DNA of 64,000 bases. It comes from a virus. Each line of letters begins with the position of its first letter. Positions within the stretch are counted from its first letter, which is position 1. The DNA lies in the IMG/VR virus record IMGVR_UViG_3300003322_000128, positions 34,784-98,783 of that record. The stretch is one strand, 5' to 3'. Made by a program: the position numbers and the translations under genes. Below are positions 1 through 64,000 of this stretch, piece after piece. A model generated the notes under the pieces. It worked only from the letters and a program-made list of their open reading frames with translations. It ran no database searches and was not told the DNA's origin.

Positions 1-38
1 GCAACACCAAAATAAATAATAAACCGTTAGGAATAAAA

Positions 39-413
39 ATGAACCGTCGTATTACGGCTGCTGTTGTCTCTGCTGTTGCTGTCTCTGTGGTGGCTACGGG
101 TTGTTCTGCCTCTGCTGGTCACTCTGTCAGCCGCGCGGGAATTGTGGTGGACCGCGATATTGAAGGGCATGGCTATGAACTGGAGACTAAGAACAGTTCT
201 GGCAAGCACGAGTTTAGTGTGAGCGCCAAGGTTTATCACGATTGTCAGAAGCGCGAGTACTACCCCTCTTGCATTAAGAGCAGCAAGAAGGACAGCGATA
301 ACCGCAAGAGCTACAAGAAGTCCAAGAAGAAGCGCTCTTGGTCTTGGACTAAGAAGAACAAGTCTAAGAAGTCTTCTAAGGGATTTAGCTTTAAGCGGAG
401 TAAGAGGCGCTAA
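39..413 (+). CDS. Small Lys/Ser-rich putative lipoprotein
   Basis: Encodes 124 residues. The N-terminus (MNRR, then an Ala/Val-rich hydrophobic run) ends in VATGC at about residue 22, a plausible lipobox, so the mature protein would be lipid-anchored outside the host membrane. Two further Cys occur in the middle, and the last 50 residues are almost entirely Lys, Ser and Arg, giving a very basic tail. TAGGAA before the ATG is an acceptable SD. A surface-exposed lipoprotein could act in superinfection exclusion or envelope modification, but nothing in the sequence shows the function. No family is recognised. Confidence 0.7.
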   Translation: MNRRITAAVVSAVAVSVVATGCSASAGHSVSRAGIVVDRDIEGHGYELETKNSSGKHEFSVSAKVYHDCQKREYYPSCIKSSKKDSDNRKSYKKSKKKRSWSWTKKNKSKKSSKGFSFKRSKRR

Positions 414-744
414 GTAAAACCCGGGCGAAAGAAATTTCGCCCAAGCTTGCAATTTTGCCAAAAATTATGACCATCGTAACAGCAAATTCTGTGGCAGTTT
501 TTTGGACCATCGTAAAGGGGTTCCCGGCGAGTCGGGAATGTCGGACATGCCCCGCTTCGCGGGGCTTAGCCCGTGTTTGTACCAATTTGATAGTGTTTGT
601 ACAAATATGTACCAGAATGTCCGATTTGCCCAAGGCTAGTCGGCAAGGTGGGAAACTTTACCAAACCGTGACCAAAAAACCTTCCGTGACGTGCTATCGC
701 GCGATAGGATGGCGCTACGCGCCACCCAAACAGGAGGTACCAAA
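414..744. other. Non-coding interval with hairpins and a direct repeat
   Basis: I see no convincing gene here. It holds a GAAA-loop hairpin (423-442), an exact 11-bp direct repeat GACCATCGTAA (469-479 and 505-515), the hairpin GCCCCGC-TTC-GCGGGGC (549-565), the palindrome TTTGTACAAA (596-605), the 14-bp palindrome CTATCGCGCGATAG (694-707) and the small hairpin GGCGC-TAC-GCGCC (711-723) just before the next SD. Confidence 0.6.
423..442. terminator. Hairpin GGGCGAAA-GAAA-TTTCGCCC followed by AAGCTT
   Basis: A perfect 8-bp stem with a GAAA tetraloop lies ten bases after the lipoprotein stop. There is no U tract. It is followed by AAGCTT, a flank shared with hairpins near 53.2, 58.4 and 63.9 kb. 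Confidence 0.5.
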
Positions 745-999
745 ATGGCCAGGATTACGAACAACAAGCACGTTATGCACTGGAGCGGCGAGACTGTCAC
801 CATTACCCGTCGGTTTCTCAAGTCGGGCGCCGTGCGCGTTCGTGTTGTTGTGGCTGAATCATTCAATGGTACGGAGCGTTTGAACGAATACCGCGATTAC
901 GTTGACATGCACAAGGGTGATGCTGTATATGCTCGACACATCAAAAAGTTTGAGCGTGCAATTGAGTCAGCCGCTCGCGAAGCTTGGAACGCTCGTTAG
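745..999 (+). CDS. Hypothetical basic protein, 84 aa
   Basis: The start at 745 is chosen because AGGAGG (732-737) sits eight bases upstream; an in-frame start further up has no SD. The product begins MARITNNKHV, then alternates beta-like segments (TVTITRRF, VRVRVVV) with a charged helical C-terminus. No family is recognised. It stands alone between the repeat-rich interval upstream and a strong terminator downstream, so it looks monocistronic. The palindrome 694-707 before it could be an operator. Confidence 0.75.
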   Translation: MARITNNKHVMHWSGETVTITRRFLKSGAVRVRVVVAESFNGTERLNEYRDYVDMHKGDAVYARHIKKFERAIESAAREAWNAR

Positions 1000-1012
1000 G
1001 CATACCTAACCA

Positions 1013-1038
1013 GGGAGCCGGACAACCGGCTCCCTTTT
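1013..1038 (+). terminator. Rho-independent terminator
   Basis: GGGAGCCGG (1013-1021), loop ACAA, CCGGCTCCC (1026-1034), then TTTT. It ends transcription of the gene at 745-999. Confidence 0.85.
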
Positions 1039-1068
1039 CTATGCCTGCTAAAAGGTTGAATTCTGTAC

Positions 1069-1351
1069 ATCCACAGCTGTGGATAAACCTGTGGATAACT
1101 TCGCTACTCTCTGCAATGTTACTTTACAGTATGTGAGAAAAGCTCTGTACGCCCTTCTAAGAGCCTCCCAGGGATGCCAATAGGCGACCACCCCAGGACA
1201 CCCGCGAAAGGCCGTTAGACGCGATTTTCACGTTGTGTAGTATCTGATGGAGTGTCAGAGAACCAACGAAAGCGCAGGTCAGACACTGTTTTTCAATCTG
1301 ACAGCGTGTCAGGTTACCGGCCAGTGGTCACAGACTGCTGACTGTGGATAA
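1069..1351. repeat. Cluster of three DnaA-type boxes (TGTGGATAA)
   Basis: Exact TGTGGATAA (reverse complement TTATCCACA, the bacterial DnaA box) occurs at 1078-1086, 1090-1098 and 1343-1351. The first is half of a 16-bp palindrome, giving an inverted near-box at 1069-1077. The first two copies are 12 bp apart. An AT-rich segment follows at 1395-1470. The layout matches box clusters next to an unwinding element. Confidence 0.55.
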
Positions 1352-1564
1352 CTTTCTTTACCTAAACGTTACGAAGACACGCCGACATAGGGGTTGACAA
1401 TCTTTAAAAAATTTGCATAGGGGGAAAAGCCGGCCACTTAGGTAAAATTTTGGTAAAGAAAATCAGAAATGGTTGACACAGACTGAGAGTGCCTGTATTT
1501 CGCGCACACTCACACACTCGCCGCATGTTGGGAGCGGCTAGGTTACTCGCGAGTTAACTAACGA

Positions 1565-1580
1565 TGTGACGCACGTCACA
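1565..1580. promoter_or_regulatory. CRP/FNR-type palindrome TGTGA-N6-TCACA
   Basis: TGTGACGCACGTCACA is a perfect match to the TGTGA-N6-TCACA consensus bound by Crp-family regulators. It sits in non-coding DNA. Binding by a host Crp is inference. Confidence 0.45.
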
Positions 1581-1618
1581 CAAATAGCATGGGAAAGGTT
1601 AGGCATGCTAAACATGGC

Positions 1619-1656
1619 CTCTGACCTGCGAAAACTCACAAAACCGCAGGTCAGAG
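1619..1656. repeat. 12-bp inverted repeat CTCTGACCTGCG/CGCAGGTCAGAG
   Basis: The arms at 1619-1630 and 1645-1656 are perfectly complementary across a 14-base loop. The right arm core CGCAGGTCAGA recurs directly at about 1274-1284. There is no U tract, so it is more likely a protein-binding or structural element than a terminator. Confidence 0.55.
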
Positions 1657-2122
1657 CATAGGCTAGTGTTTACCTCAGAACGAACGGCCCGGAGGAAAGC
1701 CCCGCAAGGGGCGAGTACAAAGGAAGTCGCGGTTACTTGAGAACTAAATAGCGGGATTCAGAAACACATTACGCACAAGGAAACTCGCGGGTCACTGCCT
1801 AGAGGTCTAGCTAGGAAATCACCCCTTACATTCTGCGAGTTGAATTGACATTCTCGGCACTTTGCCAGGATTAGCGAACGGGCGGTTCTTCCCTTTCCGA
1901 TATGCCAGGAAATATCGACCGTCGAATATAGTGCGATTCCTTTTGGGATAGCGGTAGATATCCAATGCCACTAAAGGGATTCAAGTAGCGAAATCCAGCG
2001 GGTGTTTTGTTTGTCAGTCGAAAGTGCGCCGTGTCCCGATTATCTAGGGACTGTGGCTTTAGACGCTTACCCTTTCGAGCGTCTAGTGTCCACAAAGGAA
2101 TTAGGGAAGAAAGTGAGTCATC

Positions 2123-2452
2123 ATGACGACTGCCGCTCCTGCCAAGAAGACTGCCGCCCCGCGCAAGCGGGCGACTAAGAAGGCTGTCAGCACTCCTCAG
2201 ACGGCCGAACAGACGACGACTGTGTCTGTTGTTGACCCGGACGTCTACGTGCCCCCTACGGGGCTTGCAGAGGGTTTCCAGAGTGATGGGTCCGGCCCGC
2301 TGTTGGATGACCGTCTGACTCCGCGTGCGCTGGAGAACCTGACAGAGCTTGCCACGGACGGAAACACGAACACGGCCCGAAAGTACTGGATTGCCGTGCT
2401 GGCAAAGTACGGCGTCACGGTTCCTTTTGTGCCGGTTGACGAAAGCGAGTAA
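2123..2452 (+). CDS. Hypothetical protein with Lys/Ala-rich N-terminus
   Basis: The product has 109 residues. The first 25 (MTTAAPAKKTAAPRKRATKK) look like the disordered basic tails of histone-like or ribosome-associated proteins. The remainder (from about residue 35) is acidic with a predicted helix (TPRALENLTELATDGNTNTARKY, residues about 67-90) and ends in VDESE. The first gene after the 1.1-kb control region, preceded by a stem TAGACGCT/AGCGTCTA. The SD is weak (GGGAAG). DNA binding is possible from the basic tail but not demonstrated. Confidence 0.7.
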   Translation: MTTAAPAKKTAAPRKRATKKAVSTPQTAEQTTTVSVVDPDVYVPPTGLAEGFQSDGSGPLLDDRLTPRALENLTELATDGNTNTARKYWIAVLAKYGVTVPFVPVDESE

Positions 2453-2539
2453 AACCGCCGCGCAAAACAACTGAATAGCAATTCCCAAACAAACAACCCC
2501 CTAATTCCTCTGCGGACACTAGAAACCGGAGGAAAAGTA

Positions 2540-2941
2540 ATGGACGCAATGACCGCAAAGGTTGCTCTCCGCATTCTCAAGAAATTGAAGCAGCGTGAGG
2601 CGGAATACTGGGAGGCTCGCCGCTATTGGTATGAAAGCGGTGATGGACGTCCGTCCGATTGGCGAGTTGACCCGGAAACGGGTCGGCACTGGAATGCAGG
2701 CGGTAAGGGTTGGACCTATCCGGAATGCATTCATGGCACTTCCCGTTGGACGGATTATGACAACATTTGTGGCGGGTGTGAGGATGGATATTCCATCTAT
2801 CAACTCGCCATTTGGGAGGCCCAAGAAAAGGTCGCTCAATTCAAGGAACGTGCCGAATGGGTTGGGGCAATGCCTAGTTCCTTTAGGCACACGGAAATGT
2901 ATCATGACGTGCTCGATTGGGTTTTCGAGACCGTCCGGTAA
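2540..2941 (+). CDS. Hypothetical protein with Cys pair, 133 aa
   Basis: SD GGAGGAAAAG precedes the ATG. The N-terminus is a Lys/Arg-rich helix. The middle is rich in Trp, Tyr and Gly with ECIHG and NICGGCEDG (about residues 76-95), a spacing that could bind one metal ion. The C-terminal half is amphipathic helix. No family is recognised. It lies in the rightward row of small genes at 2.1-7.7 kb. Confidence 0.7.
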   Translation: MDAMTAKVALRILKKLKQREAEYWEARRYWYESGDGRPSDWRVDPETGRHWNAGGKGWTYPECIHGTSRWTDYDNICGGCEDGYSIYQLAIWEAQEKVAQFKERAEWVGAMPSSFRHTEMYHDVLDWVFETVR

Positions 2942-3015
2942 TTCCAAGCTGTAGGGATTTGGGGGCGTTATCCGAAAGGATGACGTTCCCCATGTCCACA
3001 CAGAGGGGAAACGCA

Positions 3016-3489
3016 ATGCAGCACTACAACCCGACCAAACCGCTTACGTTGGACAACTATGCTATTCAGGTTGACTATTACCTGAATGGTGAAAGCGGCG
3101 AAAAGTGCGCGCGGTTCGGTTCGGCAAAGGAATTTGCCGAATGGATGGACTCATTCGACTACAGTTCGGGTGACATTACTGGCTGGACTGGCGACAGTGC
3201 GACCATGCAGGCGGTAAACAGTTACCGCAATGACAGGCCATACCGCGCAATTCCGGAGTTCATCACGGAATTCAACACGAACGATGGTAGTTCGGAAATC
3301 GTTGGGGCAGACCAATTCCACAATTTGCGTCGCATGTTTACCCGCGACCGCGATAACTACCGCGTTTACCGGCATTACGCCGATGACGCAAAGGTCTACT
3401 CGGTAATGTACGTCGGAAAGGGGGATGCCCGACTTTCTTCCTACGTCTGGCATGTTCCTTTTGGAGCGGATGAAATTCCGATTTCCTGA
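3016..3489 (+). CDS. Hypothetical acidic protein, 157 aa
   Basis: ATG 3016 is chosen because AGAGGGG lies eight bases upstream and a GAAA-loop hairpin (2966-2996) ends before the SD, as with neighbouring genes; an upstream in-frame ATG would run through this hairpin. The product is rich in Tyr, Asp and Asn with the pattern YAIQVDYYLNGESGEKCARF near the start and VYSVMYVGKGDARLSSYVWH near the end, suggesting a small alpha/beta domain. Function unknown. Confidence 0.7.
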   Translation: MQHYNPTKPLTLDNYAIQVDYYLNGESGEKCARFGSAKEFAEWMDSFDYSSGDITGWTGDSATMQAVNSYRNDRPYRAIPEFITEFNTNDGSSEIVGADQFHNLRRMFTRDRDNYRVYRHYADDAKVYSVMYVGKGDARLSSYVWHVPFGADEIPIS

Positions 3490-3524
3490 AAAGGAACGTG
3501 CGAGAATGAAAGGGGGTGGTTTCC

Positions 3525-3560
3525 TTGCGACGTAGGCGCAAGCGCAAATTACCCGGGTAA
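3525..3560 (+). CDS. Candidate 11-residue Arg/Lys-rich peptide
   Basis: TTG 3525 follows a strong SD (AAGGGGGTGG, 3510-3519) and encodes MRRRRKRKLPG before a TAA that is immediately followed by a GGGT-AAAA-ACCC hairpin. SD, ORF and hairpin together look gene-like, but the length is minimal and chance cannot be excluded. Confidence 0.25.
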   Translation: MRRRRKRKLPG

Positions 3561-3637
3561 AAACCCAAGCTAATTGATTTGGCCCCGGGCATTCTTCGGA
3601 ATGTTCGGGGAGCATGTCCATTAGAAGGGTGAAGCAA

Positions 3638-4051
3638 ATGGTGGATGAGTGGCATTACTATTCTGACCAATTCGATGCCCGCGAGACTGGGGAGCATGGT
3701 TGGCGGAAATCAAATGTGAAGCCACGGGAAAGCATCCTGCGTAGGGATTCAACACACCGCGCGGGAAGTCGTTGCGGAAAGCTGTGCGTTGACGGGCTGT
3801 GGCCTATTCCTAGGGAATTGACGAGTGTCAAGCCTCCCCAGGGTCCGGGCCCATTCGGATTCACTTCCAATGAATTCGCGTGTGCTTGGTATGTGACGCA
3901 AAACGGCCGGATTTTCAAGCTCATTCGCCACCACGGGAACAATCACAATCTCGTGGTGGAAATTGCTTGGCAGATTCATCAGCCGTATTCATGGATTCCG
4001 AATTACCCCCGGACGCAAGTTTGGGATTGGGTCGGAGTTCAGAGCATCTAG
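3638..4051 (+). CDS. Hypothetical protein, 137 aa
   Basis: The start at 3638 is preferred over 3614 because AGAAGGG lies just upstream and because the hairpin CCCCGGGCATT/AATGTTCGGGG (3585-3612) occupies the position seen before neighbouring genes. The product is rich in Trp, His and Pro (EHGWRKS, KLCVDGLWPIPREL, WQIHQPYSWIPNYPRTQVWDW). It looks globular; no family is recognised. Confidence 0.65.
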   Translation: MVDEWHYYSDQFDARETGEHGWRKSNVKPRESILRRDSTHRAGSRCGKLCVDGLWPIPRELTSVKPPQGPGPFGFTSNEFACAWYVTQNGRIFKLIRHHGNNHNLVVEIAWQIHQPYSWIPNYPRTQVWDWVGVQSI

Positions 4052-4139
4052 TGACATTTAGTGTGTCAGGGGACGCACAAGCCTTTCCGGTTGTGCTTTC
4101 CCCTAATGCATTGAAAGTCAATGCATGAAAGGGGTCAAA

Positions 4140-4319
4140 ATGCGTACCTGCACCGTGAACGGCCGGACGGGCATCATCACTGCACAGAACGGTAAGAGTG
4201 GCGTTCCCGCCACTCAGGTTTTCGTTCTGTTCGATGACAACCGTCCGACCGAATCGGATGCTGCATGGTTCGACGTGTCCGCCGTTCTGCCCACGGGCAT
4301 GGTGACTGTCACGTTCTGA
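4140..4319 (+). CDS. Small beta-rich hypothetical protein, 59 aa
   Basis: MRTCTVNGRTGIITAQNG opens a short beta-rich protein whose V-N-G-R-T-G-I-I and VFVLFDDNRPTESDAAWF segments resemble a small barrel, like SH3-type phage proteins. SD GAAAGGGG (4128-4135) directly follows the perfect hairpin ATGCATTG-aaagt-CAATGCAT (4107-4127). A larger GGGGA/TCCCC hairpin lies before that. Function unknown. Confidence 0.65.
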   Translation: MRTCTVNGRTGIITAQNGKSGVPATQVFVLFDDNRPTESDAAWFDVSAVLPTGMVTVTF

Positions 4320-4325
4320 GTGTCT

Positions 4326-4358
4326 GGGGACCGTTCTAAGCGACTCGGAACGGTCCCC
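4326..4358 (+). terminator. Strong 11-bp hairpin
   Basis: GGGGACCGTTC (4326-4336) pairs perfectly with GAACGGTCCCC (4348-4358) across an 11-base loop. No U tract follows. Two smaller hairpins (GGTTG/CAACC and GCCGTT/AACGGC) follow before the gene at 4423, so it may be a start-associated structure or a weak terminator. Confidence 0.5.
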
Positions 4359-4422
4359 CGGCCCGGTTGTCCAACCAAGCCACGAACGGCCGTTAGAACG
4401 GCACAGAGAGGTTTTTTGTACC

Positions 4423-4647
4423 ATGGCACGTACCAAGTGGGAAATCCTGACTGCCCGACTCGAAAAGGCACGGCAGGAAGTTGCCGAACTGGAAAGCATT
4501 ATGCGGGGGATGGAAAACACCCCGGATAACGTTGCATGCTCCGGTTGCGGTGAACAGTTCCGAGTGAATGCCGATTTCGCGCGGCATTTCAAGATTCCGA
4601 ATGAGCAATTGCTCAACACGGGATATTGCCCCAACAATCCGCGATAG
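4423..4647 (+). CDS. Small coiled-coil plus zinc-knuckle protein
   Basis: Residues 1-32 form a heptad-like helix (WEILTARLEKARQEVAELES). Then follow CSGC (about 39-42), a His in DFARHF and a late Cys (GYCPNN), a C-x2-C...H...C layout suited to one zinc ion. Such proteins often bind nucleic acid or a partner protein; the function here is unknown. GAGAGG upstream is a moderate SD. The next gene starts nine bases after the stop. Confidence 0.65.
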   Translation: MARTKWEILTARLEKARQEVAELESIMRGMENTPDNVACSGCGEQFRVNADFARHFKIPNEQLLNTGYCPNNPR

Positions 4648-4656
4648 GGGCGAGAA

Positions 4657-4902
4657 ATGGAAAACGCGGAAAACTGCAAGGATTGTCGGACTCCTATCAC
4701 CTTTGCTTATCGCGAATGGTGGGATGAGAACGACGACAATACATGTCCCAAGGGTGGAACGCATTTCCCGTATTTCAAGACGGAACTTGCGCCTACTCCG
4801 GTTTTTTCGACTTCCGGGCCGATAGCGAAGAATCGCGAAAAGCGTTTCGTTCCGCTCCGGGCCCAAAGGGCACAAAGAAGGGGTTTGGTTACTGACGCTT
4901 AG
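4657..4902 (+). CDS. Small Cys-containing hypothetical protein
   Basis: An SD (GGGGCGAG) lies just before the ATG. ENCKDCRTPI supplies a CxxC, and a later TCPKGGTHFP supplies Cys and His, so a single zinc site is plausible. The last 20 residues are Arg-rich (KNREKRFVPLRAQRAQRRG). It is probably cotranscribed with the gene at 4423. Function unknown. Confidence 0.6.
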   Translation: MENAENCKDCRTPITFAYREWWDENDDNTCPKGGTHFPYFKTELAPTPVFSTSGPIAKNREKRFVPLRAQRAQRRGLVTDA

Positions 4903-4907
4903 TTGTC

Positions 4908-4965
4908 TTGGGATTGCCATTCTTTCGGGAATGGCATTGCCCAAAATGTCTAAGGGTTAGGCATT
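4908..4965 (+). promoter_or_regulatory. Double-hairpin start-associated element
   Basis: The first hairpin is TTGGG-att-GCCATTC (4908-4922) with GAATGGC-attg-CCCAA (4929-4944). The second is AATGTCTAA-ggg-TTAGGCATT (4945-4965). SD AGAAGGGG follows at once and the ATG is at 4979. Similar hairpin-then-SD arrangements precede 3016, 3638, 4140, 5404, 6047 and 6192. Confidence 0.55.
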
Positions 4966-4978
4966 AGAAGGGGCTGCA

Positions 4979-5311
4979 ATGCTTATTCAGATTCTCGACA
5001 TTCTCTCTCGCCAGATGCGGGGTCAGTCACTTACGACTGGTCTTGAAACGGCGCGAGAAATTGAGGCCCTGGTTAGGGAGACTTCCCCTAAGTCTCCCGT
5101 TCGTTCGAATCACTCGGACGAGATTCCGCTTTCGGTCGATATGATTCGCGCGACTGCATGGGCCGAGCGGGCTTTCAATTCCGATGATTTGACGAATTAC
5201 AAGATTCGTGCAATCAAGGAAATCCGCACGAATTGGAATTTGGGCCTTAAGCAGGCTAAGGACATTGCCGATAACGTTTACGGTTCGGCGCCTAAGTCCT
5301 ATTGGGACTAG
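4979..5311 (+). CDS. L7/L12 C-terminal-domain-like protein
   Basis: The product has 110 residues. The C-terminal third (YKIRAIKEIRTNWNLGLKQA, then KDIADNV) matches the KI..IKaiR..tglGLKeAKdlV signature of the ribosomal protein L7/L12 C-terminal domain, the part that contacts translation GTPases. The N-terminus is a Gln/Arg-rich helix and a Ser/Pro linker rather than the L12 dimerisation domain. This may be a decoy or recruiter for ribosome-associated GTPases; that role is inference. The gene is preceded by a double hairpin and SD AGAAGGGG. Confidence 0.65.
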   Translation: MLIQILDILSRQMRGQSLTTGLETAREIEALVRETSPKSPVRSNHSDEIPLSVDMIRATAWAERAFNSDDLTNYKIRAIKEIRTNWNLGLKQAKDIADNVYGSAPKSYWD

Positions 5312-5332
5312 CTCTCTGCGCTTTATGGTGGT

Positions 5333-5390
5333 GGCCATTTCGGGCGGGTTTTGAAATGGCCATTCGCCAAATGCGTTAAGGGTTAACGCA
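5333..5390 (+). promoter_or_regulatory. Double-hairpin start-associated element
   Basis: GGCCATTTC (5333-5341) pairs with GAAATGGCC (5353-5361). TGCGTTAA-ggg-TTAACGCA (5372-5390) is a second perfect hairpin, followed immediately by SD GGAAAGGG and the ATG at 5404. Confidence 0.55.
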
Positions 5391-5403
5391 GGAAAGGGAA
5401 TCA

Positions 5404-5766
5404 ATGCGTACGGAAATGGTTCACCTCACCAATGCGTTTGTCCGTTACTGCGCTTCCGCTCGGAAGCTTGGTTACGACACTACGGGTTGGGGGCTTACGG
5501 TCGGTTCTAAGACCCAAGGGAACCCCTACAAGGTTGGGGTGAAGGGTGAATGCGGTAAGAGTCTTCCTGGCATGGGAGATGGAGATATCGGCCGGACCCG
5601 TGGCGAGGCTTACGACAGGTTGGTTACCGCCGCGAACGTGCTTGACGACGTGTGCAAGCATCTTTACGGATGTTCCGGAGACGGCTATGCGAGTGAAATG
5701 CCGCATGACACTTTCGTTCGGGAATCTCTGCACGTTTCCGGATTTCATCAGTACTGCAATAACTGA
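5404..5766 (+). CDS. Hypothetical protein, 120 aa
   Basis: SD GGAAAGGG follows the paired hairpins at 5333-5390. The product has four Cys (RYCASARK, GECGK, DVCKHLYGCSG, QYCNN) and a helical middle (EAYDRLVTAANVLDDVCKHL). No family is recognised. The next gene starts 20 bases after the stop with its own SD. Confidence 0.65.
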   Translation: MRTEMVHLTNAFVRYCASARKLGYDTTGWGLTVGSKTQGNPYKVGVKGECGKSLPGMGDGDIGRTRGEAYDRLVTAANVLDDVCKHLYGCSGDGYASEMPHDTFVRESLHVSGFHQYCNN

Positions 5767-5785
5767 ATAGAAAGGAAAAGACATC

Positions 5786-5977
5786 ATGCGAATTCAGCCG
5801 CGCCAAAGTGTTCAGACTACTTGGAATCGAGCTATCAACGATTCGTTTTTCCGGTTTGAGCATTACGTTATTCCGGGCAAGGAATCCGCCACTTACGTTT
5901 ATCGGCGGGTTTTCGATTCGTGGACTCCCGATGGACGTTGGGAGCTGGAAAAGCTCATTCGGCTCTATGCTGAATAG
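5786..5977 (+). CDS. Small hypothetical protein, 63 aa
   Basis: SD AAAGGAAAAG precedes the ATG. A short basic, aromatic-rich protein (NDSFFRFEHYVIPGKESATY, VYRRVFDSWTPDGRW) ending in a Leu/Glu helix. Function unknown. A long imperfect hairpin follows before the next small gene. Confidence 0.6.
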   Translation: MRIQPRQSVQTTWNRAINDSFFRFEHYVIPGKESATYVYRRVFDSWTPDGRWELEKLIRLYAE

Positions 5978-6046
5978 CTGAATGTCCGGGGCACAATGTG
6001 TCCCGTGGCATTGTCTATTCAGAGTGAGTAGGCAGGAAAGGGCATC

Positions 6047-6127
6047 ATGCGGAAGATTCTTGGTGACATTGCGCTTACGGTCGTTGTCTTTGTGGGCGTT
6101 ACTGTTGTCTGGAATTGGCTTTTCTGA
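6047..6127 (+). CDS. 26-residue single-span membrane peptide
   Basis: SD AGGAAAGGG lies seven bases before the ATG. MRKILGD is followed by one hydrophobic span (IALTVVVFVGVTVVWNWLF) that fills the rest of the peptide. Positive N-terminus and Trp at the C-terminal end suit an inner-membrane single-pass protein. Small membrane peptides of this kind can be holin-like or inhibitory; the role is unknown. Confidence 0.5.
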   Translation: MRKILGDIALTVVVFVGVTVVWNWLF

Positions 6128-6191
6128 GTAGCTGAATGCGGCGGGTATGCCTTTATGGATATCCGTTCGCATTGTCTACTTAGGAGGAGCA

Positions 6192-6347
6192 ATGCGGGAA
6201 GTTGCCAGTATCTATCTTTCCAGCAATGGAAAGGAATTCCTGATTTATGACAGAAACGAGCAATTGGTTTCTGTCAAGGCAATTAGCGACCTTGCCGATT
6301 TGGGAGAGACGGTTGTCAATACTGTCTCGGAAGCTATTGAGGAGTAG
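6192..6347 (+). CDS. Small hypothetical protein, 51 aa
   Basis: ATG 6192 has the strong SD AGGAGGAG; an in-frame ATG at 6147 lies inside the upstream hairpin and has no SD. The product is a short beta hairpin (VASIYLSSNGKEFLIYD) followed by an acidic helix ending EAIEE. It is preceded by the hairpin arms AATGCG/CGCATT, and two bases separate it from the next gene. Function unknown. Confidence 0.65.
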   Translation: MREVASIYLSSNGKEFLIYDRNEQLVSVKAISDLADLGETVVNTVSEAIEE

Positions 6348-6349
6348 AA

Positions 6350-6688
6350 ATGCCCTACGGAACGATTTCGCCGGAAGTCAAGAATTTCGTCGAAATGCGT
6401 GCAAGGCAGGGGAACGTTTTCGGGCGCTTCGAACTTGAGCCGCAAACGTGTGAATTTCCCGATGACTGCGAAAAGGCGGAAAACTGCATCTGCTTTGTTC
6501 CGGGCCTTTCGCGAATCTCCATTATCGTCGAAGGTGCCCTAGACGAAGAATTCGAAATCCGGGGTGGCGGCTTTGAGGTCAACATTGCCGACTGGATTTC
6601 AGAATTCATGTTCTGTGAGAACGTCGGCAATTACTGGATTATGGTTTCCGACAGTGAGGGAAACCTGACTTACTCGGTAGAGGGGTGA
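6350..6688 (+). CDS. Hypothetical acidic protein, 112 aa
   Basis: SD GAGGAG overlaps the end of the preceding gene. The product is acidic with Cys at ETCEFPDDCEKAENCICF (about residues 30-47), a tight cluster of four Cys that may bind metal. The C-terminal part is beta-rich. The gene is coupled to its neighbours (2-base gap upstream, 6-base gap downstream). Function unknown. Confidence 0.65.
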   Translation: MPYGTISPEVKNFVEMRARQGNVFGRFELEPQTCEFPDDCEKAENCICFVPGLSRISIIVEGALDEEFEIRGGGFEVNIADWISEFMFCENVGNYWIMVSDSEGNLTYSVEG

Positions 6689-6694
6689 CCAGCA

Positions 6695-7054
6695 ATGGCA
6701 TGGGTTGAATTCACGCCGGGTGTTCCGGACATTGTCCGCGAATACCAAAGCAAGGTTGAGGACACAGAAAATGGAATCACCCTTTATGAAAACATCGGGT
6801 TGATTTCGGCAATTCGAAAGTCCGGGGACCGCTACTGGATTTACGAAACGGATTTCCGGGAAATGCTGGAAATTGACGTCACGGAATTGCAGCCGGGTGA
6901 TGTTATCTGGCATTGCTTGGATGACGGCCCGGTTAAGAGTCACGAACCGTATTCGTCATATCCGACTGAGGAATTGGTTTCTTTTCGGTCTGGCACAGCT
7001 GAACGGTTCGGCAAGCCGCAAAAGTTGGGTGTTTTGAGGGGTGGGCAGTTTTAG
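6695..7054 (+). CDS. Hypothetical acidic protein, 119 aa
   Basis: SD GAGGGGTG overlaps the stop of the preceding gene, so the two are translationally linked. The sequence alternates short beta and turn segments (LYENIGLISAIRKSGDRYWI, LQPGDVIWHCLDDG), consistent with a small beta-barrel domain. No family is recognised. Confidence 0.65.
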   Translation: MAWVEFTPGVPDIVREYQSKVEDTENGITLYENIGLISAIRKSGDRYWIYETDFREMLEIDVTELQPGDVIWHCLDDGPVKSHEPYSSYPTEELVSFRSGTAERFGKPQKLGVLRGGQF

Positions 7055-7154
7055 GCAGTAGATTGGTACATAGCTTGCTACAAAAAGGGGCTGTGTGCCT
7101 TTCTAGGGCCCCGGACAATCGAGCCGGGGTCATTGCCTAGGGGAGGTCCTGAAA

Positions 7155-7511
7155 ATGGCTTACAGCGCAACTGAGTGCAAGGGTGACGGCATGGGGGACT
7201 ACGGGCGTCCCTGCAACGGATACGCGCGTACCGAATCGCCGTGTGCGGTATGCCTGCTGGCACACAAGCTCTATTCCACTGAAGAGAATTCGGCCGGGTT
7301 TGTTGAGGTAGAAGAGACAGATAACTTCCCCATTACAGTAATTGCCTATAGAGGAATAAACACAGTAACAGTGAAGGGTATTCGCTGTGACTCAATCAGT
7401 ACTCAGGTAGACAAGCGGGGCAATGCCCATCTGTCCTTTGAGTTCTACGAGAATGCAAACCGAATCGGTTACATTCCTTGCGTCGATTGGTACGAGACGG
7501 TATGCGAGTAA
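7155..7511 (+). CDS. Hypothetical protein with Cys cluster, 118 aa
   Basis: SD GGGGAGG precedes the ATG. The first 35 residues hold ATECKGDG, GRPCNGYARTESPCAVC, four Cys that look like a zinc ribbon. The rest is beta-rich. A hairpin CCCCGG/CCGGGG lies upstream at about 7110-7130. The next gene overlaps its end by ten bases. Function unknown. Confidence 0.65.
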   Translation: MAYSATECKGDGMGDYGRPCNGYARTESPCAVCLLAHKLYSTEENSAGFVEVEETDNFPITVIAYRGINTVTVKGIRCDSISTQVDKRGNAHLSFEFYENANRIGYIPCVDWYETVCE

Positions 7512-7666
7512 AGGTATGCAGGAAGTGTGCCCATGACATACCCCATCCTTTGGCACATTGGCATGTGTGGTGCCGTTACTGCCATAGGGTAAGGGTATTC
7601 AGGGGACCTAGCTGTAAGGTCTGTTACAGGAAGGCTAGGGCCCTTGTAGCAGACCTGTTCAAATAG
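7502..7666 (+). CDS. Small zinc-ribbon protein, 54 aa
   Basis: ATG 7502 overlaps the previous stop and is preferred to an upstream in-frame start buried deeper in that gene. Three CxxC motifs (CRKC, CRYC, CKVC) with His residues between them make a compact one- or two-zinc fold of the kind used for nucleic-acid or protein binding. The protein is very basic. Target unknown. Confidence 0.6.
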   Translation: MRVKVCRKCAHDIPHPLAHWHVWCRYCHRVRVFRGPSCKVCYRKARALVADLFK

Positions 7667-7691
7667 GAACTACCCACTATCTTTTGGAAAG

Positions 7692-7710
7692 CACTAACTA
7701 AAAGTTAGTG
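7692..7710. repeat. Perfect hairpin CACTAACT-AAA-AGTTAGTG
   Basis: An 8-bp stem with a three-base loop lies 25 bases after the zinc-ribbon gene. No U tract. It may protect the mRNA 3' end or mark the next start region. Confidence 0.5.
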
Positions 7711-7793
7711 TAAATGTAGGGTATTTGTGCGGCTATCTAGGCGCAATTAAGCCGCATTTCTGCCTGAATTCGGGCAAAAACAAGGGAAAAAGC

Positions 7794-7895
7794 ATGTATT
7801 CGCTTGCATTTCTTGCAATTACGGCCCTTTTCCTGATTGCCGCCTACTTTGCCGGGGTATTGCCGGGCGGTATTCAGTAGATACAGAAAGGTAAA
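7794..7895 (+). CDS. 33-residue single-span membrane peptide
   Basis: SD AAGGGAAAA precedes the ATG. MYSLAFLAITALFLIAAYFA is one hydrophobic span followed by a short polar tail (GRYSVDTER). The stop is five bases before the next ATG. Function unknown. Confidence 0.5.
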
Positions 7896-7900
7896 TACAC

Positions 7901-8188
7901 ATGCCTATTGCTATTCAGTATATGGATAGGCCCAATTCTCCTAATGGTGCATACTATGGGGGGTATTGTGTGAATGATGGTAGCAATACCGTATTCATAG
8001 AAACCCGGGCTGCAAATAATCTCTTGCCTGTATATGCATGGCTAGGTAATGGAGATAGGGCTATTGGCAGGGAGGTCTATAAGACAGCTCTAGTTATGCC
8101 TAGCGTTACTCTCAATGCCAAGCAGTACAATACCTTGGTATGTTCTATTCCTACTCATGAGCAGAGGGCATATAGCAAAGGAGATTGA
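7901..8188 (+). CDS. Hypothetical protein, 95 aa
   Basis: SD GAAAGG precedes the ATG. The product is small and beta-rich with many Asn and Tyr (RPNSPNGAYYGGYCVNDGSN), looking more like a globular or virion-associated protein than an enzyme. The wobble composition is lower in G+C than in the genes before 7.2 kb. Function unknown. Confidence 0.6.
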   Translation: MPIAIQYMDRPNSPNGAYYGGYCVNDGSNTVFIETRAANNLLPVYAWLGNGDRAIGREVYKTALVMPSVTLNAKQYNTLVCSIPTHEQRAYSKGD

Positions 8189-8366
8189 GACAGAAATTCC
8201 CCCGAATTCTCCTGAAATCAATAGGGGAAAGGCAATTGCAGCTAGTTCTATAACTGTAGTTGTGGGAAGTGGCTTTTCTGCCTTGGTCATCATTGCAGTC
8301 TCGTTTATCCTGGTCACAATTCTTTGTGTCCTATGGGGCGTAGGGATTGCTATTTCGGCAGTATAG
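8157..8366 (+). CDS. Small membrane protein, 69 aa
   Basis: Overlaps the previous gene by 32 bases in another frame. The start is uncertain: ATG 8157 or ATG 8115, neither with a good SD. After a polar N-terminus (EIETEIPPNSPEINRGK) there is a long hydrophobic stretch (about residues 31-69) that can form one or two spans. It is the last rightward gene before convergent terminators. Holin-like or host-membrane roles are possible but unsupported. Confidence 0.45.
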   Translation: MSRGHIAKEIETEIPPNSPEINRGKAIAASSITVVVGSGFSALVIIAVSFILVTILCVLWGVGIAISAV

Positions 8367-8378
8367 GAATTCTTTAGT

Positions 8379-8409
8379 GGGACCCCCGAGATAATTTCAA
8401 ATGGGTCCC
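8379..8409 (+). terminator. Terminator for the left rightward gene block
   Basis: GGGACCC (8379-8385) pairs with GGGTCCC (8403-8409); CCCGAATTCTTTTT follows. It ends the rightward block that starts at 2.1 kb. Confidence 0.6.
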
Positions 8410-8591
8410 CCGAATTCTTTTTGAATTCAATATGCATTTGCTTTTATGGGCGCACTAATTGCAAGTGCGAATTCTATTTGCCGGCCTATATCATACATCT
8501 ACAAAATTTTTTAACATTTTGAATCTGGAAATTAGGTTACTTTGAGTTGATTGTAGCTAACTGAGAGTAATGGTCTGTAAACATAGAAAAT

Positions 8592-8616
8592 CCCCACACC
8601 CTTTTTGGGTGTGGGG
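8592..8616 (-). terminator. Strong terminator for the leftward operon
   Basis: CCCCACACCC-TTTTT-GGGTGTGGGG is a perfect 10-bp stem. On the minus strand it is followed by ATTTTC, so it ends the leftward operon from 12.7 kb. It lies between two converging gene blocks. Confidence 0.85.
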
Positions 8617-8623
8617 AAGTCTT

Positions 8624-8773
8624 TCATGAATAAATCTGTGCATGCTTCTTACACATCATTCTCAAAACGCCTCTGAAGAAAACTTTTTGAAATGGTTTAT
8701 TTTGACATCTTGCCATGAAGCATTTGTTGTCGTTTCCTGACCTGTCTTCTCTCTTTGGTCCGCTATGTCCCAT
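8624..8773 (-). CDS. Small Cys/His zinc-ribbon-like protein, 49 aa
   Basis: The last gene of the leftward operon. Its ATG overlaps the end of the next upstream gene by 11 bases, with AAGGAA as SD. It contains NKCFMARC and RMMCKKHAQIY, a C-x4-C...C-x2-H pattern. It looks like a divergent paralogue of the gene at 8763-8891, since both end in RG-hydrophobic-CKKH-x3-Y. The terminator begins eight bases after its stop. Function unknown. Confidence 0.5.
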   Translation of the reverse strand: MGHSGPKREDRSGNDNKCFMARCQNKPFQKVFFRGVLRMMCKKHAQIYS

Positions 8774-8891
8774 AGTATTCCTTACTATGTTTTTTACATA
8801 GGAGGAGTGTTCTTCCTCTTACTTTTGTCTTATAAACCCGGCCGGATTTCTTACATAGGAAACACTTGCCAGTTAACTTCTCTTCGCTCAT
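8763..8891 (-). CDS. Small zinc-ribbon protein, 42 aa
   Basis: SD GGAGGAAGA and an ATGA overlap with the upstream stop support this start. GKCFLCKKSG and LLLCKKHSKEY give C-x2-C...C-x2-H, a compact treble-clef or ribbon fold. Basic. Probably binds nucleic acid or a host protein. Confidence 0.6.
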   Translation of the reverse strand: MSEEKLTGKCFLCKKSGRVYKTKVRGRTLLLCKKHSKEYYGT

Positions 8892-9094
8892 TCTTCCTCC
8901 ATAGAAAATGCGGGATTAGGGGTAAAGGTCAATCCCTTCTCATGCATATCCGCCAATTGTGTAGCCTTAACAGGGTCATGTACAGACAACAAAGCAAGGT
9001 TGATATCATACAGTCTCATAAGCATAATCAAGAGTACTGTTTGAAAATTTTCCGGGTCAAAAGCGAAGCCCGGCTGGATTTCTTCCTCACTCAT
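8888..9094 (-). CDS. Hypothetical acidic protein, 68 aa
   Basis: Both ends overlap neighbours by an ATGA (start within the stop of 9091-9258, stop within the start of 8763-8891), so it is translationally coupled in the leftward operon. The product is acidic at both ends with a hydrophobic helix in the centre (TVLLIMLMRLYDINLALLSV). No family is recognised. Confidence 0.6.
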   Translation of the reverse strand: MSEEEIQPGFAFDPENFQTVLLIMLMRLYDINLALLSVHDPVKATQLADMHEKGLTFTPNPAFSMEEE

Positions 9095-9258
9095 TGAATA
9101 AACAACAACTTATCATTACGGTCTAGAACACACTTCAAATGCCCCACGAAAATATAGTTGGCGCCCTCTACTGTATTGGCACCAATCTTCTTTGCATACT
9201 TAATAATGTCCTTCTTGTTCTTACAACGAAGAAGGAGCTTTGCATTTGGTTCACTCAC
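9091..9258 (-). CDS. Small basic hypothetical protein, 55 aa
   Basis: GTG start at 9258 overlaps the stop of the previous gene; the stop overlaps the next ATG. The sequence KLLLRCKNKKDIIKYAKKIG followed by VEGANYIFVGHLKCVLDRND suggests a small alpha/beta fold with two Cys. Function unknown. Confidence 0.5.
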   Translation of the reverse strand: MSEPNAKLLLRCKNKKDIIKYAKKIGANTVEGANYIFVGHLKCVLDRNDKLLFIQ

Positions 9259-9466
9259 TGTATTCCTTCAATCTTTCAATCAAATCATGTAGAGCTTGAT
9301 TTGCCAGGGCTGTGGCGGATGTAAGAGGTGGATACATTACCTTGTCTGACATATGAAGCCCGGCGTTTGCCTCGCTTTGTATTTGCAGATACTTTGTAAC
9401 CTTCTCAAACACGCCCTCAACCTTTTCTAGCTCTCTAATCAAATCTTCGTTTTTCAAATTCTTCAC
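9251..9466 (-). CDS. Small helical hypothetical protein, 71 aa
   Basis: GTG start at 9466 lies inside the 3' end of the methyltransferase gene (32-base overlap in another frame). The first 30 residues form a Leu/Glu heptad helix (EDLIRELEKVEGVFEKVTKY) and the C-terminus a second helix (ALHDLIERLKEYSE), so a helical hairpin or coiled-coil dimer is likely. Function unknown. Confidence 0.55.
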   Translation of the reverse strand: MKNLKNEDLIRELEKVEGVFEKVTKYLQIQSEANAGLHMSDKVMYPPLTSATALANQALHDLIERLKEYSE

Positions 9467-10088
9467 CTATATATCTTGTATATGCTGGAGGAATGGCTTC
9501 GTTGATTTCTTTTGTAATCATCCAGTCAATTCCCATAGCTGCCCTCTTTGCCGCGATAGGAGCATTTCCTCCGCCTGTTACCTGAACGAACATATCATCA
9601 GTCAATGGCCGTCCAAAATGATGCTTTCGTTTATCGAATGTATATACGAGTGCTGTGTGCTTTGGATGGTCTGGTTGTTTCAGAGACCAATTAGTCTCAA
9701 ATAGTCTATGCCTGTAGACTCTAAGCCCCTTGAACATCCCGCCGCAAAGCATCACCGGCTGCTCCAATGGAGCAGTATCTACATTCTCAATAACGTAAGG
9801 CAATCCAGAGTCCTGTAGCATTTCCCTCACAGGTTTAATTAGGTCTGGATATTCCTTGCCTGTTCGTTTTTGCAAGTCGCTGTATTTTTGGCAGGGAGGC
9901 GATGCGTGTACAAGGTCGAATCGACCAGACATCATCATACGCCAACCTACAGAAAGAGCGTCACCCAATACGAAATTGAAAGGGTAACGCACTTGAAAAC
10001 GATTGTCAACACCGACAACCTCAAATCCAGCTTGGTGATAGCCCATTGCACTACCACCAGCTCCGCTAAACAAATCCAATACTCTCAC
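9435..10088 (-). CDS. DNA cytosine C5 methyltransferase (compact)
   Basis: The product has 217 residues, well below the usual 300-400 for C5 methyltransferases. Motif I (VLDLFSGAGG) binds SAM at residues 3-12. The catalytic Cys lies in the motif IV ASPPC at residue 66. ENV (101-103) is motif VI and YRHRLFETN fits motif VIII. The C-terminal IPPAYTRYIG is motif X-like. The target-recognition region is very short. Self-methylation to evade host restriction is the usual phage role; the target sequence cannot be read from here. ATGA-type overlap with the PnuC-like gene. Confidence 0.85.
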   Translation of the reverse strand: MRVLDLFSGAGGSAMGYHQAGFEVVGVDNRFQVRYPFNFVLGDALSVGWRMMMSGRFDLVHASPPCQKYSDLQKRTGKEYPDLIKPVREMLQDSGLPYVIENVDTAPLEQPVMLCGGMFKGLRVYRHRLFETNWSLKQPDHPKHTALVYTFDKRKHHFGRPLTDDMFVQVTGGGNAPIAAKRAAMGIDWMITKEINEAIPPAYTRYIGEEFEKRRFD

Positions 10089-10327
10089 GAATCAATTTTA
10101 TCAGATTCTGCGGGCTTTGTCTCTGTCCATTCGAAGAAATTCTTTACATAAATCACTAGATAAACTACACATACTATAATAAACGGATATTGCTTAGTAA
10201 AGTATGCGTAAAGAATCCATAGGATTTGGTAAAGCGCTCCGATGGCCCATCCCCATCTGTTCTTCTTGCCAGCGATGTAGACACCAATGATGCCTACAGC
10301 CGCCAAAATCCAGCTAAAAAGTTCCAT
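10085..10327 (-). CDS. PnuC-like small membrane protein
   Basis: An 80-residue protein with three hydrophobic segments (WILAAVGIIGVYIAG, WAIGALYQILWILYAYF, FIIVCVVYLVIYV). The pattern K-N-R-W-G-W-AIGALYQ-LW-LYAY resembles one repeat of the PnuC nicotinamide-riboside transporter family, which is often found as short forms in actinophages. It may form oligomers to take up an NAD precursor; this is inference. Translationally coupled to its neighbours. Confidence 0.6.
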   Translation of the reverse strand: MELFSWILAAVGIIGVYIAGKKNRWGWAIGALYQILWILYAYFTKQYPFIIVCVVYLVIYVKNFFEWTETKPAESDKIDS

Positions 10328-10521
10328 CAGCTAAGCTGCTTCACTACATGCTCAGCTACTGAAATAATTGTTCCTTGAGTGTCCTCACTCTGGTAAATCT
10401 TTACAAGAGCGTTACCCCTCATATAATTTGAGGCAGCAAGGAATTCCCTTATTTCAGAAAGAGTGACTTCTCCATTGCGACCAACGTTCATTTCTACTTT
10501 CGTCTTTACAATGCTTGACAT
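10327..10521 (-). CDS. Hypothetical protein, 64 aa
   Basis: The ATG at 10521 shares a base with the thyX stop and its own stop touches the PnuC-like start, so it is translated as part of the coupled chain. The sequence has a beta strand (TKVEMNVG), a helix (TLSEIREFLAAS) and a final strand-helix. It resembles small phage proteins of unknown role found beside nucleotide-metabolism genes. Confidence 0.6.
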   Translation of the reverse strand: MSSIVKTKVEMNVGRNGEVTLSEIREFLAASNYMRGNALVKIYQSEDTQGTIISVAEHVVKQLS

Positions 10522-11288
10522 TACTTGTCCTTAATAGTTTCCATACATACAGGGAAGTGTTCGTGTGTCAACTCCCACACTCCCTTGGCGTAATCCTGAA
10601 TTTCCTTCTGAGCATCATGCTCAAGTCTCTGGTGAAGGAAATGAGTTAGAGCGCCAAGAGAGCAAGTCCAGCGCCAACGGACATAAAGTCCATAAGCGGG
10701 GAGAAATAGTCTTGCTTGCTCAGCACAAACACCATTAGCCATGGCGGAGTCATAAAGGTCAACGCTCTTACGGACAAGCTCTGTAAGCTCGTCTGACCAG
10801 AAGTTTCCGTACTCCTCAGCAAAATCGTCCCTAACATCAAGTGAATAGTCGTTGTATCGCCAAGCACCCCACTCAACATCATCAAGTGACTTGAGAGGTT
10901 CGCTTGAACCCTGCTTCTTGTTCTCTGGAGCAGAGCGCCACTCATTTGGTGCAGGAACATAAAATTCTGGGATTTCAGTTACATAACGACGACTCGACTC
11001 ATTCCAACCATTCTGGTCCTCAAGATGAGTGGACGCTACTGCGTACTTCCACCACTGTCTTGCAACGAAGAGTGGTGCATAAACCTCAAAAGTGAGAGCG
11101 GAATGACGGAACACTGAGGAGTGCTCTTCACGTTGAAGAAAGGCGAGAAGTCGTGCCTCTCTATCTCCAAACTCTGCTGACTCCTTGGCAAAGGAAACTT
11201 TTGCTGAGTTCACTGGGTCCAAATCGTCACCCATGTGCTTAATGTATCTTACATAGCCCTTGTCAAGGACTTCAATCTTATCTATCAT
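10521..11288 (-). CDS. thyX: Flavin-dependent thymidylate synthase
   Basis: 255 residues. ThyX makes dTMP from dUMP with methylenetetrahydrofolate, FAD and NADPH. The family features are present: RHSALTFEVYAPLFVARQWW (about 60-80), then WNESSRRYV, which corresponds to the ThyX signature region, and in the C-terminal half RLFLPAYGLYVRWRWTCSL followed by LTHFLHQRLEHDAQKEIQDY, matching the substrate-binding end of actinophage ThyX proteins. With the class II ribonucleotide reductase at 15.7 kb and MazG at 58.6 kb it supplies nucleotides for phage replication. Confidence 0.92.
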   Translation of the reverse strand: MIDKIEVLDKGYVRYIKHMGDDLDPVNSAKVSFAKESAEFGDREARLLAFLQREEHSSVFRHSALTFEVYAPLFVARQWWKYAVASTHLEDQNGWNESSRRYVTEIPEFYVPAPNEWRSAPENKKQGSSEPLKSLDDVEWGAWRYNDYSLDVRDDFAEEYGNFWSDELTELVRKSVDLYDSAMANGVCAEQARLFLPAYGLYVRWRWTCSLGALTHFLHQRLEHDAQKEIQDYAKGVWELTHEHFPVCMETIKDK

Positions 11289-11499
11289 ATGTATTTCCCA
11301 AAACGTGTCTCATAAGTGCTTCGTGCTTGTTTGTCATTTCGTACTTTCGGCGGGCTTCGTCATAACCCGCCATAATTGCATTAGCGAACCAGCCATGCAT
11401 CATGTCTTCATCAATTTGCAGATTGCCATCTTCAACAACCTTCATAAATTCTTCTGCCCAAGCAAGCGCGTCGGTGTTTGATGTATCGAAGTGAGTCAT
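11278..11499 (-). CDS. Hypothetical protein, 73 aa
   Basis: ATG 11499 overlaps the preceding stop (ATGA) and the gene overlaps the thyX start. Acidic, helical (ALAWAEEFMKVVEDGNLQID, GWFANAIMAGYDEARRKYEM). A short conserved-looking protein adjacent to thyX; no family recognised. Confidence 0.6.
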   Translation of the reverse strand: MTHFDTSNTDALAWAEEFMKVVEDGNLQIDEDMMHGWFANAIMAGYDEARRKYEMTNKHEALMRHVLGNTYDR

Positions 11500-11651
11500 T
11501 GAATCTTATTCAAGTCATTCTGAAGTTTCTTGATTTTATTCTCAGCGCGCTTGGCACCAACTTCATTGCCCTCACGCTTATGCTGCTCAAGAATAGCCTT
11601 CTGATGATTAATCAGATTCGTCAGCCTCAGTGCCTCTAGCATCGAGCCCAT
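11496..11651 (-). CDS. Small helical protein, 51 aa
   Basis: SD GAGGAGG precedes ATG 11651. Highly charged and helical throughout (NHQKAILEQHKREGNEVGAK, then RAENKIKKLQNDLNKIQ). It resembles the product of 11938-12105 (both have an N/D-E-L/V-G-x-R/K-RA-E/R pattern), so the two may be paralogues. It overlaps genes at both ends. Confidence 0.55.
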   Translation of the reverse strand: MGSMLEALRLTNLINHQKAILEQHKREGNEVGAKRAENKIKKLQNDLNKIQ

Positions 11652-11766
11652 TTACAACCTCCTCAAACTTCTTAGAGTCATTGACCTTTTCCTGAGTGAC
11701 GTAGAAAGCTCCATCGTCGTCCTGTTCGAATGGAATTCCGTCTGCGCCAATAACGACGTTTCCCAC
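11608..11766 (-). CDS. Small acidic protein, 52 aa
   Basis: GTG 11766 follows a good SD (AAAGGAGAC). It encodes VGNVVIGADGIPFEQDDDGA and an acidic helical tail ending DESD. It overlaps the 3' part of the 85-codon zinc-ribbon frame upstream and the next gene downstream. Overlaps on both sides make the true boundaries uncertain. Confidence 0.5.
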   Translation of the reverse strand: MGNVVIGADGIPFEQDDDGAFYVTQEKVNDSKKFEEVVNGLDARGTEADESD

Positions 11767-11935
11767 TTTGTCTCCTTTTCATAACAATCCAGCCCTTTTC
11801 TTGACATTGCCAGCAGGGTTGGAATACGTAGTTATCCATGTCCAGAACAGACTTTCGAATCTGACAAACTGGACATGCGTAATCATGTTGTGCAAACAGG
11901 CCATCGGTTAGAATCTTTGGCTTATGCATCTTCAT
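11678..11935 (-). CDS. Zinc-ribbon protein with basic tail, 85 aa
   Basis: SD AGGAAG precedes ATG 11935. CPVC and CWQC (about residues 21-24 and 41-44) form a two-knuckle zinc ribbon. After residue 52 the sequence is Arg/Lys-rich (MKRRQSGKRRYWRRRNSIRT) and overlaps the gene at 11608-11766 by 89 bases in another frame, so the tail may be genuine or the real gene may be shorter in other isolates. Function unknown. Confidence 0.5.
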   Translation of the reverse strand: MKMHKPKILTDGLFAQHDYACPVCQIRKSVLDMDNYVFQPCWQCQEKGWIVMKRRQSGKRRYWRRRNSIRTGRRWSFLRHSGKGQ

Positions 11936-11937
11936 TG

Positions 11938-12105
11938 CTACTTCCTTTCTCGGAAGAGCCTTACAATTTCCTTATTGATTTTCTCAATTGCTTCGCGTGC
12001 CCTGCGCATACCAAGTTCATCGCCTGAATTTCTTGCGGCCTCATACTTGGTTGCCTGGACTACCTTATCTTGCTTGAGATTTTGAAGTGTTTTCTTTCTG
12101 GACAT
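11938..12105 (-). CDS. Small basic helical protein, 55 aa
   Basis: MSRKKTLQNLKQDKVVQATK opens a Lys/Arg-rich helical protein with RNSGDELGMRRAREAIEKIN in the middle, similar to the product of 11496-11651. The ATG is six bases after a GC hairpin, and the only SD (AAGGAG at 12136-12141) is on the far side of that hairpin. Confidence 0.55.
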   Translation of the reverse strand: MSRKKTLQNLKQDKVVQATKYEAARNSGDELGMRRAREAIEKINKEIVRLFRERK

Positions 12106-12111
12106 AAAAAT

Positions 12112-12131
12112 GCCGCTGTGAATACAGCGGC
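12112..12131 (-). terminator. Hairpin between tRNAs and the small-gene operon
   Basis: On the minus strand GCCGCTG-TATTCA-CAGCGGC is followed by ATTTTTATG, where ATG starts the next gene. It could end tRNA transcription partly, or fold to bring the upstream SD next to the start codon. Confidence 0.5.
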
Positions 12132-12154
12132 GGGTCTCCTTTTCTATTCACAAG

Positions 12155-12227
12155 AGCCTAGTGTGAGAATCGAACTCACGACCTCTTCCGTACCAAGGAA
12201 GCGTTCTTCCACTGCAACTAACTAGGC
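12155..12227 (-). tRNA. tRNA-Thr (anticodon GGT)
   Basis: On the minus strand: acceptor GCCTAGT/ACTAGGC, anticodon stem CTTCC/GGAAG with loop TTGGTAC, T arm GTGAG-TTCGATT-CTCAC, discriminator U. CCA is not encoded. Reads ACC/ACT codons. Confidence 0.9.
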
Positions 12228-12278
12228 AAGTATAAGCTTGCCGGTATCAAGAAAGGAGAATAAAAAGATACCGACCAG

Positions 12279-12350
12279 AGCCAAATAACGGATTCGAACC
12301 GTTTTCTCATCTTTACGAGAGATGCGTTTTTCCTATTAAACTAAGCTGGC
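12279..12350 (-). tRNA. tRNA-Thr (anticodon CGT)
   Basis: On the minus strand: anticodon stem CATCT/AGATG with loop CTCGTAA, T arm AACGG-TTCGAAT-CCGTT. The acceptor GCCAGCT/ATTTGGC has one G-U pair and one mismatch. Reads ACG. CCA is not encoded. Confidence 0.85.
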
Positions 12351-12355
12351 AAGAG

Positions 12356-12427
12356 AGCCGCCTGGGGATTCCGAGACCCCGACCTGTGCTTTACAAGAGC
12401 ACTGCTCTGCCTCTGAGCTAAGGCGGC
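12356..12427 (-). tRNA. tRNA-Thr (anticodon TGT) with unusual T loop
   Basis: On the minus strand: perfect acceptor GCCGCCT/AGGCGGC, D stem GCTC/GAGC, anticodon stem GTGCT/AGCAC with loop CTTGTAA. The T loop reads CTCGGAA in place of the usual TTCRANN, with a U-U apposition at the base of the stem. Reads ACA (and wobble). It lies directly after its own promoter. Confidence 0.8.
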
Positions 12428-12433
12428 AACGCC

Positions 12434-12463
12434 AGTATATCACATAGCTTCCCCTCAGGGCAA
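12434..12463 (-). promoter_or_regulatory. Promoter for the tRNA cluster
   Basis: On the minus strand TTGCCC, 18 bp, TATACT, with the predicted start at or next to the first base of tRNA-Thr(TGT). Confidence 0.65.
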
Positions 12464-12708
12464 GATTTCTGTCGCATTCAGTCCTCTTGGTAACATACTG
12501 GTAAGTTGGTTCCGTTAACAACGACCAACGGTTTCCGAAATGTCTCGTGCGCCCCTAGAGACTTAAACTCCAGACTACCAGCGTATCAGGCATGGCGTGC
12601 AATCGTAACACTAGAGCGCATGCGGTCAGTTTCTATTTCAACTATTTCATCAATCTGACCAAGCTTGGGATGCTTTGTTCGAAGCCCCATCCCTAGGCCA
12701 GTTACTAC
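12464..12708 (-). other. Leader region between the upstream promoter and the tRNA promoter
   Basis: About 245 bases with no long gene. It contains a short candidate ORF (12586-12690), a hairpin GGGATG/CATCCC and the stem GTCTC/GAGAC. Transcription from the promoter at 12709-12737 would run through it into the tRNAs. Confidence 0.4.
12586..12690 (-). CDS. Candidate 34-residue leader ORF
   Basis: ATG 12690 lies about 12 bases after the predicted transcription start and encodes MGLRTKHPKLGQIDEIVEIE followed by a basic tail. There is no clear SD. It may be a leader peptide or a small regulatory protein; chance is not excluded. Confidence 0.3.
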   Translation of the reverse strand: MGLRTKHPKLGQIDEIVEIETDRMRSSVTIARHA

Positions 12709-12737
12709 ATCTTAGCATAACGGATTATGCGTGTCAA
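12709..12737 (-). promoter_or_regulatory. Leftward promoter with palindromic spacer
   Basis: On the minus strand TTGACA, 17 bp, TAAGAT. The spacer contains GCATAA-TCCG-TTATGC, an inverted repeat that could be an operator. It would drive the leader, tRNAs and leftward operon. Confidence 0.65.
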
Positions 12738-12740
12738 GAA

Positions 12741-13394
12741 TCAGTAGCCGCAACGTGGGGCTGTAACCCAGTTGCCTGCTCCCCTTCCATTATTCCACAA
12801 CTTCCAGAATGCCGCATCCTGTTGTGCAGGTGAGTAATTCATGGCCTTTCCTGAAAGTCCGGTCACTGTGTGCCAAGTGGCATCCATGAACTGATAAGCT
12901 CCTGATGCTCCAGAGCTAGGGTTTAGCGCTCTGTAGTTTCCACCTGACTCATACTTCCGGATACACGCGGCAATTCCTCCTGGGGCCGCGTAATTATTCT
13001 TTGGTTGAGTTGCCCTATGCTTATATACTCGTGGCTTAGAATTTAGCTGACGCTGCTTCCTGGCCTTTTCAGCAGCAGCCGCTAGGGCTGCCTTTCGGGC
13101 TGCTTCTTCACGAGCCTTCTTTTCTTCGGCCCGCTTCTTTGCTTCTGCAATATCCCTTAGGCGCTTCTCTTCAATTGCCTTCTGGTTATTGCGTTTATCA
13201 ATTGCCATTTGTTCAACTTCTGAAACAAGTGGCTGCCGCGTTTCACTTCGTGATGTCCTATGGTCATCTTCTCTGCTATCCGACTGGCTGTCGGCTGCTA
13301 CGACAGGTCTTTCTGTATTACTCTCCACAACTACAAAAGATGTAGTTCCTCCGACTGCAAGGATTGTGGCTAGTGTTGCGATTGTTCTCTTCAT
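12741..13394 (-). CDS. Secreted transglycosylase-like (Rpf/SLT) protein
   Basis: 217 residues. A signal peptide (KRTIATLATILAVGGTTSF) is followed by a Ser/Asp/Arg-rich segment, an Ala/Lys/Glu-rich coiled region (about 75-120) and a C-terminal transglycosylase-like domain (about 143-217) with CIRKYESGGNYRALNPSSGA, where the Glu is the probable catalytic residue, then GAYQFMDATW. This matches the resuscitation-promoting-factor/transglycosylase-like domain of actinobacteria, which cuts peptidoglycan glycan strands. A secreted phage enzyme could remodel the wall at lysis or late infection. SD AAAGGAGG; own promoter at 13425-13453. Confidence 0.8.
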   Translation of the reverse strand: MKRTIATLATILAVGGTTSFVVVESNTERPVVAADSQSDSREDDHRTSRSETRQPLVSEVEQMAIDKRNNQKAIEEKRLRDIAEAKKRAEEKKAREEAARKAALAAAAEKARKQRQLNSKPRVYKHRATQPKNNYAAPGGIAACIRKYESGGNYRALNPSSGASGAYQFMDATWHTVTGLSGKAMNYSPAQQDAAFWKLWNNGRGAGNWVTAPRCGY

Positions 13395-13424
13395 GAGACC
13401 TCCTTTGTCAGCAACGATTCATCT

Positions 13425-13453
13425 AATGTATCAGAACTGTAACAGCAATGCAA
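13425..13453 (-). promoter_or_regulatory. Promoter for the transglycosylase gene
   Basis: On the minus strand TTGCAT, 17 bp, TACATT, 31 bases before the ATG, which has SD AAAGGAGG. Confidence 0.55.
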
Positions 13454-13487
13454 GTACGATATTGGAAAAATTGCCGGGGTTTACTAC

Positions 13488-13517
13488 TTGACAGACAAAG
13501 GAAGGTGTTGGTAGAGT
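13488..13517 (+). promoter_or_regulatory. Rightward promoter for the glycosyltransferases
   Basis: TTGACA, 18 bp, TAGAGT. It is divergent from the promoter at 13425-13453 and lies 41 bases before the TTG start at 13559. Confidence 0.55.
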
Positions 13518-13558
13518 ATTAATTATACTAGAAACAAAGGAAAGAAGAGTATCTACAA

Positions 13559-14563
13559 TTGAAAATAAGTTTTTATACAGTTAGAGGAGATATTAGAGAA
13601 GATAATGGATTCGGTTACGCTGGTAATAGCATTCGTAACAGCCTTCAGAATCTTGGTCATGATGTCTCCCTTTTTGATGACCAAGCAGACGTTCAACTGA
13701 GCTTTTGTCATCCAACATATTACGAGCCCAACCATCAGTATCAGATTGGTTACTCTCCATGGGAGTCCTCAGCCTTGCCAGAAGGATGGCTTGAAGGATT
13801 TAATTCTATGGATGAGGTATGGACTACATCTCGTAAGTGTCAAGAATGGTTTCATGATGCTGGCGTAGAGAAGCCTATTTATGTTTATGAACATGGTGTA
13901 GACTCTATTTGGACTCCTAAGCATCGAAAGCCTCAGCAGAAGATTAGATTTCTTCATATTGGCGAACCCGCCCCAAGAAAGGGTGGACAGCTTGCTTTTG
14001 AGGCATTTATTGAAGCCTTTGGAGCAAGACAGGATGTTCATTTGACTATCAAGGCTAATGGTCATAATACAACCAGAGCATACGTTCCCGGCCAAATTCG
14101 GCGGGGTGGTCCAAGGAACATTCTTGGATTGCCACATCAAGTTTATAGAAATGTTACATTGATTGAAGACTCCCTGTCTCTTGAAGAACTTGTTGCACTG
14201 TACCATAGCCATGATGTGTTGGTCTACCCATCCTGGGGAGAAGGTTTCGGACTCATTCCATTGCAAGCTTTGGCTACAGGAATGCCAACGATTTGTACAG
14301 CCGAATGGGCTTCTTACGATAGATTTCTTGGTAATCTCGCCCTTGATTCGCATGAAGTCTCATCGCCATGGCCAGATATTCATCCTGGCATGATGTCAGA
14401 ACCAGATAGACATCATCTAGTTGAGCTATACAGATATTCATATGAAAACTTTGACGCCTTGTCAAGGACTCATTTTGATAACGCTGAGGATGTTCATAGC
14501 CAATATAATTGGAATGAACTTACTAAAAATGCATTTACATATTTGGAGAATAAGATTAAGTGA
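13559..14563 (+). CDS. GT4-type glycosyltransferase (copy 1)
   Basis: 334 residues from a TTG start with a purine-rich SD (AAGGAAAGAAG). The C-terminal half has the GT-B signature: LYHSHDVLVYPSWGEGFGLI followed by PLQALATGMPTICTAEW, where family 4 enzymes hold the nucleotide sugar. The usual E-x7-E has Gln at the second position. FLHIGEPAPRKGGQLAFEAF and HLTIKANGHN resemble the domain start of mannosyl- or glucosyltransferases. It is a paralogue of the next gene, which begins in a GTGA overlap. The likely role is glycosylating phage DNA, virion protein or a host surface group; the target is unknown. Confidence 0.85.
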   Translation: MKISFYTVRGDIREDNGFGYAGNSIRNSLQNLGHDVSLFDDQADVQLSFCHPTYYEPNHQYQIGYSPWESSALPEGWLEGFNSMDEVWTTSRKCQEWFHDAGVEKPIYVYEHGVDSIWTPKHRKPQQKIRFLHIGEPAPRKGGQLAFEAFIEAFGARQDVHLTIKANGHNTTRAYVPGQIRRGGPRNILGLPHQVYRNVTLIEDSLSLEELVALYHSHDVLVYPSWGEGFGLIPLQALATGMPTICTAEWASYDRFLGNLALDSHEVSSPWPDIHPGMMSEPDRHHLVELYRYSYENFDALSRTHFDNAEDVHSQYNWNELTKNAFTYLENKIK

Positions 14564-15555
14564 AAATTTCATTTCACACTGTAAAAGACAATCTGGATAC
14601 AACACGTGGATACGGTAATGCTGGAATGCATGTTGTCAAGTCATTGCAATCTCTAGGTCATGAAGTTCCTTTTGACGACCCTACAGCTCCTGTTCAGATT
14701 TCCTTCTGCCCGCCGCATTGGTACAACTTCCATGAGGGGCAGTACAAGATTGGATATACTCCTTGGGAATCTACTGAATTGCCTAGTGGTTGGGCTGAAA
14801 TCATGAATGAATGTGATGAGGTATGGGCTACATCACAGTGGGTTGCCGATGTTTATAAAAATGCTGGAGTGACAAAGCCAATCTACGTTTATCACCATGG
14901 CCTTGACCACAAGTGGAAGCCAAAGAAGCGTGAGAGAGGAGACGTAGTCAAGTTTCTTCATATGGGTGAGCCTGCTTTGCGCAAGGGTGGTCAGATGACT
15001 GTTGATGCATTTCGGGCGGTCTTTGGAGATAGAACAGATGTTCATCTGACAATCAAGGCTTATCATCAGCATTTTTTGCGGGTCTGGCATAACGGTAAGG
15101 TAATTGAACCGGATGATGCATACAATAATGTAACAGTAATCAAGGATTCTATTCCTGAGAATGAATTGTTGCAACTGTATTACGACCACGACGTTCTTGT
15201 TTATCCTTCATATGGTGAAGGCTTTGGTCTTATTCCATTGCAAGCACTTGGAACTGGAATGCCCGTGATTTGTACAGATGAATGGGCACCATACAGAAAT
15301 TACACACAAATGCTATCAATTGGCGGCCGGTGGGATAGAAGTATTTGGGCTCTTCACCCTGGTGATGTTTTCTATCCTGACTACGAATGGTTGAAGTCTA
15401 AGATGGAACGTCTTGTTGACGACGAACCAAACCTACTGGATAAGATGTTCAAGTACTATTTTGACCAGGCTGACCACATCCATAAGCAATTTGATTGGGA
15501 TTTCCAAACTGAATATGCCTTCCGTCATATTGTTGAGAAGTTTACAGAAACGTGA
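14560..15555 (+). CDS. GT4-type glycosyltransferase (copy 2)
   Basis: 331 residues, GTG start overlapping the previous stop by four bases. It matches copy 1 along its whole length: GYGNAGMHVVKSLQSLGHEV at the N-terminus, YKIGYTPWESTELPSGWAE, VKFLHMGEPALRKGGQMTVD, and LVYPSYGEGFGLIPLQALGT in the C-terminal half, again with Gln in place of the second Glu. The pair probably arose by tandem duplication and may add two sugars in sequence. Followed by a terminator-like hairpin. Confidence 0.85.
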   Translation: MKISFHTVKDNLDTTRGYGNAGMHVVKSLQSLGHEVPFDDPTAPVQISFCPPHWYNFHEGQYKIGYTPWESTELPSGWAEIMNECDEVWATSQWVADVYKNAGVTKPIYVYHHGLDHKWKPKKRERGDVVKFLHMGEPALRKGGQMTVDAFRAVFGDRTDVHLTIKAYHQHFLRVWHNGKVIEPDDAYNNVTVIKDSIPENELLQLYYDHDVLVYPSYGEGFGLIPLQALGTGMPVICTDEWAPYRNYTQMLSIGGRWDRSIWALHPGDVFYPDYEWLKSKMERLVDDEPNLLDKMFKYYFDQADHIHKQFDWDFQTEYAFRHIVEKFTET

Positions 15556-15570
15556 CCTAAAAACTCCTGA

Positions 15571-15601
15571 AACACCCCTGTCTTCTAAAGATGGGGGTGT
15601 T
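15571..15601 (+). terminator. Terminator after the glycosyltransferases
   Basis: AACACCCC (15571-15578) pairs with GGGGTGTT (15594-15601) with further pairing inside the loop; the trailing T run is short. Confidence 0.55.
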
Positions 15602-15665
15602 ATCATAGAAGAACCACAACATATTGTATATAGGCCCGGAAGGGTCAGAAGGAGTTTTGTTTTTT

Positions 15666-17612
15666 ATGGATTTCATCGACGCTTCGGGCCGGATTACCGA
15701 CCCTTATCGTAACTTTATTCACTTGTCTCGCTACTCAAGATGGCTAGAAGACAAGGAACGCAGAGAGACTTGGGTTGAGACAGTTGACCGTTATGTCAGT
15801 TTTATGCTTGACCATCTGAACAAGAACAATGGATATACACCACCTGAGCATGATGTTCAGCTTGTTCGCACTTTTATTCTTGAGCACATGGCACTTCCAT
15901 CAATGCGTGCTCTTATGACAGCAGGACCCGCCCTTGAGCGCAATAACATTGCAGGATATAACTGCTCCTATGTAGTTTTGGATAATCCAACAGCATTCGA
16001 TGAGATTCTTTACATTCTTATGAATGGAACAGGTGTTGGGTTCTCTTGCGAAGAGCGATATGTCTCTCAGCTTCCTGTTATTCCTCAACTTCATGATTCA
16101 GAAAATACGATTGTAGTTGAGGATTCCAAGGAAGGATGGGCAAATGCTTACAAGGAGCTTGTTGCAGGTCTTTACAACGGAGTCATTCAGGGTTGGGATG
16201 TTAGCAAGGTTCGACCAGCAGGCGCAAGACTTATGACTTTTGGTGGTCGCGCTTCCGGTCCAGCACCACTTGTTGAGCTATTTGAGTTCACTATTGACAC
16301 GTTTCTTCGTGCTCAGGGTCGTAAGCTGACTGACCTTGAAGCGCATGACATCGTGTGTGAAATTGCAAGCGTTGTAGTTGTTGGTGGCGTTCGGCGCTCC
16401 GCTCTTATTTCTCTGGGAGACCTAGATTCCTCTGGGCACCGTACAGCAAAGTCAGGTGCATGGTGGGAGAAGGACGGACAGCGCGCTCTTGCTAATAACT
16501 CAGCAGTATTCGATGAGAAGCCTTCCCGTGAGCGTTTTGATGAAGAATGGCAGTCATTGATTGATTCTGGTTCTGGTGAGCGTGGTATTTTCAGCCGGGT
16601 TGCTTCTCAGAAGCAGGCATCAAAGTTTGGTCGTAGGAGTCCAGATATTGAATATGGAACGAATCCATGCTCGGAAATTATTCTTCGTCCTAATCAGTTC
16701 TGTAACCTGACAACAGTTGTTGTTTCTGGCGACGACGATTATCTGATTTTGTCAAAGAAGGTTGAAGCCGCAACCATTCTTGGAACATGGCAATCAACTT
16801 TGACAAACTTTAAGTATCTTCGTCCAATCTGGAAGCAGAACACTGAAGAGGAAAGACTTCTTGGAGTTTCAATGACAGGCCCGTTCGGTAACAAGTTGCT
16901 GAATGGCTCTCTTGGAATGAGGAAGACAGAAGAGGTTCTTTATGCTCTCCGCGCACATGCTGTAAAGGTTAACAAGATTGTTGCTGAGCAGATTGGAATT
17001 CCTCAGGCGTCGGCGGTTACGTGTGTAAAGCCAGAGGGAACATCTTCACAATTGACCCTTACTTCATCTGGATTGCATGCTTGGCATAAGGAGAAGTACA
17101 TTCGTACAGTAAGAATGGACCGAAAGGACCCACTTGCCCAGTATATGATGGACGCGGGCTTCCCATGGGAGCCTGATGTTATGAATCCAGAGAATACCGC
17201 AGTGTTCTCATTCCCTATTGCAGCTCCAGAGGGCGCATTGACAAGGAATGACCTTACTGCGATTGAGCACCTTGAGCTTTGGATGACATATCAGAGAATG
17301 TGGTGTGAGCACAAGCCTTCGGTTACTATTTATGTGAAGCCTGAAGAGTGGGAGGAGGTTGGAAATTGGGTTTATGACAATTTTGATGAAGTTTCTGGAA
17401 TCTCATTCCTTCCTCATTCAGAGCACACATACCAGCAGGCTCCATATCAGGATATTACTGATGCCGAATATGATGAGTGGATTGCTAGAATGCCTAAGGA
17501 TGTTGATTGGGATATGCTTTCTTCTTATGAGTTGGAAGACACAACTACTGGAACGCAGGAGCTTGCTTGCGTTGCGGGTTCTTGTGAAGTCGTAGATACT
17601 GTTACTAGTTAA
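15666..17612 (+). CDS. nrdJ: B12-dependent (class II) ribonucleoside-triphosphate reductase
   Basis: ATG 15666 is chosen for SD AAGGAG; the in-frame extension upstream has none. 648 residues against about 740 for the Lactobacillus enzyme, so it is compact. It reduces ribonucleotides to deoxyribonucleotides using adenosylcobalamin. Visible residues: Cys about 100 in NCSY (redox pair), the thiyl-radical Cys about 335 with catalytic Glu in NPCSEI, the second redox Cys eleven residues later (QFC, about 346), TCVKPEGTSSQ, and a C-terminal CVAGSC (about 635-640) that re-reduces the active site. Oxygen-independent, it works with ThyX in dNTP supply. Confidence 0.92.
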   Translation: MDFIDASGRITDPYRNFIHLSRYSRWLEDKERRETWVETVDRYVSFMLDHLNKNNGYTPPEHDVQLVRTFILEHMALPSMRALMTAGPALERNNIAGYNCSYVVLDNPTAFDEILYILMNGTGVGFSCEERYVSQLPVIPQLHDSENTIVVEDSKEGWANAYKELVAGLYNGVIQGWDVSKVRPAGARLMTFGGRASGPAPLVELFEFTIDTFLRAQGRKLTDLEAHDIVCEIASVVVVGGVRRSALISLGDLDSSGHRTAKSGAWWEKDGQRALANNSAVFDEKPSRERFDEEWQSLIDSGSGERGIFSRVASQKQASKFGRRSPDIEYGTNPCSEIILRPNQFCNLTTVVVSGDDDYLILSKKVEAATILGTWQSTLTNFKYLRPIWKQNTEEERLLGVSMTGPFGNKLLNGSLGMRKTEEVLYALRAHAVKVNKIVAEQIGIPQASAVTCVKPEGTSSQLTLTSSGLHAWHKEKYIRTVRMDRKDPLAQYMMDAGFPWEPDVMNPENTAVFSFPIAAPEGALTRNDLTAIEHLELWMTYQRMWCEHKPSVTIYVKPEEWEEVGNWVYDNFDEVSGISFLPHSEHTYQQAPYQDITDAEYDEWIARMPKDVDWDMLSSYELEDTTTGTQELACVAGSCEVVDTVTS

Positions 17613-17624
17613 GAATACTCTTAG

Positions 17625-17651
17625 AACCCCGCCTTTTTGGCGGGGTTTCTT
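17625..17651 (+). terminator. Terminator after nrdJ
   Basis: AACCCCGCC-TTTTT-GGCGGGGTT followed by TCTTTG. The next promoter's -35 begins at its 3' edge. Confidence 0.85.
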
Positions 17652-17679
17652 TGTATTCACACATCTTTCAATGTATAAT
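17651..17679 (+). promoter_or_regulatory. Promoter for the endolysin
   Basis: TTGTAT, 17 bp, TATAAT, with the ATG at 17706 behind an AAAGGAGGTGAAG SD. Confidence 0.6.
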
Positions 17680-17705
17680 ATGTAAAGGAGGTGAAGAAAT
17701 AAGAT

Positions 17706-18590
17706 ATGGCAACACCAATGACATCCTCACAGATTGTAGCTCAGCTAAAGAAGTGGGGAATTAAGTACAAGGAAGTAAAGTCATGGGAGACCCACAACCG
17801 TAATTCCAAGGGAGCTTGGGGCGGTATGAATGGTTTCATTTGGCACCACACCGGAGCTGATGTTTCGGCGGCTAATGCAGCATCATATGCTGGTTCTACT
17901 CTTTATAATGGGCTAAGTACATTGCCAGGACCGCTTTGCCACTTTGGTCTAGCGCCTGATGGAACAGTTTATCTAGTAGGTTGGGGTAGAGCAAACCATG
18001 CTGGTGGTGGAGACCCAGTAGTTTTGAATCATGTCATTAATGAAGATTATTCCGGTCAGCTAAAGCCAACTAAGGGTAATGCTGATGGTACAGATGGTAA
18101 TGCTCACTTTTATGGTGTAGAAATTATGTATTCAGGAAGCCATAAGATGACTGATGCTCAGTATCAGGCAGCTCTAAAGCTTTCTGCTGCTATTCTCGAT
18201 TTCCACAAGTGGACAGAGAAGTCTGTAATTGGTCATGGAGAGTGGTCTAACGATAAGTGGGACCCAGGTTATGCTTCTGGAAAGATTATGGATATGTCTG
18301 CTGTACGTAAGGATGTTCTAGCGACATTGAAGGCTGGACCTAATACAACACCAGCAAAGCCAAGTACCCCTTCAACGGGAGGTGGAACTGTGACAACACC
18401 AGCAAAGGATGCAACGTATAAGTCAGTATGGGACCTTGATGTGGCTACTCCACCAAAGGGGCACGAGACTACTGAGAATCCAAAGTGGGCGCCAATGAGT
18501 CTTCTTAAGGGAATTTATGAAAATCTGGATGTTCTTTCAAAGAAGGTCGATGAACTTTCTAAGAAGATTGACGCTCTAGAATCAAAGTGA
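17706..18590 (+). CDS. N-acetylmuramoyl-L-alanine amidase (endolysin)
   Basis: 294 residues. The N-terminal two-thirds is an Amidase_2/PGRP-type domain: IWHHTGAD (His at about 47-48), CHFGLAPDGTVYLVGWGRAN, HFYGVEIMY and GHGEWSNDKWDPG, which together give the Zn ligands (His, His, Cys or Asp) and the catalytic region. It cleaves the amide bond between muramic acid and L-Ala in host peptidoglycan. A Thr/Pro/Gly linker (about 208-233) leads to a C-terminal segment ending in a coiled coil (LSKKVDELSKKIDALESK), probably an oligomerisation or wall-binding part. No signal peptide, so it needs a holin; a candidate lies at 48.8 kb. Confidence 0.9.
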   Translation: MATPMTSSQIVAQLKKWGIKYKEVKSWETHNRNSKGAWGGMNGFIWHHTGADVSAANAASYAGSTLYNGLSTLPGPLCHFGLAPDGTVYLVGWGRANHAGGGDPVVLNHVINEDYSGQLKPTKGNADGTDGNAHFYGVEIMYSGSHKMTDAQYQAALKLSAAILDFHKWTEKSVIGHGEWSNDKWDPGYASGKIMDMSAVRKDVLATLKAGPNTTPAKPSTPSTGGGTVTTPAKDATYKSVWDLDVATPPKGHETTENPKWAPMSLLKGIYENLDVLSKKVDELSKKIDALESK

Positions 18591-18596
18591 TATAAT
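18568..18596 (+). promoter_or_regulatory. Promoter for a candidate small RNA
   Basis: TTGACG, 17 bp, TATAAT. The -35 lies in the last codons of the endolysin gene. Transcription should begin near 18603. Confidence 0.65.
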
Positions 18597-18602
18597 CTAA
18601 GT

Positions 18603-18701
18603 ACAGCCTATGGAAATGAGTCCGGGTTGTCTATGGCGCTAAGTGCAGCGCTACTTAGGTGGTTATACTTACCGACATACCCCGTCTTTGGACGGGGTTT
18701 T
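18603..18701 (+). ncRNA. Candidate structured small RNA or attenuator
   Basis: About 99 bases between a near-consensus promoter and a strong terminator, with no SD. Predicted elements: CTAAGT/ACTTAG stem (about 18639-18657), GGGTTGTC (18624-18631) complementary to GACATACCC (18674-18682) with one bulge, and the terminator. The long-range pairing and the terminator share the 18680-18682 bases, so they exclude one another. A ten-codon frame (18610-18642) starts about seven bases from the predicted 5' end. It may be an independent regulatory RNA or an attenuator for the LamG gene at 18738. Confidence 0.5.
18680..18701 (+). terminator. Terminator of the candidate small RNA
   Basis: CCCCGTC-TTTG-GACGGGG followed by TTTT. 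The next -35 box (TTGTCG, 18700-18705) overlaps its T run. Confidence 0.85.
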
Positions 18702-18728
18702 GTCGTTTAATCTCCATAGTGATATACT
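18700..18728 (+). promoter_or_regulatory. Promoter of the LamG-domain gene
   Basis: TTGTCG, 17 bp, TATACT. ATG 18738 is nine bases after the -10, so the mRNA should have almost no leader. Confidence 0.6.
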
Positions 18729-18737
18729 TTAATTACA

Positions 18738-20456
18738 ATGACTTATGTATATAGTGTATTGAGAGACGGACCTATTGGATTGTGGTCTTTTGATTCTCTA
18801 CCACTTAATGATTCTACTGGATATGGTAACAATGCCACTTATTCAGGTACTCCACAAACAACCCGCCCAATTGTGGCGGGCGGTGTTGCTGCTCAGTATC
18901 TAAGCTCAGACGACACAGTAAATTATCCAGTGTCCTCAATTATGATTGCTGGTCGAGAGTCCAGGGCATTTTCTCTGGAGGCGTGGATTAAGCCTCAAAG
19001 CGGTACAGCAGCAATCTTGGCAAGAGACAATAGCGGACTCTTCCTTGACGGATTGACCCTTAGATTCTCGATGGACTTTTCTTCACTGGTTAGTGTTATT
19101 TATGAACACTTGCAGGCTGGTGAAATCTATCATGTTGTAGCTGTCTATGATGGCAAGTCAATGGTTTTGTATGTTAACGGGGAAACTGTTGCCAGTTCTG
19201 ATATTGACGACTCAGAGATTTTGGCCGGGATTTCAGATACAACCACCAATCTTAAGACTACAATGACAACAACTATGGTTATGGATACTCCAGCAGTATA
19301 TAACTATGGACTAGATTACGTTCGTGTAAGCAGACATTACAACACTGGAATAAAGTACCCGCAAGTTGTCAATCTTTCAGCGAATAATTCTGGCAAGTAT
19401 TATCTGTTCTCAGATGCATACAGTTCGGTATATGACACAGTTTCATTTGGTGAAACTGATGACTGGAATTCAGGAATTTTCGCGGGTAATGTAACGTCAG
19501 TAGACGATGAGCTTGTCAATCTATTTGATGAAACAACAGGAGAGTGGCTTACTGGAACATGGACATACCAATATTCTGTAGCAGGAGACGAAGGTTCCGG
19601 TATTACACTCAATGGCTCAAGAATCACATGGGACTCGCTTGACACAATCACTGTAGAAACATCAACAGACAATGTAACGTGGACTCCAGTAACAAATGGC
19701 AGTTCAATTGTTGGAACTCAGAGTCTGTCTTCTGGATGGGCTATTGCTGTCAGAGTAACTATTCCAACAACAACTGACCATCAATCCACTGTTAGCAACC
19801 TGAAGGTTGTATTTTACACAGACAAGCATATTAAGGGTTCCGACGAGTCTCTTGTTGCTTCATTTAATGCACCACTGACAGTCACATTGGCAGATATGGC
19901 ATATCCACCAGCAAGTTTCAATGATAACGCCGGGGTTTTGTTGCCAGCATCCAATGGGATTTCAATTCCAGCAGACACAGACTTTGACCCTTATTCTGTA
20001 GTGGAGATGACTGTTAAATTCGATACCAGCACAGCGAGTAAGACGGTCCTTGCCCTAGGTTCTGCTTCAATTACATCAAATGGTTCGGGCCAGTGGGTTT
20101 CTACAGGACTCACCGCTTTGTACGTTGATGGAGTATCGGTTTCATCACCATTTTCTATTGCTGCGGGAAAGTGGCACCATGTGTTGGCTGTATTTCCGGC
20201 AACAACAGATATTGTTTATATTGGAAATAGTTCAGCAGGTTCTGCGGGCTACCCAATGAGGGTCGGATATGTTGCCTTGTATCCAGACACTATCACATCA
20301 GGCACAGCAACTGCAATTTATGATGCTTGGGTTGGGGTAGCAGCAGTTCAGATGGAAGATGAGAATACATCGAACATTTCTGAGCATATTTTTTCAGATA
20401 CTTCGTCACCATTCAGGGGATATTCATTCGATTGGTCTATTACGGGCGCCGGATAA
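18738..20456 (+). CDS. LamG/concanavalin-like virion protein
   Basis: 572 residues, no SD; a short or absent leader is predicted. Two LamG-like jelly-roll domains are visible: GLWSFDSLPLNDSTGYGNNA to GEIYHVVAVYDGKSMVLYVN (about 10-170), and from about 400 SVVEMTVKFDTSTASKTVLA to GKWHHVLAVFPATTDIVYIG. The middle is beta-rich and Thr/Ser-rich. Such domains bind glycans and occur in phage tail fibres and capsid decorations. Related domains recur at 26.7 and 38.6 kb. Confidence 0.75.
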   Translation: MTYVYSVLRDGPIGLWSFDSLPLNDSTGYGNNATYSGTPQTTRPIVAGGVAAQYLSSDDTVNYPVSSIMIAGRESRAFSLEAWIKPQSGTAAILARDNSGLFLDGLTLRFSMDFSSLVSVIYEHLQAGEIYHVVAVYDGKSMVLYVNGETVASSDIDDSEILAGISDTTTNLKTTMTTTMVMDTPAVYNYGLDYVRVSRHYNTGIKYPQVVNLSANNSGKYYLFSDAYSSVYDTVSFGETDDWNSGIFAGNVTSVDDELVNLFDETTGEWLTGTWTYQYSVAGDEGSGITLNGSRITWDSLDTITVETSTDNVTWTPVTNGSSIVGTQSLSSGWAIAVRVTIPTTTDHQSTVSNLKVVFYTDKHIKGSDESLVASFNAPLTVTLADMAYPPASFNDNAGVLLPASNGISIPADTDFDPYSVVEMTVKFDTSTASKTVLALGSASITSNGSGQWVSTGLTALYVDGVSVSSPFSIAAGKWHHVLAVFPATTDIVYIGNSSAGSAGYPMRVGYVALYPDTITSGTATAIYDAWVGVAAVQMEDENTSNISEHIFSDTSSPFRGYSFDWSITGAG

Positions 20457-20469
20457 CCAACTTATGGAC

Positions 20470-20530
20470 AAAACTTGCCTCTAAAGCTGAATTTTGACGC
20501 AAAACTTGCCTAAATTTGCTCATAGGCAAG
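20470..20530. repeat. CTTGCCT repeat cluster over the head-operon promoter
   Basis: AAAACTTGCCT occurs exactly at 20470-20480 and 20501-20511 (31 bp apart) and AGGCAAG, its inverted form, at 20524-20530, around the -35 box of the next promoter. This looks like an operator array. Confidence 0.6.
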
Positions 20531-20544
20531 GATAAAGGTATAAT
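20516..20544 (+). promoter_or_regulatory. Promoter of the portal operon
   Basis: TTGCTC, 17 bp, TATAAT. ATG 20552 is seven bases after the -10, a leaderless layout. Confidence 0.7.
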
Positions 20545-20551
20545 TTCTGAT

Positions 20552-20869
20552 ATGAAGACTACACGAAAGCAAATTGTAGAAGAGGTCCCCTGGGGTGTTT
20601 ATGTCTGGGAAATGCCTGATGGTCGCTGGATTGGCGACGATGAAGGCAATTTCTTGAGTATTGCATCCATGAAGGGTGATAAGAAGCGAATGCAGCAGCT
20701 AAAGGACTCTGTTCGCTCATATGGTGTTACCGAGGGTAAGCCATTCTTCCTTTCTGGTCACAGAAAGGTCTCAGATGAAGAGTTCGAAAATCAGAAGCGA
20801 CGCATGGAATTCGGTTTGATTCCAGATGAGCTTGATATTGCAGCGTTTAGAGAGGGTCAGGTTAGCTAA
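20552..20869 (+). CDS. Hypothetical protein ahead of portal, 105 aa
   Basis: ATG 20552 coincides with the predicted transcription start; an in-frame TTG-type start further up would lie upstream of transcription. Product: GVYVWEMPDGRWIGDDEGNF suggests a small beta domain, and the rest is a charged helical region (KKRMQQLKDSVRSYG, EEFENQKRRMEFGL). Its stop shares bases with the portal ATG (TAATG), so it is coupled to portal. Possibly a head-assembly factor; not recognised. Confidence 0.7.
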   Translation: MKTTRKQIVEEVPWGVYVWEMPDGRWIGDDEGNFLSIASMKGDKKRMQQLKDSVRSYGVTEGKPFFLSGHRKVSDEEFENQKRRMEFGLIPDELDIAAFREGQVS

Positions 20870-22452
20870 TGGCAAATAAGGTTGTATCAGCAGAGGAAGA
20901 GTCAAGGGAAATTGAGGTTAAGGTAGGCTCAATCGTAGAATATTCGGCATCTTCTTCTGAAATTGATGTATTCTCAAAGTCAGCAGATGAAGTCCGTAAG
21001 ATGGATGGAATCACTCCTGCCCTTAAGAGGAAGACGACTCGTGAAATCCAGAAGTTCCAACGTGGAACTGGTGGAGCAAAGACCAAGCGTGAAGAGCGAG
21101 ACGAGATTACGGGGTACAACCTATTTGAAGTAGTTATGCCACCCTATAATCTTGATTATCTAGCAGCTCTATACGAGAAGTCTTCTCCACATGCGGCAGC
21201 TGTTAAGGCTAAGGTCAAGAATATCGCCGGGTTGGGTTATCAGTTTGTAGAATCAGAGGCAACGAAGGAACTTCTAGACAGAGCAGAAGGAAATGAGTCT
21301 AAGCTTTCTCAGCTACGTAGGAGACTGTCCCGTGGTCGTATCCAGCTCAACGAGTGGCTTGACTCATGTAATGAAGAGGATGAATTCGATGAGACTCTAG
21401 GGAAGCTGTGGACAGATTATGAAACCACCGGAAACGCTTACCTTGAGATTGGTAGAAAGAACACTGGAGAAATCGGATATCTTGGACATATTCCTGCAAC
21501 TACATTGAGAATCCGTAAGCAGCGTGATGGATTTGTTCAGATTATCTCAAATCGGGCGGTTTTCTTTAGGAACTTTGGTGACAAGGAAACAACCGACCCA
21601 ATTGGTCATGACCCACGTCCTAATGAGATTATCCACTTCAAGAAGTACACTCCTACACATGGATATTACGGTGTTCCTGATATCATTTCTGCAATGACGG
21701 CGGTTACTGGTAATGAGTTCTCCGCTCGATTTAATCTTGATTATTTTGAGAACAAGGCAGTTCCTCGTTATGTTATCGTTATCAAGGGTGGCAACCTTTC
21801 TGCTCGTTCAGAGCAGCAGATTCTAGAATTCTTCCAGGCTTCTTTGAAGGGTAAGAATCACAGGACTCTGTATGTTCCACTTCCAGCAGATGAGGAAGGC
21901 AAGAAGGTTTCGTTCGAAATGAAGCCTGTTGAAACTGGAACGCAGGATTCTTCGTTCAATAATTACCGAAAGGGCAATCTGAACGAAATTCTGATGGCTC
22001 ATGGAGTCCCTATCTCAAAGGTGTCTCTTGGTGAGGGAGTTTCTTTGGCGGCGGCTAGAGATGCAGACAAGACGTTCAAGGAACAAGTATGTAGGCCAGA
22101 CCAGAGAATTCTTGAAAAGAAGTTGAACAAGATTGTCAAGGAACTCACACAAGTATTTGTGTTGAAGTTGAATGAGCTTTCTTTGACTGATGAAGATACT
22201 CAGTCAAAGATTGATGAGCGTTACCTACGTCTTGGTACCTATTTGCCAAATGAGGTTCGTGCTCGTAAGGGTATGCCTGGCATTAAGGGCGGAGACAAGC
22301 CTGTAGAACTTAAGCCACAGCAGGCGGCAGAGCAAAAGACTCAGGCTTCCGGTAATAGAAAGAGGGACCAGGAGCGTCAGGGTAATTCGACAGATTCCGC
22401 TTCCTCAAATAACACAAGAAATCCGCAAGGGGAAGGAAGACAGACCGCCTAA
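20869..22452 (+). CDS. Portal protein
   Basis: 527 residues. The portal forms the twelve-subunit DNA gate of the capsid. The core matches the phage portal family: YNLDYLAALYEKSSPHAAAV, GNAYLEIGRKNTGEIGYLGH, EIIHFKKYTPTHGYYGVPDI, then FENKAVPRYVIVIKGGNLSA and NLNEILMAHGVPISKVSLGE (clip, stem and wing regions). The N-terminal 50 residues are acidic and variable; the C-terminal 60 are polar and low in complexity (Gln/Asn/Ser). Coupled to the preceding gene by TAATG. Confidence 0.9.
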   Translation: MANKVVSAEEESREIEVKVGSIVEYSASSSEIDVFSKSADEVRKMDGITPALKRKTTREIQKFQRGTGGAKTKREERDEITGYNLFEVVMPPYNLDYLAALYEKSSPHAAAVKAKVKNIAGLGYQFVESEATKELLDRAEGNESKLSQLRRRLSRGRIQLNEWLDSCNEEDEFDETLGKLWTDYETTGNAYLEIGRKNTGEIGYLGHIPATTLRIRKQRDGFVQIISNRAVFFRNFGDKETTDPIGHDPRPNEIIHFKKYTPTHGYYGVPDIISAMTAVTGNEFSARFNLDYFENKAVPRYVIVIKGGNLSARSEQQILEFFQASLKGKNHRTLYVPLPADEEGKKVSFEMKPVETGTQDSSFNNYRKGNLNEILMAHGVPISKVSLGEGVSLAAARDADKTFKEQVCRPDQRILEKKLNKIVKELTQVFVLKLNELSLTDEDTQSKIDERYLRLGTYLPNEVRARKGMPGIKGGDKPVELKPQQAAEQKTQASGNRKRDQERQGNSTDSASSNNTRNPQGEGRQTA

Positions 22453-22457
22453 TTTAA

Positions 22458-22892
22458 ATGGTTAAGATTCTAAGAAGGGCTTGGGAGAGCCTAGCCACAG
22501 CTTTGGCTAGGCCAATCAATAAAGTAGCCGCAGTAGTTTTGTCAGTTTATACATTTCTCTGGGGGTTCTGGATTGCCAACCCCTTCTGGGATGTTTTTGG
22601 AAATGCACATGTATATGATTGGCTATCTAGTGTAGCCCCAGAAGAATATTGGGGTAGTATGGCAATGGCTGTTGGCGCAATCATGACTTATGGGGTAATT
22701 CGCGGCTCCAGAAAATCCTTGACGATTGGAGCATTTGTCGGTTTTATTCATTGGCTAATCATTGCCATGGGATATTTTGCGGGTGACTGGAGAAATACCG
22801 GTGGAATTACATCAAGCGCAATGGCACTTTATTGTGCAGCTATCTATCTAAACATCAGATACCTTCATTTTAAAGAAACACATCCCGAATAA
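22458..22892 (+). CDS. Four-span membrane protein inside the head operon
   Basis: 144 residues with four hydrophobic spans (VVLSVYTFLWGFWIA, MAMAVGAIMTYGVI, GAFVGFIHWLIIAMGYFAG, ITSSAMALYCAAIYLNI) and a basic N-terminus. It lies six bases after portal and before the protease-scaffold gene, an unusual place for a membrane protein. It resembles small phage membrane proteins of unknown role. Possibly anchors early assembly at the membrane or serves lysis; both are inference. Confidence 0.7.
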   Translation: MVKILRRAWESLATALARPINKVAAVVLSVYTFLWGFWIANPFWDVFGNAHVYDWLSSVAPEEYWGSMAMAVGAIMTYGVIRGSRKSLTIGAFVGFIHWLIIAMGYFAGDWRNTGGITSSAMALYCAAIYLNIRYLHFKETHPE

Positions 22893-22893
22893 T

Positions 22894-22922
22894 TTGCCTT
22901 TTTAAAAGGCGGCTGATAATAT
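22894..22922 (+). promoter_or_regulatory. Promoter of the protease-scaffold gene
   Basis: TTGCCT, 17 bp, TAATAT; ATG 22929 is six bases after the -10. GCCTTTTTAAAAGGC (22896-22910), an inverted repeat, overlaps the -35 and spacer. Confidence 0.6.
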
Positions 22923-22928
22923 ACAACT

Positions 22929-24242
22929 ATGGAGATTAAGAAGGCTCAGTGGGCTTCAGATGGCGAAAGTATTCGTCTGACGATGCCACTTTCTAAGGTT
23001 GATAAGGAGAACCGCCTAGTTTCAGGGTGGGCCTCTCTTGACAACGCTGATAGCCAAGGAGATGTAGTTCTCAAGGAGGCCAACCAGCGTGCATTCAGCC
23101 GTTTCCGTGGAAACATCCGAGAGATGCATCAGCCAATTGCTGTTGGTCGCATGGTTGATTTCAAGGAAGACTCCTACTTCGACCAGGAGACGCAGAAGTT
23201 CTATAATGGAATTTTTGTTACAGTATATGTTTCCAAGGGTGCGCAGGATACTTGGGAGAAGGTTCTAGACGGAACGCTCCAGGGATTTTCTATCGGCGGT
23301 GCGATTAAGGATGCTGAGACTCAGTGGGTAAAGGAAGCAAATGCAGCCATCCGCTTTGTTAAGGACTATGACCTAGTTGAACTAAGCTTGGTAGATTCTC
23401 CAGCTAACCAGCTTGCAAATATCTTCTCTATTACAAAGTCATCTGATGGTGAGGTTGTAATGAAGGGAATTGTAGCAGATACTCATTCAGAGAATGTCTA
23501 CTACTGTGAGCAGGATGGTATTGCTAAGACTTCCACTGATGAGTCAGCAGAATGCGGTAACTGCGGTTCCGCAATGCAAAACATTGGATGGTTTGAGTAC
23601 GGCAGCGATGAAGAGAAGGCGGAAAAGGTTTCGTCACTAGTTGCTGCACGTAATTCTTCTAACACGAGCGGTTCAGAGGAACCAATCGCTAAGCAGGATA
23701 CTGCACAAAACGAAGGAGGTGTAATCGTGGCAGAAGAGAACAAGAATTCTGAGACTGAGGTTCCGGCCGGTTCTACTTCAACTGAGGTTAACGAAGTTGC
23801 AGAAGAAGGAAAGGCTGAGACTGAAGTTGAGTCAAGCACAGAGACAGTAGCAGAAGAGGCAAAGAAGGAAGAGGAGACCGCCGACAATTCGGAGGTTGCT
23901 CCAGAGCCAGACATTGCAAAGATGTTTGGTGACCTACAGACTGCTATTTCGTCTGGCCTTGAGAAGAATGCAAAGGCGGCTGAGGAAGCAATTGCTAAGG
24001 CAGCAGAAGCATTCGAGACCAAGGTAGGAGAACTTGTAGAGAAGCACGAAGAGCTTGTAAATAAGTTTGAGTCTCTAAAGACTGACATCGGTGGCGTTGA
24101 AAAGCGTCTTGAGGGTGTAGAGTCTGAGACTGCTATGAAGAAGTCCGGAGACCTAGGCGGGTCAACGGAGGATACCCTAAAGAAGAGTAAGGGTTCAACG
24201 TGGGGCGGGCGCTTCCTCGGCCTTTCCGACCTACAAAACTAA
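22929..24242 (+). CDS. Capsid maturation protease fused to scaffold
   Basis: 437 residues. N-terminal protease domain (about 1-170, prohead protease/XkdF type): SGWASLDNADSQGDVV, His about 67 in EMHQP, and Ser in VELSLVDSPANQ (about 150-158) form the likely catalytic set. A small Cys cluster follows (YYCEQDG, ECGNCGS; about 190-215). The remainder is Glu/Ala-rich and disordered, then coiled coil (FETKVGELVEKHEELVNKFE), typical of an internal scaffold. An internal GTG with SD near 23728 could give a separate scaffold. The leaderless start fits the promoter above. Confidence 0.85.
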   Translation: MEIKKAQWASDGESIRLTMPLSKVDKENRLVSGWASLDNADSQGDVVLKEANQRAFSRFRGNIREMHQPIAVGRMVDFKEDSYFDQETQKFYNGIFVTVYVSKGAQDTWEKVLDGTLQGFSIGGAIKDAETQWVKEANAAIRFVKDYDLVELSLVDSPANQLANIFSITKSSDGEVVMKGIVADTHSENVYYCEQDGIAKTSTDESAECGNCGSAMQNIGWFEYGSDEEKAEKVSSLVAARNSSNTSGSEEPIAKQDTAQNEGGVIVAEENKNSETEVPAGSTSTEVNEVAEEGKAETEVESSTETVAEEAKKEEETADNSEVAPEPDIAKMFGDLQTAISSGLEKNAKAAEEAIAKAAEAFETKVGELVEKHEELVNKFESLKTDIGGVEKRLEGVESETAMKKSGDLGGSTEDTLKKSKGSTWGGRFLGLSDLQN

Positions 24243-24273
24243 TTTCTAGGAAATATGGAGGTGACACAAACAG

Positions 24274-25272
24274 ATGAGTAATACAGAACTACTAGAGAAG
24301 GTTATCCGTACTACCGAGGTTGGTTCCGGTGGTGGTGGTCTTCTTAACGCAGAGCAGGCAGACCGTTTCATTGATTACATGTGGGATGCAACTGTACTTG
24401 GTTCACAGGTACGTACAATCCGCATGCGTGCAACGGAGCAGGACATCGACAAGATTGGTGTTGGAGAGCGTCTAATGCGTGTTGCAACTGAGGCTGTTGA
24501 CGACGGTGTCAACGCTGGTGCGACATTCACCAAGATTTCTCTAACTACAAAGAAGTTGCGTCTTGACTGGGAGCTTTCAACCGAGTCTCTTGAGGACAAC
24601 ATTGAAGGTGACGCTCTTGAGGACCACATTGCGCGCCTTATGGCAACGCAGGCGGGTAACGACATTGAGGATGTTGCTATTAACGGTAACACCGCTCTTA
24701 CTTCAGACCCGCTGATGAAGGCATTTGACGGTTGGCGTAAGCTAGCCCTTGCAGGTGGACACGTTGTTGACCACGCTGGACAGCCACTTAACCGTGCTGC
24801 TGCCAACAAGGCTCTTAAGGCAATGCCACGTAAGTACATGCAGCGACGTAACGGTCTTAAGTTCTTCACCGGTTCAAACCTAATTCAGGATTACCTATAC
24901 GGTCTAACACAGACTGCTTCTGGCCTAATCAGCCTTGAGCAGGTTGCGCAGAACGTAACCCAGAACGGTGTTCGTACTGAGGGTCCTGCTGGATTTACCA
25001 GTCAGGCAATCTTCGGTGTTCCAGTTCAGGAGGTTCCACTATTCCTTGAGACAGTGGATGGTGACTACTCAGGTGCTACAGGTGACCATGGTGACCTATG
25101 GCTAACATTCCCACAGAACATGCTTTGGGGTGTAAAGCGTGAGATTCAGGTTTACCGTGAGTTCAAGCCAAAGAAGGACACAATCGAGTACACAATGTAC
25201 TGCCGTGTTGGTACACAGATTGAGAATGCAGACGCTTTCGTTGTTGTAAAGAACGTTAAGGTCTCAGCCTAA
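24274..25272 (+). CDS. Major capsid protein
   Basis: 332 residues, directly after the protease-scaffold gene and followed by a strong terminator; SD GGAGGTGA. The sequence is rich in Gly, Ala, Thr and Asp with VIRTTEVGSGGGGLLNAEQA, KKLRLDWELSTESLEDNIEG and LWLTFPQNMLWGVKREIQVY, the pattern of HK97-fold major capsid proteins of the phi-C31-like and related groups. Codon use is strongly biased, as for an abundant protein. Confidence 0.9.
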   Translation: MSNTELLEKVIRTTEVGSGGGGLLNAEQADRFIDYMWDATVLGSQVRTIRMRATEQDIDKIGVGERLMRVATEAVDDGVNAGATFTKISLTTKKLRLDWELSTESLEDNIEGDALEDHIARLMATQAGNDIEDVAINGNTALTSDPLMKAFDGWRKLALAGGHVVDHAGQPLNRAAANKALKAMPRKYMQRRNGLKFFTGSNLIQDYLYGLTQTASGLISLEQVAQNVTQNGVRTEGPAGFTSQAIFGVPVQEVPLFLETVDGDYSGATGDHGDLWLTFPQNMLWGVKREIQVYREFKPKKDTIEYTMYCRVGTQIENADAFVVVKNVKVSA

Positions 25273-25286
25273 AATTCTGTTTGACG

Positions 25287-25310
25287 AACCCCGCCCAAAA
25301 GGGCGGGGTT
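25287..25310 (+). terminator. Terminator after major capsid gene
   Basis: AACCCCGCCC-AAAA-GGGCGGGGTT followed by TCGTGTTTTA. Confidence 0.88.
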
Positions 25311-25339
25311 TCGTGTTTTACACAAGCTTCTGCTATAAT
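25310..25339 (+). promoter_or_regulatory. Probable promoter downstream of capsid gene
   Basis: TATAAT (25334-25339) with a weak -35 (TTCGTG, 18 bp upstream) overlapping the terminator tail. Confidence 0.45.
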
Positions 25340-25364
25340 GAAATCAACATGGAGGATATGATTA

Positions 25365-25754
25365 ATGAGTTTTGAGACACTAAAGAAGGAAGACCTTCTG
25401 AAGATTGCCGATGATTACGGCGTAGAAACAAAGCCAACCGACACTAAGGCGGTCATTATTGCTGCGCTTGCTGAGGATGGCGTTAATTGGGAAGATGTTG
25501 CTAAGATGGACAAGACTGTTGCAGAACAGGATGCTGTTCTAAAGGAAGAGGCTGCTGAAAAGAAGTCTAATGGACCTAAGCAGCTTCTTAAGATGCTTCG
25601 TGCGAATGGAACATACGAAATTCGCGGGATTAAGTTCACCAAGGAACACCCATTTGCTCTTGTACCAGAAGATGATGCTGAGTATATCGTAGAAAGCGAT
25701 GCTCAGGGATTCCGTTACGCAACTCCAAAGGAGGCTGCGGAATATTATGGCTGA
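25365..25754 (+). CDS. Virion protein with HeH/LEM-like N-terminal domain
   Basis: 129 residues. TLKKEDLLKIADDYGVETKP then TDTKAVIIAALAEDG (residues 4-38) matches the helix-extended-helix (HeH/LEM) fold seen at the start of phage head proteins. A Lys-rich link leads to a small beta domain (YEIRGIKFTKEHPFALVPED). Located directly after the capsid, it may be a head-decoration or head-tail protein. SD GGAGG. Confidence 0.65.
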   Translation: MSFETLKKEDLLKIADDYGVETKPTDTKAVIIAALAEDGVNWEDVAKMDKTVAEQDAVLKEEAAEKKSNGPKQLLKMLRANGTYEIRGIKFTKEHPFALVPEDDAEYIVESDAQGFRYATPKEAAEYYG

Positions 25755-26133
25755 TATTGTCTTCCCAGGAATGGCAGCGGGGGGTCCTATTGGACAGGAC
25801 TATCTTCCTGCCAATTATGACCTTGTGCTGTATAAGGGAGACTATCTACCATTTACAGTAACTCTTAAGGACAGCCAGGGTAATGCGATTGACCTAACGG
25901 GTCATACAGCAAAGTGCAGTCTAAGGACGTCCTTTGATGCAGTAGAATCTTTTGACGCAGATTGCACAATTACTCCGTCAGAGGGAACAATTGATATTGT
26001 ATTTCCATCATCGTTGACATCAACTTTGACAGCAAGTTCCTACATTTGGGATTTTCAGGTAACTGATGAAGATGGAAATAACAGAACGTATTTTGCTGGT
26101 GACGTCACAGTATACTCAGAGGTAACAAGGTGA
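25747..26133 (+). CDS. Beta-sandwich structural protein (BppU-like)
   Basis: 128 residues. ATG 25747 overlaps the previous stop, with AAAGGAGG about 11 bases upstream; a longer in-frame start lies within the other gene. [30 protein letters not shown] and [20 protein letters not shown] resemble the BppU N-terminal/Ig-like domain of phage baseplate and decoration proteins. The next gene begins in its stop (GTGA). Confidence 0.6.
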
Positions 26134-26684
26134 CAACCCCATCAGGGCCAATTAATATTGAAATTGTGCAGGCGGAGTCCCCAATGGTATCTATTACCAG
26201 GACTCCGCCACCTGGTGTTTCTGTTTCAGGTTCTGGGCCAAGAGGTCCGCAGGGAATTCAGGGACCTACAGGGGCTACCGGAGCGACAGGGCCCAAAGGA
26301 GATAAAGGCGACACTGGTAATACTGGTGCAACAGGAGCCACGGGCGCAACTGGTCCTGCCGGAAATAATGGTACAGATGGTGCACAATGGTTGAATGGAA
26401 CAGTAAATCCAACAAGTGGCCAGGGTGTTGTTGGAGACTGGTTTATTAATACAACAAGTCAGGATGTATTTAAGAAGACTAATTCAACCACATGGACATT
26501 GCAAGTCAATATTAAGGGTGCCACTGGTGCTACTGGAAGTACAGGTGCGCAAGGTGTCAAGGGCGATACTGGAGCAGCCGGACCAAATAATTTGGTTATT
26601 GTTACGGCTGGAACTGCACTACCAACCGACCCAACAGAACTAGCTGCTCTTGAAGGCAAGTTGTGGGTGGAGTACACGCCATGA
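26130..26684 (+). CDS. Collagen-like repeat protein
   Basis: 184 residues, GTG start overlapping the previous stop. Gly-X-Y triplets run over [20 protein letters not shown] (about 33-85) and again in the C-terminal half ([20 protein letters not shown]), with a globular insert [20 protein letters not shown] between. Collagen-like triple helices form trimeric rods in phage fibres. It is coupled to the LamG gene downstream; together they may form a capsid or fibre appendage. Confidence 0.8.
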
Positions 26685-27463
26685 CAGGAGTTCTACTTGG
26701 TGAGTGGGGATTTCTCGATAATCTGAATGATACATCTGGTCATGGTCATACAGCTACTGTAAATTACACTCCAACGTATGTAAATGGACCTCATGCTGGT
26801 TCACGGGGGATTACATTTTCGGCAGACGGACAGACTATTACTTATGGCCGAACAGGTCTAGAACCAGTCGCATCAGACGGGGGTGTTTGTATGATGGCTT
26901 GGGTTAAACTTTCGGCATCATCAACCGGATATCTTGGAGTTATCCATAAGCACAGAGACCCAAGCTCATTGTCTACTAGAGCAGGCTGTGACATGATTGG
27001 GAACAAGTTCAGACCATTTGCGAGATGGCGTGACCAGCTAGCTTTTGCAGATGGAATTGGCCCGGATTTGAACGATAACACTTGGCATCATCTTGCTGTA
27101 GTAGATGCAGATGACAGATATGAATGGTATGTCGATGGAACAAGTGTTCAGTCTGCAAGTAGAACGGGAACGGGAAGTGTAACTTGGGAGCCTTATCCAT
27201 GGTTTAGTGGTTTTACTGCGGACATGCATTCAAGCTCTCTGCTTTCAATTTCTGGAGTGAGGATTTTTTCCGGGTCACTGACAACAACTGAAGTAAATAC
27301 ATGGAAGAACACTGCTATTACATCTGCTCAGCCGGGAAATATTATTGTGGGCGGTATTAAGAAGCCGGTTTCTTCAAAGTCTGCCATTGTCGGCGGGGTT
27401 AAGAAGTCAGTTTCAGGTGCATATGTTATTGTAGGTGGAGTAAAGAAGCCTGCAAACCTATAA
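26681..27463 (+). CDS. LamG-domain virion protein with IVGG repeats
   Basis: 260 residues. ATG 26681 overlaps the previous stop. A LamG jelly roll covers about 5-215 ([60 protein letters not shown]). The last 40 residues hold three repeats of IVGG(I/V)KK(P/S). LamG proteins bind sugars; behind a collagen rod this may be the tip of a trimeric appendage. Possibly contacts host wall glycans or teichoic sugars. Confidence 0.75.
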
Positions 27464-27470
27464 CTCAATT

Positions 27471-27501
27471 TTAGGTTTTATATATTCAAATGTGATATAC
27501 T
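27471..27501 (+). promoter_or_regulatory. Probable promoter of the connector genes
   Basis: TATACT (27496-27501) with a weak -35. ATG 27508 is six bases after the -10, so a leaderless mRNA is predicted. Confidence 0.45.
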
Positions 27502-27507
27502 GACGAC

Positions 27508-28428
27508 ATGGAAATCTATAGAAATGAACTAGCAAATATTGACCTGAAGGTGCCTGTCACTGCGGTCAGTGGAACCTTTGAGGTAGCTGCCTATGAAGGT
27601 AACACACTGCTGTACACGTTCGCAACTGTATCACAGATTTCTGGTGGCTATAGAGTCGTGCTTCCATTCAGCCTTGTTCAGTCAGATAAGACTATCCAGA
27701 TTAGATGGAAGTTCAATTATGTTGAAAATTCTGTAACCAAGACATACAACTACACTACTGTTGTTGATGTTGTGACTCCGTATGTGACTTTGGATGAAAT
27801 TAAGGAAGCTATTCCTGAAGTTTTGACCATGTTCGATACCACTGACAAGATGGACCTTGAGCTGAAGAGGCTTGAGAGAAGGATTCGCGGCATTATTGAT
27901 AATTATACCGGGCAGTCATTTGGCAGGTATGTTGGAACACGTGAGGTGATTGGTTCTGGTGATGAAGAGCTTAAGCTTTCTGATAGGCTGGTTTCTCTAG
28001 AAAACATTGCTGGAGCGAATATTATTTACTCAAGTGACGGCATTTCTTCTCCTGGCCTTTACACTTCTAGAGGAGACGGATGGTACATTGGATTTTCCGC
28101 CCCAACTCCTACAGGTGATTATGTGTTTGAGAATGTTATCAGAGACCCGGACAGTGTTTATTCGCGCGGGTTTAGGGATAATTTTGTCTATACAATTACT
28201 GGAGTATGGGGATGGGACGATGTTCCTGCCGAAGTTAAAGAAGCAGCCCTGTCACTTTGTGAAGATGAATTGTGTCCACAAGCAGAATATAGAGACAGAT
28301 ACTTGAAGAGCATTTCTGGAGATGGCTGGAGATACGAGTACAATCCAAATGCTTACTATGGAACAGGAAGTGTGATTGTAGACCAGCTTCTTGAGCCTTT
28401 CCGACGTAGCACTATGGTTGTGATTTAA
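27508..28428 (+). CDS. Head-tail connector (adaptor) protein with Ig-like N-terminus
   Basis: 306 residues, no SD. Residues about 1-90 are a beta-sandwich domain resembling the product of 25747-26133. From about 92, VTLDEIKEAIPEVLTMFDTT and LELKRLERRIRGIIDNYTGQ (a helical bundle) fit the gp6-like head-tail connector family. The C-terminal part has WGWDDVPAEVKEAALSLCED, typical of the same group. It probably sits below the portal. Confidence 0.7.
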   Translation: MEIYRNELANIDLKVPVTAVSGTFEVAAYEGNTLLYTFATVSQISGGYRVVLPFSLVQSDKTIQIRWKFNYVENSVTKTYNYTTVVDVVTPYVTLDEIKEAIPEVLTMFDTTDKMDLELKRLERRIRGIIDNYTGQSFGRYVGTREVIGSGDEELKLSDRLVSLENIAGANIIYSSDGISSPGLYTSRGDGWYIGFSAPTPTGDYVFENVIRDPDSVYSRGFRDNFVYTITGVWGWDDVPAEVKEAALSLCEDELCPQAEYRDRYLKSISGDGWRYEYNPNAYYGTGSVIVDQLLEPFRRSTMVVI

Positions 28429-28917
28429 TTGATTAGATGTCTAGCAAGTGCGAAGTTCAGTATGCTGGCAGACATTGTGAAGCCTGATGCTGCACCAGAT
28501 GATTCTTCATCATCAACAGGTCATTGGGAATGGGTTCAGGACCCTGATTCCTGGGCTTTCATTCAGGTTTGGGTAACAGATGACCCAAATACCCCGGATG
28601 TGGAAGGTCATGTTGTCACAGTTAAGTGTCGTGCTAAGGCTGCAATGACCGGAAGCATCCGAGCAGCAGAACAGTTTGGCTCAGAGTATTTGAATGAGGA
28701 GTGGGTTAAGCTCGAACTACCATTTAATGCCGATATTACTCTGAGAGACAGAGTAGCCAATATCAGGACTCTCAAGGGACAGACTCTTTGGTCTGAAGAG
28801 GAATCTGATGGCAATCCACCAACTACATTCGATGTATTCAGGGTTTCTCCTGAAATCGACGGGTTTGGAATGCTTATTGGCAAAATTGCTCTAGTCAAGA
28901 GGGCGGTTGTTCAATAA
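28429..28917 (+). CDS. Head-tail stopper/completion protein
   Basis: 162 residues from TTG 28429, touching the previous stop; a later in-frame ATG is possible. Position after the connector and before the neck protein suggests head completion. VTVKCRAKAAMTGSIRAAEQ and DITLRDRVANIRTLKGQTLW are beta-rich, like small barrel head-completion proteins. The call depends mainly on gene order. Confidence 0.55.
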   Translation: MIRCLASAKFSMLADIVKPDAAPDDSSSSTGHWEWVQDPDSWAFIQVWVTDDPNTPDVEGHVVTVKCRAKAAMTGSIRAAEQFGSEYLNEEWVKLELPFNADITLRDRVANIRTLKGQTLWSEEESDGNPPTTFDVFRVSPEIDGFGMLIGKIALVKRAVVQ

Positions 28918-29741
28918 TGGCTAAAAAGTACATTGGTTTCAATGTTGACATTGCTGAGTCAGCCGCCCTCACCGGATTTTTGCAAGAGCTTTCTATGGGT
29001 ATTAAGACATCTAGACATATTGGTCCAGTCCTTAAGTATACCCATGTGATTATGTCACAAGCATTTACTGATTATATGTCAGTAGTTGGTCCAGCGCAGC
29101 CTTCAAGGTTCCATCATGTCTATGAATGGGGGCAGATTGGAGACCCTACAGCTAAATTGTGGGACGATAAGCTTTTGGGAAGCGGTGCTACAAGGACAGC
29201 GACATTTTCTTGGCGGGCCTCGAAGCAAACTGTTCCAGTTCGGTCAGACTTTAAGGACGTTGGAGTAAAGCAAATCCATGTCTTTGTATGGAAGGCTCCT
29301 GTAATGGAATATGGAAAAAACATTTTGATTGAGCCAAAGAGAGGAAAGTTCCTCGCTTATTTCACAGGTCCCACGAATCCTAGTATGAAGTATGAGCGTC
29401 AAATTACTCAGAATCCTATCCATGTAACTGACCCTGGTGGACCTTTGGTAAAGGGTTCATTTACTAAGGAGTATGTTTCTTGGTGGGGTGGTTCTGGTGC
29501 TCAAGAGGTATTCAACTCATCAATTCGGCGGGTTCTAGAAGAAGACCTTGGTAAGATGCCTATTGAATCAGCAACAAAGCCATTCAGAAGAGCAAGAACA
29601 AAGACGTTCGCTATTAACACTATTGCGGATGCCGAAGCTGCACAAAGAGCTGGTGCATTGGCAGCAAAGAAGTATCTAGAATCTCGCTCTAGAAAATATA
29701 TTGAGGCGGCAAGAGCCAGGGAGGGGATTATTAATGGCTGA
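28917..29741 (+). CDS. Neck/tail-completion protein
   Basis: 274 residues, TAATG-coupled to the previous gene. HK97 gp10-like position. Contains VDIAESAALTGFLQELSMGI, a helical start, then a beta-rich middle (TRTATFSWRASKQTVPVRSD) and a Lys/Ala-rich C-terminal helix (AQRAGALAAKKYLESRSRKY). Longer than the usual 100-150-residue tail-completion protein. Assignment is by position. Confidence 0.55.
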   Translation: MAKKYIGFNVDIAESAALTGFLQELSMGIKTSRHIGPVLKYTHVIMSQAFTDYMSVVGPAQPSRFHHVYEWGQIGDPTAKLWDDKLLGSGATRTATFSWRASKQTVPVRSDFKDVGVKQIHVFVWKAPVMEYGKNILIEPKRGKFLAYFTGPTNPSMKYERQITQNPIHVTDPGGPLVKGSFTKEYVSWWGGSGAQEVFNSSIRRVLEEDLGKMPIESATKPFRRARTKTFAINTIADAEAAQRAGALAAKKYLESRSRKYIEAARAREGIING

Positions 29742-30282
29742 AGATTATAGGGTTGTTGGTGCTCATGAAATCAACAAATGGCTTTGGGATAAGCTTAAGG
29801 CGTTTGAGTATAAGCCGGGAGTAAAGGCATTTAAGGATTATAAGGGTTCTGGAAATACTTCAGGATATGATATTGTTCCTATTGTCCCTGGTTATCAGTG
29901 GCCACAAATGAGTGACATTACCGGAAATAGAAGCCCGTATATCGTTTACAATTATATTGTGTCTGCATACTCATCTGAATGGTGGTTGTGTAGAGAGCAG
30001 TGTGCCTATGTAATTTATGACTTTGATGAAGAACGCTTGAGGGCAATTAATGCCTATATGGTTGACCTTATGAAGAGAATGGATTGGACAGCCCGGGATT
30101 TGAACAACAGTTCCTTGGTATCAGACAAGTTTGATTTCAAGTTTGTGCAGCTTACTTCTGCGGCTGGCCCTGATGATTTTGCGGTAACAACTGAAAAGAC
30201 CCTTAGAGGAGCCATGGTAGTTGTCAATTACGAATATACAACTGATATGAATACTCAAGAGGGAAATGGCATGAGAGCATAA
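29734..30282 (+). CDS. Tail terminator protein
   Basis: 182 residues, ATG 29734 overlapping the previous stop. Order (connector, stopper, neck, then this gene, then major tail protein) suits a tail terminator. It has YSSEWWLCREQCAYVIYDFD then EERLRAINAYMVDLMKRMDW and a C-terminal strand (RGAMVVVNYEYTTD), which resembles the alpha/beta fold of gpU/gp17-like terminators. The call rests on position and fold-like pattern. Confidence 0.55.
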   Translation: MAEDYRVVGAHEINKWLWDKLKAFEYKPGVKAFKDYKGSGNTSGYDIVPIVPGYQWPQMSDITGNRSPYIVYNYIVSAYSSEWWLCREQCAYVIYDFDEERLRAINAYMVDLMKRMDWTARDLNNSSLVSDKFDFKFVQLTSAAGPDDFAVTTEKTLRGAMVVVNYEYTTDMNTQEGNGMRA

Positions 30283-30292
30283 TTGGTTAATT

Positions 30293-30321
30293 TTGCTTTA
30301 GAACCCAAATCAGGATAATAT
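30293..30321 (+). promoter_or_regulatory. Promoter of the major tail protein gene
   Basis: TTGCTT, 17 bp, TAATAT (overlapping TATACT). The ATG at 30388 has SD GGAGGTGA. Confidence 0.55.
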
Positions 30322-30387
30322 ACTGATAGAGGAAGTGCCTAGCCAGCACACAAAACTTTTTAACCTAAATGGAGGTGACATTCAAAA

Positions 30388-31017
30388 ATGGCATATCAGG
30401 TACGTAACATTATCATTGGTGCAGCAGCTCTTTATATTTCTGCAAAGGATAGCACTGATGTAGCATGGTCCGGAGGTCCGGCACTGCCAGCAAATCCATC
30501 TTCAGGTCAGTCTTTCACGACTGCTCTAGATGCTTCTGCTGACTTCCGCCACGCCGGTTTTACGACAGAAGGTCTTGAGGTTTCTTATGAGCCAGACTAC
30601 GGAGATGTAGAAGTTGACCAGCTTCTTGACTCAGCTAAGCTCTTCAAGCAGTCAATGCGAGTAACCATCAATACTACTCTTGCTGAGGCAGCGCTAGAGA
30701 ACCTTCTAGTTGCTTGGGGTCAGCAGTCTGCAACCCTTACATCAACAGCGAGCGTTACTGAACTTGGAATTGCGGCGGGTGCTCTAGGTGATGAGCCTGT
30801 AGAGCGTGCTCTAGTTGCTGTAGGTCCAGGTCCAAAGACTGCTGCTGGAGCCAAGCGTGAGCGTATTTATCACGCACGCAGAGTTCTGTCTGTAGAATCT
30901 ACTGCACACAGCGTTAAGCGTAATGAGGCTACGGTATTCCCAGTTGCATTCCGACTTCTACCAGACCCTAACTTCAGTGGTTCTGAGTACGGAATCATTC
31001 GTGACCGTAACATCTAA
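30388..31017 (+). CDS. Major tail (tube) protein
   Basis: 209 residues, own promoter and strong terminator on either side, as for an abundant structural protein. Pattern: AGFTTEGLEVSYEPDYGDVE (like the long loop and start of beta barrel in tube proteins), VDQLLDSAKLFKQSMRVTIN, and a C-terminal YHARRVLSVESTAHSVKRNE then TVFPVAFRLLPDP. This agrees with tube proteins of actinophages. The next genes are the tail chaperones and tape measure. Confidence 0.8.
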   Translation: MAYQVRNIIIGAAALYISAKDSTDVAWSGGPALPANPSSGQSFTTALDASADFRHAGFTTEGLEVSYEPDYGDVEVDQLLDSAKLFKQSMRVTINTTLAEAALENLLVAWGQQSATLTSTASVTELGIAAGALGDEPVERALVAVGPGPKTAAGAKRERIYHARRVLSVESTAHSVKRNEATVFPVAFRLLPDPNFSGSEYGIIRDRNI

Positions 31018-31036
31018 GATTTGATTTTCTATGAAG

Positions 31037-31058
31037 CCCCGCCTTTTGGCGGGGTTTT
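31037..31058 (+). terminator. Terminator after major tail gene
   Basis: CCCCGCC-TTTT-GGCGGGG followed by TTTT. Confidence 0.88.
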
Positions 31059-31076
31059 CATTTTTGCCCCATAAAA

Positions 31077-31105
31077 TTGCGCCCATGATTAAATCGTGGT
31101 AAACT
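31077..31105 (+). promoter_or_regulatory. Promoter of the tail chaperone genes
   Basis: TTGCGC, 17 bp, TAAACT. The TTG start at 31135 has SD GGAAGGAAAGG. Confidence 0.55.
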
Positions 31106-31134
31106 GAGATTATAAATGGAAGGAAAGGTTTAAA

Positions 31135-31482
31135 TTGGCAACATCTGTATATGTAACAGAGGATATTGGTCTACAGGACGAAACCTCAGTTACTCTAAAG
31201 CCACTTAACATTAAGACACTGCGTACCTTTATGAAGGTAATGGAAAAGTTTGGCGAGGAAGGTGCAACTGAAGAGGATGGTCTAGAAGTTCTTCTAGATG
31301 CGTCCGCTTTGTGCTTGAAGTCTCAGAGACCAGAGTTCTGGGATAACGACAAGCATACTGAGGCTTATGAAGATGCCGTTGATATGCCCACTGTATATCA
31401 CATTCTTGATGTATGTGGCGGAATTAAGCTCAACGACCCAAATCTTCTAGCGATGGCTCAGGAGGCTCTTGGAAGGAGCTAG
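31135..31482 (+). CDS. Tail assembly chaperone G
   Basis: 115 residues, TTG start. Acidic, helical (FMKVMEKFGEEGATEEDGLE). Tail chaperones coat the tape measure during tail assembly. A -1 frameshift at the slippery CCCAAAT (31437-31443) joins it to the downstream frame. Placement between the major tail protein and the tape measure is diagnostic. Confidence 0.85.
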   Translation: MATSVYVTEDIGLQDETSVTLKPLNIKTLRTFMKVMEKFGEEGATEEDGLEVLLDASALCLKSQRPEFWDNDKHTEAYEDAVDMPTVYHILDVCGGIKLNDPNLLAMAQEALGRS

Positions 31483-31775
31483 ACCTGGCCGAACTAGAGG
31501 CTGAGGTTTTTCTCCTAGGCCACTGGAAAAACTTCGAAGAGATTGAGGACAATCTTACTCTCGATGAGCTTCGAGCAATTCTAGAGGCATCGCGTGAACA
31601 AGAATACCGACGACAGAAGTTCGCGGCGGCTCTTAAGGGAATTGACCTAGACGAAAAGAAGAACAATGATTCTTCATTCGAAGAGGTAAAGAGAAGGGCA
31701 GAGGCTAAACTTCGCGGGGTATCCGAAGAACAGCTTGAATTCTCCGATATTGGTATCGGAATTATTGAAGAATAA
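31135..31775 (+). CDS. Tail assembly chaperone G-T frameshift product
   Basis: Reading -1 after AAT at 31441-31443 continues from base 31443 to the TAA at 31773-31775 without a stop, giving 103 + 110 = 213 residues. The T part is Glu/Lys-rich and helical (LAELEAEVFLLGHWKNFEEI, LRAILEASREQEYRRQKFAA). The slip site C-CCA-AAT fits X-XXY-YYZ. TCTAGC/GCTAGA (about 31445-31482) downstream could be a stimulating stem. The fused form is normally a minor product needed at a fixed ratio. Confidence 0.8.
31437..31443 (+). promoter_or_regulatory. Programmed -1 frameshift slippery site
   Basis: CCCAAAT with zero-frame codons CCA AAT; shifting back one base gives CCC AAA and opens the T frame. Confidence 0.8.
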
Positions 31776-31862
31776 ATGAAGGAATGAGTTAAGATAGAAA
31801 ACATTCAGATTAGATTTAGCGGTTCCGCAAACTTTAGAGAAGTTTACGGAGAAGTAACCCGA

Positions 31863-34800
31863 TTGAACCAGCAGTTGCAAGTAATGCAGCGCAATATGGC
31901 ATCGGGTGCTTTGTCTATGAGCAATGTAAATGACTCTCGTAACTCATTCCGTAGAGCCGTTTCACAAATTGGTGACCTAGCCGTACAATCTGTACAGGCT
32001 AGGACTGCCACTTCCGTTCTGACTGAATCAATTATTAAGCGTGATATCAGTCTAAAGCAGTCAATGCAGGTCCACAAGCAGTTTACTAACATTCTGAAGG
32101 AACAGTATGCTCTTCAGCGTGCTATGGCTGTTCAGTGGACCACTTCAACTTCTGGCCGGGTTGGTGCGGACATGATTATTCCGCGCGGTAGCACAGAAAG
32201 AATTGAAGCAATGACCAACTCTCTTGCTGCAAACTCAAAGGCCATGGCTCGTGGCCTTATTGGCATGGGAGGATTGAACGAAGCTTGGTCAGTTATGCGT
32301 GTTCGTATTGGACTGACAACCGCCGCTTTGGGAGCAGCGTCAGAATCTCTTATTAAGTGGGGTAAGAATACTCAGTGGGCTGGTCGTCAGCTTATGGTTG
32401 GTTTTACCGTTCCATTGATGGCATTTGGCGCGGTGGCTGGAAAGGCTGCCTATGATGTAGATGCTGCAATGACTCGTATCCAGAAGGTTTACGATACCAC
32501 AGCAACTTCAGTAATGGGGAAGCAAAGAGAACTTGATGAACTACGTACTCAATCAATGAGTATGGGTGTTCAGGTTGCAAAGATGTATGGTCAGTCTTTG
32601 CAGGATACTCTCAGTCTAGAAGCTGACCTTGCTGCTACTGGTCTAAAGGGTCAGCAATTGCAGCAGGCAACTGTTTCTGTTACCCGCGCGGCTACTCTGG
32701 GTGAACTTGACAAGCAGCAGGCTATGAAGGCAACAATTGCACTTCAGTCTGTGTATGGAGATAGCGCAGAGCAGCTTACCAAGGACTTCAATTACATGAA
32801 CGCCATCGAGAATGCTACCAGCCTATCAATGCAGGACTTTGTTGATGCTATTCCTCGTGGTGCTGGTGTTATGAAGGCAATGGGCGTTGACCTAAAGCAG
32901 ATGGGTGTACTTCTAGTTGCCCTAAAGCAGAATGGTATTTCTGCGGCGGAAGGTATGAATGGTCTTCGTGCAGCGTCCCAGCGTCTTCTTATGATTCGTC
33001 CAGAAGGTGAAACAGAAAAGTCTTGGAAGAAGTTGCTTCCTGATGCACCTACCCTAAAGTCTATCGTTGACACCTATGAAGGAAAGTTTATTCCAATTCT
33101 TCAGGAACTGGGTAAGCAAATGGAAGGTCTTAAGCCTTACCAGCAGCAGGAAATGATTGCTCGTATCTTTGGTGTTTATCAGTCTAACAAGATTTATGGT
33201 GTTCTGAACGGCCTTGTAAACAAGACTGGGCAGGTTGGTACTGCCTACAAGATTATGGCTCAGGATGCTACAACGAACTCCACTATTGCTCAACAGGAGC
33301 TTGACAAGATGGCGGATTCTGCATCTGGTAAGTTCAAGCGTGCCCTTGAGTCTATTAAGGCTCAACTAGCAGTTGTCGGAGAACCGTTCCTTGAGGTTGG
33401 TTCTAAGATTCTCGGCTTCATCGGAAAGCTATTTGATATGTTCAATGCTATGCCGGGTGCCCTTAAGAAGGCAATGGCTGGTTTCATCATCGGTGGAGCG
33501 ATTCTTGGTCCTATCATTATGCTTACTGGTCTATTTGCTAACCTAATGGGCCAGATTGTTAAGCTTGGTGGTCTTCTTACTGGACTTCTTACAAGATTCC
33601 GCCCTCTTTCAATTGAGCAAAAGGCGCAGGCTATGTTGGCTGAGCGTTCCACTTTGGCGTGGTCAAATCAGGCTAGAGCTGCACAGGCTTTGTCTGGTCA
33701 GCTTTCTATGCTTACTTCTCAGATGGAGAGAATGGCCATTGCTCAGATGCAGGCTAATGGAATGGCCATCACGAGATTTGGAAGTACTACACCGAACTAT
33801 ACAACAAATGTAGGTGGAATTGGTCCGGCTCTTCCAACTGGTCAGTCTCCATATCGTCAGACAGCCAATGGTAGATATCAGAATGTTACAACCGGACGTT
33901 TTGTCTCAACACAAGAGATGAATGCATATGCGGCTGCGCAGGCAGCCGGTGCCCGTTCTGCACAGCAAGCGGCTGCTGCCTCAACTGTAACATCAAGAAA
34001 CTGGGGAAGAATTTCACTGGCAATGGGTGGGGTTGGACTTATGGCTGCAACAATGATGACAGCTTCCGGCTCTTCGGGTGAAATCATGAACAACATTAGT
34101 CTTGCTCTTGTTGCTGCTTCCATGCTTGGTCCTATGCTGGTAAAGGCTTTCCGTAATGCTGGAATTGCGGCGGCTGCTTCAAATGTCGGTGCGGCCTTTG
34201 GTCTAGGTTCTCGTGCTGGTTCAATTGCTGGTAGGGGTGCAGTTGGTAGATTTGCTTCTGGATTGTCGGCAGCAATGAGACCGGCATTGGCTCTTTCTGG
34301 AGTAATTCTTAGATTTGCTGGCCCTGTAGGACTTTTGGCGGGTGGAGCAATTCTTGCATTTAAGCTTTACCAGAATATGAAGAAGGGTGTAGAAACTCAG
34401 AAGAGAATCAATGAATCTGCTAAGGACTGGGCGGACGTTCTTGGATTTGTATACACAGAAGCTGGTCAGGTAAAGGATGCCAATGACAAGATTGTCAGCT
34501 CTATTGATGCTCAGGTAACAAAGCTGAAGGAAAAGAACGCCGAGCTTGTTAAGAGTTTGCAGCTTGCTAAGGATAATGAGGATACTCAGAATGCTATCAA
34601 CTTGGCGATTGCTGAGGGTCTTAAGGTGAAGAATCATGGTGGTTCTGCTGAAGATGCAACTTCTGCAACTGAACTATCTCTACGTGCTGCTGGATATAAG
34701 AGTTCAGAAGTTCAGGAATTGATGGTAAAGGTTCGTGCCCAGGTTGATTTCTCAGATGCAGAGAGCACCATGAGAGAGCAAATGCGCCAGTTCAAGGATA

Positions 34801-37800
34801 CCTTTAACAAGGTTGCCAATAACGAATTTGGTCAGGGAACTTGGGAAGGCTTTACTCGCGTATTCTCTGGTCGTGGAGATATTAACAAGAATGCTGCTGA
34901 ACGTGGTAAGGGAATGGCTGAGGAATTTTGGACGGGATTCCAGGCACAAACAACACAGTCAGAAAAGAAGGATTACTTCAGTAAGTTCTTCAAGTCTGTA
35001 GAGGCCGAACAGCATGAGGCTTGGGGTCGTCTTGGTAATTCTAACCGTAAGGACCTTCAGAAGGTTGGTATTGACTCATGGCAGGAATTTGCTCAGGCTT
35101 ACACAGACGCTCAGAACATGACTGATGTGGAGTTTAAGTTTGCGTGGGGTGATGGTGATATTGAGCAGGCAAAGAAGGTTAAGGCAGCTTTGAACGGTCT
35201 TGGTTCAGAGACAACCCGATATGCCGAGAAGCACATTGATGCGGAGAAGTATATTGCTCAGGCTATTGCTAAGAAGAATAACATGTCTGATGAAGATATC
35301 AAGCGTGTCCACACCCTTGCTGACCTTTATAACATTCTTGATATGTCGTTCTCAACAGTAACTGAGGCACAAAAGGGTTACAACGAAGCAATCATGAACT
35401 ACAATAGACAAGGTACAAAATTGTCTAAGGATGAGCAGCTTCGTATCCTTAACATCTATCGTGCAAATGCTGGGTTGACAAAGGCTACCAGTATTGAGCA
35501 GGGATTTGGAGATGCAGTTGACTCCGTAACCGGAAAGGTTAAGGAGAATGGACAGGCCATGGAAAATTCTGTGGCAAGCATCGACGAATGGGCTAGCGCC
35601 AGACAGAAGGCTATGTCTGGGGCTCAGGATTATGCATTCCAGGCCGCTGAGGATATTTGGCAGGAGAAGGCGGATGCGGAAACTGATGCTATTGAAAAGC
35701 GGGGTCAGCAAAGAGAGGATGCTTTGGATGACCAGGCTGAGCGTCAGGATAAGCGTTTTGATGATAGAGCTGATGCGGCGGATAAGAGATTCGACAGGCG
35801 TTCAAAGGCTCTTGATAAGCGCTGGGACAAGATTGATGAAGATTTCGATAACAGGTGGGATGCTCGTCTAAAGAGAGAAGAGGACGCCTATAACAAGAAG
35901 ATTGACAACATCAAGAAGACAATGGATGCTGAAGAGAAGGCTGAGGAGCAGCGTCAGAAGATTTTCGAGGCTGAAAAGACACGTCTCGAAAGAATGGCGT
36001 CCATGGCAAATTCTCAGATTGACTTCAATGTTGCTGTAAATACTGGAAATCTTGATGAGGCTGCAAAGATTGCTAATACTATGCAGTCTACAGAAGCTGG
36101 TTGGTCTCTTGATGATGCGGCGGCCTCTAGTCAGTCTCAGTCTGATGCTCGTAAGGAGCAAATGCAGGGACAGATTGATACCCTTGAGGCAGCACGAGAT
36201 AAGCGTATTGATGACCTAAAGAAGGTTGAGGAGGCTGAAAAGAAGGCTCTTCAGGATAAGAAGGAGCGTGAACAGGAAGCTCTTCAGGCTGAGCGTGAGC
36301 GCTATAACAAGGCTTTGGAAGCAGAGCGTGAACGTTACCGTAAGGGAATTGAAGCACAAAAGAAGGCTATTCAGGAGCAAACTCAGCGTGATACTGAGGC
36401 TAAGCGTAAGGAGCTAGAGCGTCAGAAGAAGACGCTTGAGCTTGAACTTTTGGCAATTCGTGCATCTGTTCCACGTAATAAGAAGGAATATGATGCGCAA
36501 ATCAAGACTATTGAAAAGATGTACTCCAAGTATGGTGTAAATCTTAAGGCTCAGGGTAACCAGTGGTCAAAGATTATTGGTGATGGTCTAACTGCTCATA
36601 TTAAGGAAGCTTCTGCCGACCTTCAGAATGAAATCAAGTGGAAGAACATTGGTAATGCCGTAACTCAGAAGATGGTTGACGGTGGATTCAACATGTCTAC
36701 CGCAGAATTTATGAAGTGGGTTACCACAGGTGAGCTTCCAAAGAAGTACAGTGCACCTGCTAAGCCAAAGACCCGCCACACTGGTGGTCCGGTAAATGGT
36801 TCTTCTAAGTATGACAATCGTGGTGGACGTAACTGGGGAACGGGTCTTCGTCGTGATGAGTCAATGATGCTTCTGAAGAATGACGAGTATGTTCTTAATG
36901 GAAAGGCTCACAAGGCTCTTGGTACTGACTACCTAGATAATATCAATAAGACTGGTGGTCGTGGAACTGGTGGAATTGGTGGCGCTGGACTTGGTCTAGT
37001 GGGAATTTATGCGGCAGCAGCGGAAGGAATGTATGAAGCAGCGGCAGATGCAGCAATTCAGGCAGCCGGAAACAATGCCATGGGATTTGGTATTGACGGA
37101 ATGGCTATTGCTGGTAAGGCTGGAACATACGGCGGGGTTCCGCTAACAGCCACACAGCTTCAGAATGCAGCTACCATTATTGGTGTAGGTAAGGGAATGG
37201 GTGCAACTACAAATGACCTTATCGTTTCCCTTATGACTGCAATGCAGGAGTCTACTCTTCGTAATCTGAATTATGGTGACCGTGACTCTTTGGGTCTGTT
37301 CCAGCAGCGTCCTTCTCAGGGTTGGGGTACTCCTCAGCAGATTATGAATCCTTCATATGCTGCACGTAAGTTCTTTGAGCACTTGCTAGCAATGAAGGGC
37401 CGAAATAAGTTGAGTCTAACACAGCAGGCTCAAAGAGTTCAGCGTTCTGCATTCCCTGAGGCTTATGCAAAGTGGGAGGCAATGGCACGTCAGGTTGTTG
37501 CTGGAACTTCGTTCCAGCCGTTTGCTGGTTTGACAGGCGGAGGAAAGGTTCGTCCTGTTAATGGGCCGGTTTCTCGTGACTACGCTCATCACACTAATTT
37601 GCCAAGAGCTACAGACTTCGGTGTTGGTGTCGGTACTCCAGTTCGTTCAGCTATGAATGGACAGGTTATTACCTCTGCCGACCTTAAGGGTCCGGGCGGA
37701 TATCGTTCGTATGGTCGATACATTGTTGTTGCAAATGGTGCTGAGAAGACTCTGTATGCTCACCTTTCTCAGAGAGGTGTTCGTGCTGGACAGACTGTTA

Positions 37801-38174
37801 GGGCTGGACAGCTAATTGGTTATTCTGGTAACACAGGTAATTCAACTGGTCCTCACCTTCACTTTGAGACATGGCGTAATGGAAAGACTTTGCCACCAGG
37901 CCCATTTGGAATTCCGGGAATGAGAAAGGGCGGGTTTACTTTGAGCGATGGTTACGCGAAGTTGCACGCAAAGGAAGCTGTTCTCACAGCACCATTGACT
38001 GACCAGCTTAAGTCTGGAATCCAGAAGATTGACCAGGGCATTAATAACGATTATAATGTAAATGTGAACTTTTATGGACCAGTCAGCTCAGATGTTGACG
38101 TAGAGAAGGCTGTAACGGCAGCTTTGAACAAGAGAGATAGTAAGCTAGGAAGAAGTAGGAGTGTTAAGTCATGA
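31863..38174 (+). CDS. Tape measure protein with peptidoglycan hydrolase domains
   Basis: 2,103 residues from TTG 31863, implying a tail of roughly 300 nm if 1.5 A per residue applies. N-terminal helical TMP region; hydrophobic spans at about 550-580 and 715-840; Arg/Asp/Glu coiled region (about 1266-1540, with DKRFDDRADAADKRFDRRSK). C-terminal: transglycosylase-like segment near 1792 (LMTAMQESTLRN, GLFQQRP) and an M23 metallopeptidase near 1905-1997 (ATDFGVGVGTPVRSAMNGQV, PHLHFE). The enzymes would open the wall at DNA entry. In-frame coding similarity continues upstream to about 31794 without ATG, GTG or TTG, so the true start may be unusual. Confidence 0.9.
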   Translation: MNQQLQVMQRNMASGALSMSNVNDSRNSFRRAVSQIGDLAVQSVQARTATSVLTESIIKRDISLKQSMQVHKQFTNILKEQYALQRAMAVQWTTSTSGRVGADMIIPRGSTERIEAMTNSLAANSKAMARGLIGMGGLNEAWSVMRVRIGLTTAALGAASESLIKWGKNTQWAGRQLMVGFTVPLMAFGAVAGKAAYDVDAAMTRIQKVYDTTATSVMGKQRELDELRTQSMSMGVQVAKMYGQSLQDTLSLEADLAATGLKGQQLQQATVSVTRAATLGELDKQQAMKATIALQSVYGDSAEQLTKDFNYMNAIENATSLSMQDFVDAIPRGAGVMKAMGVDLKQMGVLLVALKQNGISAAEGMNGLRAASQRLLMIRPEGETEKSWKKLLPDAPTLKSIVDTYEGKFIPILQELGKQMEGLKPYQQQEMIARIFGVYQSNKIYGVLNGLVNKTGQVGTAYKIMAQDATTNSTIAQQELDKMADSASGKFKRALESIKAQLAVVGEPFLEVGSKILGFIGKLFDMFNAMPGALKKAMAGFIIGGAILGPIIMLTGLFANLMGQIVKLGGLLTGLLTRFRPLSIEQKAQAMLAERSTLAWSNQARAAQALSGQLSMLTSQMERMAIAQMQANGMAITRFGSTTPNYTTNVGGIGPALPTGQSPYRQTANGRYQNVTTGRFVSTQEMNAYAAAQAAGARSAQQAAAASTVTSRNWGRISLAMGGVGLMAATMMTASGSSGEIMNNISLALVAASMLGPMLVKAFRNAGIAAAASNVGAAFGLGSRAGSIAGRGAVGRFASGLSAAMRPALALSGVILRFAGPVGLLAGGAILAFKLYQNMKKGVETQKRINESAKDWADVLGFVYTEAGQVKDANDKIVSSIDAQVTKLKEKNAELVKSLQLAKDNEDTQNAINLAIAEGLKVKNHGGSAEDATSATELSLRAAGYKSSEVQELMVKVRAQVDFSDAESTMREQMRQFKDTFNKVANNEFGQGTWEGFTRVFSGRGDINKNAAERGKGMAEEFWTGFQAQTTQSEKKDYFSKFFKSVEAEQHEAWGRLGNSNRKDLQKVGIDSWQEFAQAYTDAQNMTDVEFKFAWGDGDIEQAKKVKAALNGLGSETTRYAEKHIDAEKYIAQAIAKKNNMSDEDIKRVHTLADLYNILDMSFSTVTEAQKGYNEAIMNYNRQGTKLSKDEQLRILNIYRANAGLTKATSIEQGFGDAVDSVTGKVKENGQAMENSVASIDEWASARQKAMSGAQDYAFQAAEDIWQEKADAETDAIEKRGQQREDALDDQAERQDKRFDDRADAADKRFDRRSKALDKRWDKIDEDFDNRWDARLKREEDAYNKKIDNIKKTMDAEEKAEEQRQKIFEAEKTRLERMASMANSQIDFNVAVNTGNLDEAAKIANTMQSTEAGWSLDDAAASSQSQSDARKEQMQGQIDTLEAARDKRIDDLKKVEEAEKKALQDKKEREQEALQAERERYNKALEAERERYRKGIEAQKKAIQEQTQRDTEAKRKELERQKKTLELELLAIRASVPRNKKEYDAQIKTIEKMYSKYGVNLKAQGNQWSKIIGDGLTAHIKEASADLQNEIKWKNIGNAVTQKMVDGGFNMSTAEFMKWVTTGELPKKYSAPAKPKTRHTGGPVNGSSKYDNRGGRNWGTGLRRDESMMLLKNDEYVLNGKAHKALGTDYLDNINKTGGRGTGGIGGAGLGLVGIYAAAAEGMYEAAADAAIQAAGNNAMGFGIDGMAIAGKAGTYGGVPLTATQLQNAATIIGVGKGMGATTNDLIVSLMTAMQESTLRNLNYGDRDSLGLFQQRPSQGWGTPQQIMNPSYAARKFFEHLLAMKGRNKLSLTQQAQRVQRSAFPEAYAKWEAMARQVVAGTSFQPFAGLTGGGKVRPVNGPVSRDYAHHTNLPRATDFGVGVGTPVRSAMNGQVITSADLKGPGGYRSYGRYIVVANGAEKTLYAHLSQRGVRAGQTVRAGQLIGYSGNTGNSTGPHLHFETWRNGKTLPPGPFGIPGMRKGGFTLSDGYAKLHAKEAVLTAPLTDQLKSGIQKIDQGINNDYNVNVNFYGPVSSDVDVEKAVTAALNKRDSKLGRSRSVKS

Positions 38175-38572
38175 CAATGACGTTTTCTAATCCAAGACTG
38201 ATGAGATGGAATGGTAATGCTATTACCGACCATAATCGTCAGCCTCTGGCAATTGATGTTGAGCGTATTGAAAAGAAGCAAAGAATGGCTAACGGAACTT
38301 TGCGTAAATATATCGTTGCTGACAAGCGTTCTTTTACTACGTCATGGAATATGCTTCCAAAGAATACTTCTCAGACTGTTGACGGATTCTGGGGGGCCGA
38401 TGATATTGAACAGTTTTATAATACTGTAACAGGCTCCTTCTCTCTTGAGATTTCTGATGGAGATGCAGAAACTTATACATATAATGTAATGTTTTCTGAT
38501 TTCTCGAAGACCATTTCTAAGCGTGGAAGTGTTGATTTTTGGGAAATCAATGTAAGTATGGAAGAGGTCTGA
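38171..38572 (+). CDS. Distal tail-type protein, 133 aa
   Basis: ATGA overlap with the tape measure stop. MTFSNPRLMRWNGNAITDHN and KYIVADKRSFTTSWNMLPKN, GFWGADDIEQFYNTVTGSFS are beta-rich and resemble a small distal-tail or tail-tip adaptor. Its position directly after the tape measure and before a 1,062-residue tail protein supports a baseplate hub role. Confidence 0.65.
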   Translation: MTMTFSNPRLMRWNGNAITDHNRQPLAIDVERIEKKQRMANGTLRKYIVADKRSFTTSWNMLPKNTSQTVDGFWGADDIEQFYNTVTGSFSLEISDGDAETYTYNVMFSDFSKTISKRGSVDFWEINVSMEEV

Positions 38573-38573
38573 T

Positions 38574-41500
38574 ATGCAGTCGGGCTCATTGTTCATTCAG
38601 AACGCCCTAAAGGAGGGCGAGAACCTTACTCCAGCAGCACGTGTAATTGCTGAGTGGAATCACAATCGCTATACAGAAATCACCACAGTAGATAATTTTG
38701 GTCATGCTGAGGAAACCTATGGCTATGACCTTGATATGTATCCCATTGAGACTATTACGCAACCTCTTCGTCCAACGGCGGGTTTGTTGAAGGCTCGTGT
38801 TGGTGAGGGTGCTGTAGTTCAAGGGTATTCTGATACTCCTGGTGTTTATAGGACGTATACTGCTGACCCTGATTCAAAGTACAAGTACTGGACTGGTCCC
38901 TCTCAATCAAATACAACGCCTTATTCGGGCGGTGGATATACGCTACCCGAAACTGTTCAGCCGTATATCATCTACGCGAATCCTGTTTTGACGAACAAGA
39001 TTTATATTTGCATCGAGAATTCATGGGCCCGGCCACAGAAGTGGGATATTCAGATTACAACTAACGGGACTACTTGGACAACAATTGCTTCCGATGTGGT
39101 AACGAATAGCAAGGGTCAGGTCATCCTGTATTTGCAGGATGCTGGAACCACATGGTCGTCTACTGTAGCACGCGACTTTGCAATGGATATTAAGGGTATT
39201 CGTCTTGTTGTTCATTCAATGAGTAGAATTAATTCTTGGTTCAATCTAGTTGAACTTGGCGCTCGACTTGAGAAGGATTTGTCAGACAGAGTCGTTGATT
39301 ATTCCGTCAGCAATGAGCTTGGTGATACTGATTTTATTACTCCAATGGGAACCATTAGTTCAAATACTGGTTCTGTAACGCTGTCTAATTATGATGGCAT
39401 TTTTCATATTGACAACGTAGATTCTCCTTATTATGGGCTTATTGATGCCAATGTAAAGTTTACTATCGATTTTGGTATTGATGTTTCCGATTGGGGCGGC
39501 TCAGGGATTGAGTACATCAGACTTGCGACCATGTACTCAGAAAATTGGGGCGGTGGAGATGAAACAGTTCAGGTTCCTCTCAAGGATGCCTCAAAGTTTC
39601 TTCAGGAGATTAAGCCTCTCAAGGAACTGATGCAGGATGTAACCATTGGTATGGCTATTTGGCGTATGCTGGATTCGGTCGGGTTCATTGATTACGAATA
39701 CACAAGAAGCGCTGAAGTTGCGTCTAATAATATTGCATTCTATTGGACAGATGATGAGAAGACAATTTGGGACCATATTCAGGAACTATGTCGTGTCACT
39801 CAGTCAGCTTGCTACTTTGATGAACATGGAATTCTGCAAATCAAGACAAGGGACTCTGCTTTCAATAAGACAGCACCAGTTGTTTGGACTTTTGATTATG
39901 CTAAGAATGGGAGTAAGCTTCCTGACATTGTAAGCCTACAGGTTGGTGACAACTTTGAGGCAAACAAGGTTACTGTAAAATATCAGAAGACCACTCTTGC
40001 TCAAGATTCTCAAGGAAGGCCAATTTCTGAGGTTGTTTGGCAACCTGATGACACTATTGTTTTGCGTAGCTCTGCTTTGACTACTGCTATGACTAAGGAA
40101 GATATGCACTTCTGGATTGACAAGAAGGACGTTACTGATTGGCCGTATGAAGGTATGGTAAATATTCGTGGTGAGCTTATCAAGTATAAGGGTAAGGGAT
40201 ATCGCTATTATCCGGCCGGTGGTTCATATACTGGAAATATCAATGCTGATACAGTGTTCAAGGTAATCTATACCAGTGATGAAAAGTTGCAGATTGATAA
40301 TGAACTCTCTTCAGAGACTGATGGTTGGAGAAATTATTTCACTGGCTATATGAATGTTGAAGAGCGTGGTTACGATAGCACAACGGCGAAGGACTATCCT
40401 CTTATTCAGAATATTTGGTTGAGCAACGGGTCCTATTTTGGCAGTTCTGGAACGCAGAAGCTATGGAATGGTGGAACAAAGTTCATGCCAACCGATTCTC
40501 TTCTAAGACTACAGGCTACTGGAAAGAAGGCTACATCAAAGCATCTTTACACAGCACGGCGAGGTGACTGGGAGGGTGAAGCTCCAAGGTTCATTGGAAC
40601 CAGAGTTAAGTTTCCTTCTAACCCTAAGGGAAGTCAGTCAATCGGCGGGGTTTGGTTCTGGGGAAACACATCTCATAATCAAATGTATTGTGTAGATATT
40701 CAGAGAACGGCCACTTTGAACAGGAATCTTGGAAATGAGATTCAGGTTTTGAAGAGGAAGTCTGATGGTTCATTGACTCAGATTGGTGGGAAGGGTGCTA
40801 CATTCGCAATTGATTATGATAAGTGGTATGACATTGATATTGTTGTTTCTGGAACATCTAGAGTAACTGTTGCAATCAATGGAAATGTCGTTCTGAACGT
40901 AATTGATAGTGACCCTATTCCTGCTTCTGGTTGGGCTGGACTTTACGCTAGAGGAGATAGTGTTGTTGATTTTGAGTATTTCTACATGATGGCTGATGGG
41001 GGTATTCAGGAAACAGACCTAGATAATTCTTCATATCTTGATTTGATTCGCGGCGGTTATTATTCAAGTCAGTACTACAGAGACTTCGTAACTCGTACAA
41101 GAACATGGATTAGAAGAAGAGGAAAGAAAACGGTCCTTGACACTCAATGGTATGACCAGAGGTACTTTGATGAGTTTGGTATGCAGGTTCATGAGTATAG
41201 ACCTTATGACATTACCTTTGAAAAGTCGCCGGTTCTGTATTCCAGCCTATATGTGAGCAATGATAGCCAAATTGTACAGGATGAGTATATTCACAATCCA
41301 TTTGGTGCCAAGTTCATCATTGCCAACGCATCGAGAGTAAATTCTGTAGTTAATGGTGAAGACACATTGACTTTTGGGGCGGATAATCCTGTAGACCAGA
41401 AAATCATGATTATTGGCAGAACAGTTCAGCAAGCAGAAACAACAGACTATGTTGTACAGAATGATGTAGCAATTCGTGCTCGTGGTGAGATTGCTATTGA

Positions 41501-41762
41501 ATTCTCCTCTCCTTGGATTCAGTCTGAGGCAACAGCTAAGGCTCTCGGAGACTGGATTGTCGAAAACTGGGGTTCTCCTGCTGACCAAGTTGAGCTAGAA
41601 GTCTTTGGAAATCCCCTTCTACAAATTGGTGATATTGTGGCAATCAACTATTCCCCTAGGGATATGACTGAGTCTACACATAAGTATTTCGTTGTTTCAG
41701 TTGACCAGAATTGGGAAGCTGGGCTTACAACTACATTGACTTTGCGTAGAGCAAGAATTTGA
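38574..41762 (+). CDS. Large minor tail protein
   Basis: 1,062 residues. The N-terminal third is a tail-tip hub-like part with DFITPMGTISSNTGSVTLSN and WDHIQELCRVTQSACYFDEH, which resembles phage tail-associated (gp27/44-like) proteins. The middle (about 640-800) holds a LamG-like module (FIGTRVKFPSNPKGSQSIGG to RVTVAINGNVVLNVI). The C-terminus (DQVELEVFGNPLLQIGDIVA) again resembles hub proteins. It probably links tail tube and fibres and may bind host sugars. Confidence 0.75.
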   Translation: MQSGSLFIQNALKEGENLTPAARVIAEWNHNRYTEITTVDNFGHAEETYGYDLDMYPIETITQPLRPTAGLLKARVGEGAVVQGYSDTPGVYRTYTADPDSKYKYWTGPSQSNTTPYSGGGYTLPETVQPYIIYANPVLTNKIYICIENSWARPQKWDIQITTNGTTWTTIASDVVTNSKGQVILYLQDAGTTWSSTVARDFAMDIKGIRLVVHSMSRINSWFNLVELGARLEKDLSDRVVDYSVSNELGDTDFITPMGTISSNTGSVTLSNYDGIFHIDNVDSPYYGLIDANVKFTIDFGIDVSDWGGSGIEYIRLATMYSENWGGGDETVQVPLKDASKFLQEIKPLKELMQDVTIGMAIWRMLDSVGFIDYEYTRSAEVASNNIAFYWTDDEKTIWDHIQELCRVTQSACYFDEHGILQIKTRDSAFNKTAPVVWTFDYAKNGSKLPDIVSLQVGDNFEANKVTVKYQKTTLAQDSQGRPISEVVWQPDDTIVLRSSALTTAMTKEDMHFWIDKKDVTDWPYEGMVNIRGELIKYKGKGYRYYPAGGSYTGNINADTVFKVIYTSDEKLQIDNELSSETDGWRNYFTGYMNVEERGYDSTTAKDYPLIQNIWLSNGSYFGSSGTQKLWNGGTKFMPTDSLLRLQATGKKATSKHLYTARRGDWEGEAPRFIGTRVKFPSNPKGSQSIGGVWFWGNTSHNQMYCVDIQRTATLNRNLGNEIQVLKRKSDGSLTQIGGKGATFAIDYDKWYDIDIVVSGTSRVTVAINGNVVLNVIDSDPIPASGWAGLYARGDSVVDFEYFYMMADGGIQETDLDNSSYLDLIRGGYYSSQYYRDFVTRTRTWIRRRGKKTVLDTQWYDQRYFDEFGMQVHEYRPYDITFEKSPVLYSSLYVSNDSQIVQDEYIHNPFGAKFIIANASRVNSVVNGEDTLTFGADNPVDQKIMIIGRTVQQAETTDYVVQNDVAIRARGEIAIEFSSPWIQSEATAKALGDWIVENWGSPADQVELEVFGNPLLQIGDIVAINYSPRDMTESTHKYFVVSVDQNWEAGLTTTLTLRRARI

Positions 41763-41766
41763 TAAT

Positions 41767-41795
41767 TTGACTTTCATTTGACTGAAAGATATAAT
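41767..41795 (+). promoter_or_regulatory. Near-consensus promoter with inverted repeat
   Basis: TTGACT, 17 bp, TATAAT. CTTTCA-TTTGAC-TGAAAG (41771-41788) is an inverted repeat overlapping the spacer. ATG 41802 follows the -10 by six bases. Confidence 0.75.
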
Positions 41796-41801
41796 TACAT
41801 T

Positions 41802-42185
41802 ATGAGTCAGATTTCCACAGCAAATGTCATTAAGACCCCAGAGGTCGTTCTTCATCCGGCGTTCTTTTTGCCACCGGATGTTGTTGATATTCGTGTTTCC
41901 GATACATCGGACCCATCTGAGGAAGATGGCGTAACGTTTGATGATGTAATCGATGCTGATGATGTAATTGATGGCTCTGCCGACGATGGTGGTATCTCTG
42001 ATACCCCAAACATTCCTACAGACGATGATGGTGAGGGAGTAGAAGTGCTCCCTACACCACAATGGATGAACATTATTAGTCAGCAGGTAAGAATCGCCCC
42101 GGATGGTAAAGCAGTTGTTGATGTTGTAATCGAGCTTGAAGACGTAACCGGAGCATCAGAATACGACGTAAGGATTACCAAGTGA
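41802..42185 (+). CDS. Acidic protein in the tail-fibre operon, 127 aa
   Basis: ATG 41802 is at the predicted transcription start, so no SD is expected; the in-frame codon at 41778 lies upstream of transcription. Residues 20-80 are Asp/Glu-rich (DDVIDADDVIDGSADDGGIS), and the last 40 form a beta segment (DGKAVVDVVIELEDVTGASE). It overlaps the next gene by GTGA. Virion linker or assembly factor is possible. Confidence 0.65.
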   Translation: MSQISTANVIKTPEVVLHPAFFLPPDVVDIRVSDTSDPSEEDGVTFDDVIDADDVIDGSADDGGISDTPNIPTDDDGEGVEVLPTPQWMNIISQQVRIAPDGKAVVDVVIELEDVTGASEYDVRITK

Positions 42186-43078
42186 GAGGCATCTACCGAT
42201 TTTATCAGAATAATGAGCTTATTGCAGAACATGAAAACCTCATTACCACAGAAGGTAAGAGGCTTATTTTGCGCTATCTTGCCGGACAATCACCTTCTCT
42301 AGGTGCTGCGATTGGTTTGGGAGTTTCCGGAGTTGCGGCAACTTCAGCCGATACCATTCTTGGGTTTGAAATTGACAGAGTTGCTGTCGATTTGAAGAAT
42401 GCAGACTATGTAAACAATGTTGTTTTGTTCAAGGGAACAATCGAGCAGGATGCTGCTTTCAGCATTTATGAGGCGGGTTTGTGGAGCACCGCGACAAATG
42501 ATTTGAGTGGAGAATTCGACTCAAGACTTATGACGACTTTTGATTCTGACCTTGAAGCATGGACAAACATCACTCTAGATTCTTCAGTTGCAAGAACAGG
42601 TCCGGATGCTGCAAAGGTAAGTGCCGGGTCAAGCGCAACCACATCCCCAAGACTAGATGTTGATATGGATTTGTCTGGTTATTCAGCAAATGACACATTC
42701 TATCTAGCATTCAGCAAGCCGAATAATAACATTGCATCAATTAAGCTGATTTTTGAGGACACATCAACCGGTGGGTCTTTTTCCCTGACAAAGACTGTAT
42801 CTTCTCTTCCTACGGGCTATAACATTCTAGCTTTTAGAAAGGGAGATTTTGTTGTATCTGGAACAATCAGTTGGGACAGCATTACTCGTTTCGGATTTGA
42901 TGTAACAGCCACAGCAACGGCGGGCTATGTTATTTTGGACGGGCTAAGAATTGAAGACCTAGATACAGTGAATCAGAATTTCGTTCTTGTATCACATACA
43001 GTATTGTCTTCTCCATTGGTAAAGTCAAGTACGGCTCCAATGGACGTTGAATATGCATTGGACTTTAGCGTAACATGA
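42182..43078 (+). CDS. Tail fibre-type protein, 298 aa
   Basis: GTG start overlapping the previous stop. The N-terminal 90 residues resemble fibre or appendage modules (HENLITTEGKRLILRYLAGQ, AGLWSTATNDLSGEFDSRLM). The rest is a carbohydrate-binding-like beta sandwich (DSDLEAWTNITLDSSVARTG, GYVILDGLRIEDLD). It leads into the FN3 protein by ATGA overlap. Probably binds or builds a fibre. Confidence 0.65.
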   Translation: MRGIYRFYQNNELIAEHENLITTEGKRLILRYLAGQSPSLGAAIGLGVSGVAATSADTILGFEIDRVAVDLKNADYVNNVVLFKGTIEQDAAFSIYEAGLWSTATNDLSGEFDSRLMTTFDSDLEAWTNITLDSSVARTGPDAAKVSAGSSATTSPRLDVDMDLSGYSANDTFYLAFSKPNNNIASIKLIFEDTSTGGSFSLTKTVSSLPTGYNILAFRKGDFVVSGTISWDSITRFGFDVTATATAGYVILDGLRIEDLDTVNQNFVLVSHTVLSSPLVKSSTAPMDVEYALDFSVT

Positions 43079-46000
43079 CAAGAATTCTACTAAGAGACCT
43101 TGAGCCAGGAAGGCTCTATCGAATTCAGGCCAGAGCAAATAATGGTGATGACACCTCTCAGTGGTCACAACTCTGGGACCTTCAGACAACCAGCGATATT
43201 ATGCCACCAGCCGCACCTACCAGTCTTTCTTGGACTGTTGAGGGTACGGCTTTTAAGGCTGTCTGGACAGGGCCAACAACAAATCAAGATGGTAGCACTC
43301 TAAAGGATTTCAAAGACTTTCAAGTAAAGGTTTTCTCTCCAGCAGCACCTTCTACTATTGCTACATATTATACTCCAGCAGCTAGATTTGATTTCCCATT
43401 TGAAATGAACGTCAATGCTCTTGGAACCCCTCGCGCTCAGGTAACAATTGAGGTAAGAGCACGTGATAATTCGGGGAATCTTTCTTCGGCGGCAACATCA
43501 ACTGTTTCAAATCCTGCCCCGGCCAATGTGACGGGTTTCACGGCAACTGGAGTAACAGACTCCATCGCTTTGTCATGGAATCAGAATACAGACACTGACC
43601 TAAAGTATTATCAGGTTTATCAGGGAACTGCGCTTGGTGCAGAAAATACTTTGGTATATACAGGATTGGGCAATTCATATAAGTTCGATACACTGTCAAC
43701 AAATCCACAGTACTTCAAGATTTATGCGGTTGACGTATTTAATACACAGTCAGCAACTGCGGCACAAGCCAACGCAACCGCACGAAGCTCCATTGGTGTT
43801 GATGTGACTCCACCAGCAGCACCTACAGGAGTTACGGTTTCTTCTGCTCTTGATACTTCTGACGCTTCTGGTGGAAGAGCTTATATCGATGTTTCTTGGA
43901 CAGGTGTAGCAGATACAGACCTACAGAATTATAGTGTTCGTTATAGTACTGGAACTACTTGGGAATACACTAATGTCCCAGATGGCGTTACTAATGCTCG
44001 AATCAATGGTCTGCGTCCGGGTACTGCATATAATGTTGCTGTTGCAGCAGTAGACTTCCAAGGAAATTCTAGCGCATACACAAATGCAGGAACGTATCCA
44101 ATTACGACAACTTCAGATACAACAGCCCCCGCCGCTCCAACTGGAGTGACTGTGGGTGCCGGTGTAACTACAATGACGGTTTTCTGGAATGAGAATACCG
44201 AGAATGATGTAAAGAATGGCATTGGATTCTATGAAGTACAACTAGATACAGTTAATACATTTAACTCAGGTAACCTTATCACAAAGAGAGTGACTGCTAC
44301 AATTACTTCATTCTCAAACCTTACTTCAAATACAACATATTATACAAGAGTGAGGGCTTATGATGCATCTGCCAATGCAAGCTCATATTCTTCAATTGTA
44401 TCTGGAACTCCGCGTTATGTAGCCAATGCTGATATTCAGGCAGGTACTATCAATGGTGACAGAATTACCGCTGCAACCATTAATGGTGACAGAGTTATCG
44501 CAAACAGCCTTGATGCAAATACAATCAAGGCTAATACGACATTCTCTCAGAACTTGACTGTTGGTTCAACCTTCACAATTGGTACCAGCGGAATTATGCA
44601 GAGCGCGAATTATTCCGCTGGCGTTGCGGGCTGGCAGCTAACTAACAGCACGCTAGAAATTAACCAGGGTACCATCAGGGCTGCGGCGCTACTCCTTCAG
44701 AACGGCCACAACATGCTTCACCCTGCTTATGCCGATTGGGAATTCCTTTCAACATGGTATTCAGGAAAGCTGGAAACTGTAACGCCATCTGGAACTCTTA
44801 CTGCCACAATCGTTGATTCGGTAACACAGGCTCCAAAATTTGGCGGGCAGTGCCTGAGAGTTGTGCGCTCAGGAGGTTCAGCAGGAGATGATTCAGACGT
44901 ATGGCTAGGAGCTAGCTCAACATCATACAATGTTGCTGTTGAACAGAACACTACATACATCTTTTCTGTATGGATTTTCAATGCTTCTGGTTCTGGTGCA
45001 AAGAATGTCCAGCTAAAGCTTCGCTCTAGTGATGGAACGTATCGTTCCTTTGACTCAATGTCATCAAGGGCGGCAAATGGTGCATGGACAAGATATTCTG
45101 GAACACTGACAACTGGAACATATAATGCAATTACAATTGGATTGTCTACAGAAACAGATGGAACGCTGTATTTTGATGGCCTTCAGCTTGAACCGCAATT
45201 GACTAGTTCTACATCACCTTCACCATGGAAGCCACCAAGTCAGACTACTATCGATGGTGGAATCATCAGAACTGGTTCTATTCTGTCCACAGCTTCAGCC
45301 AATGGCTTGGCTGGTCAACCAGCATGGTCAATTAACGTGTCTGGTGCAGCTCAGTTTGGTGATGCTACAATTCGTGGACGTCTTGTTGTTGGTGACCCAA
45401 GCAACCCGTCTGCTGATGGTGTTAACAGTAAGATTATGTCATCCAACTATTCGGCGGGTTCTGCCGGATGGGTTATCAGAAATGACGGATTTGCTGAATT
45501 CAATAACGTAACTATTCGTGGTGGAACTGTAGTTTCTGGTACAGGATTGTACTACAACGGAACTCCAGCGGCCGGAAACTTGCTATTTGCTATTGCTGCT
45601 GCTTCTGGAACAGATTCCTTTGGTAATACATACCCAAGAGGTGTCAGTGCTGGAGTAAGTACCGGGCCTCAGGTAATCATGAACACTAACAGTGGCGCCG
45701 GATTTATTCAGTTCCCAACACATAGGTCAATTGAGAACGTTGCCGGTAGAATTCTTGTTGGTGTTGTTAATTCTGGAGCTGTAAATGAGTATGCGTCGCT
45801 TCAGCTACTTGGTCCAACAGTAACAGGGGCAACGGACAGTGCAAGTCTTTTGCTAGCTTCACAGAATAATGATGGAAGCTCCAATGCAAATGCTACCATT
45901 GCCACTGGAACGTCAAATGTTACCATCGATAAGGACCTTGTTCGACTAGTTGGAAACCGTTTGCAAATTAGCCCCACTCCATCATCAAGTTCTGTTATTT

Positions 46001-46485
46001 TCATTAATCCTCAGTCTACTTATACTGGAAACTTCCTTAGATTCCAGAATGATGGAACGGATGTATTTTCACTCTCTATTGATGGTGTAATTACAAATTA
46101 TTCGCAAAATGCATTTGGAACATATACTCCTTCTATTACTGGAGGAGGAACAGTTACATGGTCATCTTTGACTGGTTGGTACCAAAGGATTGGTAAGATG
46201 GTTTACGTAAATATCTGGGCGGTGGCCAGCGCTGCTGGTTCAGGAAGTTCGACCTTGAGTGTAACTACACCAACAAGCGTAGAGCGTACTAATCAGCAAG
46301 TTCTGGTTGGTCATATTGCAGGTTCTTCAGCAATTAACGGAACAGTTGCAGCGGTTGCCCTGACTTCAGGTTCTGGAACTACAGTTGACCGTATCAGAAC
46401 AAATGCGGGTGCTAACATTACTGGTTCTCAAATTAACGCTTCGGGATGGTCGATGAATCTTCAGGGTTGGTATCGAGAAGCGTGA
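43075..46485 (+). CDS. FN3-repeat receptor-binding/tail fibre protein
   Basis: 1,136 residues. Four fibronectin type III repeats (about 42-445) begin with PPAAPTSLSWTVEGT, PANVTGFTATGVTDSIALSW, PPAAPTGVTVSSALD and APAAPTGVTVGAGVTTMTVF. Then come a stalk with NGDRITAATINGDRVIANSL repeats, a CBM-like beta sandwich (about 540-720), beta-helix-like repeats (NYSAGSAGWVIRNDGFAEFN) and a C-terminal knob (about 1015-1136, GTYTPSITGGGTVTWSSLTG). This looks like the receptor-binding fibre, with a replaceable tip. Confidence 0.75.
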   Translation: MTRILLRDLEPGRLYRIQARANNGDDTSQWSQLWDLQTTSDIMPPAAPTSLSWTVEGTAFKAVWTGPTTNQDGSTLKDFKDFQVKVFSPAAPSTIATYYTPAARFDFPFEMNVNALGTPRAQVTIEVRARDNSGNLSSAATSTVSNPAPANVTGFTATGVTDSIALSWNQNTDTDLKYYQVYQGTALGAENTLVYTGLGNSYKFDTLSTNPQYFKIYAVDVFNTQSATAAQANATARSSIGVDVTPPAAPTGVTVSSALDTSDASGGRAYIDVSWTGVADTDLQNYSVRYSTGTTWEYTNVPDGVTNARINGLRPGTAYNVAVAAVDFQGNSSAYTNAGTYPITTTSDTTAPAAPTGVTVGAGVTTMTVFWNENTENDVKNGIGFYEVQLDTVNTFNSGNLITKRVTATITSFSNLTSNTTYYTRVRAYDASANASSYSSIVSGTPRYVANADIQAGTINGDRITAATINGDRVIANSLDANTIKANTTFSQNLTVGSTFTIGTSGIMQSANYSAGVAGWQLTNSTLEINQGTIRAAALLLQNGHNMLHPAYADWEFLSTWYSGKLETVTPSGTLTATIVDSVTQAPKFGGQCLRVVRSGGSAGDDSDVWLGASSTSYNVAVEQNTTYIFSVWIFNASGSGAKNVQLKLRSSDGTYRSFDSMSSRAANGAWTRYSGTLTTGTYNAITIGLSTETDGTLYFDGLQLEPQLTSSTSPSPWKPPSQTTIDGGIIRTGSILSTASANGLAGQPAWSINVSGAAQFGDATIRGRLVVGDPSNPSADGVNSKIMSSNYSAGSAGWVIRNDGFAEFNNVTIRGGTVVSGTGLYYNGTPAAGNLLFAIAAASGTDSFGNTYPRGVSAGVSTGPQVIMNTNSGAGFIQFPTHRSIENVAGRILVGVVNSGAVNEYASLQLLGPTVTGATDSASLLLASQNNDGSSNANATIATGTSNVTIDKDLVRLVGNRLQISPTPSSSSVIFINPQSTYTGNFLRFQNDGTDVFSLSIDGVITNYSQNAFGTYTPSITGGGTVTWSSLTGWYQRIGKMVYVNIWAVASAAGSGSSTLSVTTPTSVERTNQQVLVGHIAGSSAINGTVAAVALTSGSGTTVDRIRTNAGANITGSQINASGWSMNLQGWYREA

Positions 46486-46503
46486 CAATTTGATAACGCA
46501 GTC

Positions 46504-46533
46504 TTGACAACCCTCCGAAATCATGATTATAAT
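46504..46533 (+). promoter_or_regulatory. Consensus promoter
   Basis: TTGACA, 18 bp, TATAAT, followed after about 25 bases by an ATG at 46558 with SD GAAAAGG. Confidence 0.8.
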
Positions 46534-46557
46534 ATACAAAGGTAGAAAGAAAAGGTT

Positions 46558-46749
46558 ATGGATAATAGTAAGAGACTAGAACTAATTATTACTGCTCTAA
46601 AAGAGAGTCTAGCACAAAAGGTTACTAGCTATGAAGAGCAGCTAGCATTGATTCGGGCGGATGCTACAATGATTGTAGAAGAGAACAATTTGAGAATTGC
46701 AGAACTGGAAAAGAGGCTAGCAGAGCTAGAAGGTGGAGATGTTTCGTAA
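46558..46749 (+). CDS. Small coiled-coil protein, 63 aa
   Basis: Consists of one long charged helix with a heptad of Leu/Ile (LELIITALKESLAQKVTSYE, ENNLRIAELEKRLAELEGG), so it should form a parallel or trimeric coiled coil. It overlaps the next gene start. It may be a structural linker or assembly factor. Function unknown. Confidence 0.65.
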   Translation: MDNSKRLELIITALKESLAQKVTSYEEQLALIRADATMIVEENNLRIAELEKRLAELEGGDVS

Positions 46750-47137
46750 GAAGAGTGAGCAGCGCCCGATTCCTACAACAAGAACAGAATATCCATACGG
46801 GGTGTTTCTTTGTACAGAATCCGGATTCTTTCTTGTAAGAGATAAGTGCAGATTCAAGATTAAGTCTCAAAGAGCGATGGCTAGCTGGTCGGCACCTGTG
46901 CTACAATCTTCAGAGAACGCTGTGAAACACCTCCCAATTTTGGGAACTGTTGGATTTAGGGACGGGTCTCTTGTAAGAAACTTTGCTGATGGCAAAGTTT
47001 ATCTTATCTCAAAGAATCTGAAAAGGCACATTCAATCTCCGGATGTGTTTGACAAGTTTGGCTTGAACAAGAATCTTATCATTGATGCTTCTCTTGAAGA
47101 GGTAAATATTCATGAGGATGGGGAGGTGTTGAGCTAA
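46739..47137 (+). CDS. Virion or wall-associated protein, 132 aa
   Basis: ATG 46739 follows AAGG by five bases; GTG 46733 is an alternative. The motif GSLVRNFADGKVYLISKNLKRHI then SPDVFDKFGLN resembles a short repeat found in actinobacterial secreted and virion proteins (dGkvYli..g.kr.I...f..fG). This suggests an extracellular or virion role; otherwise unrecognised. Confidence 0.6.
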   Translation: MFRKKSEQRPIPTTRTEYPYGVFLCTESGFFLVRDKCRFKIKSQRAMASWSAPVLQSSENAVKHLPILGTVGFRDGSLVRNFADGKVYLISKNLKRHIQSPDVFDKFGLNKNLIIDASLEEVNIHEDGEVLS

Positions 47138-47578
47138 TTGTCCGTTTCATCATTTAAAGATGTTAATTGGGGTTCCAATGAGTATCTAGCAAGTGACAAG
47201 TTGAATACAATGGTATCAAATACAAGATACCTGTTTGAAAGGGCTCCAAAACTTTATTATAATTCATATTCAACAAAGAAAGATACTGGAATTAAAATTG
47301 CTTGCGGAACCGCAACAATTGCGCCGGGTAAGGTACATTACTATACAAAGACAATCAACTTTGGTTCGTTCTTTACTGTAGGTTCTAAGCCGGTAATTGT
47401 TACTAGCGTTACCTCTCCATATAATAGAAGAATGATTCTTTCTCATTGGGGAATTCAGGGAACTGGTTATGTTCCAGACCATAGAGGCTTTGTTGTTTGT
47501 GCAGCAACGGCTACAGTTGAGAAGTCGCATGTTTTGTCTAAGCAGATTTATGTGAATTGGCTAGCAATGGGATACTGA
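47138..47578 (+). CDS. Structural protein, 146 aa
   Basis: TTG start abuts the previous stop. DVNWGSNEYLASDKLNTMVS resembles the start of small tail/fibre proteins. The rest is beta-rich (TATIAPGKVHYYTKTINFGS, HRGFVVCAATATVEKSHV) and compatible with a receptor-binding or fibre-tip jelly roll. The last gene of the tail block. Confidence 0.55.
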   Translation: MSVSSFKDVNWGSNEYLASDKLNTMVSNTRYLFERAPKLYYNSYSTKKDTGIKIACGTATIAPGKVHYYTKTINFGSFFTVGSKPVIVTSVTSPYNRRMILSHWGIQGTGYVPDHRGFVVCAATATVEKSHVLSKQIYVNWLAMGY

Positions 47579-47603
47579 TATAAACTGGAAAGGGGACGTG
47601 TCT

Positions 47604-47885
47604 GTGAAATATTCACCACTTCAGAAGTGGTATAGACGCGACCGTCGCCTAAACTCTAACGGATATGTTCTGGTTTGGGTTCCAGAGCATCCAAAGAGTT
47701 TTGCGGGCGGATGGTACTATGAACATAGGCTTGAGGCAGAGAGGAGTGTGGGAAGAATTCTCAAATCATGGGAAACCGTGCACCATATCTCTGGAGACAA
47801 GACGGATAATTCATGGTGGAACCTGTTCGTTTGCACCAGGAAAGAGCACGATAACGCTGAACGGTTGACACCGCAAATTGCGTGA
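47604..47885 (+). CDS. HNH homing-type endonuclease
   Basis: 93 residues. GTG 47604 is preferred since SD AAAGGGG lies eight bases before it; GTG 47598 is two bases away. EHRLEAERSVGRILKSWETV then HHISGDKTDNSWWNLFVCTR and HDNAERL match the HNH family found in phages (E-H-R..., VHHxxGxKxDN, NL, H). It cuts DNA at specific sites and can spread its own gene. It stands between the tail block and the phosphoesterase. Confidence 0.8.
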   Translation: MKYSPLQKWYRRDRRLNSNGYVLVWVPEHPKSFAGGWYYEHRLEAERSVGRILKSWETVHHISGDKTDNSWWNLFVCTRKEHDNAERLTPQIA

Positions 47886-47893
47886 GCTACAAT
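47865..47893 (+). promoter_or_regulatory. Near-consensus promoter inside the HNH gene end
   Basis: TTGACA, 17 bp, TACAAT. The spacer has the palindrome CGCAAATTGCG (47872-47882). The transcript meets a terminator within about 40 bases. Confidence 0.7.
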
Positions 47894-47905
47894 AAGATGT
47901 ACGTT

Positions 47906-47938
47906 GAACGGGGCTGGGTAACTGGTCCCGTTCTTTTT
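47906..47938 (+). terminator. Terminator or attenuator before the phosphoesterase
   Basis: GAACGGG (47906-47912) pairs with CCCGTTC (47927-47933), followed by TTTTT. It lies right after the promoter at 47865-47893. Confidence 0.75.
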
Positions 47939-47951
47939 GATAGGAGAGTAT

Positions 47952-48767
47952 ATGAAGTGGGCTTTTGTAGGAGATTTGCAAGCACCATATCATGACAAGA
48001 GGGCGGTGGACCTTTTCTTCAAGGCGATGAAATGGTGGAAGCCCGATGCGATGGATTTCCTTGGTGACATTGATGACCAGCTAGAGTATAGTCGGTTTTC
48101 TGATGGAACTACTGACGAATTCTTCAGTCAGCTAAAGAAGGAAAAGAAGATTGAGGAAGAGACTGATGAGCAGTTTCGCGGCCGGGTTTCCCCTCTTCCA
48201 TTTGTAAAGAAAAATGCAGAGGTGGCAAAGGAGTTCTATTCGTTTGCTAGACTTCAGCATAAGGATGCAGACATGCATGCTAGTTTGGGAAATCATGATA
48301 TCCGTGCCAAGGGATATATGGATAAGAAGTTTCCTGAGTACGTTGATGAAGTAACCCCAAACATGCTGTGGTCATTGGATGACCTAGGAATTGCATGGAG
48401 GCCATACGAATTGCCGCCAGTGGAAAGATTCGGCGGGATTTATGTCCATCATGGTAATACAACAACCACAACAGGTCTAGCAGTAAAGAGTGACATTGAG
48501 AACTACAATATCTCTTTGGCTCGTGGTCATGACCATCGCGGTGGTGTAGTATACAAGTCTTATCCAATGACAGGGACCACATTGGTTGGTCTAGGCACTG
48601 GTCATATGTGTGACCCAAGTGCATATGGATTGCGTTATACAACGAATCCATCCTGGGAATTGGGATTTGGAATTGGGCATGTTATTGATAATGTTCCATT
48701 TCTTCAATTCATTCCAATTTCTCCAGAATATGTTATTGTTCTGGACGGGAAGGTTTTCAAGGGATGA
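47952..48767 (+). CDS. Calcineurin-like metallophosphoesterase
   Basis: 271 residues; ATG 47952 has SD TAGGAGAG. Metal-site motifs appear in order: FVGDLQAPYHD (GD-x-H), MDFLGDIDD (GD-x2-D), ASLGNHDIR (GNHD), YVHHGNTTTT (HGN) and RGHDHRGG (GHDH). It hydrolyses phosphoesters such as nucleotides or nucleic acid ends. Near the replication genes it may process DNA ends or nucleotides; this is inference. It is controlled by the promoter-attenuator pair upstream. Confidence 0.88.
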   Translation: MKWAFVGDLQAPYHDKRAVDLFFKAMKWWKPDAMDFLGDIDDQLEYSRFSDGTTDEFFSQLKKEKKIEEETDEQFRGRVSPLPFVKKNAEVAKEFYSFARLQHKDADMHASLGNHDIRAKGYMDKKFPEYVDEVTPNMLWSLDDLGIAWRPYELPPVERFGGIYVHHGNTTTTTGLAVKSDIENYNISLARGHDHRGGVVYKSYPMTGTTLVGLGTGHMCDPSAYGLRYTTNPSWELGFGIGHVIDNVPFLQFIPISPEYVIVLDGKVFKG

Positions 48768-48796
48768 TTGCCCTTGAACGTGCGCTCTGCTATAAT
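48768..48796 (+). promoter_or_regulatory. Promoter of the candidate holin gene
   Basis: TTGCCC, 17 bp, TATAAT. The ATG at 48832 has SD AAAGGAGG. Confidence 0.6.
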
Positions 48797-48831
48797 GGGC
48801 GTAGATAAAAAGTAAAGGAGGTATAACCTAT

Positions 48832-49176
48832 ATGGCTTATGCCAAGTCTCTACTAGCAGTTCTTGTTACTGCTATTACAGCTATTGTTGCTGCACTTACT
48901 GATAACGTTATTACAAACGTTGAGTGGATTAATGTTGGTATTGCTGCTGCTGGTGCTGCTGCTGTTTTTGCTGCACCTAATGTTCCTGGTGCACGTTACA
49001 CAAAGGCGGTTCTCGCAGTAATCACCGCAGTTCTTACATTCTTCGTTACTGCTGTAACTGACGGAATTTCAGCGGCTGAGTGGATGCAGGTACTTGTTAT
49101 TGCTGCTGGTGCTATTGGCGTCTATGCAGTTCCAAACAAGCCTTCGACCACGATTGGTCAGCCTGGTGTACTGTAA
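48832..49176 (+). CDS. Candidate holin with tandem duplication
   Basis: 114 residues with four hydrophobic segments made by two similar halves: LLAVLVTAITAIVAALTDNV then INVGIAAAGAAAVFAAPNVP, and AVLAVITAVLTFFVTAVTDG then MQVLVIAAGAIGVYAVPNKP. Ala/Val/Thr-rich spans with a central polar break fit actinophage holin-like proteins. A holin would let the endolysin at 17.7 kb reach the wall. The call is from topology and context only. Confidence 0.6.
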   Translation: MAYAKSLLAVLVTAITAIVAALTDNVITNVEWINVGIAAAGAAAVFAAPNVPGARYTKAVLAVITAVLTFFVTAVTDGISAAEWMQVLVIAAGAIGVYAVPNKPSTTIGQPGVL

Positions 49177-49357
49177 GAAGTGTGGCGGTCGAGTAATGTT
49201 CGACCGAGTGTTTTCGGAAAAGAAGCACGTAGAGCTGTTTTGCATTCTCTGTGGAAACAGATGGATGCTTGATAAGACTAAGAATAGGTTTGCTGCATGG
49301 CTATGGAAAATGGAACAAAGCCACGCCAACGCCGCAATCGCAAGTCTGCCAGACTGA
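49166..49357 (+). CDS. Zinc-ribbon protein, 63 aa
   Basis: GTG 49166 overlaps the previous stop. CKKC and CILC (residues about 3-6 and 30-33) form a two-knuckle zinc ribbon of the type seen in small transcription- or translation-associated proteins. Basic. Weak SD. Function unknown. Confidence 0.5.
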   Translation: MYCKKCGGRVMFDRVFSEKKHVELFCILCGNRWMLDKTKNRFAAWLWKMEQSHANAAIASLPD

Positions 49358-49833
49358 GATATTTCTTCCTGAATGGAGACTTGCACAAGGTCCTGAGTGT
49401 TACACGTGCTCAGGACCTTGTCGTTTGTTGGAATTATCCACAGGAGAAGCGGGTTGGATATGTGTGGTCAGATGTCAAGAAGAGGCATCAAAAAGCGTTT
49501 AAAATGCAAGAGGTATCTAAGATGATTGGCCGCCATCGCACAAATATTGAACGCGATATTTTGGCGGGTAACATTAAGGCACCTCAGCGTTCTTATGTAC
49601 TTGCAAATAGAAGGCCATTGTATTATTTCTTTAGTGAAGAAAATGTATTTGACCTTCATGACTATCTTTTGACAGTTCACGTCGGAAGACCTAGAAGTGA
49701 TGGTAAGATTACCCCAAGAACAACATTGCCATCAAAGGCCGAACTAAGAGCCATGATGAAGCATGATGTTGTGACCTATGTAAAAACTGAGCAAGGAGAG
49801 TTTGTTCCGGTTTGGAAGGAGCAGGATTGGTAA
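49297..49833 (+). CDS. HTH DNA-binding protein, 178 aa
   Basis: Starts at ATG 49297 or 49303 within the zinc-ribbon gene. The middle has a helix-turn-helix of the excisionase/MerR type: MQEVSKMIGRHRTNIERDIL followed by AGNIKAPQRSYVLANRRPLY (about 70-110), a winged-helix-like pattern. Basic at the N-terminus. It may regulate late or replication genes. A terminator-like hairpin (49385-49421) lies inside the gene, so expression could be controlled internally. Confidence 0.65.
   Translation: MAMENGTKPRQRRNRKSARLRYFFLNGDLHKVLSVTRAQDLVVCWNYPQEKRVGYVWSDVKKRHQKAFKMQEVSKMIGRHRTNIERDILAGNIKAPQRSYVLANRRPLYYFFSEENVFDLHDYLLTVHVGRPRSDGKITPRTTLPSKAELRAMMKHDVVTYVKTEQGEFVPVWKEQDW
49385..49421 (+). terminator. 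13-bp hairpin inside the HTH gene
   Basis: ACAAGGTCCTGAG (49385-49397) pairs perfectly with CTCAGGACCTTGT (49409-49421) across 11 bases. CGTTTGTTGG follows. It could terminate transcripts of the upstream holin or regulate the HTH gene. Confidence 0.5.
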
Positions 49834-50132
49834 GAGTCAAGCCCGTTACGTATGAGCCCTTTGGTAATGAACTAAGTGCTAATGTGGCACTTGTTCAGGC
49901 TGCATCTACTCTTGACGCAGCCGCATATCTAGCGGTAGAATCGAAGAATGTAAGTAAGTTGCTGGACATTGCCGCCATGTGGATGGGGTTGGCTGAGCGT
50001 CTGACTATTGAGGTTGATGAAGAGGAAGACGATGAAGATGAGCCAACAGATAAGAAGGCGTTTGGATTTGGCAATGGACATATTTCACAAGTTGATGAGC
50101 CTACAAAGGAGGTAATTGCAGAAGATGCATGA
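49827..50132 (+). CDS. Acidic hypothetical protein, 101 aa
   Basis: TTG 49827 overlaps the previous stop; SD GGAAGGAG. Helical N-terminal half (LVQAASTLDAAAYLAVESKN, LLDIAAMWMGLAERL) followed by an acidic stretch (EEEDDEDEP) and a short tail. Small proteins of this type accompany actinophage replication genes; function unknown. Confidence 0.6.
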   Translation: MVRVKPVTYEPFGNELSANVALVQAASTLDAAAYLAVESKNVSKLLDIAAMWMGLAERLTIEVDEEEDDEDEPTDKKAFGFGNGHISQVDEPTKEVIAEDA

Positions 50133-50355
50133 AATTGAAAAGCCGGGCCACCGAGTAAAGGTGAGCCTTGGATACACTCGTAATATGCAGAACTATGAGT
50201 CTCTTCGTGTAGACATTGGCCTTGAGGCCGATGGTACAGGAAACCCTAACGACACATTTGATAAGGTCTACAGCTTTGTTGAGCGAAAGTTGCTTGAGAA
50301 GGTTGAAGAGGTTGAGGCAGAAATCCGGGGTGTGAAGGGAAAGTACGAGAACTGA
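50125..50355 (+). CDS. Small conserved-type protein, 76 aa
   Basis: ATG 50125 with AAGGAGG about 12 bases upstream; TTG 50116 (3 bases from the SD) is an alternative. KVSLGYTRNMQNYESLRVDI followed by GLEADGTGNPNDTFDKVYSF forms a two-strand start and a helix, then a Glu/Lys helix (VEEVEAEIRGVKG). Similar short proteins precede helicase genes in phages. Function unknown. Confidence 0.6.
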   Translation: MHEIEKPGHRVKVSLGYTRNMQNYESLRVDIGLEADGTGNPNDTFDKVYSFVERKLLEKVEEVEAEIRGVKGKYEN

Positions 50356-50356
50356 T

Positions 50357-50701
50357 ATGACCACTGACGCGGTAATTAACAAGCAGGCTAATGGCCTTTA
50401 TACACTTTACCAGAAGAATTATACTGAAAAGTATGGGCGTGGTCCGAATGGTAATCGTTACCGCGCCAAGTGGGGTCTTCGGGATATGCTCGAAGATTAT
50501 ACGTATGACCAGTGCAAGGAAATTGTAGAGTATTACTTTAGAACTGGTAAGCAGGGTCATCCAATTGATTTTCTTCTGACGAATTATGACCGTGTGTTTG
50601 AATTCATGGTTGAGCGTAAGGAAGATGAACGAAAGCGTGAAGAGCTGCGTAAGCAGACTGAGCAAAATGTAAGGAAGTGGGAGTCTAAGAATGACGGCTG
50701 A
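50357..50701 (+). CDS. Possible helicase loader, 114 aa
   Basis: Directly precedes and overlaps the DnaB-like helicase gene. YTLYQKNYTEKYGRGPNGNR is basic and DYTYDQCKEIVEYYFRTGKQ, FLLTNYDRVFEFMVERKEDE are helical, ending in a charged helix. Position and all-helical nature suggest a helicase loader or replisome accessory, but no family motif is seen. Confidence 0.45.
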   Translation: MTTDAVINKQANGLYTLYQKNYTEKYGRGPNGNRYRAKWGLRDMLEDYTYDQCKEIVEYYFRTGKQGHPIDFLLTNYDRVFEFMVERKEDERKREELRKQTEQNVRKWESKNDG

Positions 50702-51908
50702 AGCAAATCTCATTAGCGCAGTCTGTGAGAACAAGGATATTTCTGTTCTTTATTCAGAAAACGTTGATGACCTATTCGTGTCTCATGGTGATGTCTGGGA
50801 TACAATCAAGGAATACTACACCAGATACAAGTCTGTACCAACACTAGAATTTCTTGAAAAGAAGCATAGTGAGTTTGAGCCGGAACGTGTTTCTGGTGCT
50901 ACTGAATACTATCTTGATGAATTGAAGAATGAGTATTTGAAGGCGCGCATTCAAAGCATCTCTTTGCGTGCTGCCAAGGAACTCAAGGCTGGCACTGCTC
51001 CAAGTGAAGTTCTCGACAAGACTAATGGGGCTCTGTCAAAGTTGGGGAAGTTTACGAATAATGTTCGAGATGTTGATGTGACTGATTTTGCAGCGGCGGA
51101 GGAGCATTTTGCGGCGGTTCGTGAACGCAGCAATGCGACTGGTAGCCCTGGCATCCCAACGACCTTCAAGTCTATTGACTCTGTCTATCCTACTGGAATG
51201 GCCCCTGGTCACCTTATTGTGGCTATCGGATGGCCTGGTAAGGGTAAGACATGGTTCACTTCCTATCTTGCCTGTAAGGCATGGGAGCAGGGTTTTAAGC
51301 CCATGATTGTCTCTCTTGAGATGTCTCCTGAGAATATGCGCGACCGTATCTACACAATGATGGGTTCTGGTCTGTTTAGAGCCTCGGATTTCGCCAAGGG
51401 AGACGTCAATATTGATGATTTCCACGCTTGGGGTAAAAGAAGGTTTGATAATCGCGGCGGTTTTGTGGTAGTATCAAATGAAGGACTATCGGATGTAACT
51501 CCGAATACAGTACAGGCTAAGATTGACCAGCATAAGCCAGACCTAGTGATTTGTGACTATCACCAGTTGTTCCAAAACAATGGTCGGTCTAATAGTCCTA
51601 CTGAGCGTGGTATGGCGGTTTCTCGTGAATTCAAGATGCTTGCGGTTACCAACAATATTCCGCTGATTGATATTACGGCTGCAACTCAGTCTGACCTTTC
51701 AGACCGTGACAATCCTCCGATGATGAGTCAGGTTGCTTGGTCAAAGGCAATCGAGTATGATGCTGACATGGCGTTCGCAGTTCATCGCAATGAGGATTCT
51801 GGCCTGGTTGAAATTGCCTGCCGAAAGAATCGTCATGGAAGTATGTTTGACTTCTACCTTGACTGGGACATTGACCGTGGTATCGTGAATGAGAAGTTCT
51901 CACTTTGA
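50691..51908 (+). CDS. DnaB-like replicative DNA helicase
   Basis: 405 residues. The N-terminal domain (about 1-110) is helical. The RecA-type core has Walker A GWPGKGKT (180-187), LSLEMSPENMRDRIYTMMGS-type H1a region (MIVSLEMS), Walker B DLVICDYHQLF, and AIEYDADMAFAVHRNED near the end. It unwinds DNA at the fork as a hexamer. With the primase, SSB-like protein and polymerase downstream it makes a phage replisome. The overlap with the preceding gene suggests coupled translation. Confidence 0.88.
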   Translation: MTAEANLISAVCENKDISVLYSENVDDLFVSHGDVWDTIKEYYTRYKSVPTLEFLEKKHSEFEPERVSGATEYYLDELKNEYLKARIQSISLRAAKELKAGTAPSEVLDKTNGALSKLGKFTNNVRDVDVTDFAAAEEHFAAVRERSNATGSPGIPTTFKSIDSVYPTGMAPGHLIVAIGWPGKGKTWFTSYLACKAWEQGFKPMIVSLEMSPENMRDRIYTMMGSGLFRASDFAKGDVNIDDFHAWGKRRFDNRGGFVVVSNEGLSDVTPNTVQAKIDQHKPDLVICDYHQLFQNNGRSNSPTERGMAVSREFKMLAVTNNIPLIDITAATQSDLSDRDNPPMMSQVAWSKAIEYDADMAFAVHRNEDSGLVEIACRKNRHGSMFDFYLDWDIDRGIVNEKFSL

Positions 51909-51911
51909 TAC

Positions 51912-52232
51912 ATGCATAAGACAATTAAGCGTTTTGGAATGTCGGGCAAAATTGGTGACGATGCTGATTTTGCCCGGCTTCGCGCACAGTATGAGAATAT
52001 GATTCTCAACGATATGAGAGACCTTGGCTATGTTCCTGTTTTGGACCTTGGGCCATATTGGTCTACAGAATACGACAAGCCGGGAAACAATTATGAATTT
52101 GTTATCTCGGTTTATGGCGTTTATCTAGGAAGGAGGCGGTCGTGGGAAGTGGAAGGGATTTCAAATGGGAGGGAAATGTTGAGACCTACACCCCCAACCA
52201 AATCGAAGCCACCATCAGAGCCTGCGGGGTAG
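51912..52232 (+). CDS. Hypothetical protein, 106 aa
   Basis: ATG 51912 lies just after the helicase stop. KIGDDADFARLRAQYENMIL, then YVPVLDLGPYWSTEYDKPGN, suggest a helix plus beta domain; the last 30 residues are basic and Pro-rich. The end overlaps the primase start by 91 bases in another frame. Weak SD. Function unknown. Confidence 0.55.
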   Translation: MHKTIKRFGMSGKIGDDADFARLRAQYENMILNDMRDLGYVPVLDLGPYWSTEYDKPGNNYEFVISVYGVYLGRRRSWEVEGISNGREMLRPTPPTKSKPPSEPAG

Positions 52233-53239
52233 ATGTTGAGGGCGAAACAACGAATGACTTTCTATGCTTCTGCCCCTTTCACGGAAACAGATTCACTCCA
52301 TCATTCAGTGTATCTAGAACAAGTGGAAAGTACATCTGCTTCAATCACTCTTGCGGTGTTTCAGGTACTCTGGTAGACTTGGTGAAGAAAATCCCAATGA
52401 GGGATGGTACTCACAGGAATGAATTCGCTGCTCGTAGACTCATCATTAAGAAGGGTTCAGAAACCGAACAGGCGTTTGAAGACCAGCTAGCGAAGGAATT
52501 CGAACCAGAAGTAGATTTTATTGAATTTCCTCAAAATGTACTTGACAGAATGTATGATGACTTCTGGAGGAATCCAGAGGCAGTTCGATACATGGTTGAA
52601 GAGCGAGGATTTGAGGAGGAAATTCTAGACTTCTTTAGAATTGGATATTCTTCAAAGAAAGATATCATTGCAGTCCCTATGCACAATGGAAAGGGACTGC
52701 CTGTAGGTGTTATTGGCAGACCAGCCGATACGGAAAACAAGTTCTTTAAGAATTCCCGTGGGCTGCCAACGAGTAAGACTCTTTGGAATATGCATCGTGC
52801 AAAGAAGCATGGCGATACGGTAATTATTTGTGAAGCATCTTTTGATGCCATGAGGATTCACCAGGCTGGATATCCCAACGTGGTTGCCTGTCTTGGCGGA
52901 AACTTTAGTCCGTATCATTTTGACCAGTTGAGTAAGAACTTCAGCCGGATTATCATCATGACTGACTTTGACAGAAGAGAGAAGCATATCTACAAGAACT
53001 GTCGTAAATGTAAGAAGATTGGCCTAAATTTGTGTAAGGGCCATAATCCAGGGCGTGACCTTGGTGCAACAATTGCGGCGGGTCTGCATACAAAGGAAAT
53101 CCTTTGGTCTTCATATGCAGATAAGATGATTTACCCCCATGATGCGAAAGATGCTGGCGATATGACAGATGATGAAATTCGTCAGTGCCTCAGAAATGCA
53201 GTGACTAACTTTGAATATGAAAGTTGGGGATTGTACTGA
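52142..53239 (+). CDS. DnaG-like primase with extra zinc knuckle
   Basis: 365 residues. GTG 52142 has a strong SD AAGGAGG. N-terminal zinc ribbon: Cys44, His47, Cys66, Cys71 (CFCPFHGN, CFNHSC). TOPRIM core: Glu231 (IICEASFDAM) and Asp275/Asp277 (MTDFDRRE). Between the metal Asp pair and GRDLGAT lies an unusual insert with Cys287, Cys290, Cys298, His301, a likely second zinc site. It makes RNA primers for replication. Overlaps the preceding gene. Confidence 0.85.
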   Translation: MGSGRDFKWEGNVETYTPNQIEATIRACGVDVEGETTNDFLCFCPFHGNRFTPSFSVSRTSGKYICFNHSCGVSGTLVDLVKKIPMRDGTHRNEFAARRLIIKKGSETEQAFEDQLAKEFEPEVDFIEFPQNVLDRMYDDFWRNPEAVRYMVEERGFEEEILDFFRIGYSSKKDIIAVPMHNGKGLPVGVIGRPADTENKFFKNSRGLPTSKTLWNMHRAKKHGDTVIICEASFDAMRIHQAGYPNVVACLGGNFSPYHFDQLSKNFSRIIIMTDFDRREKHIYKNCRKCKKIGLNLCKGHNPGRDLGATIAAGLHTKEILWSSYADKMIYPHDAKDAGDMTDDEIRQCLRNAVTNFEYESWGLY

Positions 53240-53242
53240 GAA

Positions 53243-53260
53243 TGCCGGGTTCGCCCGGCA
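53243..53260 (+). terminator. UUCG hairpin after primase
   Basis: TGCCGGG-TTCG-CCCGGCA, a perfect 7-bp stem with a stable tetraloop, followed by AGCTTG. No T tract. Confidence 0.55.
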
Positions 53261-53263
53261 AGC

Positions 53264-53292
53264 TTGTGCCACATCGTGACAGATGGTACAAT
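53264..53292 (+). promoter_or_regulatory. Promoter of the SSB-like gene
   Basis: TTGTGC, 17 bp, TACAAT. The ATG at 53346 has SD AGGAG. Confidence 0.6.
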
Positions 53293-53345
53293 AGTAGAAG
53301 AAGCCTCATTGAAGGCTCAATTATACTAGGAGATTATTAAACAAA

Positions 53346-54047
53346 ATGGCAAAGATGATTAAGGGCCTCGCAGGAATTAAGGCTAATCAGCAGGCTCAGC
53401 AGGAGCGCGCTGAGGCTGGCAACCGTCCAAAGGCGGAGTGGTTCAAGTTTCCAAAGGGTGTTGCGAATGTAACCGTTCGATTCCTTCAGGAGCTTGACCC
53501 TCAGATGAACAACTATAAGGAAGAGCGCGGCGTCGGATTCATCGCAACTGAGCACAATGCCCCTGGCCCTGATGGCTGGAAGCGTCGTGGACTTTGTACC
53601 ATTGACGATGGCGAGTGCTATGCTTGTGAGCGTCACAAGATGAACTACAAGGAAGGATGGCGACAGAAGCAGAACCTTTACATCAATGTTCTTGCCAACA
53701 TTGGTGATGGTGAAAAGGTCTATGTGCTTACTCGTAACGCCAATTCTGCATTTACTCAGGCTCTTATTGAAGAGGCTGTTGATGAGGGAAGCATCACGAA
53801 TGCAAACTACCGAATCACTAAGACTGGTGAGGGAACTACTACTCAGTGGCTTTTGAAGCGTCTTAAGGATGAGCCTCTTGATGACAGTAATGTTGAGGTA
53901 TTTGACCTTGACAAGACTGCTGTTCGTGAGGTTGAGTATGAGAAGCAGCACGAATACTATGGTGCGGTTTACCAGGATGAGTCTACTCCTGTTCAGGTTT
54001 CTGACCGTAAGCCTTCCCCTCAGGCTGCCGCTGATGATGAGTGGTGA
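53346..54047 (+). CDS. Single-stranded DNA-binding-like protein
   Basis: 233 residues. A basic N-terminus leads to EWFKFPKGVANVTVRFLQEL, and a Cys/His cluster (CTIDDGECYACERHKMNYKE, about 79-98) recalls the zinc site of gp32-type SSBs. The last residues are acidic and aromatic (AAADDEW), as in SSB tails that recruit partner proteins. The gene lies between primase and polymerase with its own promoter and terminator, as for an abundant protein. Confidence 0.7.
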   Translation: MAKMIKGLAGIKANQQAQQERAEAGNRPKAEWFKFPKGVANVTVRFLQELDPQMNNYKEERGVGFIATEHNAPGPDGWKRRGLCTIDDGECYACERHKMNYKEGWRQKQNLYINVLANIGDGEKVYVLTRNANSAFTQALIEEAVDEGSITNANYRITKTGEGTTTQWLLKRLKDEPLDDSNVEVFDLDKTAVREVEYEKQHEYYGAVYQDESTPVQVSDRKPSPQAAADDEW

Positions 54048-54065
54048 CATGACTTTGTGAAGAGA

Positions 54066-54087
54066 CCCCGCCTTGAAAAGGGCGGGG
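54066..54087 (+). terminator. Terminator after the SSB-like gene
   Basis: CCCCGCC (54066-54072) pairs with GGCGGGG (54081-54087), followed by TTCTTT. It overlaps the next promoter. Confidence 0.8.
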
Positions 54088-54101
54088 TTCTTTGCTATAG
54101 T
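54073..54101 (+). promoter_or_regulatory. Promoter of the HNH gene, overlapping a terminator
   Basis: TTGAAA, 17 bp, TATAGT. The -35 sits in the terminator loop. ATG 54109 is seven bases after the -10. Confidence 0.65.
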
Positions 54102-54108
54102 GAAGCTT

Positions 54109-54408
54109 ATGAGTTTTGAACTGACAGAGGACTATAAGAAATACATTAAGAGTCCCCAATGGAAAGCAAAGTGTGCTCGGTACTGGGCTCTGTATGGCAG
54201 GAAGTGTCAAGCATGCGGCTCCAGAAAAAATCTACACGTCCATCATAATACCTATGATAGATTCAAGCGTGAGATTATGTCAGACCTCACAGGTGTTTGT
54301 CATGACTGTCATAGACGCATTCATCAGCAACACCGCGCAAATCGGCGGGTTAGTCTGAAGCTTGTTACATACAACTTTGTAAAAGCAATGCGTAATAAAA
54401 GACTATGA
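54109..54408 (+). CDS. HNH endonuclease
   Basis: 99 residues; ATG 54109 is at the predicted transcription start. CQACGSRKNLHVHHNTYDRF and LTGVCHDCHRRIHQQH make a Cys-bound HNH nuclease (two CxxC zinc knuckles flanking the HH catalytic site and closing H). Free-standing HNH nucleases are mobile or help packaging; between SSB and polymerase it is likely a homing endonuclease. Leaderless mRNA predicted. Confidence 0.85.
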   Translation: MSFELTEDYKKYIKSPQWKAKCARYWALYGRKCQACGSRKNLHVHHNTYDRFKREIMSDLTGVCHDCHRRIHQQHRANRRVSLKLVTYNFVKAMRNKRL

Positions 54409-54421
54409 CCTTACACAGAAC

Positions 54422-54450
54422 TTGACTATCACGATTAATCGTGATACGAT
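54422..54450 (+). promoter_or_regulatory. Promoter with 20-bp palindromic operator
   Basis: TTGACT, 17 bp, TACGAT. TATCACGATTAATCGTGATA (54427-54446) is a perfect 20-bp palindrome filling the spacer, so a bound repressor would block polymerase. ATG 54457 follows the -10 by six bases. Confidence 0.8.
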
Positions 54451-54456
54451 ATTTCT

Positions 54457-55089
54457 ATGTATATTAACGAAGCATGGCTAGCAGGATTTATAGAGGGCGA
54501 TGGATGCTTTTCTGTTAATTCTCAACAGGGCGGACGATACGTTTACCCAAAGATTGAGATTCATCAAAAGAATACAGAGCCGCTGAAGGCAGTAAGAGAC
54601 CAATTTGGATTTGGATTTTCTCCGGGAGGAAAGATTCCTCGGGTTCAGATTGTCGGAAGACCAGCGCAGGCGGTTTTTGATAAAATTTCTCCGTATCTTT
54701 CGTCAAAAAGAATCGAACAGGCCGAAACAAAAGGTTTTATTTTCAATGGCGTAAGAAAACCACACAACCGTTCGTGGTTTGCCGGATATTATGAAGCTGA
54801 GGGATGTATTTATACAAAAACAAATGGTCAGACTAAAAGAGACGGTTCTAAAACTTTGTTTGTTGCTATGACAATTTCTCAGTATTACTCGGATGAAACA
54901 AGTAGGTTCTGCAAAAATGCACTCGGCTTCGGACGGGTGGCAGGACCATATATGGCTAAGGGAGAGAGAAGAGCTTACTCATTCAATCTCTCTGGTCGAC
55001 AAGCAATCCAGACCGTTGAGTCTATTCAAAATATGCTCTCCGAAGAGAAGCGTCACCAATTGAAAGAGGTAAAGAATGCCGTATTGTGA
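54457..55089 (+). CDS. LAGLIDADG homing endonuclease
   Basis: 210 residues with two LAGLIDADG motifs: WLAGFIEGDGCF (about 8-19) and WFAGYYEAEGCI (about 106-117), the acidic residues of which bind the metal ions. A two-motif protein cuts as a monomer. The leaderless start at 54457 is controlled by the operator promoter. Its stop overlaps the polymerase start (GAATG), and SD GAGG for the polymerase lies in its last codons, so the element sits immediately before dnaE without a gap. Confidence 0.88.
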   Translation: MYINEAWLAGFIEGDGCFSVNSQQGGRYVYPKIEIHQKNTEPLKAVRDQFGFGFSPGGKIPRVQIVGRPAQAVFDKISPYLSSKRIEQAETKGFIFNGVRKPHNRSWFAGYYEAEGCIYTKTNGQTKRDGSKTLFVAMTISQYYSDETSRFCKNALGFGRVAGPYMAKGERRAYSFNLSGRQAIQTVESIQNMLSEEKRHQLKEVKNAVL

Positions 55090-58000
55090 ACTCCATTTGC
55101 ATGACTACTATTCAACTCTTGATGGATTGAATAGTCCAGAAGAATATATGATTCGCGCAAAGGAATTGGGAATGACCCATCTTGCGCAGACTAATCACGG
55201 TACACTTCTTGGCCACCGTGAATTTCAGAAGGCTGCCAAGAGTGCGGGCATTGTCCCTATTCTTGGTGTTGAGGCTTATATTTCGCCCACCGACCGTTTT
55301 GACCGTCGAGCTAAGGCTAAGCGTACTGATGGTACGAATGTCTATAATCACCTTATTATCCTGTCACAGGGTGAGACTGGTTTGAAGACTCTTCAGACCC
55401 TCAATGAAAAGGCTTGGACAGAAGGATTTTATAACAAGCCACGCATTGATATGGAGCTTCTTGAAGAGCATAATGAAGGTCTTATCATTTTGTCTGGATG
55501 TCTTAATTCGATGCTGTGTAAGGCAATTGAGGCAGGCAATTATGAAGAGGCTGAGCAGATTGCCCTAGAGTTCAAGCGTATTCTTGGTGACCGATTCTAT
55601 ATTGAGGTTCAGGCTCATAATCCAAAGAAGATGAATGAGGCTCTATTCAAGATTGCTGATAGCAATGGCATTAAGCCTGTTGTTACTTCTGACTGTCATT
55701 ATGCTCGAAAGGAAGAGCTTTGGATTGAAGAGGCTATGCTGATTCTTTCAACAAAGCCCGGATTTGGTAAGGAATTTGACTTCAGCAAGTCTCAGAAGAT
55801 GGATATGCTTGAGAGGTTTAACTACCTATATCCTGACCGTAAGATGACATTCGAGGAAATTCAGATTTATATGAAGTCTGCTGAAGAGCAACTTAATGAT
55901 TTCCAGAAGAATGGATTTGAGCGTGAGGATATTGTAAAGAATACTGAGGAAATTGCTTCTCGAATTGAGGAGTATCCTTTCCACCAAGGTCTTGACCTTC
56001 TGCCTCGCCCAAAGAATGGAAATCCTGATGAGCTTCTGGAAAAGAAGGCTCGGGCGGGTCTTCGTAATAAGGGTCTGGATAAGAATCCAGAGTACGTAGA
56101 GCGTCTTAATGAAGAGCTTGAGATTATCAAGAACAAGGATTTCTCGACCTACTTTCTGATTCTTGCCAATACGATTAAGTGGTCTAAGGACCAAGGAATT
56201 TTGGTTGGTCCTGGTCGTGGTTCTGGTGCCGGTTCTTTGGTCAACTATGTTCTTGGTATTACGGATGTAGACCCGATTAAGTGGGGTTTGCTGTTCTTCC
56301 GATTTATCAACCCTGAGCGTAATGACTATCCTGACATTGATACAGACTTTGAAGACCGTAGGCGAAATGAGGTCAAGGATTACCTAACCCGAAAGTTTAC
56401 TCATGTCGCATCTATTGCTACTGTGGGTTACTTCAAGGATAAGGGTGTTGTTCGAGATGCTGCGCGGGTTTTCCGTATTGAGCAGTCAGAGACAGATGAA
56501 GCACTAAAGACTATTTCAACATATGAAGAATATCTGACTTCACCTGCTACTGAGGCTTACCGAAAGAAGTATCCAGAAGTTGAGAAGTTGGCCAATGAAC
56601 TTCGTGGCCGAATTCGTCAGACTGGAATGCACGCGGCGGGCATCGTTATCTCAAAGGAGCCTATTGCAAAGTATGCTCCAATCGAGACTGCTGCTGACCC
56701 AAAGGATAAGTCTGCGCCTAGGCGTATGCTTGTTGCAATGGACATGAATGAGGCTGCCGACCTCGGTCTGATTAAGTTGGATGCCCTTGGCCTGAAGACT
56801 CTTTCCGTTATGGGTGATGCTTTGAAGATTATCAAGGAGCGGCACAACCGTGACATTACACTCACAGAAATTCCTCTTGAGGATAAGAAGGTGTATGAGA
56901 TGCTTTCTGCTGGTCATACAAAGGGAGTTTTCCAGTGTGAGGCTGCGCCATATACCGGCCTGATTGTCAACATGGGTGGTATTGATAACTTTGCTGAGCT
57001 TGCTGCGTCCAACGCACTTGTTCGGCCGGGTGCGATGAACACTATTGGTGCTGAATATATTGCTCGAAAGAACAATGAGTCTCCAGTGACGTTTCACCAC
57101 GAAGATATGCGGTGGTTTACTGAAGACACCTATGGTGAGATTCTGTATCAGGAGCAGGTTATGCTTACGATGACTGAATTGGCCGGGATGTCTATGGCAA
57201 CTGCCGATAAGGTTCGTAAGATTATCGGTAAGAAGAAGGATGCTCGTGAATTCGATGCTTATCGTGACGAATTCATTGCGGGTGCTTCTAAGAAGGTTTC
57301 AAAGGCCGTGGCTGAAAAGCTATGGCATGACTTTGAGGCTCACGCAGGCTATTCTTTCAACAAGTCTCACGCTGTTGCATATTCCATGATTTCTTACTGG
57401 ACTGCATGGCTGAAGACTTACTATCCTGTTGAATTCATCTACGCAATGATGAAGAATGAGGAAAAGAAAGAGAACCTTACCGCCTATCTCCTTGAGGCAA
57501 AGCGCATGAAGGTGAAGATTAAGTTGCCTCATGTCAATCACTCTCAACTTGATTTTTCGATTGAGGACGACTCTATTCGATTTGGTCTTGCTGACATCAA
57601 GTTTATCTCTCACAATCTGGGAGCTAAGTTGATTGAAAAGAGGCCGTACAGAGATTATGCCCATTTGTACGAGACTGTGAAGGAAAAGGGAAGTGGCTTG
57701 AATGTCCGGGTTTTGTCTTCAATGAATGCTATTGGAGCTGCAACCTTTCCGGACAATCCGAAGCGTGGCGATGAGAGGCACTTCCTGTACGAGTATCTAA
57801 ATATTCCGGCGTTTGAAATTCCTGACATGCCTGATGGTGTCAGGTCACAATTTACGCCGCTCAGTGCTTTTCGTGAGGACTCTACGAGTATCATCATGGG
57901 AATGGTCAAGAACGTGAAGCGTGGAAAGGGATGGTCTCGGATTGAGGTTGTTGATGAGACTGGTGAGGCTTCTTTCTTCCACAAGGAAGACACACTCATT

Positions 58001-58366
58001 GCACCTGGTAATATGTACGCCATGCTGATTGCCAACAAGCGTCTGGCACGCTATGTAGAAATCAGCGATTTTGTACGGGGTTCTAGTAACACATTTGTAA
58101 GATTTGTGTACACAAAGAACTTTGCATCACTGACTGATGGATTTTATTACGTTGTTTCCAATCAGAGTCGAAAGACGAAGGCTGGAAAGAATATGGCTGA
58201 CATGGTACTTGCGGACCATGATAAAAACCTGTATCCTGTACTAGTGTTTCCGCAAATGTTCCACAAGGCTTACGGATTCTGTAAGGAGGGTTCAGTAATT
58301 GAGGCCACTCTTAAGCAGACTCAAGATGGAGATTCCTTCTTTCTTGATGAAGTAATTCCGCGCTAA
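55076..58366 (+). CDS. dnaE: DNA polymerase III alpha subunit (DnaE-type)
   Basis: 1,096 residues. N-terminal PHP domain: ELHLHDYYSTLDGLNSPEEY (HxH), LAQTNHGTL, VEAYISP, SDCHYA. Palm with the catalytic Asp set YPDIDTDFEDRR at about 419-424 and a GPGRGSGAGSLVNYVLGITD motif (about 378-398). Fingers and little-finger region follow (FQCEAAPYTG, HAGYSFNKSHAVAYSMISYW), then a C-terminal OB-fold-like part. It replicates phage DNA; the phage has no family A or B polymerase in this window. SD AAAGAGG inside the homing endonuclease gene. Confidence 0.92.
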   Translation: MPYCELHLHDYYSTLDGLNSPEEYMIRAKELGMTHLAQTNHGTLLGHREFQKAAKSAGIVPILGVEAYISPTDRFDRRAKAKRTDGTNVYNHLIILSQGETGLKTLQTLNEKAWTEGFYNKPRIDMELLEEHNEGLIILSGCLNSMLCKAIEAGNYEEAEQIALEFKRILGDRFYIEVQAHNPKKMNEALFKIADSNGIKPVVTSDCHYARKEELWIEEAMLILSTKPGFGKEFDFSKSQKMDMLERFNYLYPDRKMTFEEIQIYMKSAEEQLNDFQKNGFEREDIVKNTEEIASRIEEYPFHQGLDLLPRPKNGNPDELLEKKARAGLRNKGLDKNPEYVERLNEELEIIKNKDFSTYFLILANTIKWSKDQGILVGPGRGSGAGSLVNYVLGITDVDPIKWGLLFFRFINPERNDYPDIDTDFEDRRRNEVKDYLTRKFTHVASIATVGYFKDKGVVRDAARVFRIEQSETDEALKTISTYEEYLTSPATEAYRKKYPEVEKLANELRGRIRQTGMHAAGIVISKEPIAKYAPIETAADPKDKSAPRRMLVAMDMNEAADLGLIKLDALGLKTLSVMGDALKIIKERHNRDITLTEIPLEDKKVYEMLSAGHTKGVFQCEAAPYTGLIVNMGGIDNFAELAASNALVRPGAMNTIGAEYIARKNNESPVTFHHEDMRWFTEDTYGEILYQEQVMLTMTELAGMSMATADKVRKIIGKKKDAREFDAYRDEFIAGASKKVSKAVAEKLWHDFEAHAGYSFNKSHAVAYSMISYWTAWLKTYYPVEFIYAMMKNEEKKENLTAYLLEAKRMKVKIKLPHVNHSQLDFSIEDDSIRFGLADIKFISHNLGAKLIEKRPYRDYAHLYETVKEKGSGLNVRVLSSMNAIGAATFPDNPKRGDERHFLYEYLNIPAFEIPDMPDGVRSQFTPLSAFREDSTSIIMGMVKNVKRGKGWSRIEVVDETGEASFFHKEDTLIAPGNMYAMLIANKRLARYVEISDFVRGSSNTFVRFVYTKNFASLTDGFYYVVSNQSRKTKAGKNMADMVLADHDKNLYPVLVFPQMFHKAYGFCKEGSVIEATLKQTQDGDSFFLDEVIPR

Positions 58367-58370
58367 GTGG

Positions 58371-58388
58371 TTGGGCCTTCGGGCCCAA
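58371..58388 (+). terminator. UUCG hairpin after polymerase
   Basis: TTGGGCC-TTCG-GGCCCAA followed by GCTTACCTATAGGAGG, whose SD serves the next gene. No T tract. The same hairpin-AAGCTT module occurs near 0.4, 53.2 and 63.9 kb. Confidence 0.55.
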
Positions 58389-58408
58389 GCTTACCTATAG
58401 GAGGAAAA

Positions 58409-58600
58409 TTGGCTAACGAGCCTACGCAGATTGACCTTGCCCCATTTTTGGCGGCGGCTGTGGAAGAGGCAGGCGGCGAAATCCGTATTCCATATGACAC
58501 ATTCCGAAACCAAGTAGGGCAGAAGGCACTTGCGATTGATATTGAAGATGACGGAGCAACAGTTGTGCTTCGTGTAGTAGATGGGATTCCAAATGACTGA
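58409..58600 (+). CDS. Small acidic protein, 63 aa
   Basis: TTG 58409 follows SD AGGAGGAAAA; an in-frame start at 58367 would lie in the hairpin. AVEEAGGEIRIPYDTFRNQV then QKALAIDIEDDGATVVLRVV gives a helix and two strands. Overlaps the MazG start. No family recognised. Confidence 0.65.
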   Translation: MANEPTQIDLAPFLAAAVEEAGGEIRIPYDTFRNQVGQKALAIDIEDDGATVVLRVVDGIPND

Positions 58601-58943
58601 CCTTGATTTCGATAAGTATCAGCTTGCCACTGCTGATACTGCTATTTATCCCGGAGCGCTTGAGGGAAATGCTGACGCACTTTCCTACGTTGCTCTCGGT
58701 TTGGTTGGCGAGGCTGGTGAGATTGCCAATAAAGTCAAGAAGATTCTTCGTGACAAGGCTGGTCAGGTAAAGTATGAAGATACTCTGGAGCTTTCCAAGG
58801 AACTTGGTGATGTTCTGTGGTATCTTGCCCGATTGGCTGATGAGATTGGTTATCCTCTTGAGGCTATTGCGCAGAGCAATTTGAATAAGTTGAATTCTCG
58901 CAAGGCGCGAGGTGTTATCAGCGGTAGCGGTGACAACCGTTAG
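58593..58943 (+). CDS. MazG-like NTP pyrophosphohydrolase
   Basis: 116 residues, ATG 58593 overlapping the previous stop. GLVGEAGEIANKVKKILRDK and LSKELGDVLWYLARLADEIG supply the E-x3-E...E-x2-D Mg-binding pattern of MazG/DUF550-type pyrophosphatases. It hydrolyses NTPs or dNTPs, or (p)ppGpp in some phages, cleaning the nucleotide pool or countering starvation signals. Fits with ThyX and NrdJ. Confidence 0.85.
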   Translation: MTDLDFDKYQLATADTAIYPGALEGNADALSYVALGLVGEAGEIANKVKKILRDKAGQVKYEDTLELSKELGDVLWYLARLADEIGYPLEAIAQSNLNKLNSRKARGVISGSGDNR

Positions 58944-58958
58944 TCAGCCTGGTATAAT
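58930..58958 (+). promoter_or_regulatory. Promoter of the small gene before the RecA-like ATPase
   Basis: GTGACA, 17 bp, TATAAT. ATG 58965 is six bases after the -10, a leaderless layout. Confidence 0.7.
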
Positions 58959-58964
58959 ATCAGT

Positions 58965-59159
58965 ATGAATGTGAACGGCTACTTCCTCCGGGGAATCAAT
59001 GAAGACAACATTTTGGTCTTTAGGTCTGAGGACCCGGAGGAATTGCTACGTATTATTCAGCGGCTGTGCGCCAGTCGCGATAAACAAATTAGGGCGCTAG
59101 CACAAAAACTTGAAATTGACTGGAATAGTCGAAATTACAATAAGGACAATAAAAAGTAG
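58965..59159 (+). CDS. Small hypothetical protein, 64 aa
   Basis: No SD; ATG at the predicted transcription start. GYFLRGINEDNILVFRSEDP then ELLRIIQRLCASRDKQIRAL and a basic tail. Its stop overlaps the GTG of the RecA-like gene, so it may lead that mRNA. Function unknown. Confidence 0.65.
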   Translation: MNVNGYFLRGINEDNILVFRSEDPEELLRIIQRLCASRDKQIRALAQKLEIDWNSRNYNKDNKK

Positions 59160-60181
59160 TGGCATTCGAAGATTTTATGGCTAAACTGGACCCGAAGACA
59201 GCGAAGCGTTTGAAGACAGCTCAGGAAATTGAGCTTATCAAGTTTCCGCTGGCAAGTACGGGTCTAACTACTGCTCTAGGTGGAGGTATTGGAGCAGGTA
59301 GAATTACACTGGTTTATGGAAATACCAGTAGTGGAAAGTCTGTTCTCATGATGCAAACTGTTGGTCTTCTTCAGAAGATGGGCAAGGTTTGTGCATGGGT
59401 TGATGTTGAAGGTACATATGAGAAATCATTTGGTGCCAGACTTGGAATCAACAATGATGAGCTTATTCTGATTCAGAAGAAGTCATTCGGAGCAATTACA
59501 GATTCTATTATGCCGCTGATTCGCGGCGGGATTGACTTGATTGTCGTTGACTCAATTAGTGATGCTCTTCCAGAAGTCTTTGTAGATAAGGACGGAGAGG
59601 CTGTAGAATTCGAGAAGATGAAGCAGCTTGGAGCACATGCAAAGTCTTGTACTATGATGGTTAATGCTATTCATTATGAGAATGAGCAGACGGCCGTTGT
59701 TTTGATTTCACAGACAACCACAAAGATTGAAGCCACCTATGTTAAGCAGGTTCCTCACGGTGGTCAGAAGGTGCCATTTGCATCTTCGCAGATTATCAAA
59801 TTGACTTCTTCAAATACGGAAAATCAGCAAAAGAAGGGAATCACATATATTGGTGATATCCAGATGGAAACTCCAATTGGCCGCAAGGTTGAATTTTATG
59901 TAGAGAAGAACAAGTTGGGTCCTCAGTCTCGTAAGGGTGAGTACGACTTGTTCTATGACGGTTCCTTTGTTGGTATTGATTCTGTTGGAGAAGTTCTAGA
60001 TGCTGCTGAAAAGTATGGCATTGTCACAAAGAAGGGGGCATGGTACACTGTTGAAGAGAAGCAGTACCAAGGTCGTGATAATGTGATTGCGATGCTTCGT
60101 GAAAACGATGTACTGCTGAAGTCTTTGACGGAGAAGGTGAATCTAGTCCTAACGGGCGAACTACCTGATGACGAAGTTTAG
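59159..60181 (+). CDS. RecA-like recombinase/ATPase
   Basis: 340 residues, GTG 59159. Walker A GNTSSGKS (54-61), Walker B DLIVVDSISD (about 126-135), VLISQTTTKIEATY (about 185-197) and GGQKVPFASSQIIKLTSSNT, in the order of the RecA/RadA core. It lacks a clear C-terminal RecA tail. It pairs DNA strands in recombination-dependent replication or repair. Works with the Cas4-like nuclease and RuvC-like resolvase downstream. Confidence 0.85.
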   Translation: MAFEDFMAKLDPKTAKRLKTAQEIELIKFPLASTGLTTALGGGIGAGRITLVYGNTSSGKSVLMMQTVGLLQKMGKVCAWVDVEGTYEKSFGARLGINNDELILIQKKSFGAITDSIMPLIRGGIDLIVVDSISDALPEVFVDKDGEAVEFEKMKQLGAHAKSCTMMVNAIHYENEQTAVVLISQTTTKIEATYVKQVPHGGQKVPFASSQIIKLTSSNTENQQKKGITYIGDIQMETPIGRKVEFYVEKNKLGPQSRKGEYDLFYDGSFVGIDSVGEVLDAAEKYGIVTKKGAWYTVEEKQYQGRDNVIAMLRENDVLLKSLTEKVNLVLTGELPDDEV

Positions 60182-60362
60182 CGATTTCGTTGCACAGAGT
60201 CAGGCAGAAGAGGCACCCAAGGGTATGGATATCTCCGGTGCCTTTGGGTGCCAAACCTGTCACGAGCAGTGTGACGATGCACAGTATTTTAATGTTGAGA
60301 AGATTTTGAAGTGGACTTGTTCAAAGGGGCACATTTCGTATGTTGAGGACTTTGTTCTCTGA
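60168..60362 (+). CDS. Small zinc-binding protein, 64 aa
   Basis: ATG overlaps the end of the RecA-like gene. FGCQTCHEQCDDAQYF then KWTCSKGHISY supplies C-x2-C-x3-C and C-x3-H, a compact zinc site. It may be a partner of the recombinase, judging by coupling. Confidence 0.6.
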   Translation: MTKFSDFVAQSQAEEAPKGMDISGAFGCQTCHEQCDDAQYFNVEKILKWTCSKGHISYVEDFVL

Positions 60363-60477
60363 TATTATTCGAGATGTCAGTCTATTTTTGAGCGGGTTGC
60401 TTTTGGGGGTAGCTCTGGGAATCATTGCTACCCTCATTTGTGTTTCGGCCTATACGAGTAGGGATAGAGATGTTTGA
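60352..60477 (+). CDS. 41-residue membrane peptide
   Basis: TTG 60352 (or in-frame TTG 60343) overlaps the previous gene; the stop overlaps the next ATG. FSDIIRDVSLFLSGLLLGVA then LGIIATLICVSAY is one transmembrane helix. Overlapping starts and stops suggest it is real. Function unknown. Confidence 0.45.
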   Translation: MFSDIIRDVSLFLSGLLLGVALGIIATLICVSAYTSRDRDV

Positions 60478-60640
60478 AAGAATGTTTGAGTGGAAATGGT
60501 TTTACGCAGCCTATTCGTCACGACGTGACTGGGGCGTCGGCTTTGATTTTGCTGGACAGAAAGATTATGCTTTTGCAAGTTTTAGAATCCTAAAGTGGCA
60601 ATTCGAAATTCAGTGGGACAGGGATTATGTCAGAAGCTGA
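60470..60640 (+). CDS. Small aromatic-rich protein, 56 aa
   Basis: ATG 60470 is chosen for SD TAGGGA and for overlap with the preceding stop. MFEWKWFYAAYSSRRDWGVG and QFEIQWDRDYVRS are rich in Trp, Tyr and Phe, alternating like a small beta barrel. Overlaps the next gene by 14 bases. Confidence 0.55.
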   Translation: MFERMFEWKWFYAAYSSRRDWGVGFDFAGQKDYAFASFRILKWQFEIQWDRDYVRS

Positions 60641-60953
60641 CGAAATTAAGCGTGATGGTGCAACGCCGGTAAAAAATTCCGGGCGGTCCAAGGGAGTAAA
60701 CAAGGGTGATGCTATCCTTGAACCTTTCCTTGTAGACTATAAGGAGTATAAGAAGTCTTTCAGCGTAACAAAGGATTTCTGGTCAAAGATTTCTACCGAT
60801 GCTATTCATAATGGACGAAGGCAACCAGCACTCAAGTTGGTAATTCGGGAAGATGATGACCCTGAATCAAAGACTCCAAAGACTCGGCTGTGGGTTATTG
60901 GTGATGCAATGTTTCATGAAATGCTAGAGGCATGGAGAGAAAAGTATGAGTAG
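60627..60953 (+). CDS. Hypothetical protein, 108 aa
   Basis: Starts inside the previous gene. KGDAILEPFLVDYKEYKKSF, ALKLVIREDDDPESKTPKTR and LWVIGDAMFHEMLEAWREKY. The closing segment is an alpha/beta pattern seen in small phage proteins near recombination genes. Function not recognised. Confidence 0.6.
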   Translation: MSEADEIKRDGATPVKNSGRSKGVNKGDAILEPFLVDYKEYKKSFSVTKDFWSKISTDAIHNGRRQPALKLVIREDDDPESKTPKTRLWVIGDAMFHEMLEAWREKYE

Positions 60954-61317
60954 ATTTTTTGTCCTGCGAGAAGAGGGCGTTGGACCTGGTGGAGATATCA
61001 TTTTCCGGAAGTGTCATCCAGAATACCAGTGGTATTATGTATGTCTTGATGATGTAAAGATTGGTCAGGCGATGTTGGATACCATGAACCGTTGGACAGC
61101 AATTTCATTTGCAGAGCACAGTGAGTGGTTTAACGTAAATTCAATGGAAGGCTTTGCCACTCGATACGATGCGGCCAGATTTGTTATTAAGCACAATGGA
61201 TATTGGATGCATCAAGAGAAGGATATGAAGGCCAGTCATGAACGTGCAGAAAAGTTTTTGAGAAAGATTATGATGGAAAAGAGCCACGCGATTGTGGTAA
61301 ATTCGGAGGTTTTGTGA
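60946..61317 (+). CDS. Hypothetical protein, 123 aa
   Basis: ATGA-type overlap with the previous gene. FFVLREEGVGPGGDIIFRKC at the start, then an aromatic-rich helical centre and a basic C-terminal helix (HERAEKFLRKIMMEKSHAI). No family recognised; part of the coupled accessory row. Confidence 0.6.
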   Translation: MSRFFVLREEGVGPGGDIIFRKCHPEYQWYYVCLDDVKIGQAMLDTMNRWTAISFAEHSEWFNVNSMEGFATRYDAARFVIKHNGYWMHQEKDMKASHERAEKFLRKIMMEKSHAIVVNSEVL

Positions 61318-61712
61318 AGTATGTAGCAAGGCCAGTGGAGACGGAAGCGATTCAGTTTACTGGCAAAAATTGGGCGGAGGTAGATGAGTTTTCTGGTAAT
61401 CATCAGATTGACACCAATGCCTATTTGAATAACTTTCTTCCAGCAGAAGAAATGTGGGTTGACATCCCAGAAGATATTGTTGCTATTGTTTGGGTAGAGC
61501 CAAGTAAGCAATGGGCAGGCGTAAAAATCGGGGATTATATTGTCAGAGATGCAGCAGGTGATGTGTATCCTTGTGAAAAGACAATCTTTGAGCGCAAGTA
61601 TGAACCTGTGGAGATGAAGGTCGATGTGAATGTTCAGGGTGTTGTAACGTCTGAGCAGATTAAGAAGGCAGTCGGTCAGAGTATTCAGCAGAGTCGGAGG
61701 TTTCGGGGTTGA
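61314..61712 (+). CDS. PGDYIV-type phage protein, 132 aa
   Basis: GTG overlaps the previous stop. YVARPVETEAIQFTGKNWAE and VKIGDYIVRDAAGDVYPCEK then TIFERKYEPV match a widespread short phage protein pattern (gDyIv...Gd.yPc...F...Ye) of unknown role. The C-terminal 30 residues are basic and helical, an addition to the core. Confidence 0.65.
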   Translation: MKYVARPVETEAIQFTGKNWAEVDEFSGNHQIDTNAYLNNFLPAEEMWVDIPEDIVAIVWVEPSKQWAGVKIGDYIVRDAAGDVYPCEKTIFERKYEPVEMKVDVNVQGVVTSEQIKKAVGQSIQQSRRFRG

Positions 61713-61897
61713 AGCTGAGAATCACTATTCTGCCAAAGACAATAGACGTTGAATTGTCTGATGAAGAATACCAGAGATACCTTGATATAAAGCGCCGGGT
61801 TGATGAAGGAGAGCTTTACGATTGGGAGCTAGATAATTTTTGGGACTGTGAAATCTCTGATATAGATGCAGAAAAGGAGTGGGAAGTAATTGAGTGA
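61709..61897 (+). CDS. Small acidic protein, 62 aa
   Basis: TTG overlaps the previous stop. KLRITILPKTIDVELSDEEY then a long acidic helix (RYLDIKRRVDEGELYDWELD). Possibly a DNA mimic by charge, but unproven. Coupled to both neighbours. Confidence 0.55.
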   Translation: MKLRITILPKTIDVELSDEEYQRYLDIKRRVDEGELYDWELDNFWDCEISDIDAEKEWEVIE

Positions 61898-62222
61898 ATA
61901 TGAGGACCCAATTTTGACAGTATCAAAGATTACTGAGTTCAATGATATTATCGAATATATGCAGGACCCAGACCTTGATAGGGTTCTTGACCTTGCAATC
62001 AAATGTATCGCAAAGCCAGAAATTAATGCTCAAAAGATTCCATTGGTTATTGTAGAACTTCAGGCAATTTCATTGAAGTTTTCGGTAAAGGCTGTTGAGT
62101 ATGCAACTATCAAGAAAGATAGAGCGGGTACAGACAACAATAACCGAAAGTACATCTATCGCAGCACGAAGGAAGCAGTTGACCGTTTGGTTGATGCTCT
62201 TAAGTACATGGCTAGGATGTAA
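61890..62222 (+). CDS. Hypothetical helical protein, 110 aa
   Basis: TTG overlaps the previous stop. Helical sequence (DRVLDLAIKCIAKPEINAQK, IPLVIVELQAISLKFSVKAV, EAVDRLVDALKYMARM) like small accessory proteins that precede RecB/Cas4-type nucleases in actinophages. Function unknown. Confidence 0.6.
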   Translation: MSEYEDPILTVSKITEFNDIIEYMQDPDLDRVLDLAIKCIAKPEINAQKIPLVIVELQAISLKFSVKAVEYATIKKDRAGTDNNNRKYIYRSTKEAVDRLVDALKYMARM

Positions 62223-62224
62223 AC

Positions 62225-62253
62225 TAGTCAACCAAGATTTACCGTGCTATAAT
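62225..62253 (+). promoter_or_regulatory. Promoter of the Cas4-like nuclease
   Basis: TAGTCA, 17 bp, TATAAT. The ATG at 62278 follows AAGACTAAGG. Confidence 0.55.
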
Positions 62254-62277
62254 TAATGTACAATAACAAGACTAAGG

Positions 62278-63069
62278 ATGAAATTGGTAACAAGAGATAT
62301 TGTCCAGGGTCTCAAGTTTCGTAAGCAGCCCAAGGGTTTCGATGCTAATAAGTTGGCTGAAATGCTTGAGGCTGCTTACATGCAACAGAGACGACCTGAC
62401 AAATTTACACAGAAGAAGACTTTTTCCCCAAGTACTATTGGGTATGGTCATGGAACCTGCCCACGATATTGGTACATTGCGTTTAACGGTGCTCATTACG
62501 TTGAGACCGTAGACGCTTTGGGTATTGCCAATATGGCCAATGGTACACAGGCGCATGAGAGAATTGAGGCATTGTTTGATGCTTCCGGGATTCGTCTTGG
62601 AAATGAGATTGAAATCCTGAACGACAGCCCGCCTATTCGCGGGTTTGCCGATGTTGAAATCATGTGGGAGGGCGAGGAAGTAATTGGTGAGGTAAAGACA
62701 ACACGCCAGGAAGCCTTCCTTGTTAGACAGGCAACAATGAGACCTAGCCCCAATCATCTATTTCAGATTCTTACGTACATGAAGGTACGTAATCGTAGGC
62801 TAGGATTTTTGCTTTATGAAAATAAGAATTCTCAGGAATTTCTTATCATTCCAATTGAGATGAATGCCGAAAATGAAAAGTTGATTGACGATGCTTTTGA
62901 TTGGATGCGGCGGGTTTATAAGTCATACGAAGACAATGAAGTTCCCAATAGACCTCTGACTAAGCGTAGTAAGATTTGCAAGGGTTGTCCTTTCTACGAA
63001 TATTGTTGGAGTGATGGGGCTCCTGAAGGAATGGTAGATATTCCTGTAATGGAGGTTCCAAAACTTTGA
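62278..63069 (+). CDS. Cas4/RecB-like PD-(D/E)XK exonuclease
   Basis: 263 residues. Nuclease core: His93 in AHERIE, Asp125 (GFADVEI), Glu138 and Lys140 (GEVKTT), Gln163 (QILTYM). Cys61 (TCPRYWY) with Cys234, Cys237 and Cys243 (CKGCPFYEYC) form the iron-sulfur cluster of Cas4/AddB-type nucleases. It resects DNA ends for recombination-dependent replication with the RecA-like ATPase. No CRISPR array is visible, so a CRISPR adaptation role is not supported. Confidence 0.85.
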   Translation: MKLVTRDIVQGLKFRKQPKGFDANKLAEMLEAAYMQQRRPDKFTQKKTFSPSTIGYGHGTCPRYWYIAFNGAHYVETVDALGIANMANGTQAHERIEALFDASGIRLGNEIEILNDSPPIRGFADVEIMWEGEEVIGEVKTTRQEAFLVRQATMRPSPNHLFQILTYMKVRNRRLGFLLYENKNSQEFLIIPIEMNAENEKLIDDAFDWMRRVYKSYEDNEVPNRPLTKRSKICKGCPFYEYCWSDGAPEGMVDIPVMEVPKL

Positions 63070-63347
63070 AATGTGCATATGCTGAATGTGGCCAGGAATT
63101 TGAGGCCAAGACACATAATCAGCGATATTGTTCAGATGATTGCTGCCGAAAGGCAACAAACGCCAGGCTAATGAAGCAGTACTACGAAAAGAAGGCCAGA
63201 TTGAAAGGTCACATTCGTGTATGCACAAGCCCGGACTGTGACACTGTCTTGTCTAGATATAATGAGAGTGAGACGTGTCGCAAGTGCGAAGCAGCTCAGG
63301 AACGAAAGAATCGCACCGAGTTGTTGTTTAATCTAGTGGGAATTTGA
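63066..63347 (+). CDS. Zinc-finger protein, 93 aa
   Basis: TTG overlaps the nuclease stop. Two Cys clusters: MKCAYAECGQEFEAKTHNQR then YCSDDCCRKA, and RVCTSPDCDTVLSRYNESET then CRKCEAAQERKN. The pattern resembles small treble-clef or recombination-mediator-type zinc proteins. Basic. It lies between the Cas4-like nuclease and RuvC-like resolvase, suggesting a role in recombination. Confidence 0.6.
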   Translation: MKCAYAECGQEFEAKTHNQRYCSDDCCRKATNARLMKQYYEKKARLKGHIRVCTSPDCDTVLSRYNESETCRKCEAAQERKNRTELLFNLVGI

Positions 63348-63348
63348 T

Positions 63349-63933
63349 GTGGCACTAGCCAATTTGAAGAAAACAAAAGCCAGCAGAGTCATGGGAATTG
63401 ATTGTTCGACCCACTCTTTGGCGTTCACCATCTTTTACAATCGGAGACCTGTTCAGTGGGGCAAGATTGTATTTGAAGGGGCGGATGTCTTTGAAAGACT
63501 TGAGGATGCCGCCAATAAGTTGCGTGCAGTAAAAGACTCATTCAATGTAGATTACATTGCATTTGAGGGTGCTATCATGGCTAAGGTAAAAAATCCGGAC
63601 GTCACAATTAAACTAGCAATGGTCTATGGAGCTTGTATTGCAGAGCTTATGAGAAAGAATGTAAAGGTTGTCACAGTACAGCCTTTGTCGTGGCAATCAT
63701 TCATTGGGAATCCAAACTTTAAGACTGCTGAAAAGAATGCACTTAAGGCTGAATTTCCCGGAATGTCAGCATCATGGTATTCAACAAAGATTCGTGCCAT
63801 TCGCAAGCAGAGAACTATGGATATCTTCAATAAGAAGTGGCCCGAAATGAATCTTGAAGATAATGATGTTGGTGACAGTGCTGGCATTGCTTATTATGCA
63901 TATCATCAGCTCACGACTCGTGGGACTATATGA
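63349..63933 (+). CDS. RuvC-like Holliday junction resolvase
   Basis: 194 residues, GTG start. RNase H-fold nuclease: Asp18 (MGIDCSTHSLAF), Glu73 (YIAFEGAIM) and the closing acidic set Asp171/173/176 (DNDVGDSAGIAYYAY) match the RuvC catalytic tetrad. It cuts branched DNA to resolve recombination intermediates before packaging. Confidence 0.85.
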   Translation: MALANLKKTKASRVMGIDCSTHSLAFTIFYNRRPVQWGKIVFEGADVFERLEDAANKLRAVKDSFNVDYIAFEGAIMAKVKNPDVTIKLAMVYGACIAELMRKNVKVVTVQPLSWQSFIGNPNFKTAEKNALKAEFPGMSASWYSTKIRAIRKQRTMDIFNKKWPEMNLEDNDVGDSAGIAYYAYHQLTTRGTI

Positions 63934-63938
63934 TATGC

Positions 63939-63952
63939 TGGGCTTCGGCCCA
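63939..63952 (+). terminator. Small UUCG hairpin
   Basis: TGGGC-TTCG-GCCCA followed by AGCTAGGAGGAG, which gives the SD for the next gene. Confidence 0.5.
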
Positions 63953-63966
63953 AGCTAGGAGGAGAT

Positions 63967-64000
63967 ATGAAGGTGGGAATTACCGGTCATCGTCCTGAGA
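63967..64000 (+). CDS. Start of a SLOG-like (TGHRP) gene, truncated by window
   Basis: ATG 63967 follows SD TAGGAGGAG. Visible: MKVGITGHRPE, cut by the window edge. KxGxTGHRP starts are typical of SLOG-superfamily nucleotide-binding proteins common in phages. The rest is outside the window. Confidence 0.6.
   Translation, partial: MKVGITGHRPE

What the first reader, a model, noticed from the sequence alone, without database searches (positions are those of the whole stretch)
18700..58967. A family of leaderless phage promoters: -10 box 6-9 bases before the ATG
At 18738, 20552, 22929, 27508, 41802, 54109, 54457 and 58965 the start codon lies 6-9 bases after a TATAAT-like -10, seven of them with a recognisable -35 at 17 bp. 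None has an SD. Sigma-70 transcription normally begins about seven bases after the -10, so these mRNAs should begin at or next to the AUG. This covers virion (LamG, portal operon, protease) and replication or mobile genes (HNH, LAGLIDADG). Actinobacteria translate leaderless mRNAs well, so the phage may use this as a translation class separate from its SD-led genes.
Basis: partly seen in the sequence, partly recalled or inferred. Interest (0 to 1): 0.72.

Follow-up and report, generated by a model that had tools for sequence, protein, structure and literature searches.

The report
Conserved leaderless promoters in actinobacterial phages
At eight phage genes the RNA-polymerase promoter sits so close to the start codon that the message should begin at the AUG with no ribosome-binding leader; for seven of them the exact spacing is conserved across a whole family of Streptomyces phages, and the same spacing recurs in other actinobacterial phages but not in the two proteobacterial phages tested.

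Summary
The record is a Stanwilliamsviridae (BE-cluster) Streptomyces phage. At all eight ATGs a TANNNT -10 box ends 6-9 nt upstream, seven with a -35-like hexamer at 17 bp. Motif scans alone prove nothing here (34 promoter-like sites against 32.5 in shuffles), so I tested conservation. Seven of the eight genes keep the -10-to-ATG spacing in 13-17 relatives, down to 26% protein identity; the LAGLIDADG gene has no distinct relative to test. Among 56 genes with orthologues, boxes conserved at one spacing fall at 6-7 nt in five genes, none at 0-5 or 8-23, then at 24 and 35 nt before strong-SD genes. In-frame stops close upstream and conservation from residue 2 fix the ATGs as true starts. Genome-wide, -10 boxes peak at 6-7 nt before ATG in Streptomyces and Rhodococcus phages and in uncultured whiB-bearing viruses, but not in a Vibrio phage or T5. 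Leaderless or near-leaderless (0-3 nt) mRNAs are by far the best explanation; 5' ends remain unmapped. Leaderless genes are common in Streptomyces and were predicted in mycobacteriophages, so this is a well-supported member of a known kind. Unexpected extra: an unannotated, highly conserved ~100-nt RNA candidate lies just upstream of 18738.

The parts
18700..18740 (+). Leaderless promoter of LamG-domain gene 18738-20456: -35 TTGTCG 18700-18705, TG-extended -10 TATACT 18723-18728, spacer 9, ATG 18738
   Evidence: spacing 6-10 in 15 of 15 relatives with that ATG, to 26% protein identity
18679..18698 (+). Terminator hairpin just upstream; its T-tract carries the -35 of 18738
   Evidence: and relatives
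20516..20554 (+). Leaderless promoter of 20552-20869 (phrog_9394, first gene of the portal operon): -35 TTGCTC 20516-20521, -10 TATAAT 20539-20544, spacer 7
   Evidence: 17 of 17 relatives; Rhodococcus homologue TATAAT-6-ATG; 53 of 57 distinct IMG/VR upstreams at 6-9 nt
22894..22931 (+). Leaderless promoter of head maturation protease 22929-24242: -35 TTGCCT, -10 TAATAT 22917-22922, spacer 6
   Evidence: 17 of 17 relatives at 6
27496..27510 (+). Leaderless promoter of head-tail adaptor 27508-28428: TG-extended -10 TATACT 27496-27501, spacer 6, no -35
   Evidence: 17 of 17 relatives at 6
41767..41804 (+). Leaderless promoter of 41802-42185 (phrog_11696): -35 TTGACT 41767-41772, -10 TATAAT 41790-41795, spacer 6
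   Evidence: 17 of 17 relatives
54064..54111 (+). Terminator hairpin 54064-54089 merged with the leaderless promoter of HNH gene 54109-54408: -35 TTGAAA 54073-54078 (in the hairpin), TG-extended -10 TATAGT 54096-54101, spacer 7
   Evidence: 13 of 13 relatives that have the gene
54422..54459 (+). Leaderless promoter of LAGLIDADG gene 54457-55089: -35 TTGACT, -10 TACGAT 54445-54450, spacer 6; 18-bp palindrome in the spacer
   Evidence: no relative in phages, only an identical copy in IMG/VR
58930..58967 (+). Leaderless promoter of 58965-59159 (first gene of the recA operon): -35 GTGACA 58930-58935, -10 TATAAT 58953-58958, spacer 6
   Evidence: 17 of 17 relatives plus four uncultured contigs (L134, L135, L139, L140)
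10085..10100 (-).
   Evidence: -10 kept in 6 of 11 relatives; weaker than the others
17674..17708 (+). Contrast class: TATAAT 17674-17679, 26-nt leader with AAAGGAGGTG, endolysin ATG 17706
48791..48834 (+). Contrast class: TATAAT 48791-48796, 35-nt leader with AAAGGAGG, ATG 48832

Best explanation
These are working host-type (HrdB/sigma-70) promoters whose transcription start falls on, or within about 3 nt of, the A of the start codon, so the first gene of each transcription unit is made from a leaderless mRNA recognised through its 5'-terminal AUG. Downstream genes of the same unit are read by overlap/coupling or by their own SD; for example the protease (leaderless) is followed 31 nt later by the major capsid gene with GGAGGTGA. 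The arrangement lets a complete promoter fit in 21-60-nt gaps, sometimes merged with the preceding terminator, whose T-tract or hairpin supplies the -35. Shown: position, conservation, absence of SD, identity of the start codon, phage-group specificity. Inferred: promoter activity, exact 5' end, leaderless translation.
For: Spacing conserved in 13-17 relatives for seven genes although the promoter sequence drifts and protein identity falls to 26-36%. Conserved -10 positions are bimodal, at 6-7 nt (no SD) or 24 and 35 nt (strong SD), with none at 0-5 or 8-23 nt. In-frame stops 6-24 nt upstream of the ATG in some orthologue of each gene and conserved residues from position 2 fix the start. The order is strand-specific: TATAAT-N6-ATG clearly exceeds reverse-strand and backwards controls in 17 records. 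ATG peak at d=6-7 in six relatives (59 and 49 against about 22), absent on the reverse strand and for GTG. The peak recurs in Rhodococcus phages (11 v 3.3, 12 v 3.3) and in uncultured whiB-encoding viruses (d=6: 8, 6, 12, 14 against 2.1-3.1 per nt) but not in Vibrio phage Chester (0 v 5.9) or T5 (3 v 6.3). In S. lividans the -10-to-TSS distance averages 6.3 nt (5-7 in 88.7%) and 17% of TSSs are leaderless (PMC8079986); bacterial leaderless genes show TANNNT about 12 bp before the start (PMC3160421), exactly the geometry here.
Against: No 5' end has been mapped. 18738 has a 9-10-nt spacer in several phages, so a 2-3-nt leader is likely there. 20552 has a weak AAAGG upstream in 9 of 17. In some Boydwoodruffvirinae the gene before the protease runs into its ATGA, so coupling is possible there. 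27508 has no -35. 54457 has no independent relative. The hosts of the uncultured viruses are inferred from whiB only.
Confidence: 0.87

Rival explanations
1. The -10 boxes are real, but the functional 5' ends leave very short leaders (2-5 nt): near-leaderless mRNAs rather than exact 5'-AUG.
For: 18738 has spacers of 7-10 with a conserved A three bases before the ATG (TTACA/TTACC/ATACA), and uncultured homologues of 20552 mostly have spacer 8-9.
Against: Five window genes have spacer 6-7 in nearly every relative, and the genome-wide peak is sharply at 6. S. lividans work counts 0-3 nt as leaderless anyway (PMC8079986).
Confidence: 0.15
2. The genes are translated mainly from longer polycistronic mRNAs started upstream; the ATGs are reached by coupling or reinitiation and the -10 boxes are minor or inactive.
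For: All lie in tightly packed co-oriented operons; in some Boydwoodruffvirinae the preceding gene overlaps the protease start as ATGA.
Against: An inactive -10 would not keep its distance to the ATG at 26-36% protein identity; terminators precede 18738 and 54109; no SD is kept in these gaps although SD is strongly kept at neighbouring genes.
Confidence: 0.06
3. Chance: AT-rich gaps produce TATAAT-like words everywhere and the reader picked those near ATGs.
For: Promoter-like motifs are not in excess over shuffles in 13.5-33 kb.
Against: Excess confined to spacing 6-7, to the coding strand and to ATG, conserved in relatives, and absent in equally AT-rich T5 and Chester.
Confidence: 0.01

Closest known systems
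TA-led leaderless genes of Actinobacteria (Zheng et al. 2011, PMC3160421; S. lividans TK24 transcriptome, PMC8079986)
   Same: TANNNT -10 about 12 bp before the start codon, no SD; TTGACn -35 at about 17 bp; operon-first genes
   Different: Viral genes; no genome-wide GTG peak seen, whereas 32% of S. lividans leaderless starts are GTG
Predicted leaderless promoters of cluster O mycobacteriophages (Corndog group, PMC4351075)
   Different: Three promoters in a different phage group; no conservation-of-spacing or cross-phage test reported in the passage read
Thermus phages P23-45 and phiYS40, leaderless middle/late mRNAs (my knowledge; Berdygulova et al. 2011 not held)
   Same: Phage-wide use of leaderless mRNAs for non-early genes
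   Different: Different transcription apparatus and promoters; here ordinary host-type -35/-10
Lambda cI from PRM (leaderless mRNA; lambda is cited as the first case in PMC3160421, and cI in PMC9031893)
   Same: 5'-AUG mRNA made by host RNA polymerase
   Different: A single repressor gene, not virion and replication operons

Membership tests
Leaderless (TA-led) actinobacterial genes | TANNNT box starting about 12 bp before the start codon | tested here: met
   spacer 6-7 (first T 12-13 bp) at seven genes, 9 at 18738
Leaderless (TA-led) actinobacterial genes | No Shine-Dalgarno sequence at the start | tested here: met
   median energies -2.4 to -5.9 against -15 to -18 at capsid, major tail and endolysin genes; weak AAAGG at 20552 only
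Leaderless (TA-led) actinobacterial genes | The ATG is the true start codon | tested here: met
   in-frame stops close upstream, N-terminal residues conserved; 54457 not testable
Leaderless (TA-led) actinobacterial genes | Transcription start within 0-3 nt of the start codon | not testable with these tools
   needs 5'-end mapping
Leaderless (TA-led) actinobacterial genes | Translation by 70S ribosomes binding the 5'-AUG | not testable with these tools
   needs reporter or in vitro assay
Host HrdB/sigma-70 promoters | -10 TAnnnT with nTGACn-like -35 at 16-18 bp | tested here: met
   TAnnnT in eight of eight; -35 with 3/6 or more matches at 17 bp in seven; 27508 relies on extended -10

The most novel reading that the evidence does not exclude
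In large actinobacterial phages leaderless AUG initiation is a dedicated dosage tier: low-copy virion parts (portal operon, protease, adaptor, minor tail) and replication-operon heads are leaderless, while abundant capsid, major-tail and lysis proteins keep strong conserved SD leaders. The ratio of the two modes would then set virion stoichiometry and could shift as translation factors change late in infection.
Probability: 0.25. Interest if true: 0.65.

Novelty: new member of a known kind. Interest (0 to 1): 0.5.

Why it matters
It gives a sequence-only, conservation-backed case that a family of dsDNA phages places host-type promoters directly on start codons of essential virion and replication genes, in step with hosts that translate leaderless mRNA well. 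It helps place start codons in actinophage annotation (TunaTartare gene 58 is annotated as starting at a GTG that overlaps its -10 box, gene 21 at a TTG in its terminator/-35, and Peregrin gene 76 at a GTG next to its -10), and it offers tractable phages in which leaderless and SD-led translation could be compared in one infection.

Tried and rejected
Consensus promoter scanning alone: at or only moderately above shuffles, so not used as evidence. GTG as a leaderless start class: no peak at 6, one candidate at 10088. phiC31 as an actinophage control: uninformative, no strong -10 at any distance (GC 64%). 58971 and 22983 as separate starts: they reuse the same -10 of 58965 and 22929. 47420 TATAAT-6-ATG lies inside gene 47138-47578: treated as chance. 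The TTG starts that ORF listing puts at 20516 and 54073 are the -35 hexamers of the promoters, and 41778 lies in the promoter spacer. Relatives of the LAGLIDADG gene: none in phages. Papers on BE-phage or Stanwilliamsviridae transcription: none found. Corndog record: not held under the accession tried.
Full report
What the record is. The window is bases 34,784-98,783 of a 98,783-base IMG/VR virus record. Its ribonucleotide reductase, head and tail genes are colinear with, and closest to, BE-cluster Streptomyces phages of the family Stanwilliamsviridae (TunaTartare, Faust, Sham, Annadreamy; about 76-82% nucleotide identity over the late region).

The sites. All eight sites exist at the stated places. 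The -10 ends 9, 7, 6, 6, 6, 7, 6 and 6 nt before the ATG (18738, 20552, 22929, 27508, 41802, 54109, 54457, 58965). Seven have a hexamer resembling TTGACA at exactly 17 bp; 27508 has none but carries a TG-extended -10, as do five others. The 'alternative' TTG starts that an ORF lister gives at 20516 and 54073 are the -35 boxes themselves, and the one at 41778 lies in the spacer.

Is it more than chance? Promoter-like motifs as such are not in excess in 13.5-33 kb (34 found, 32.5 in shuffles), so the test has to be about position and conservation. (a) Orthologues in 17 relatives keep the spacing at seven genes: 22929 and 27508 at 6 in 17 of 17, 58965 at 6 in 17 of 17, 20552 at 6-7 in 17 of 17, 41802 at 6-7 in 17 of 17, 54109 in 13 of 13, 18738 at 6-10 in 15 of 15. 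This includes the other subfamily (LukeCage, Samisti12, Mildred21, Jay2Jay), where the proteins are only 26-36% identical for 18738 and 27508. (b) In an unbiased scan of 56 genes and 83 conserved candidate starts against eight non-redundant relatives, -10 boxes conserved at one spacing occur at 6-7 nt in five genes, never at 0-5 or 8-23 nt, and then at 24 (17706) and 35 nt (48832), both with strong SDs; the few other positions reuse the same boxes from in-frame downstream starts, apart from one at 52. (c) Without using gene calls, a strong -10 is followed by ATG at 6 or 7 nt 59 and 49 times in six relatives against about 22 at other distances, only on the coding-rich strand and only for ATG; exact TATAAT-N6-ATG shows the same excess over reversed and reverse-strand controls in 17 records.

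Are the ATGs the true starts? Yes for seven. Each gene has orthologues with an in-frame stop 6-24 nt upstream, and residues 2 to about 25 are conserved (MEIYRNELANVDL, MKTTRKQIVEEVPWGVYVWEMP, MEIKKAQW...). The capsid (24274), major tail (30388), endolysin (17706) and tail chaperone (31135) genes keep strong, placed SDs in most or all relatives, whereas the leaderless set does not.

How far it extends. Rhodococcus phages Peregrin and Weasels2 have many such starts; Peregrin gp74 is 38% identical (E 1e-18) to the 20552 protein and reads TATAATTGCTAAATG, as does the corresponding site in Weasels2. The 20552 protein has at least 598 matches in IMG/VR; of 57 distinct upstream regions among the best 80 loci, 53 have a -10 at 6-9 nt. 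Five of five of those contigs above 100 kb tested encode WhiB, an actinobacterial protein found in only C. glutamicum among the 14 control genomes, and the four of them that I fetched show a genome-wide peak at 6 nt (8, 6, 12, 14 against 2.1-3.1). Vibrio phage Chester and coliphage T5, equally AT-rich, show none. phiC31 (64% GC) is uninformative. These controls are few, so 'actinobacterial against proteobacterial' is a pattern, not a survey.

Mechanism. In S. lividans the mean -10-to-TSS distance is 6.3 nt, 88.7% being 5-7, and 17% of transcripts are leaderless (PMC8079986). A spacer of 6 therefore puts the start on the A of AUG. Spacers of 9-10 (18738) probably leave 2-3 nt. Most leaderless genes head a short operon; the next genes follow by overlap or with their own SD. 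The gaps that hold a full promoter are 21-60 nt in most cases, and two promoters are merged with the preceding terminator (18679-18698; 54064-54089). Promoter activity, 5' ends and leaderless translation are inferred.

What is known. Leaderless genes with TANNNT about 12 bp before the start are common in Actinobacteria (PMC3160421), and cluster O mycobacteriophages have predicted leaderless promoters (PMC4351075). I found no paper on transcription in this phage family. So the kind is known. What I did not find described is its family-wide conservation on essential phage operons and the apparent split between leaderless low-copy and SD-led high-copy virion genes. That split rests on a handful of genes and is a hypothesis.

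An extra found on the way. Between a promoter-like TTGACG-17-TATAAT (18568-18596) and the terminator at 18679-18698 lies a stretch of about 100 nt, unannotated as RNA, that is about 79-97% identical in 82 phage records, far better conserved than the protein encoded just downstream. It keeps TAYGGAAATGAGTCCG in an apical hairpin, with a few compensatory changes in the supporting stem (2 of 10 pairs), and reaches no Rfam gathering score. It looks like a separate small RNA, or a terminated leader, directly upstream of the 18738 promoter.

Noticed in passing
window 18568-18700: Unannotated ~100-nt RNA candidate: promoter-like TTGACG-17-TATAAT, structured core CUAAGUACAGCCUAUGGAAAUGAGUCCGGGUUGU..., terminator 18679-18698; 82 Streptomyces phage records at about 79-97% identity, compensatory pairs in the stem, no Rfam family at gathering score, no match to its core pattern in the bacterial genome collection.
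   Followed up: partly
IMG/VR loci L150-L220: At least 598 viral contigs encode a relative of the 20552 protein (phrog_9394, function unknown); uncultured ones use a TGGACTT-N16/17-TGGTAAAMT promoter 6-9 nt before the ATG, and all five tested contigs above 100 kb carry whiB.
   Followed up: partly
window 54427-54446: Palindrome TATCACGATTAATCGTGATA fills the spacer of the LAGLIDADG gene's promoter: operator-like. A weaker CTTTC..GAAAG dyad lies in the 41802 promoter.
   Followed up: no
TunaTartare genes 58 and 21 (L025 40254 and 1285); Peregrin gene 76 (L098 19986): Deposited start codons (GTG, TTG, GTG) overlap or abut the promoter; the leaderless ATG a few codons downstream is the better start.
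   Followed up: partly
window 10088, minus strand: C5-methylase-like gene whose GTG start lies 6 nt after TAAAAT; the only GTG leaderless candidate, -10 kept in 6 of 11 relatives.
   Followed up: partly
window 12154-12427, minus strand: Three adjacent tRNA-Thr genes with anticodons GGT, CGT and TGT, and no other tRNA in the window.
   Followed up: no
window 49385-49421: 16-bp stem hairpin ACAAGGTCCTGAG...CTCAGGACCTTGT in the coding region around 49297-49833.
   Followed up: no
IMGVR_UViG_3300003320_000087 (129,916 b; L132, L133, L267): Carries 100% identical LAGLIDADG and 58965 genes; probably a fuller assembly of the same phage.
   Followed up: no
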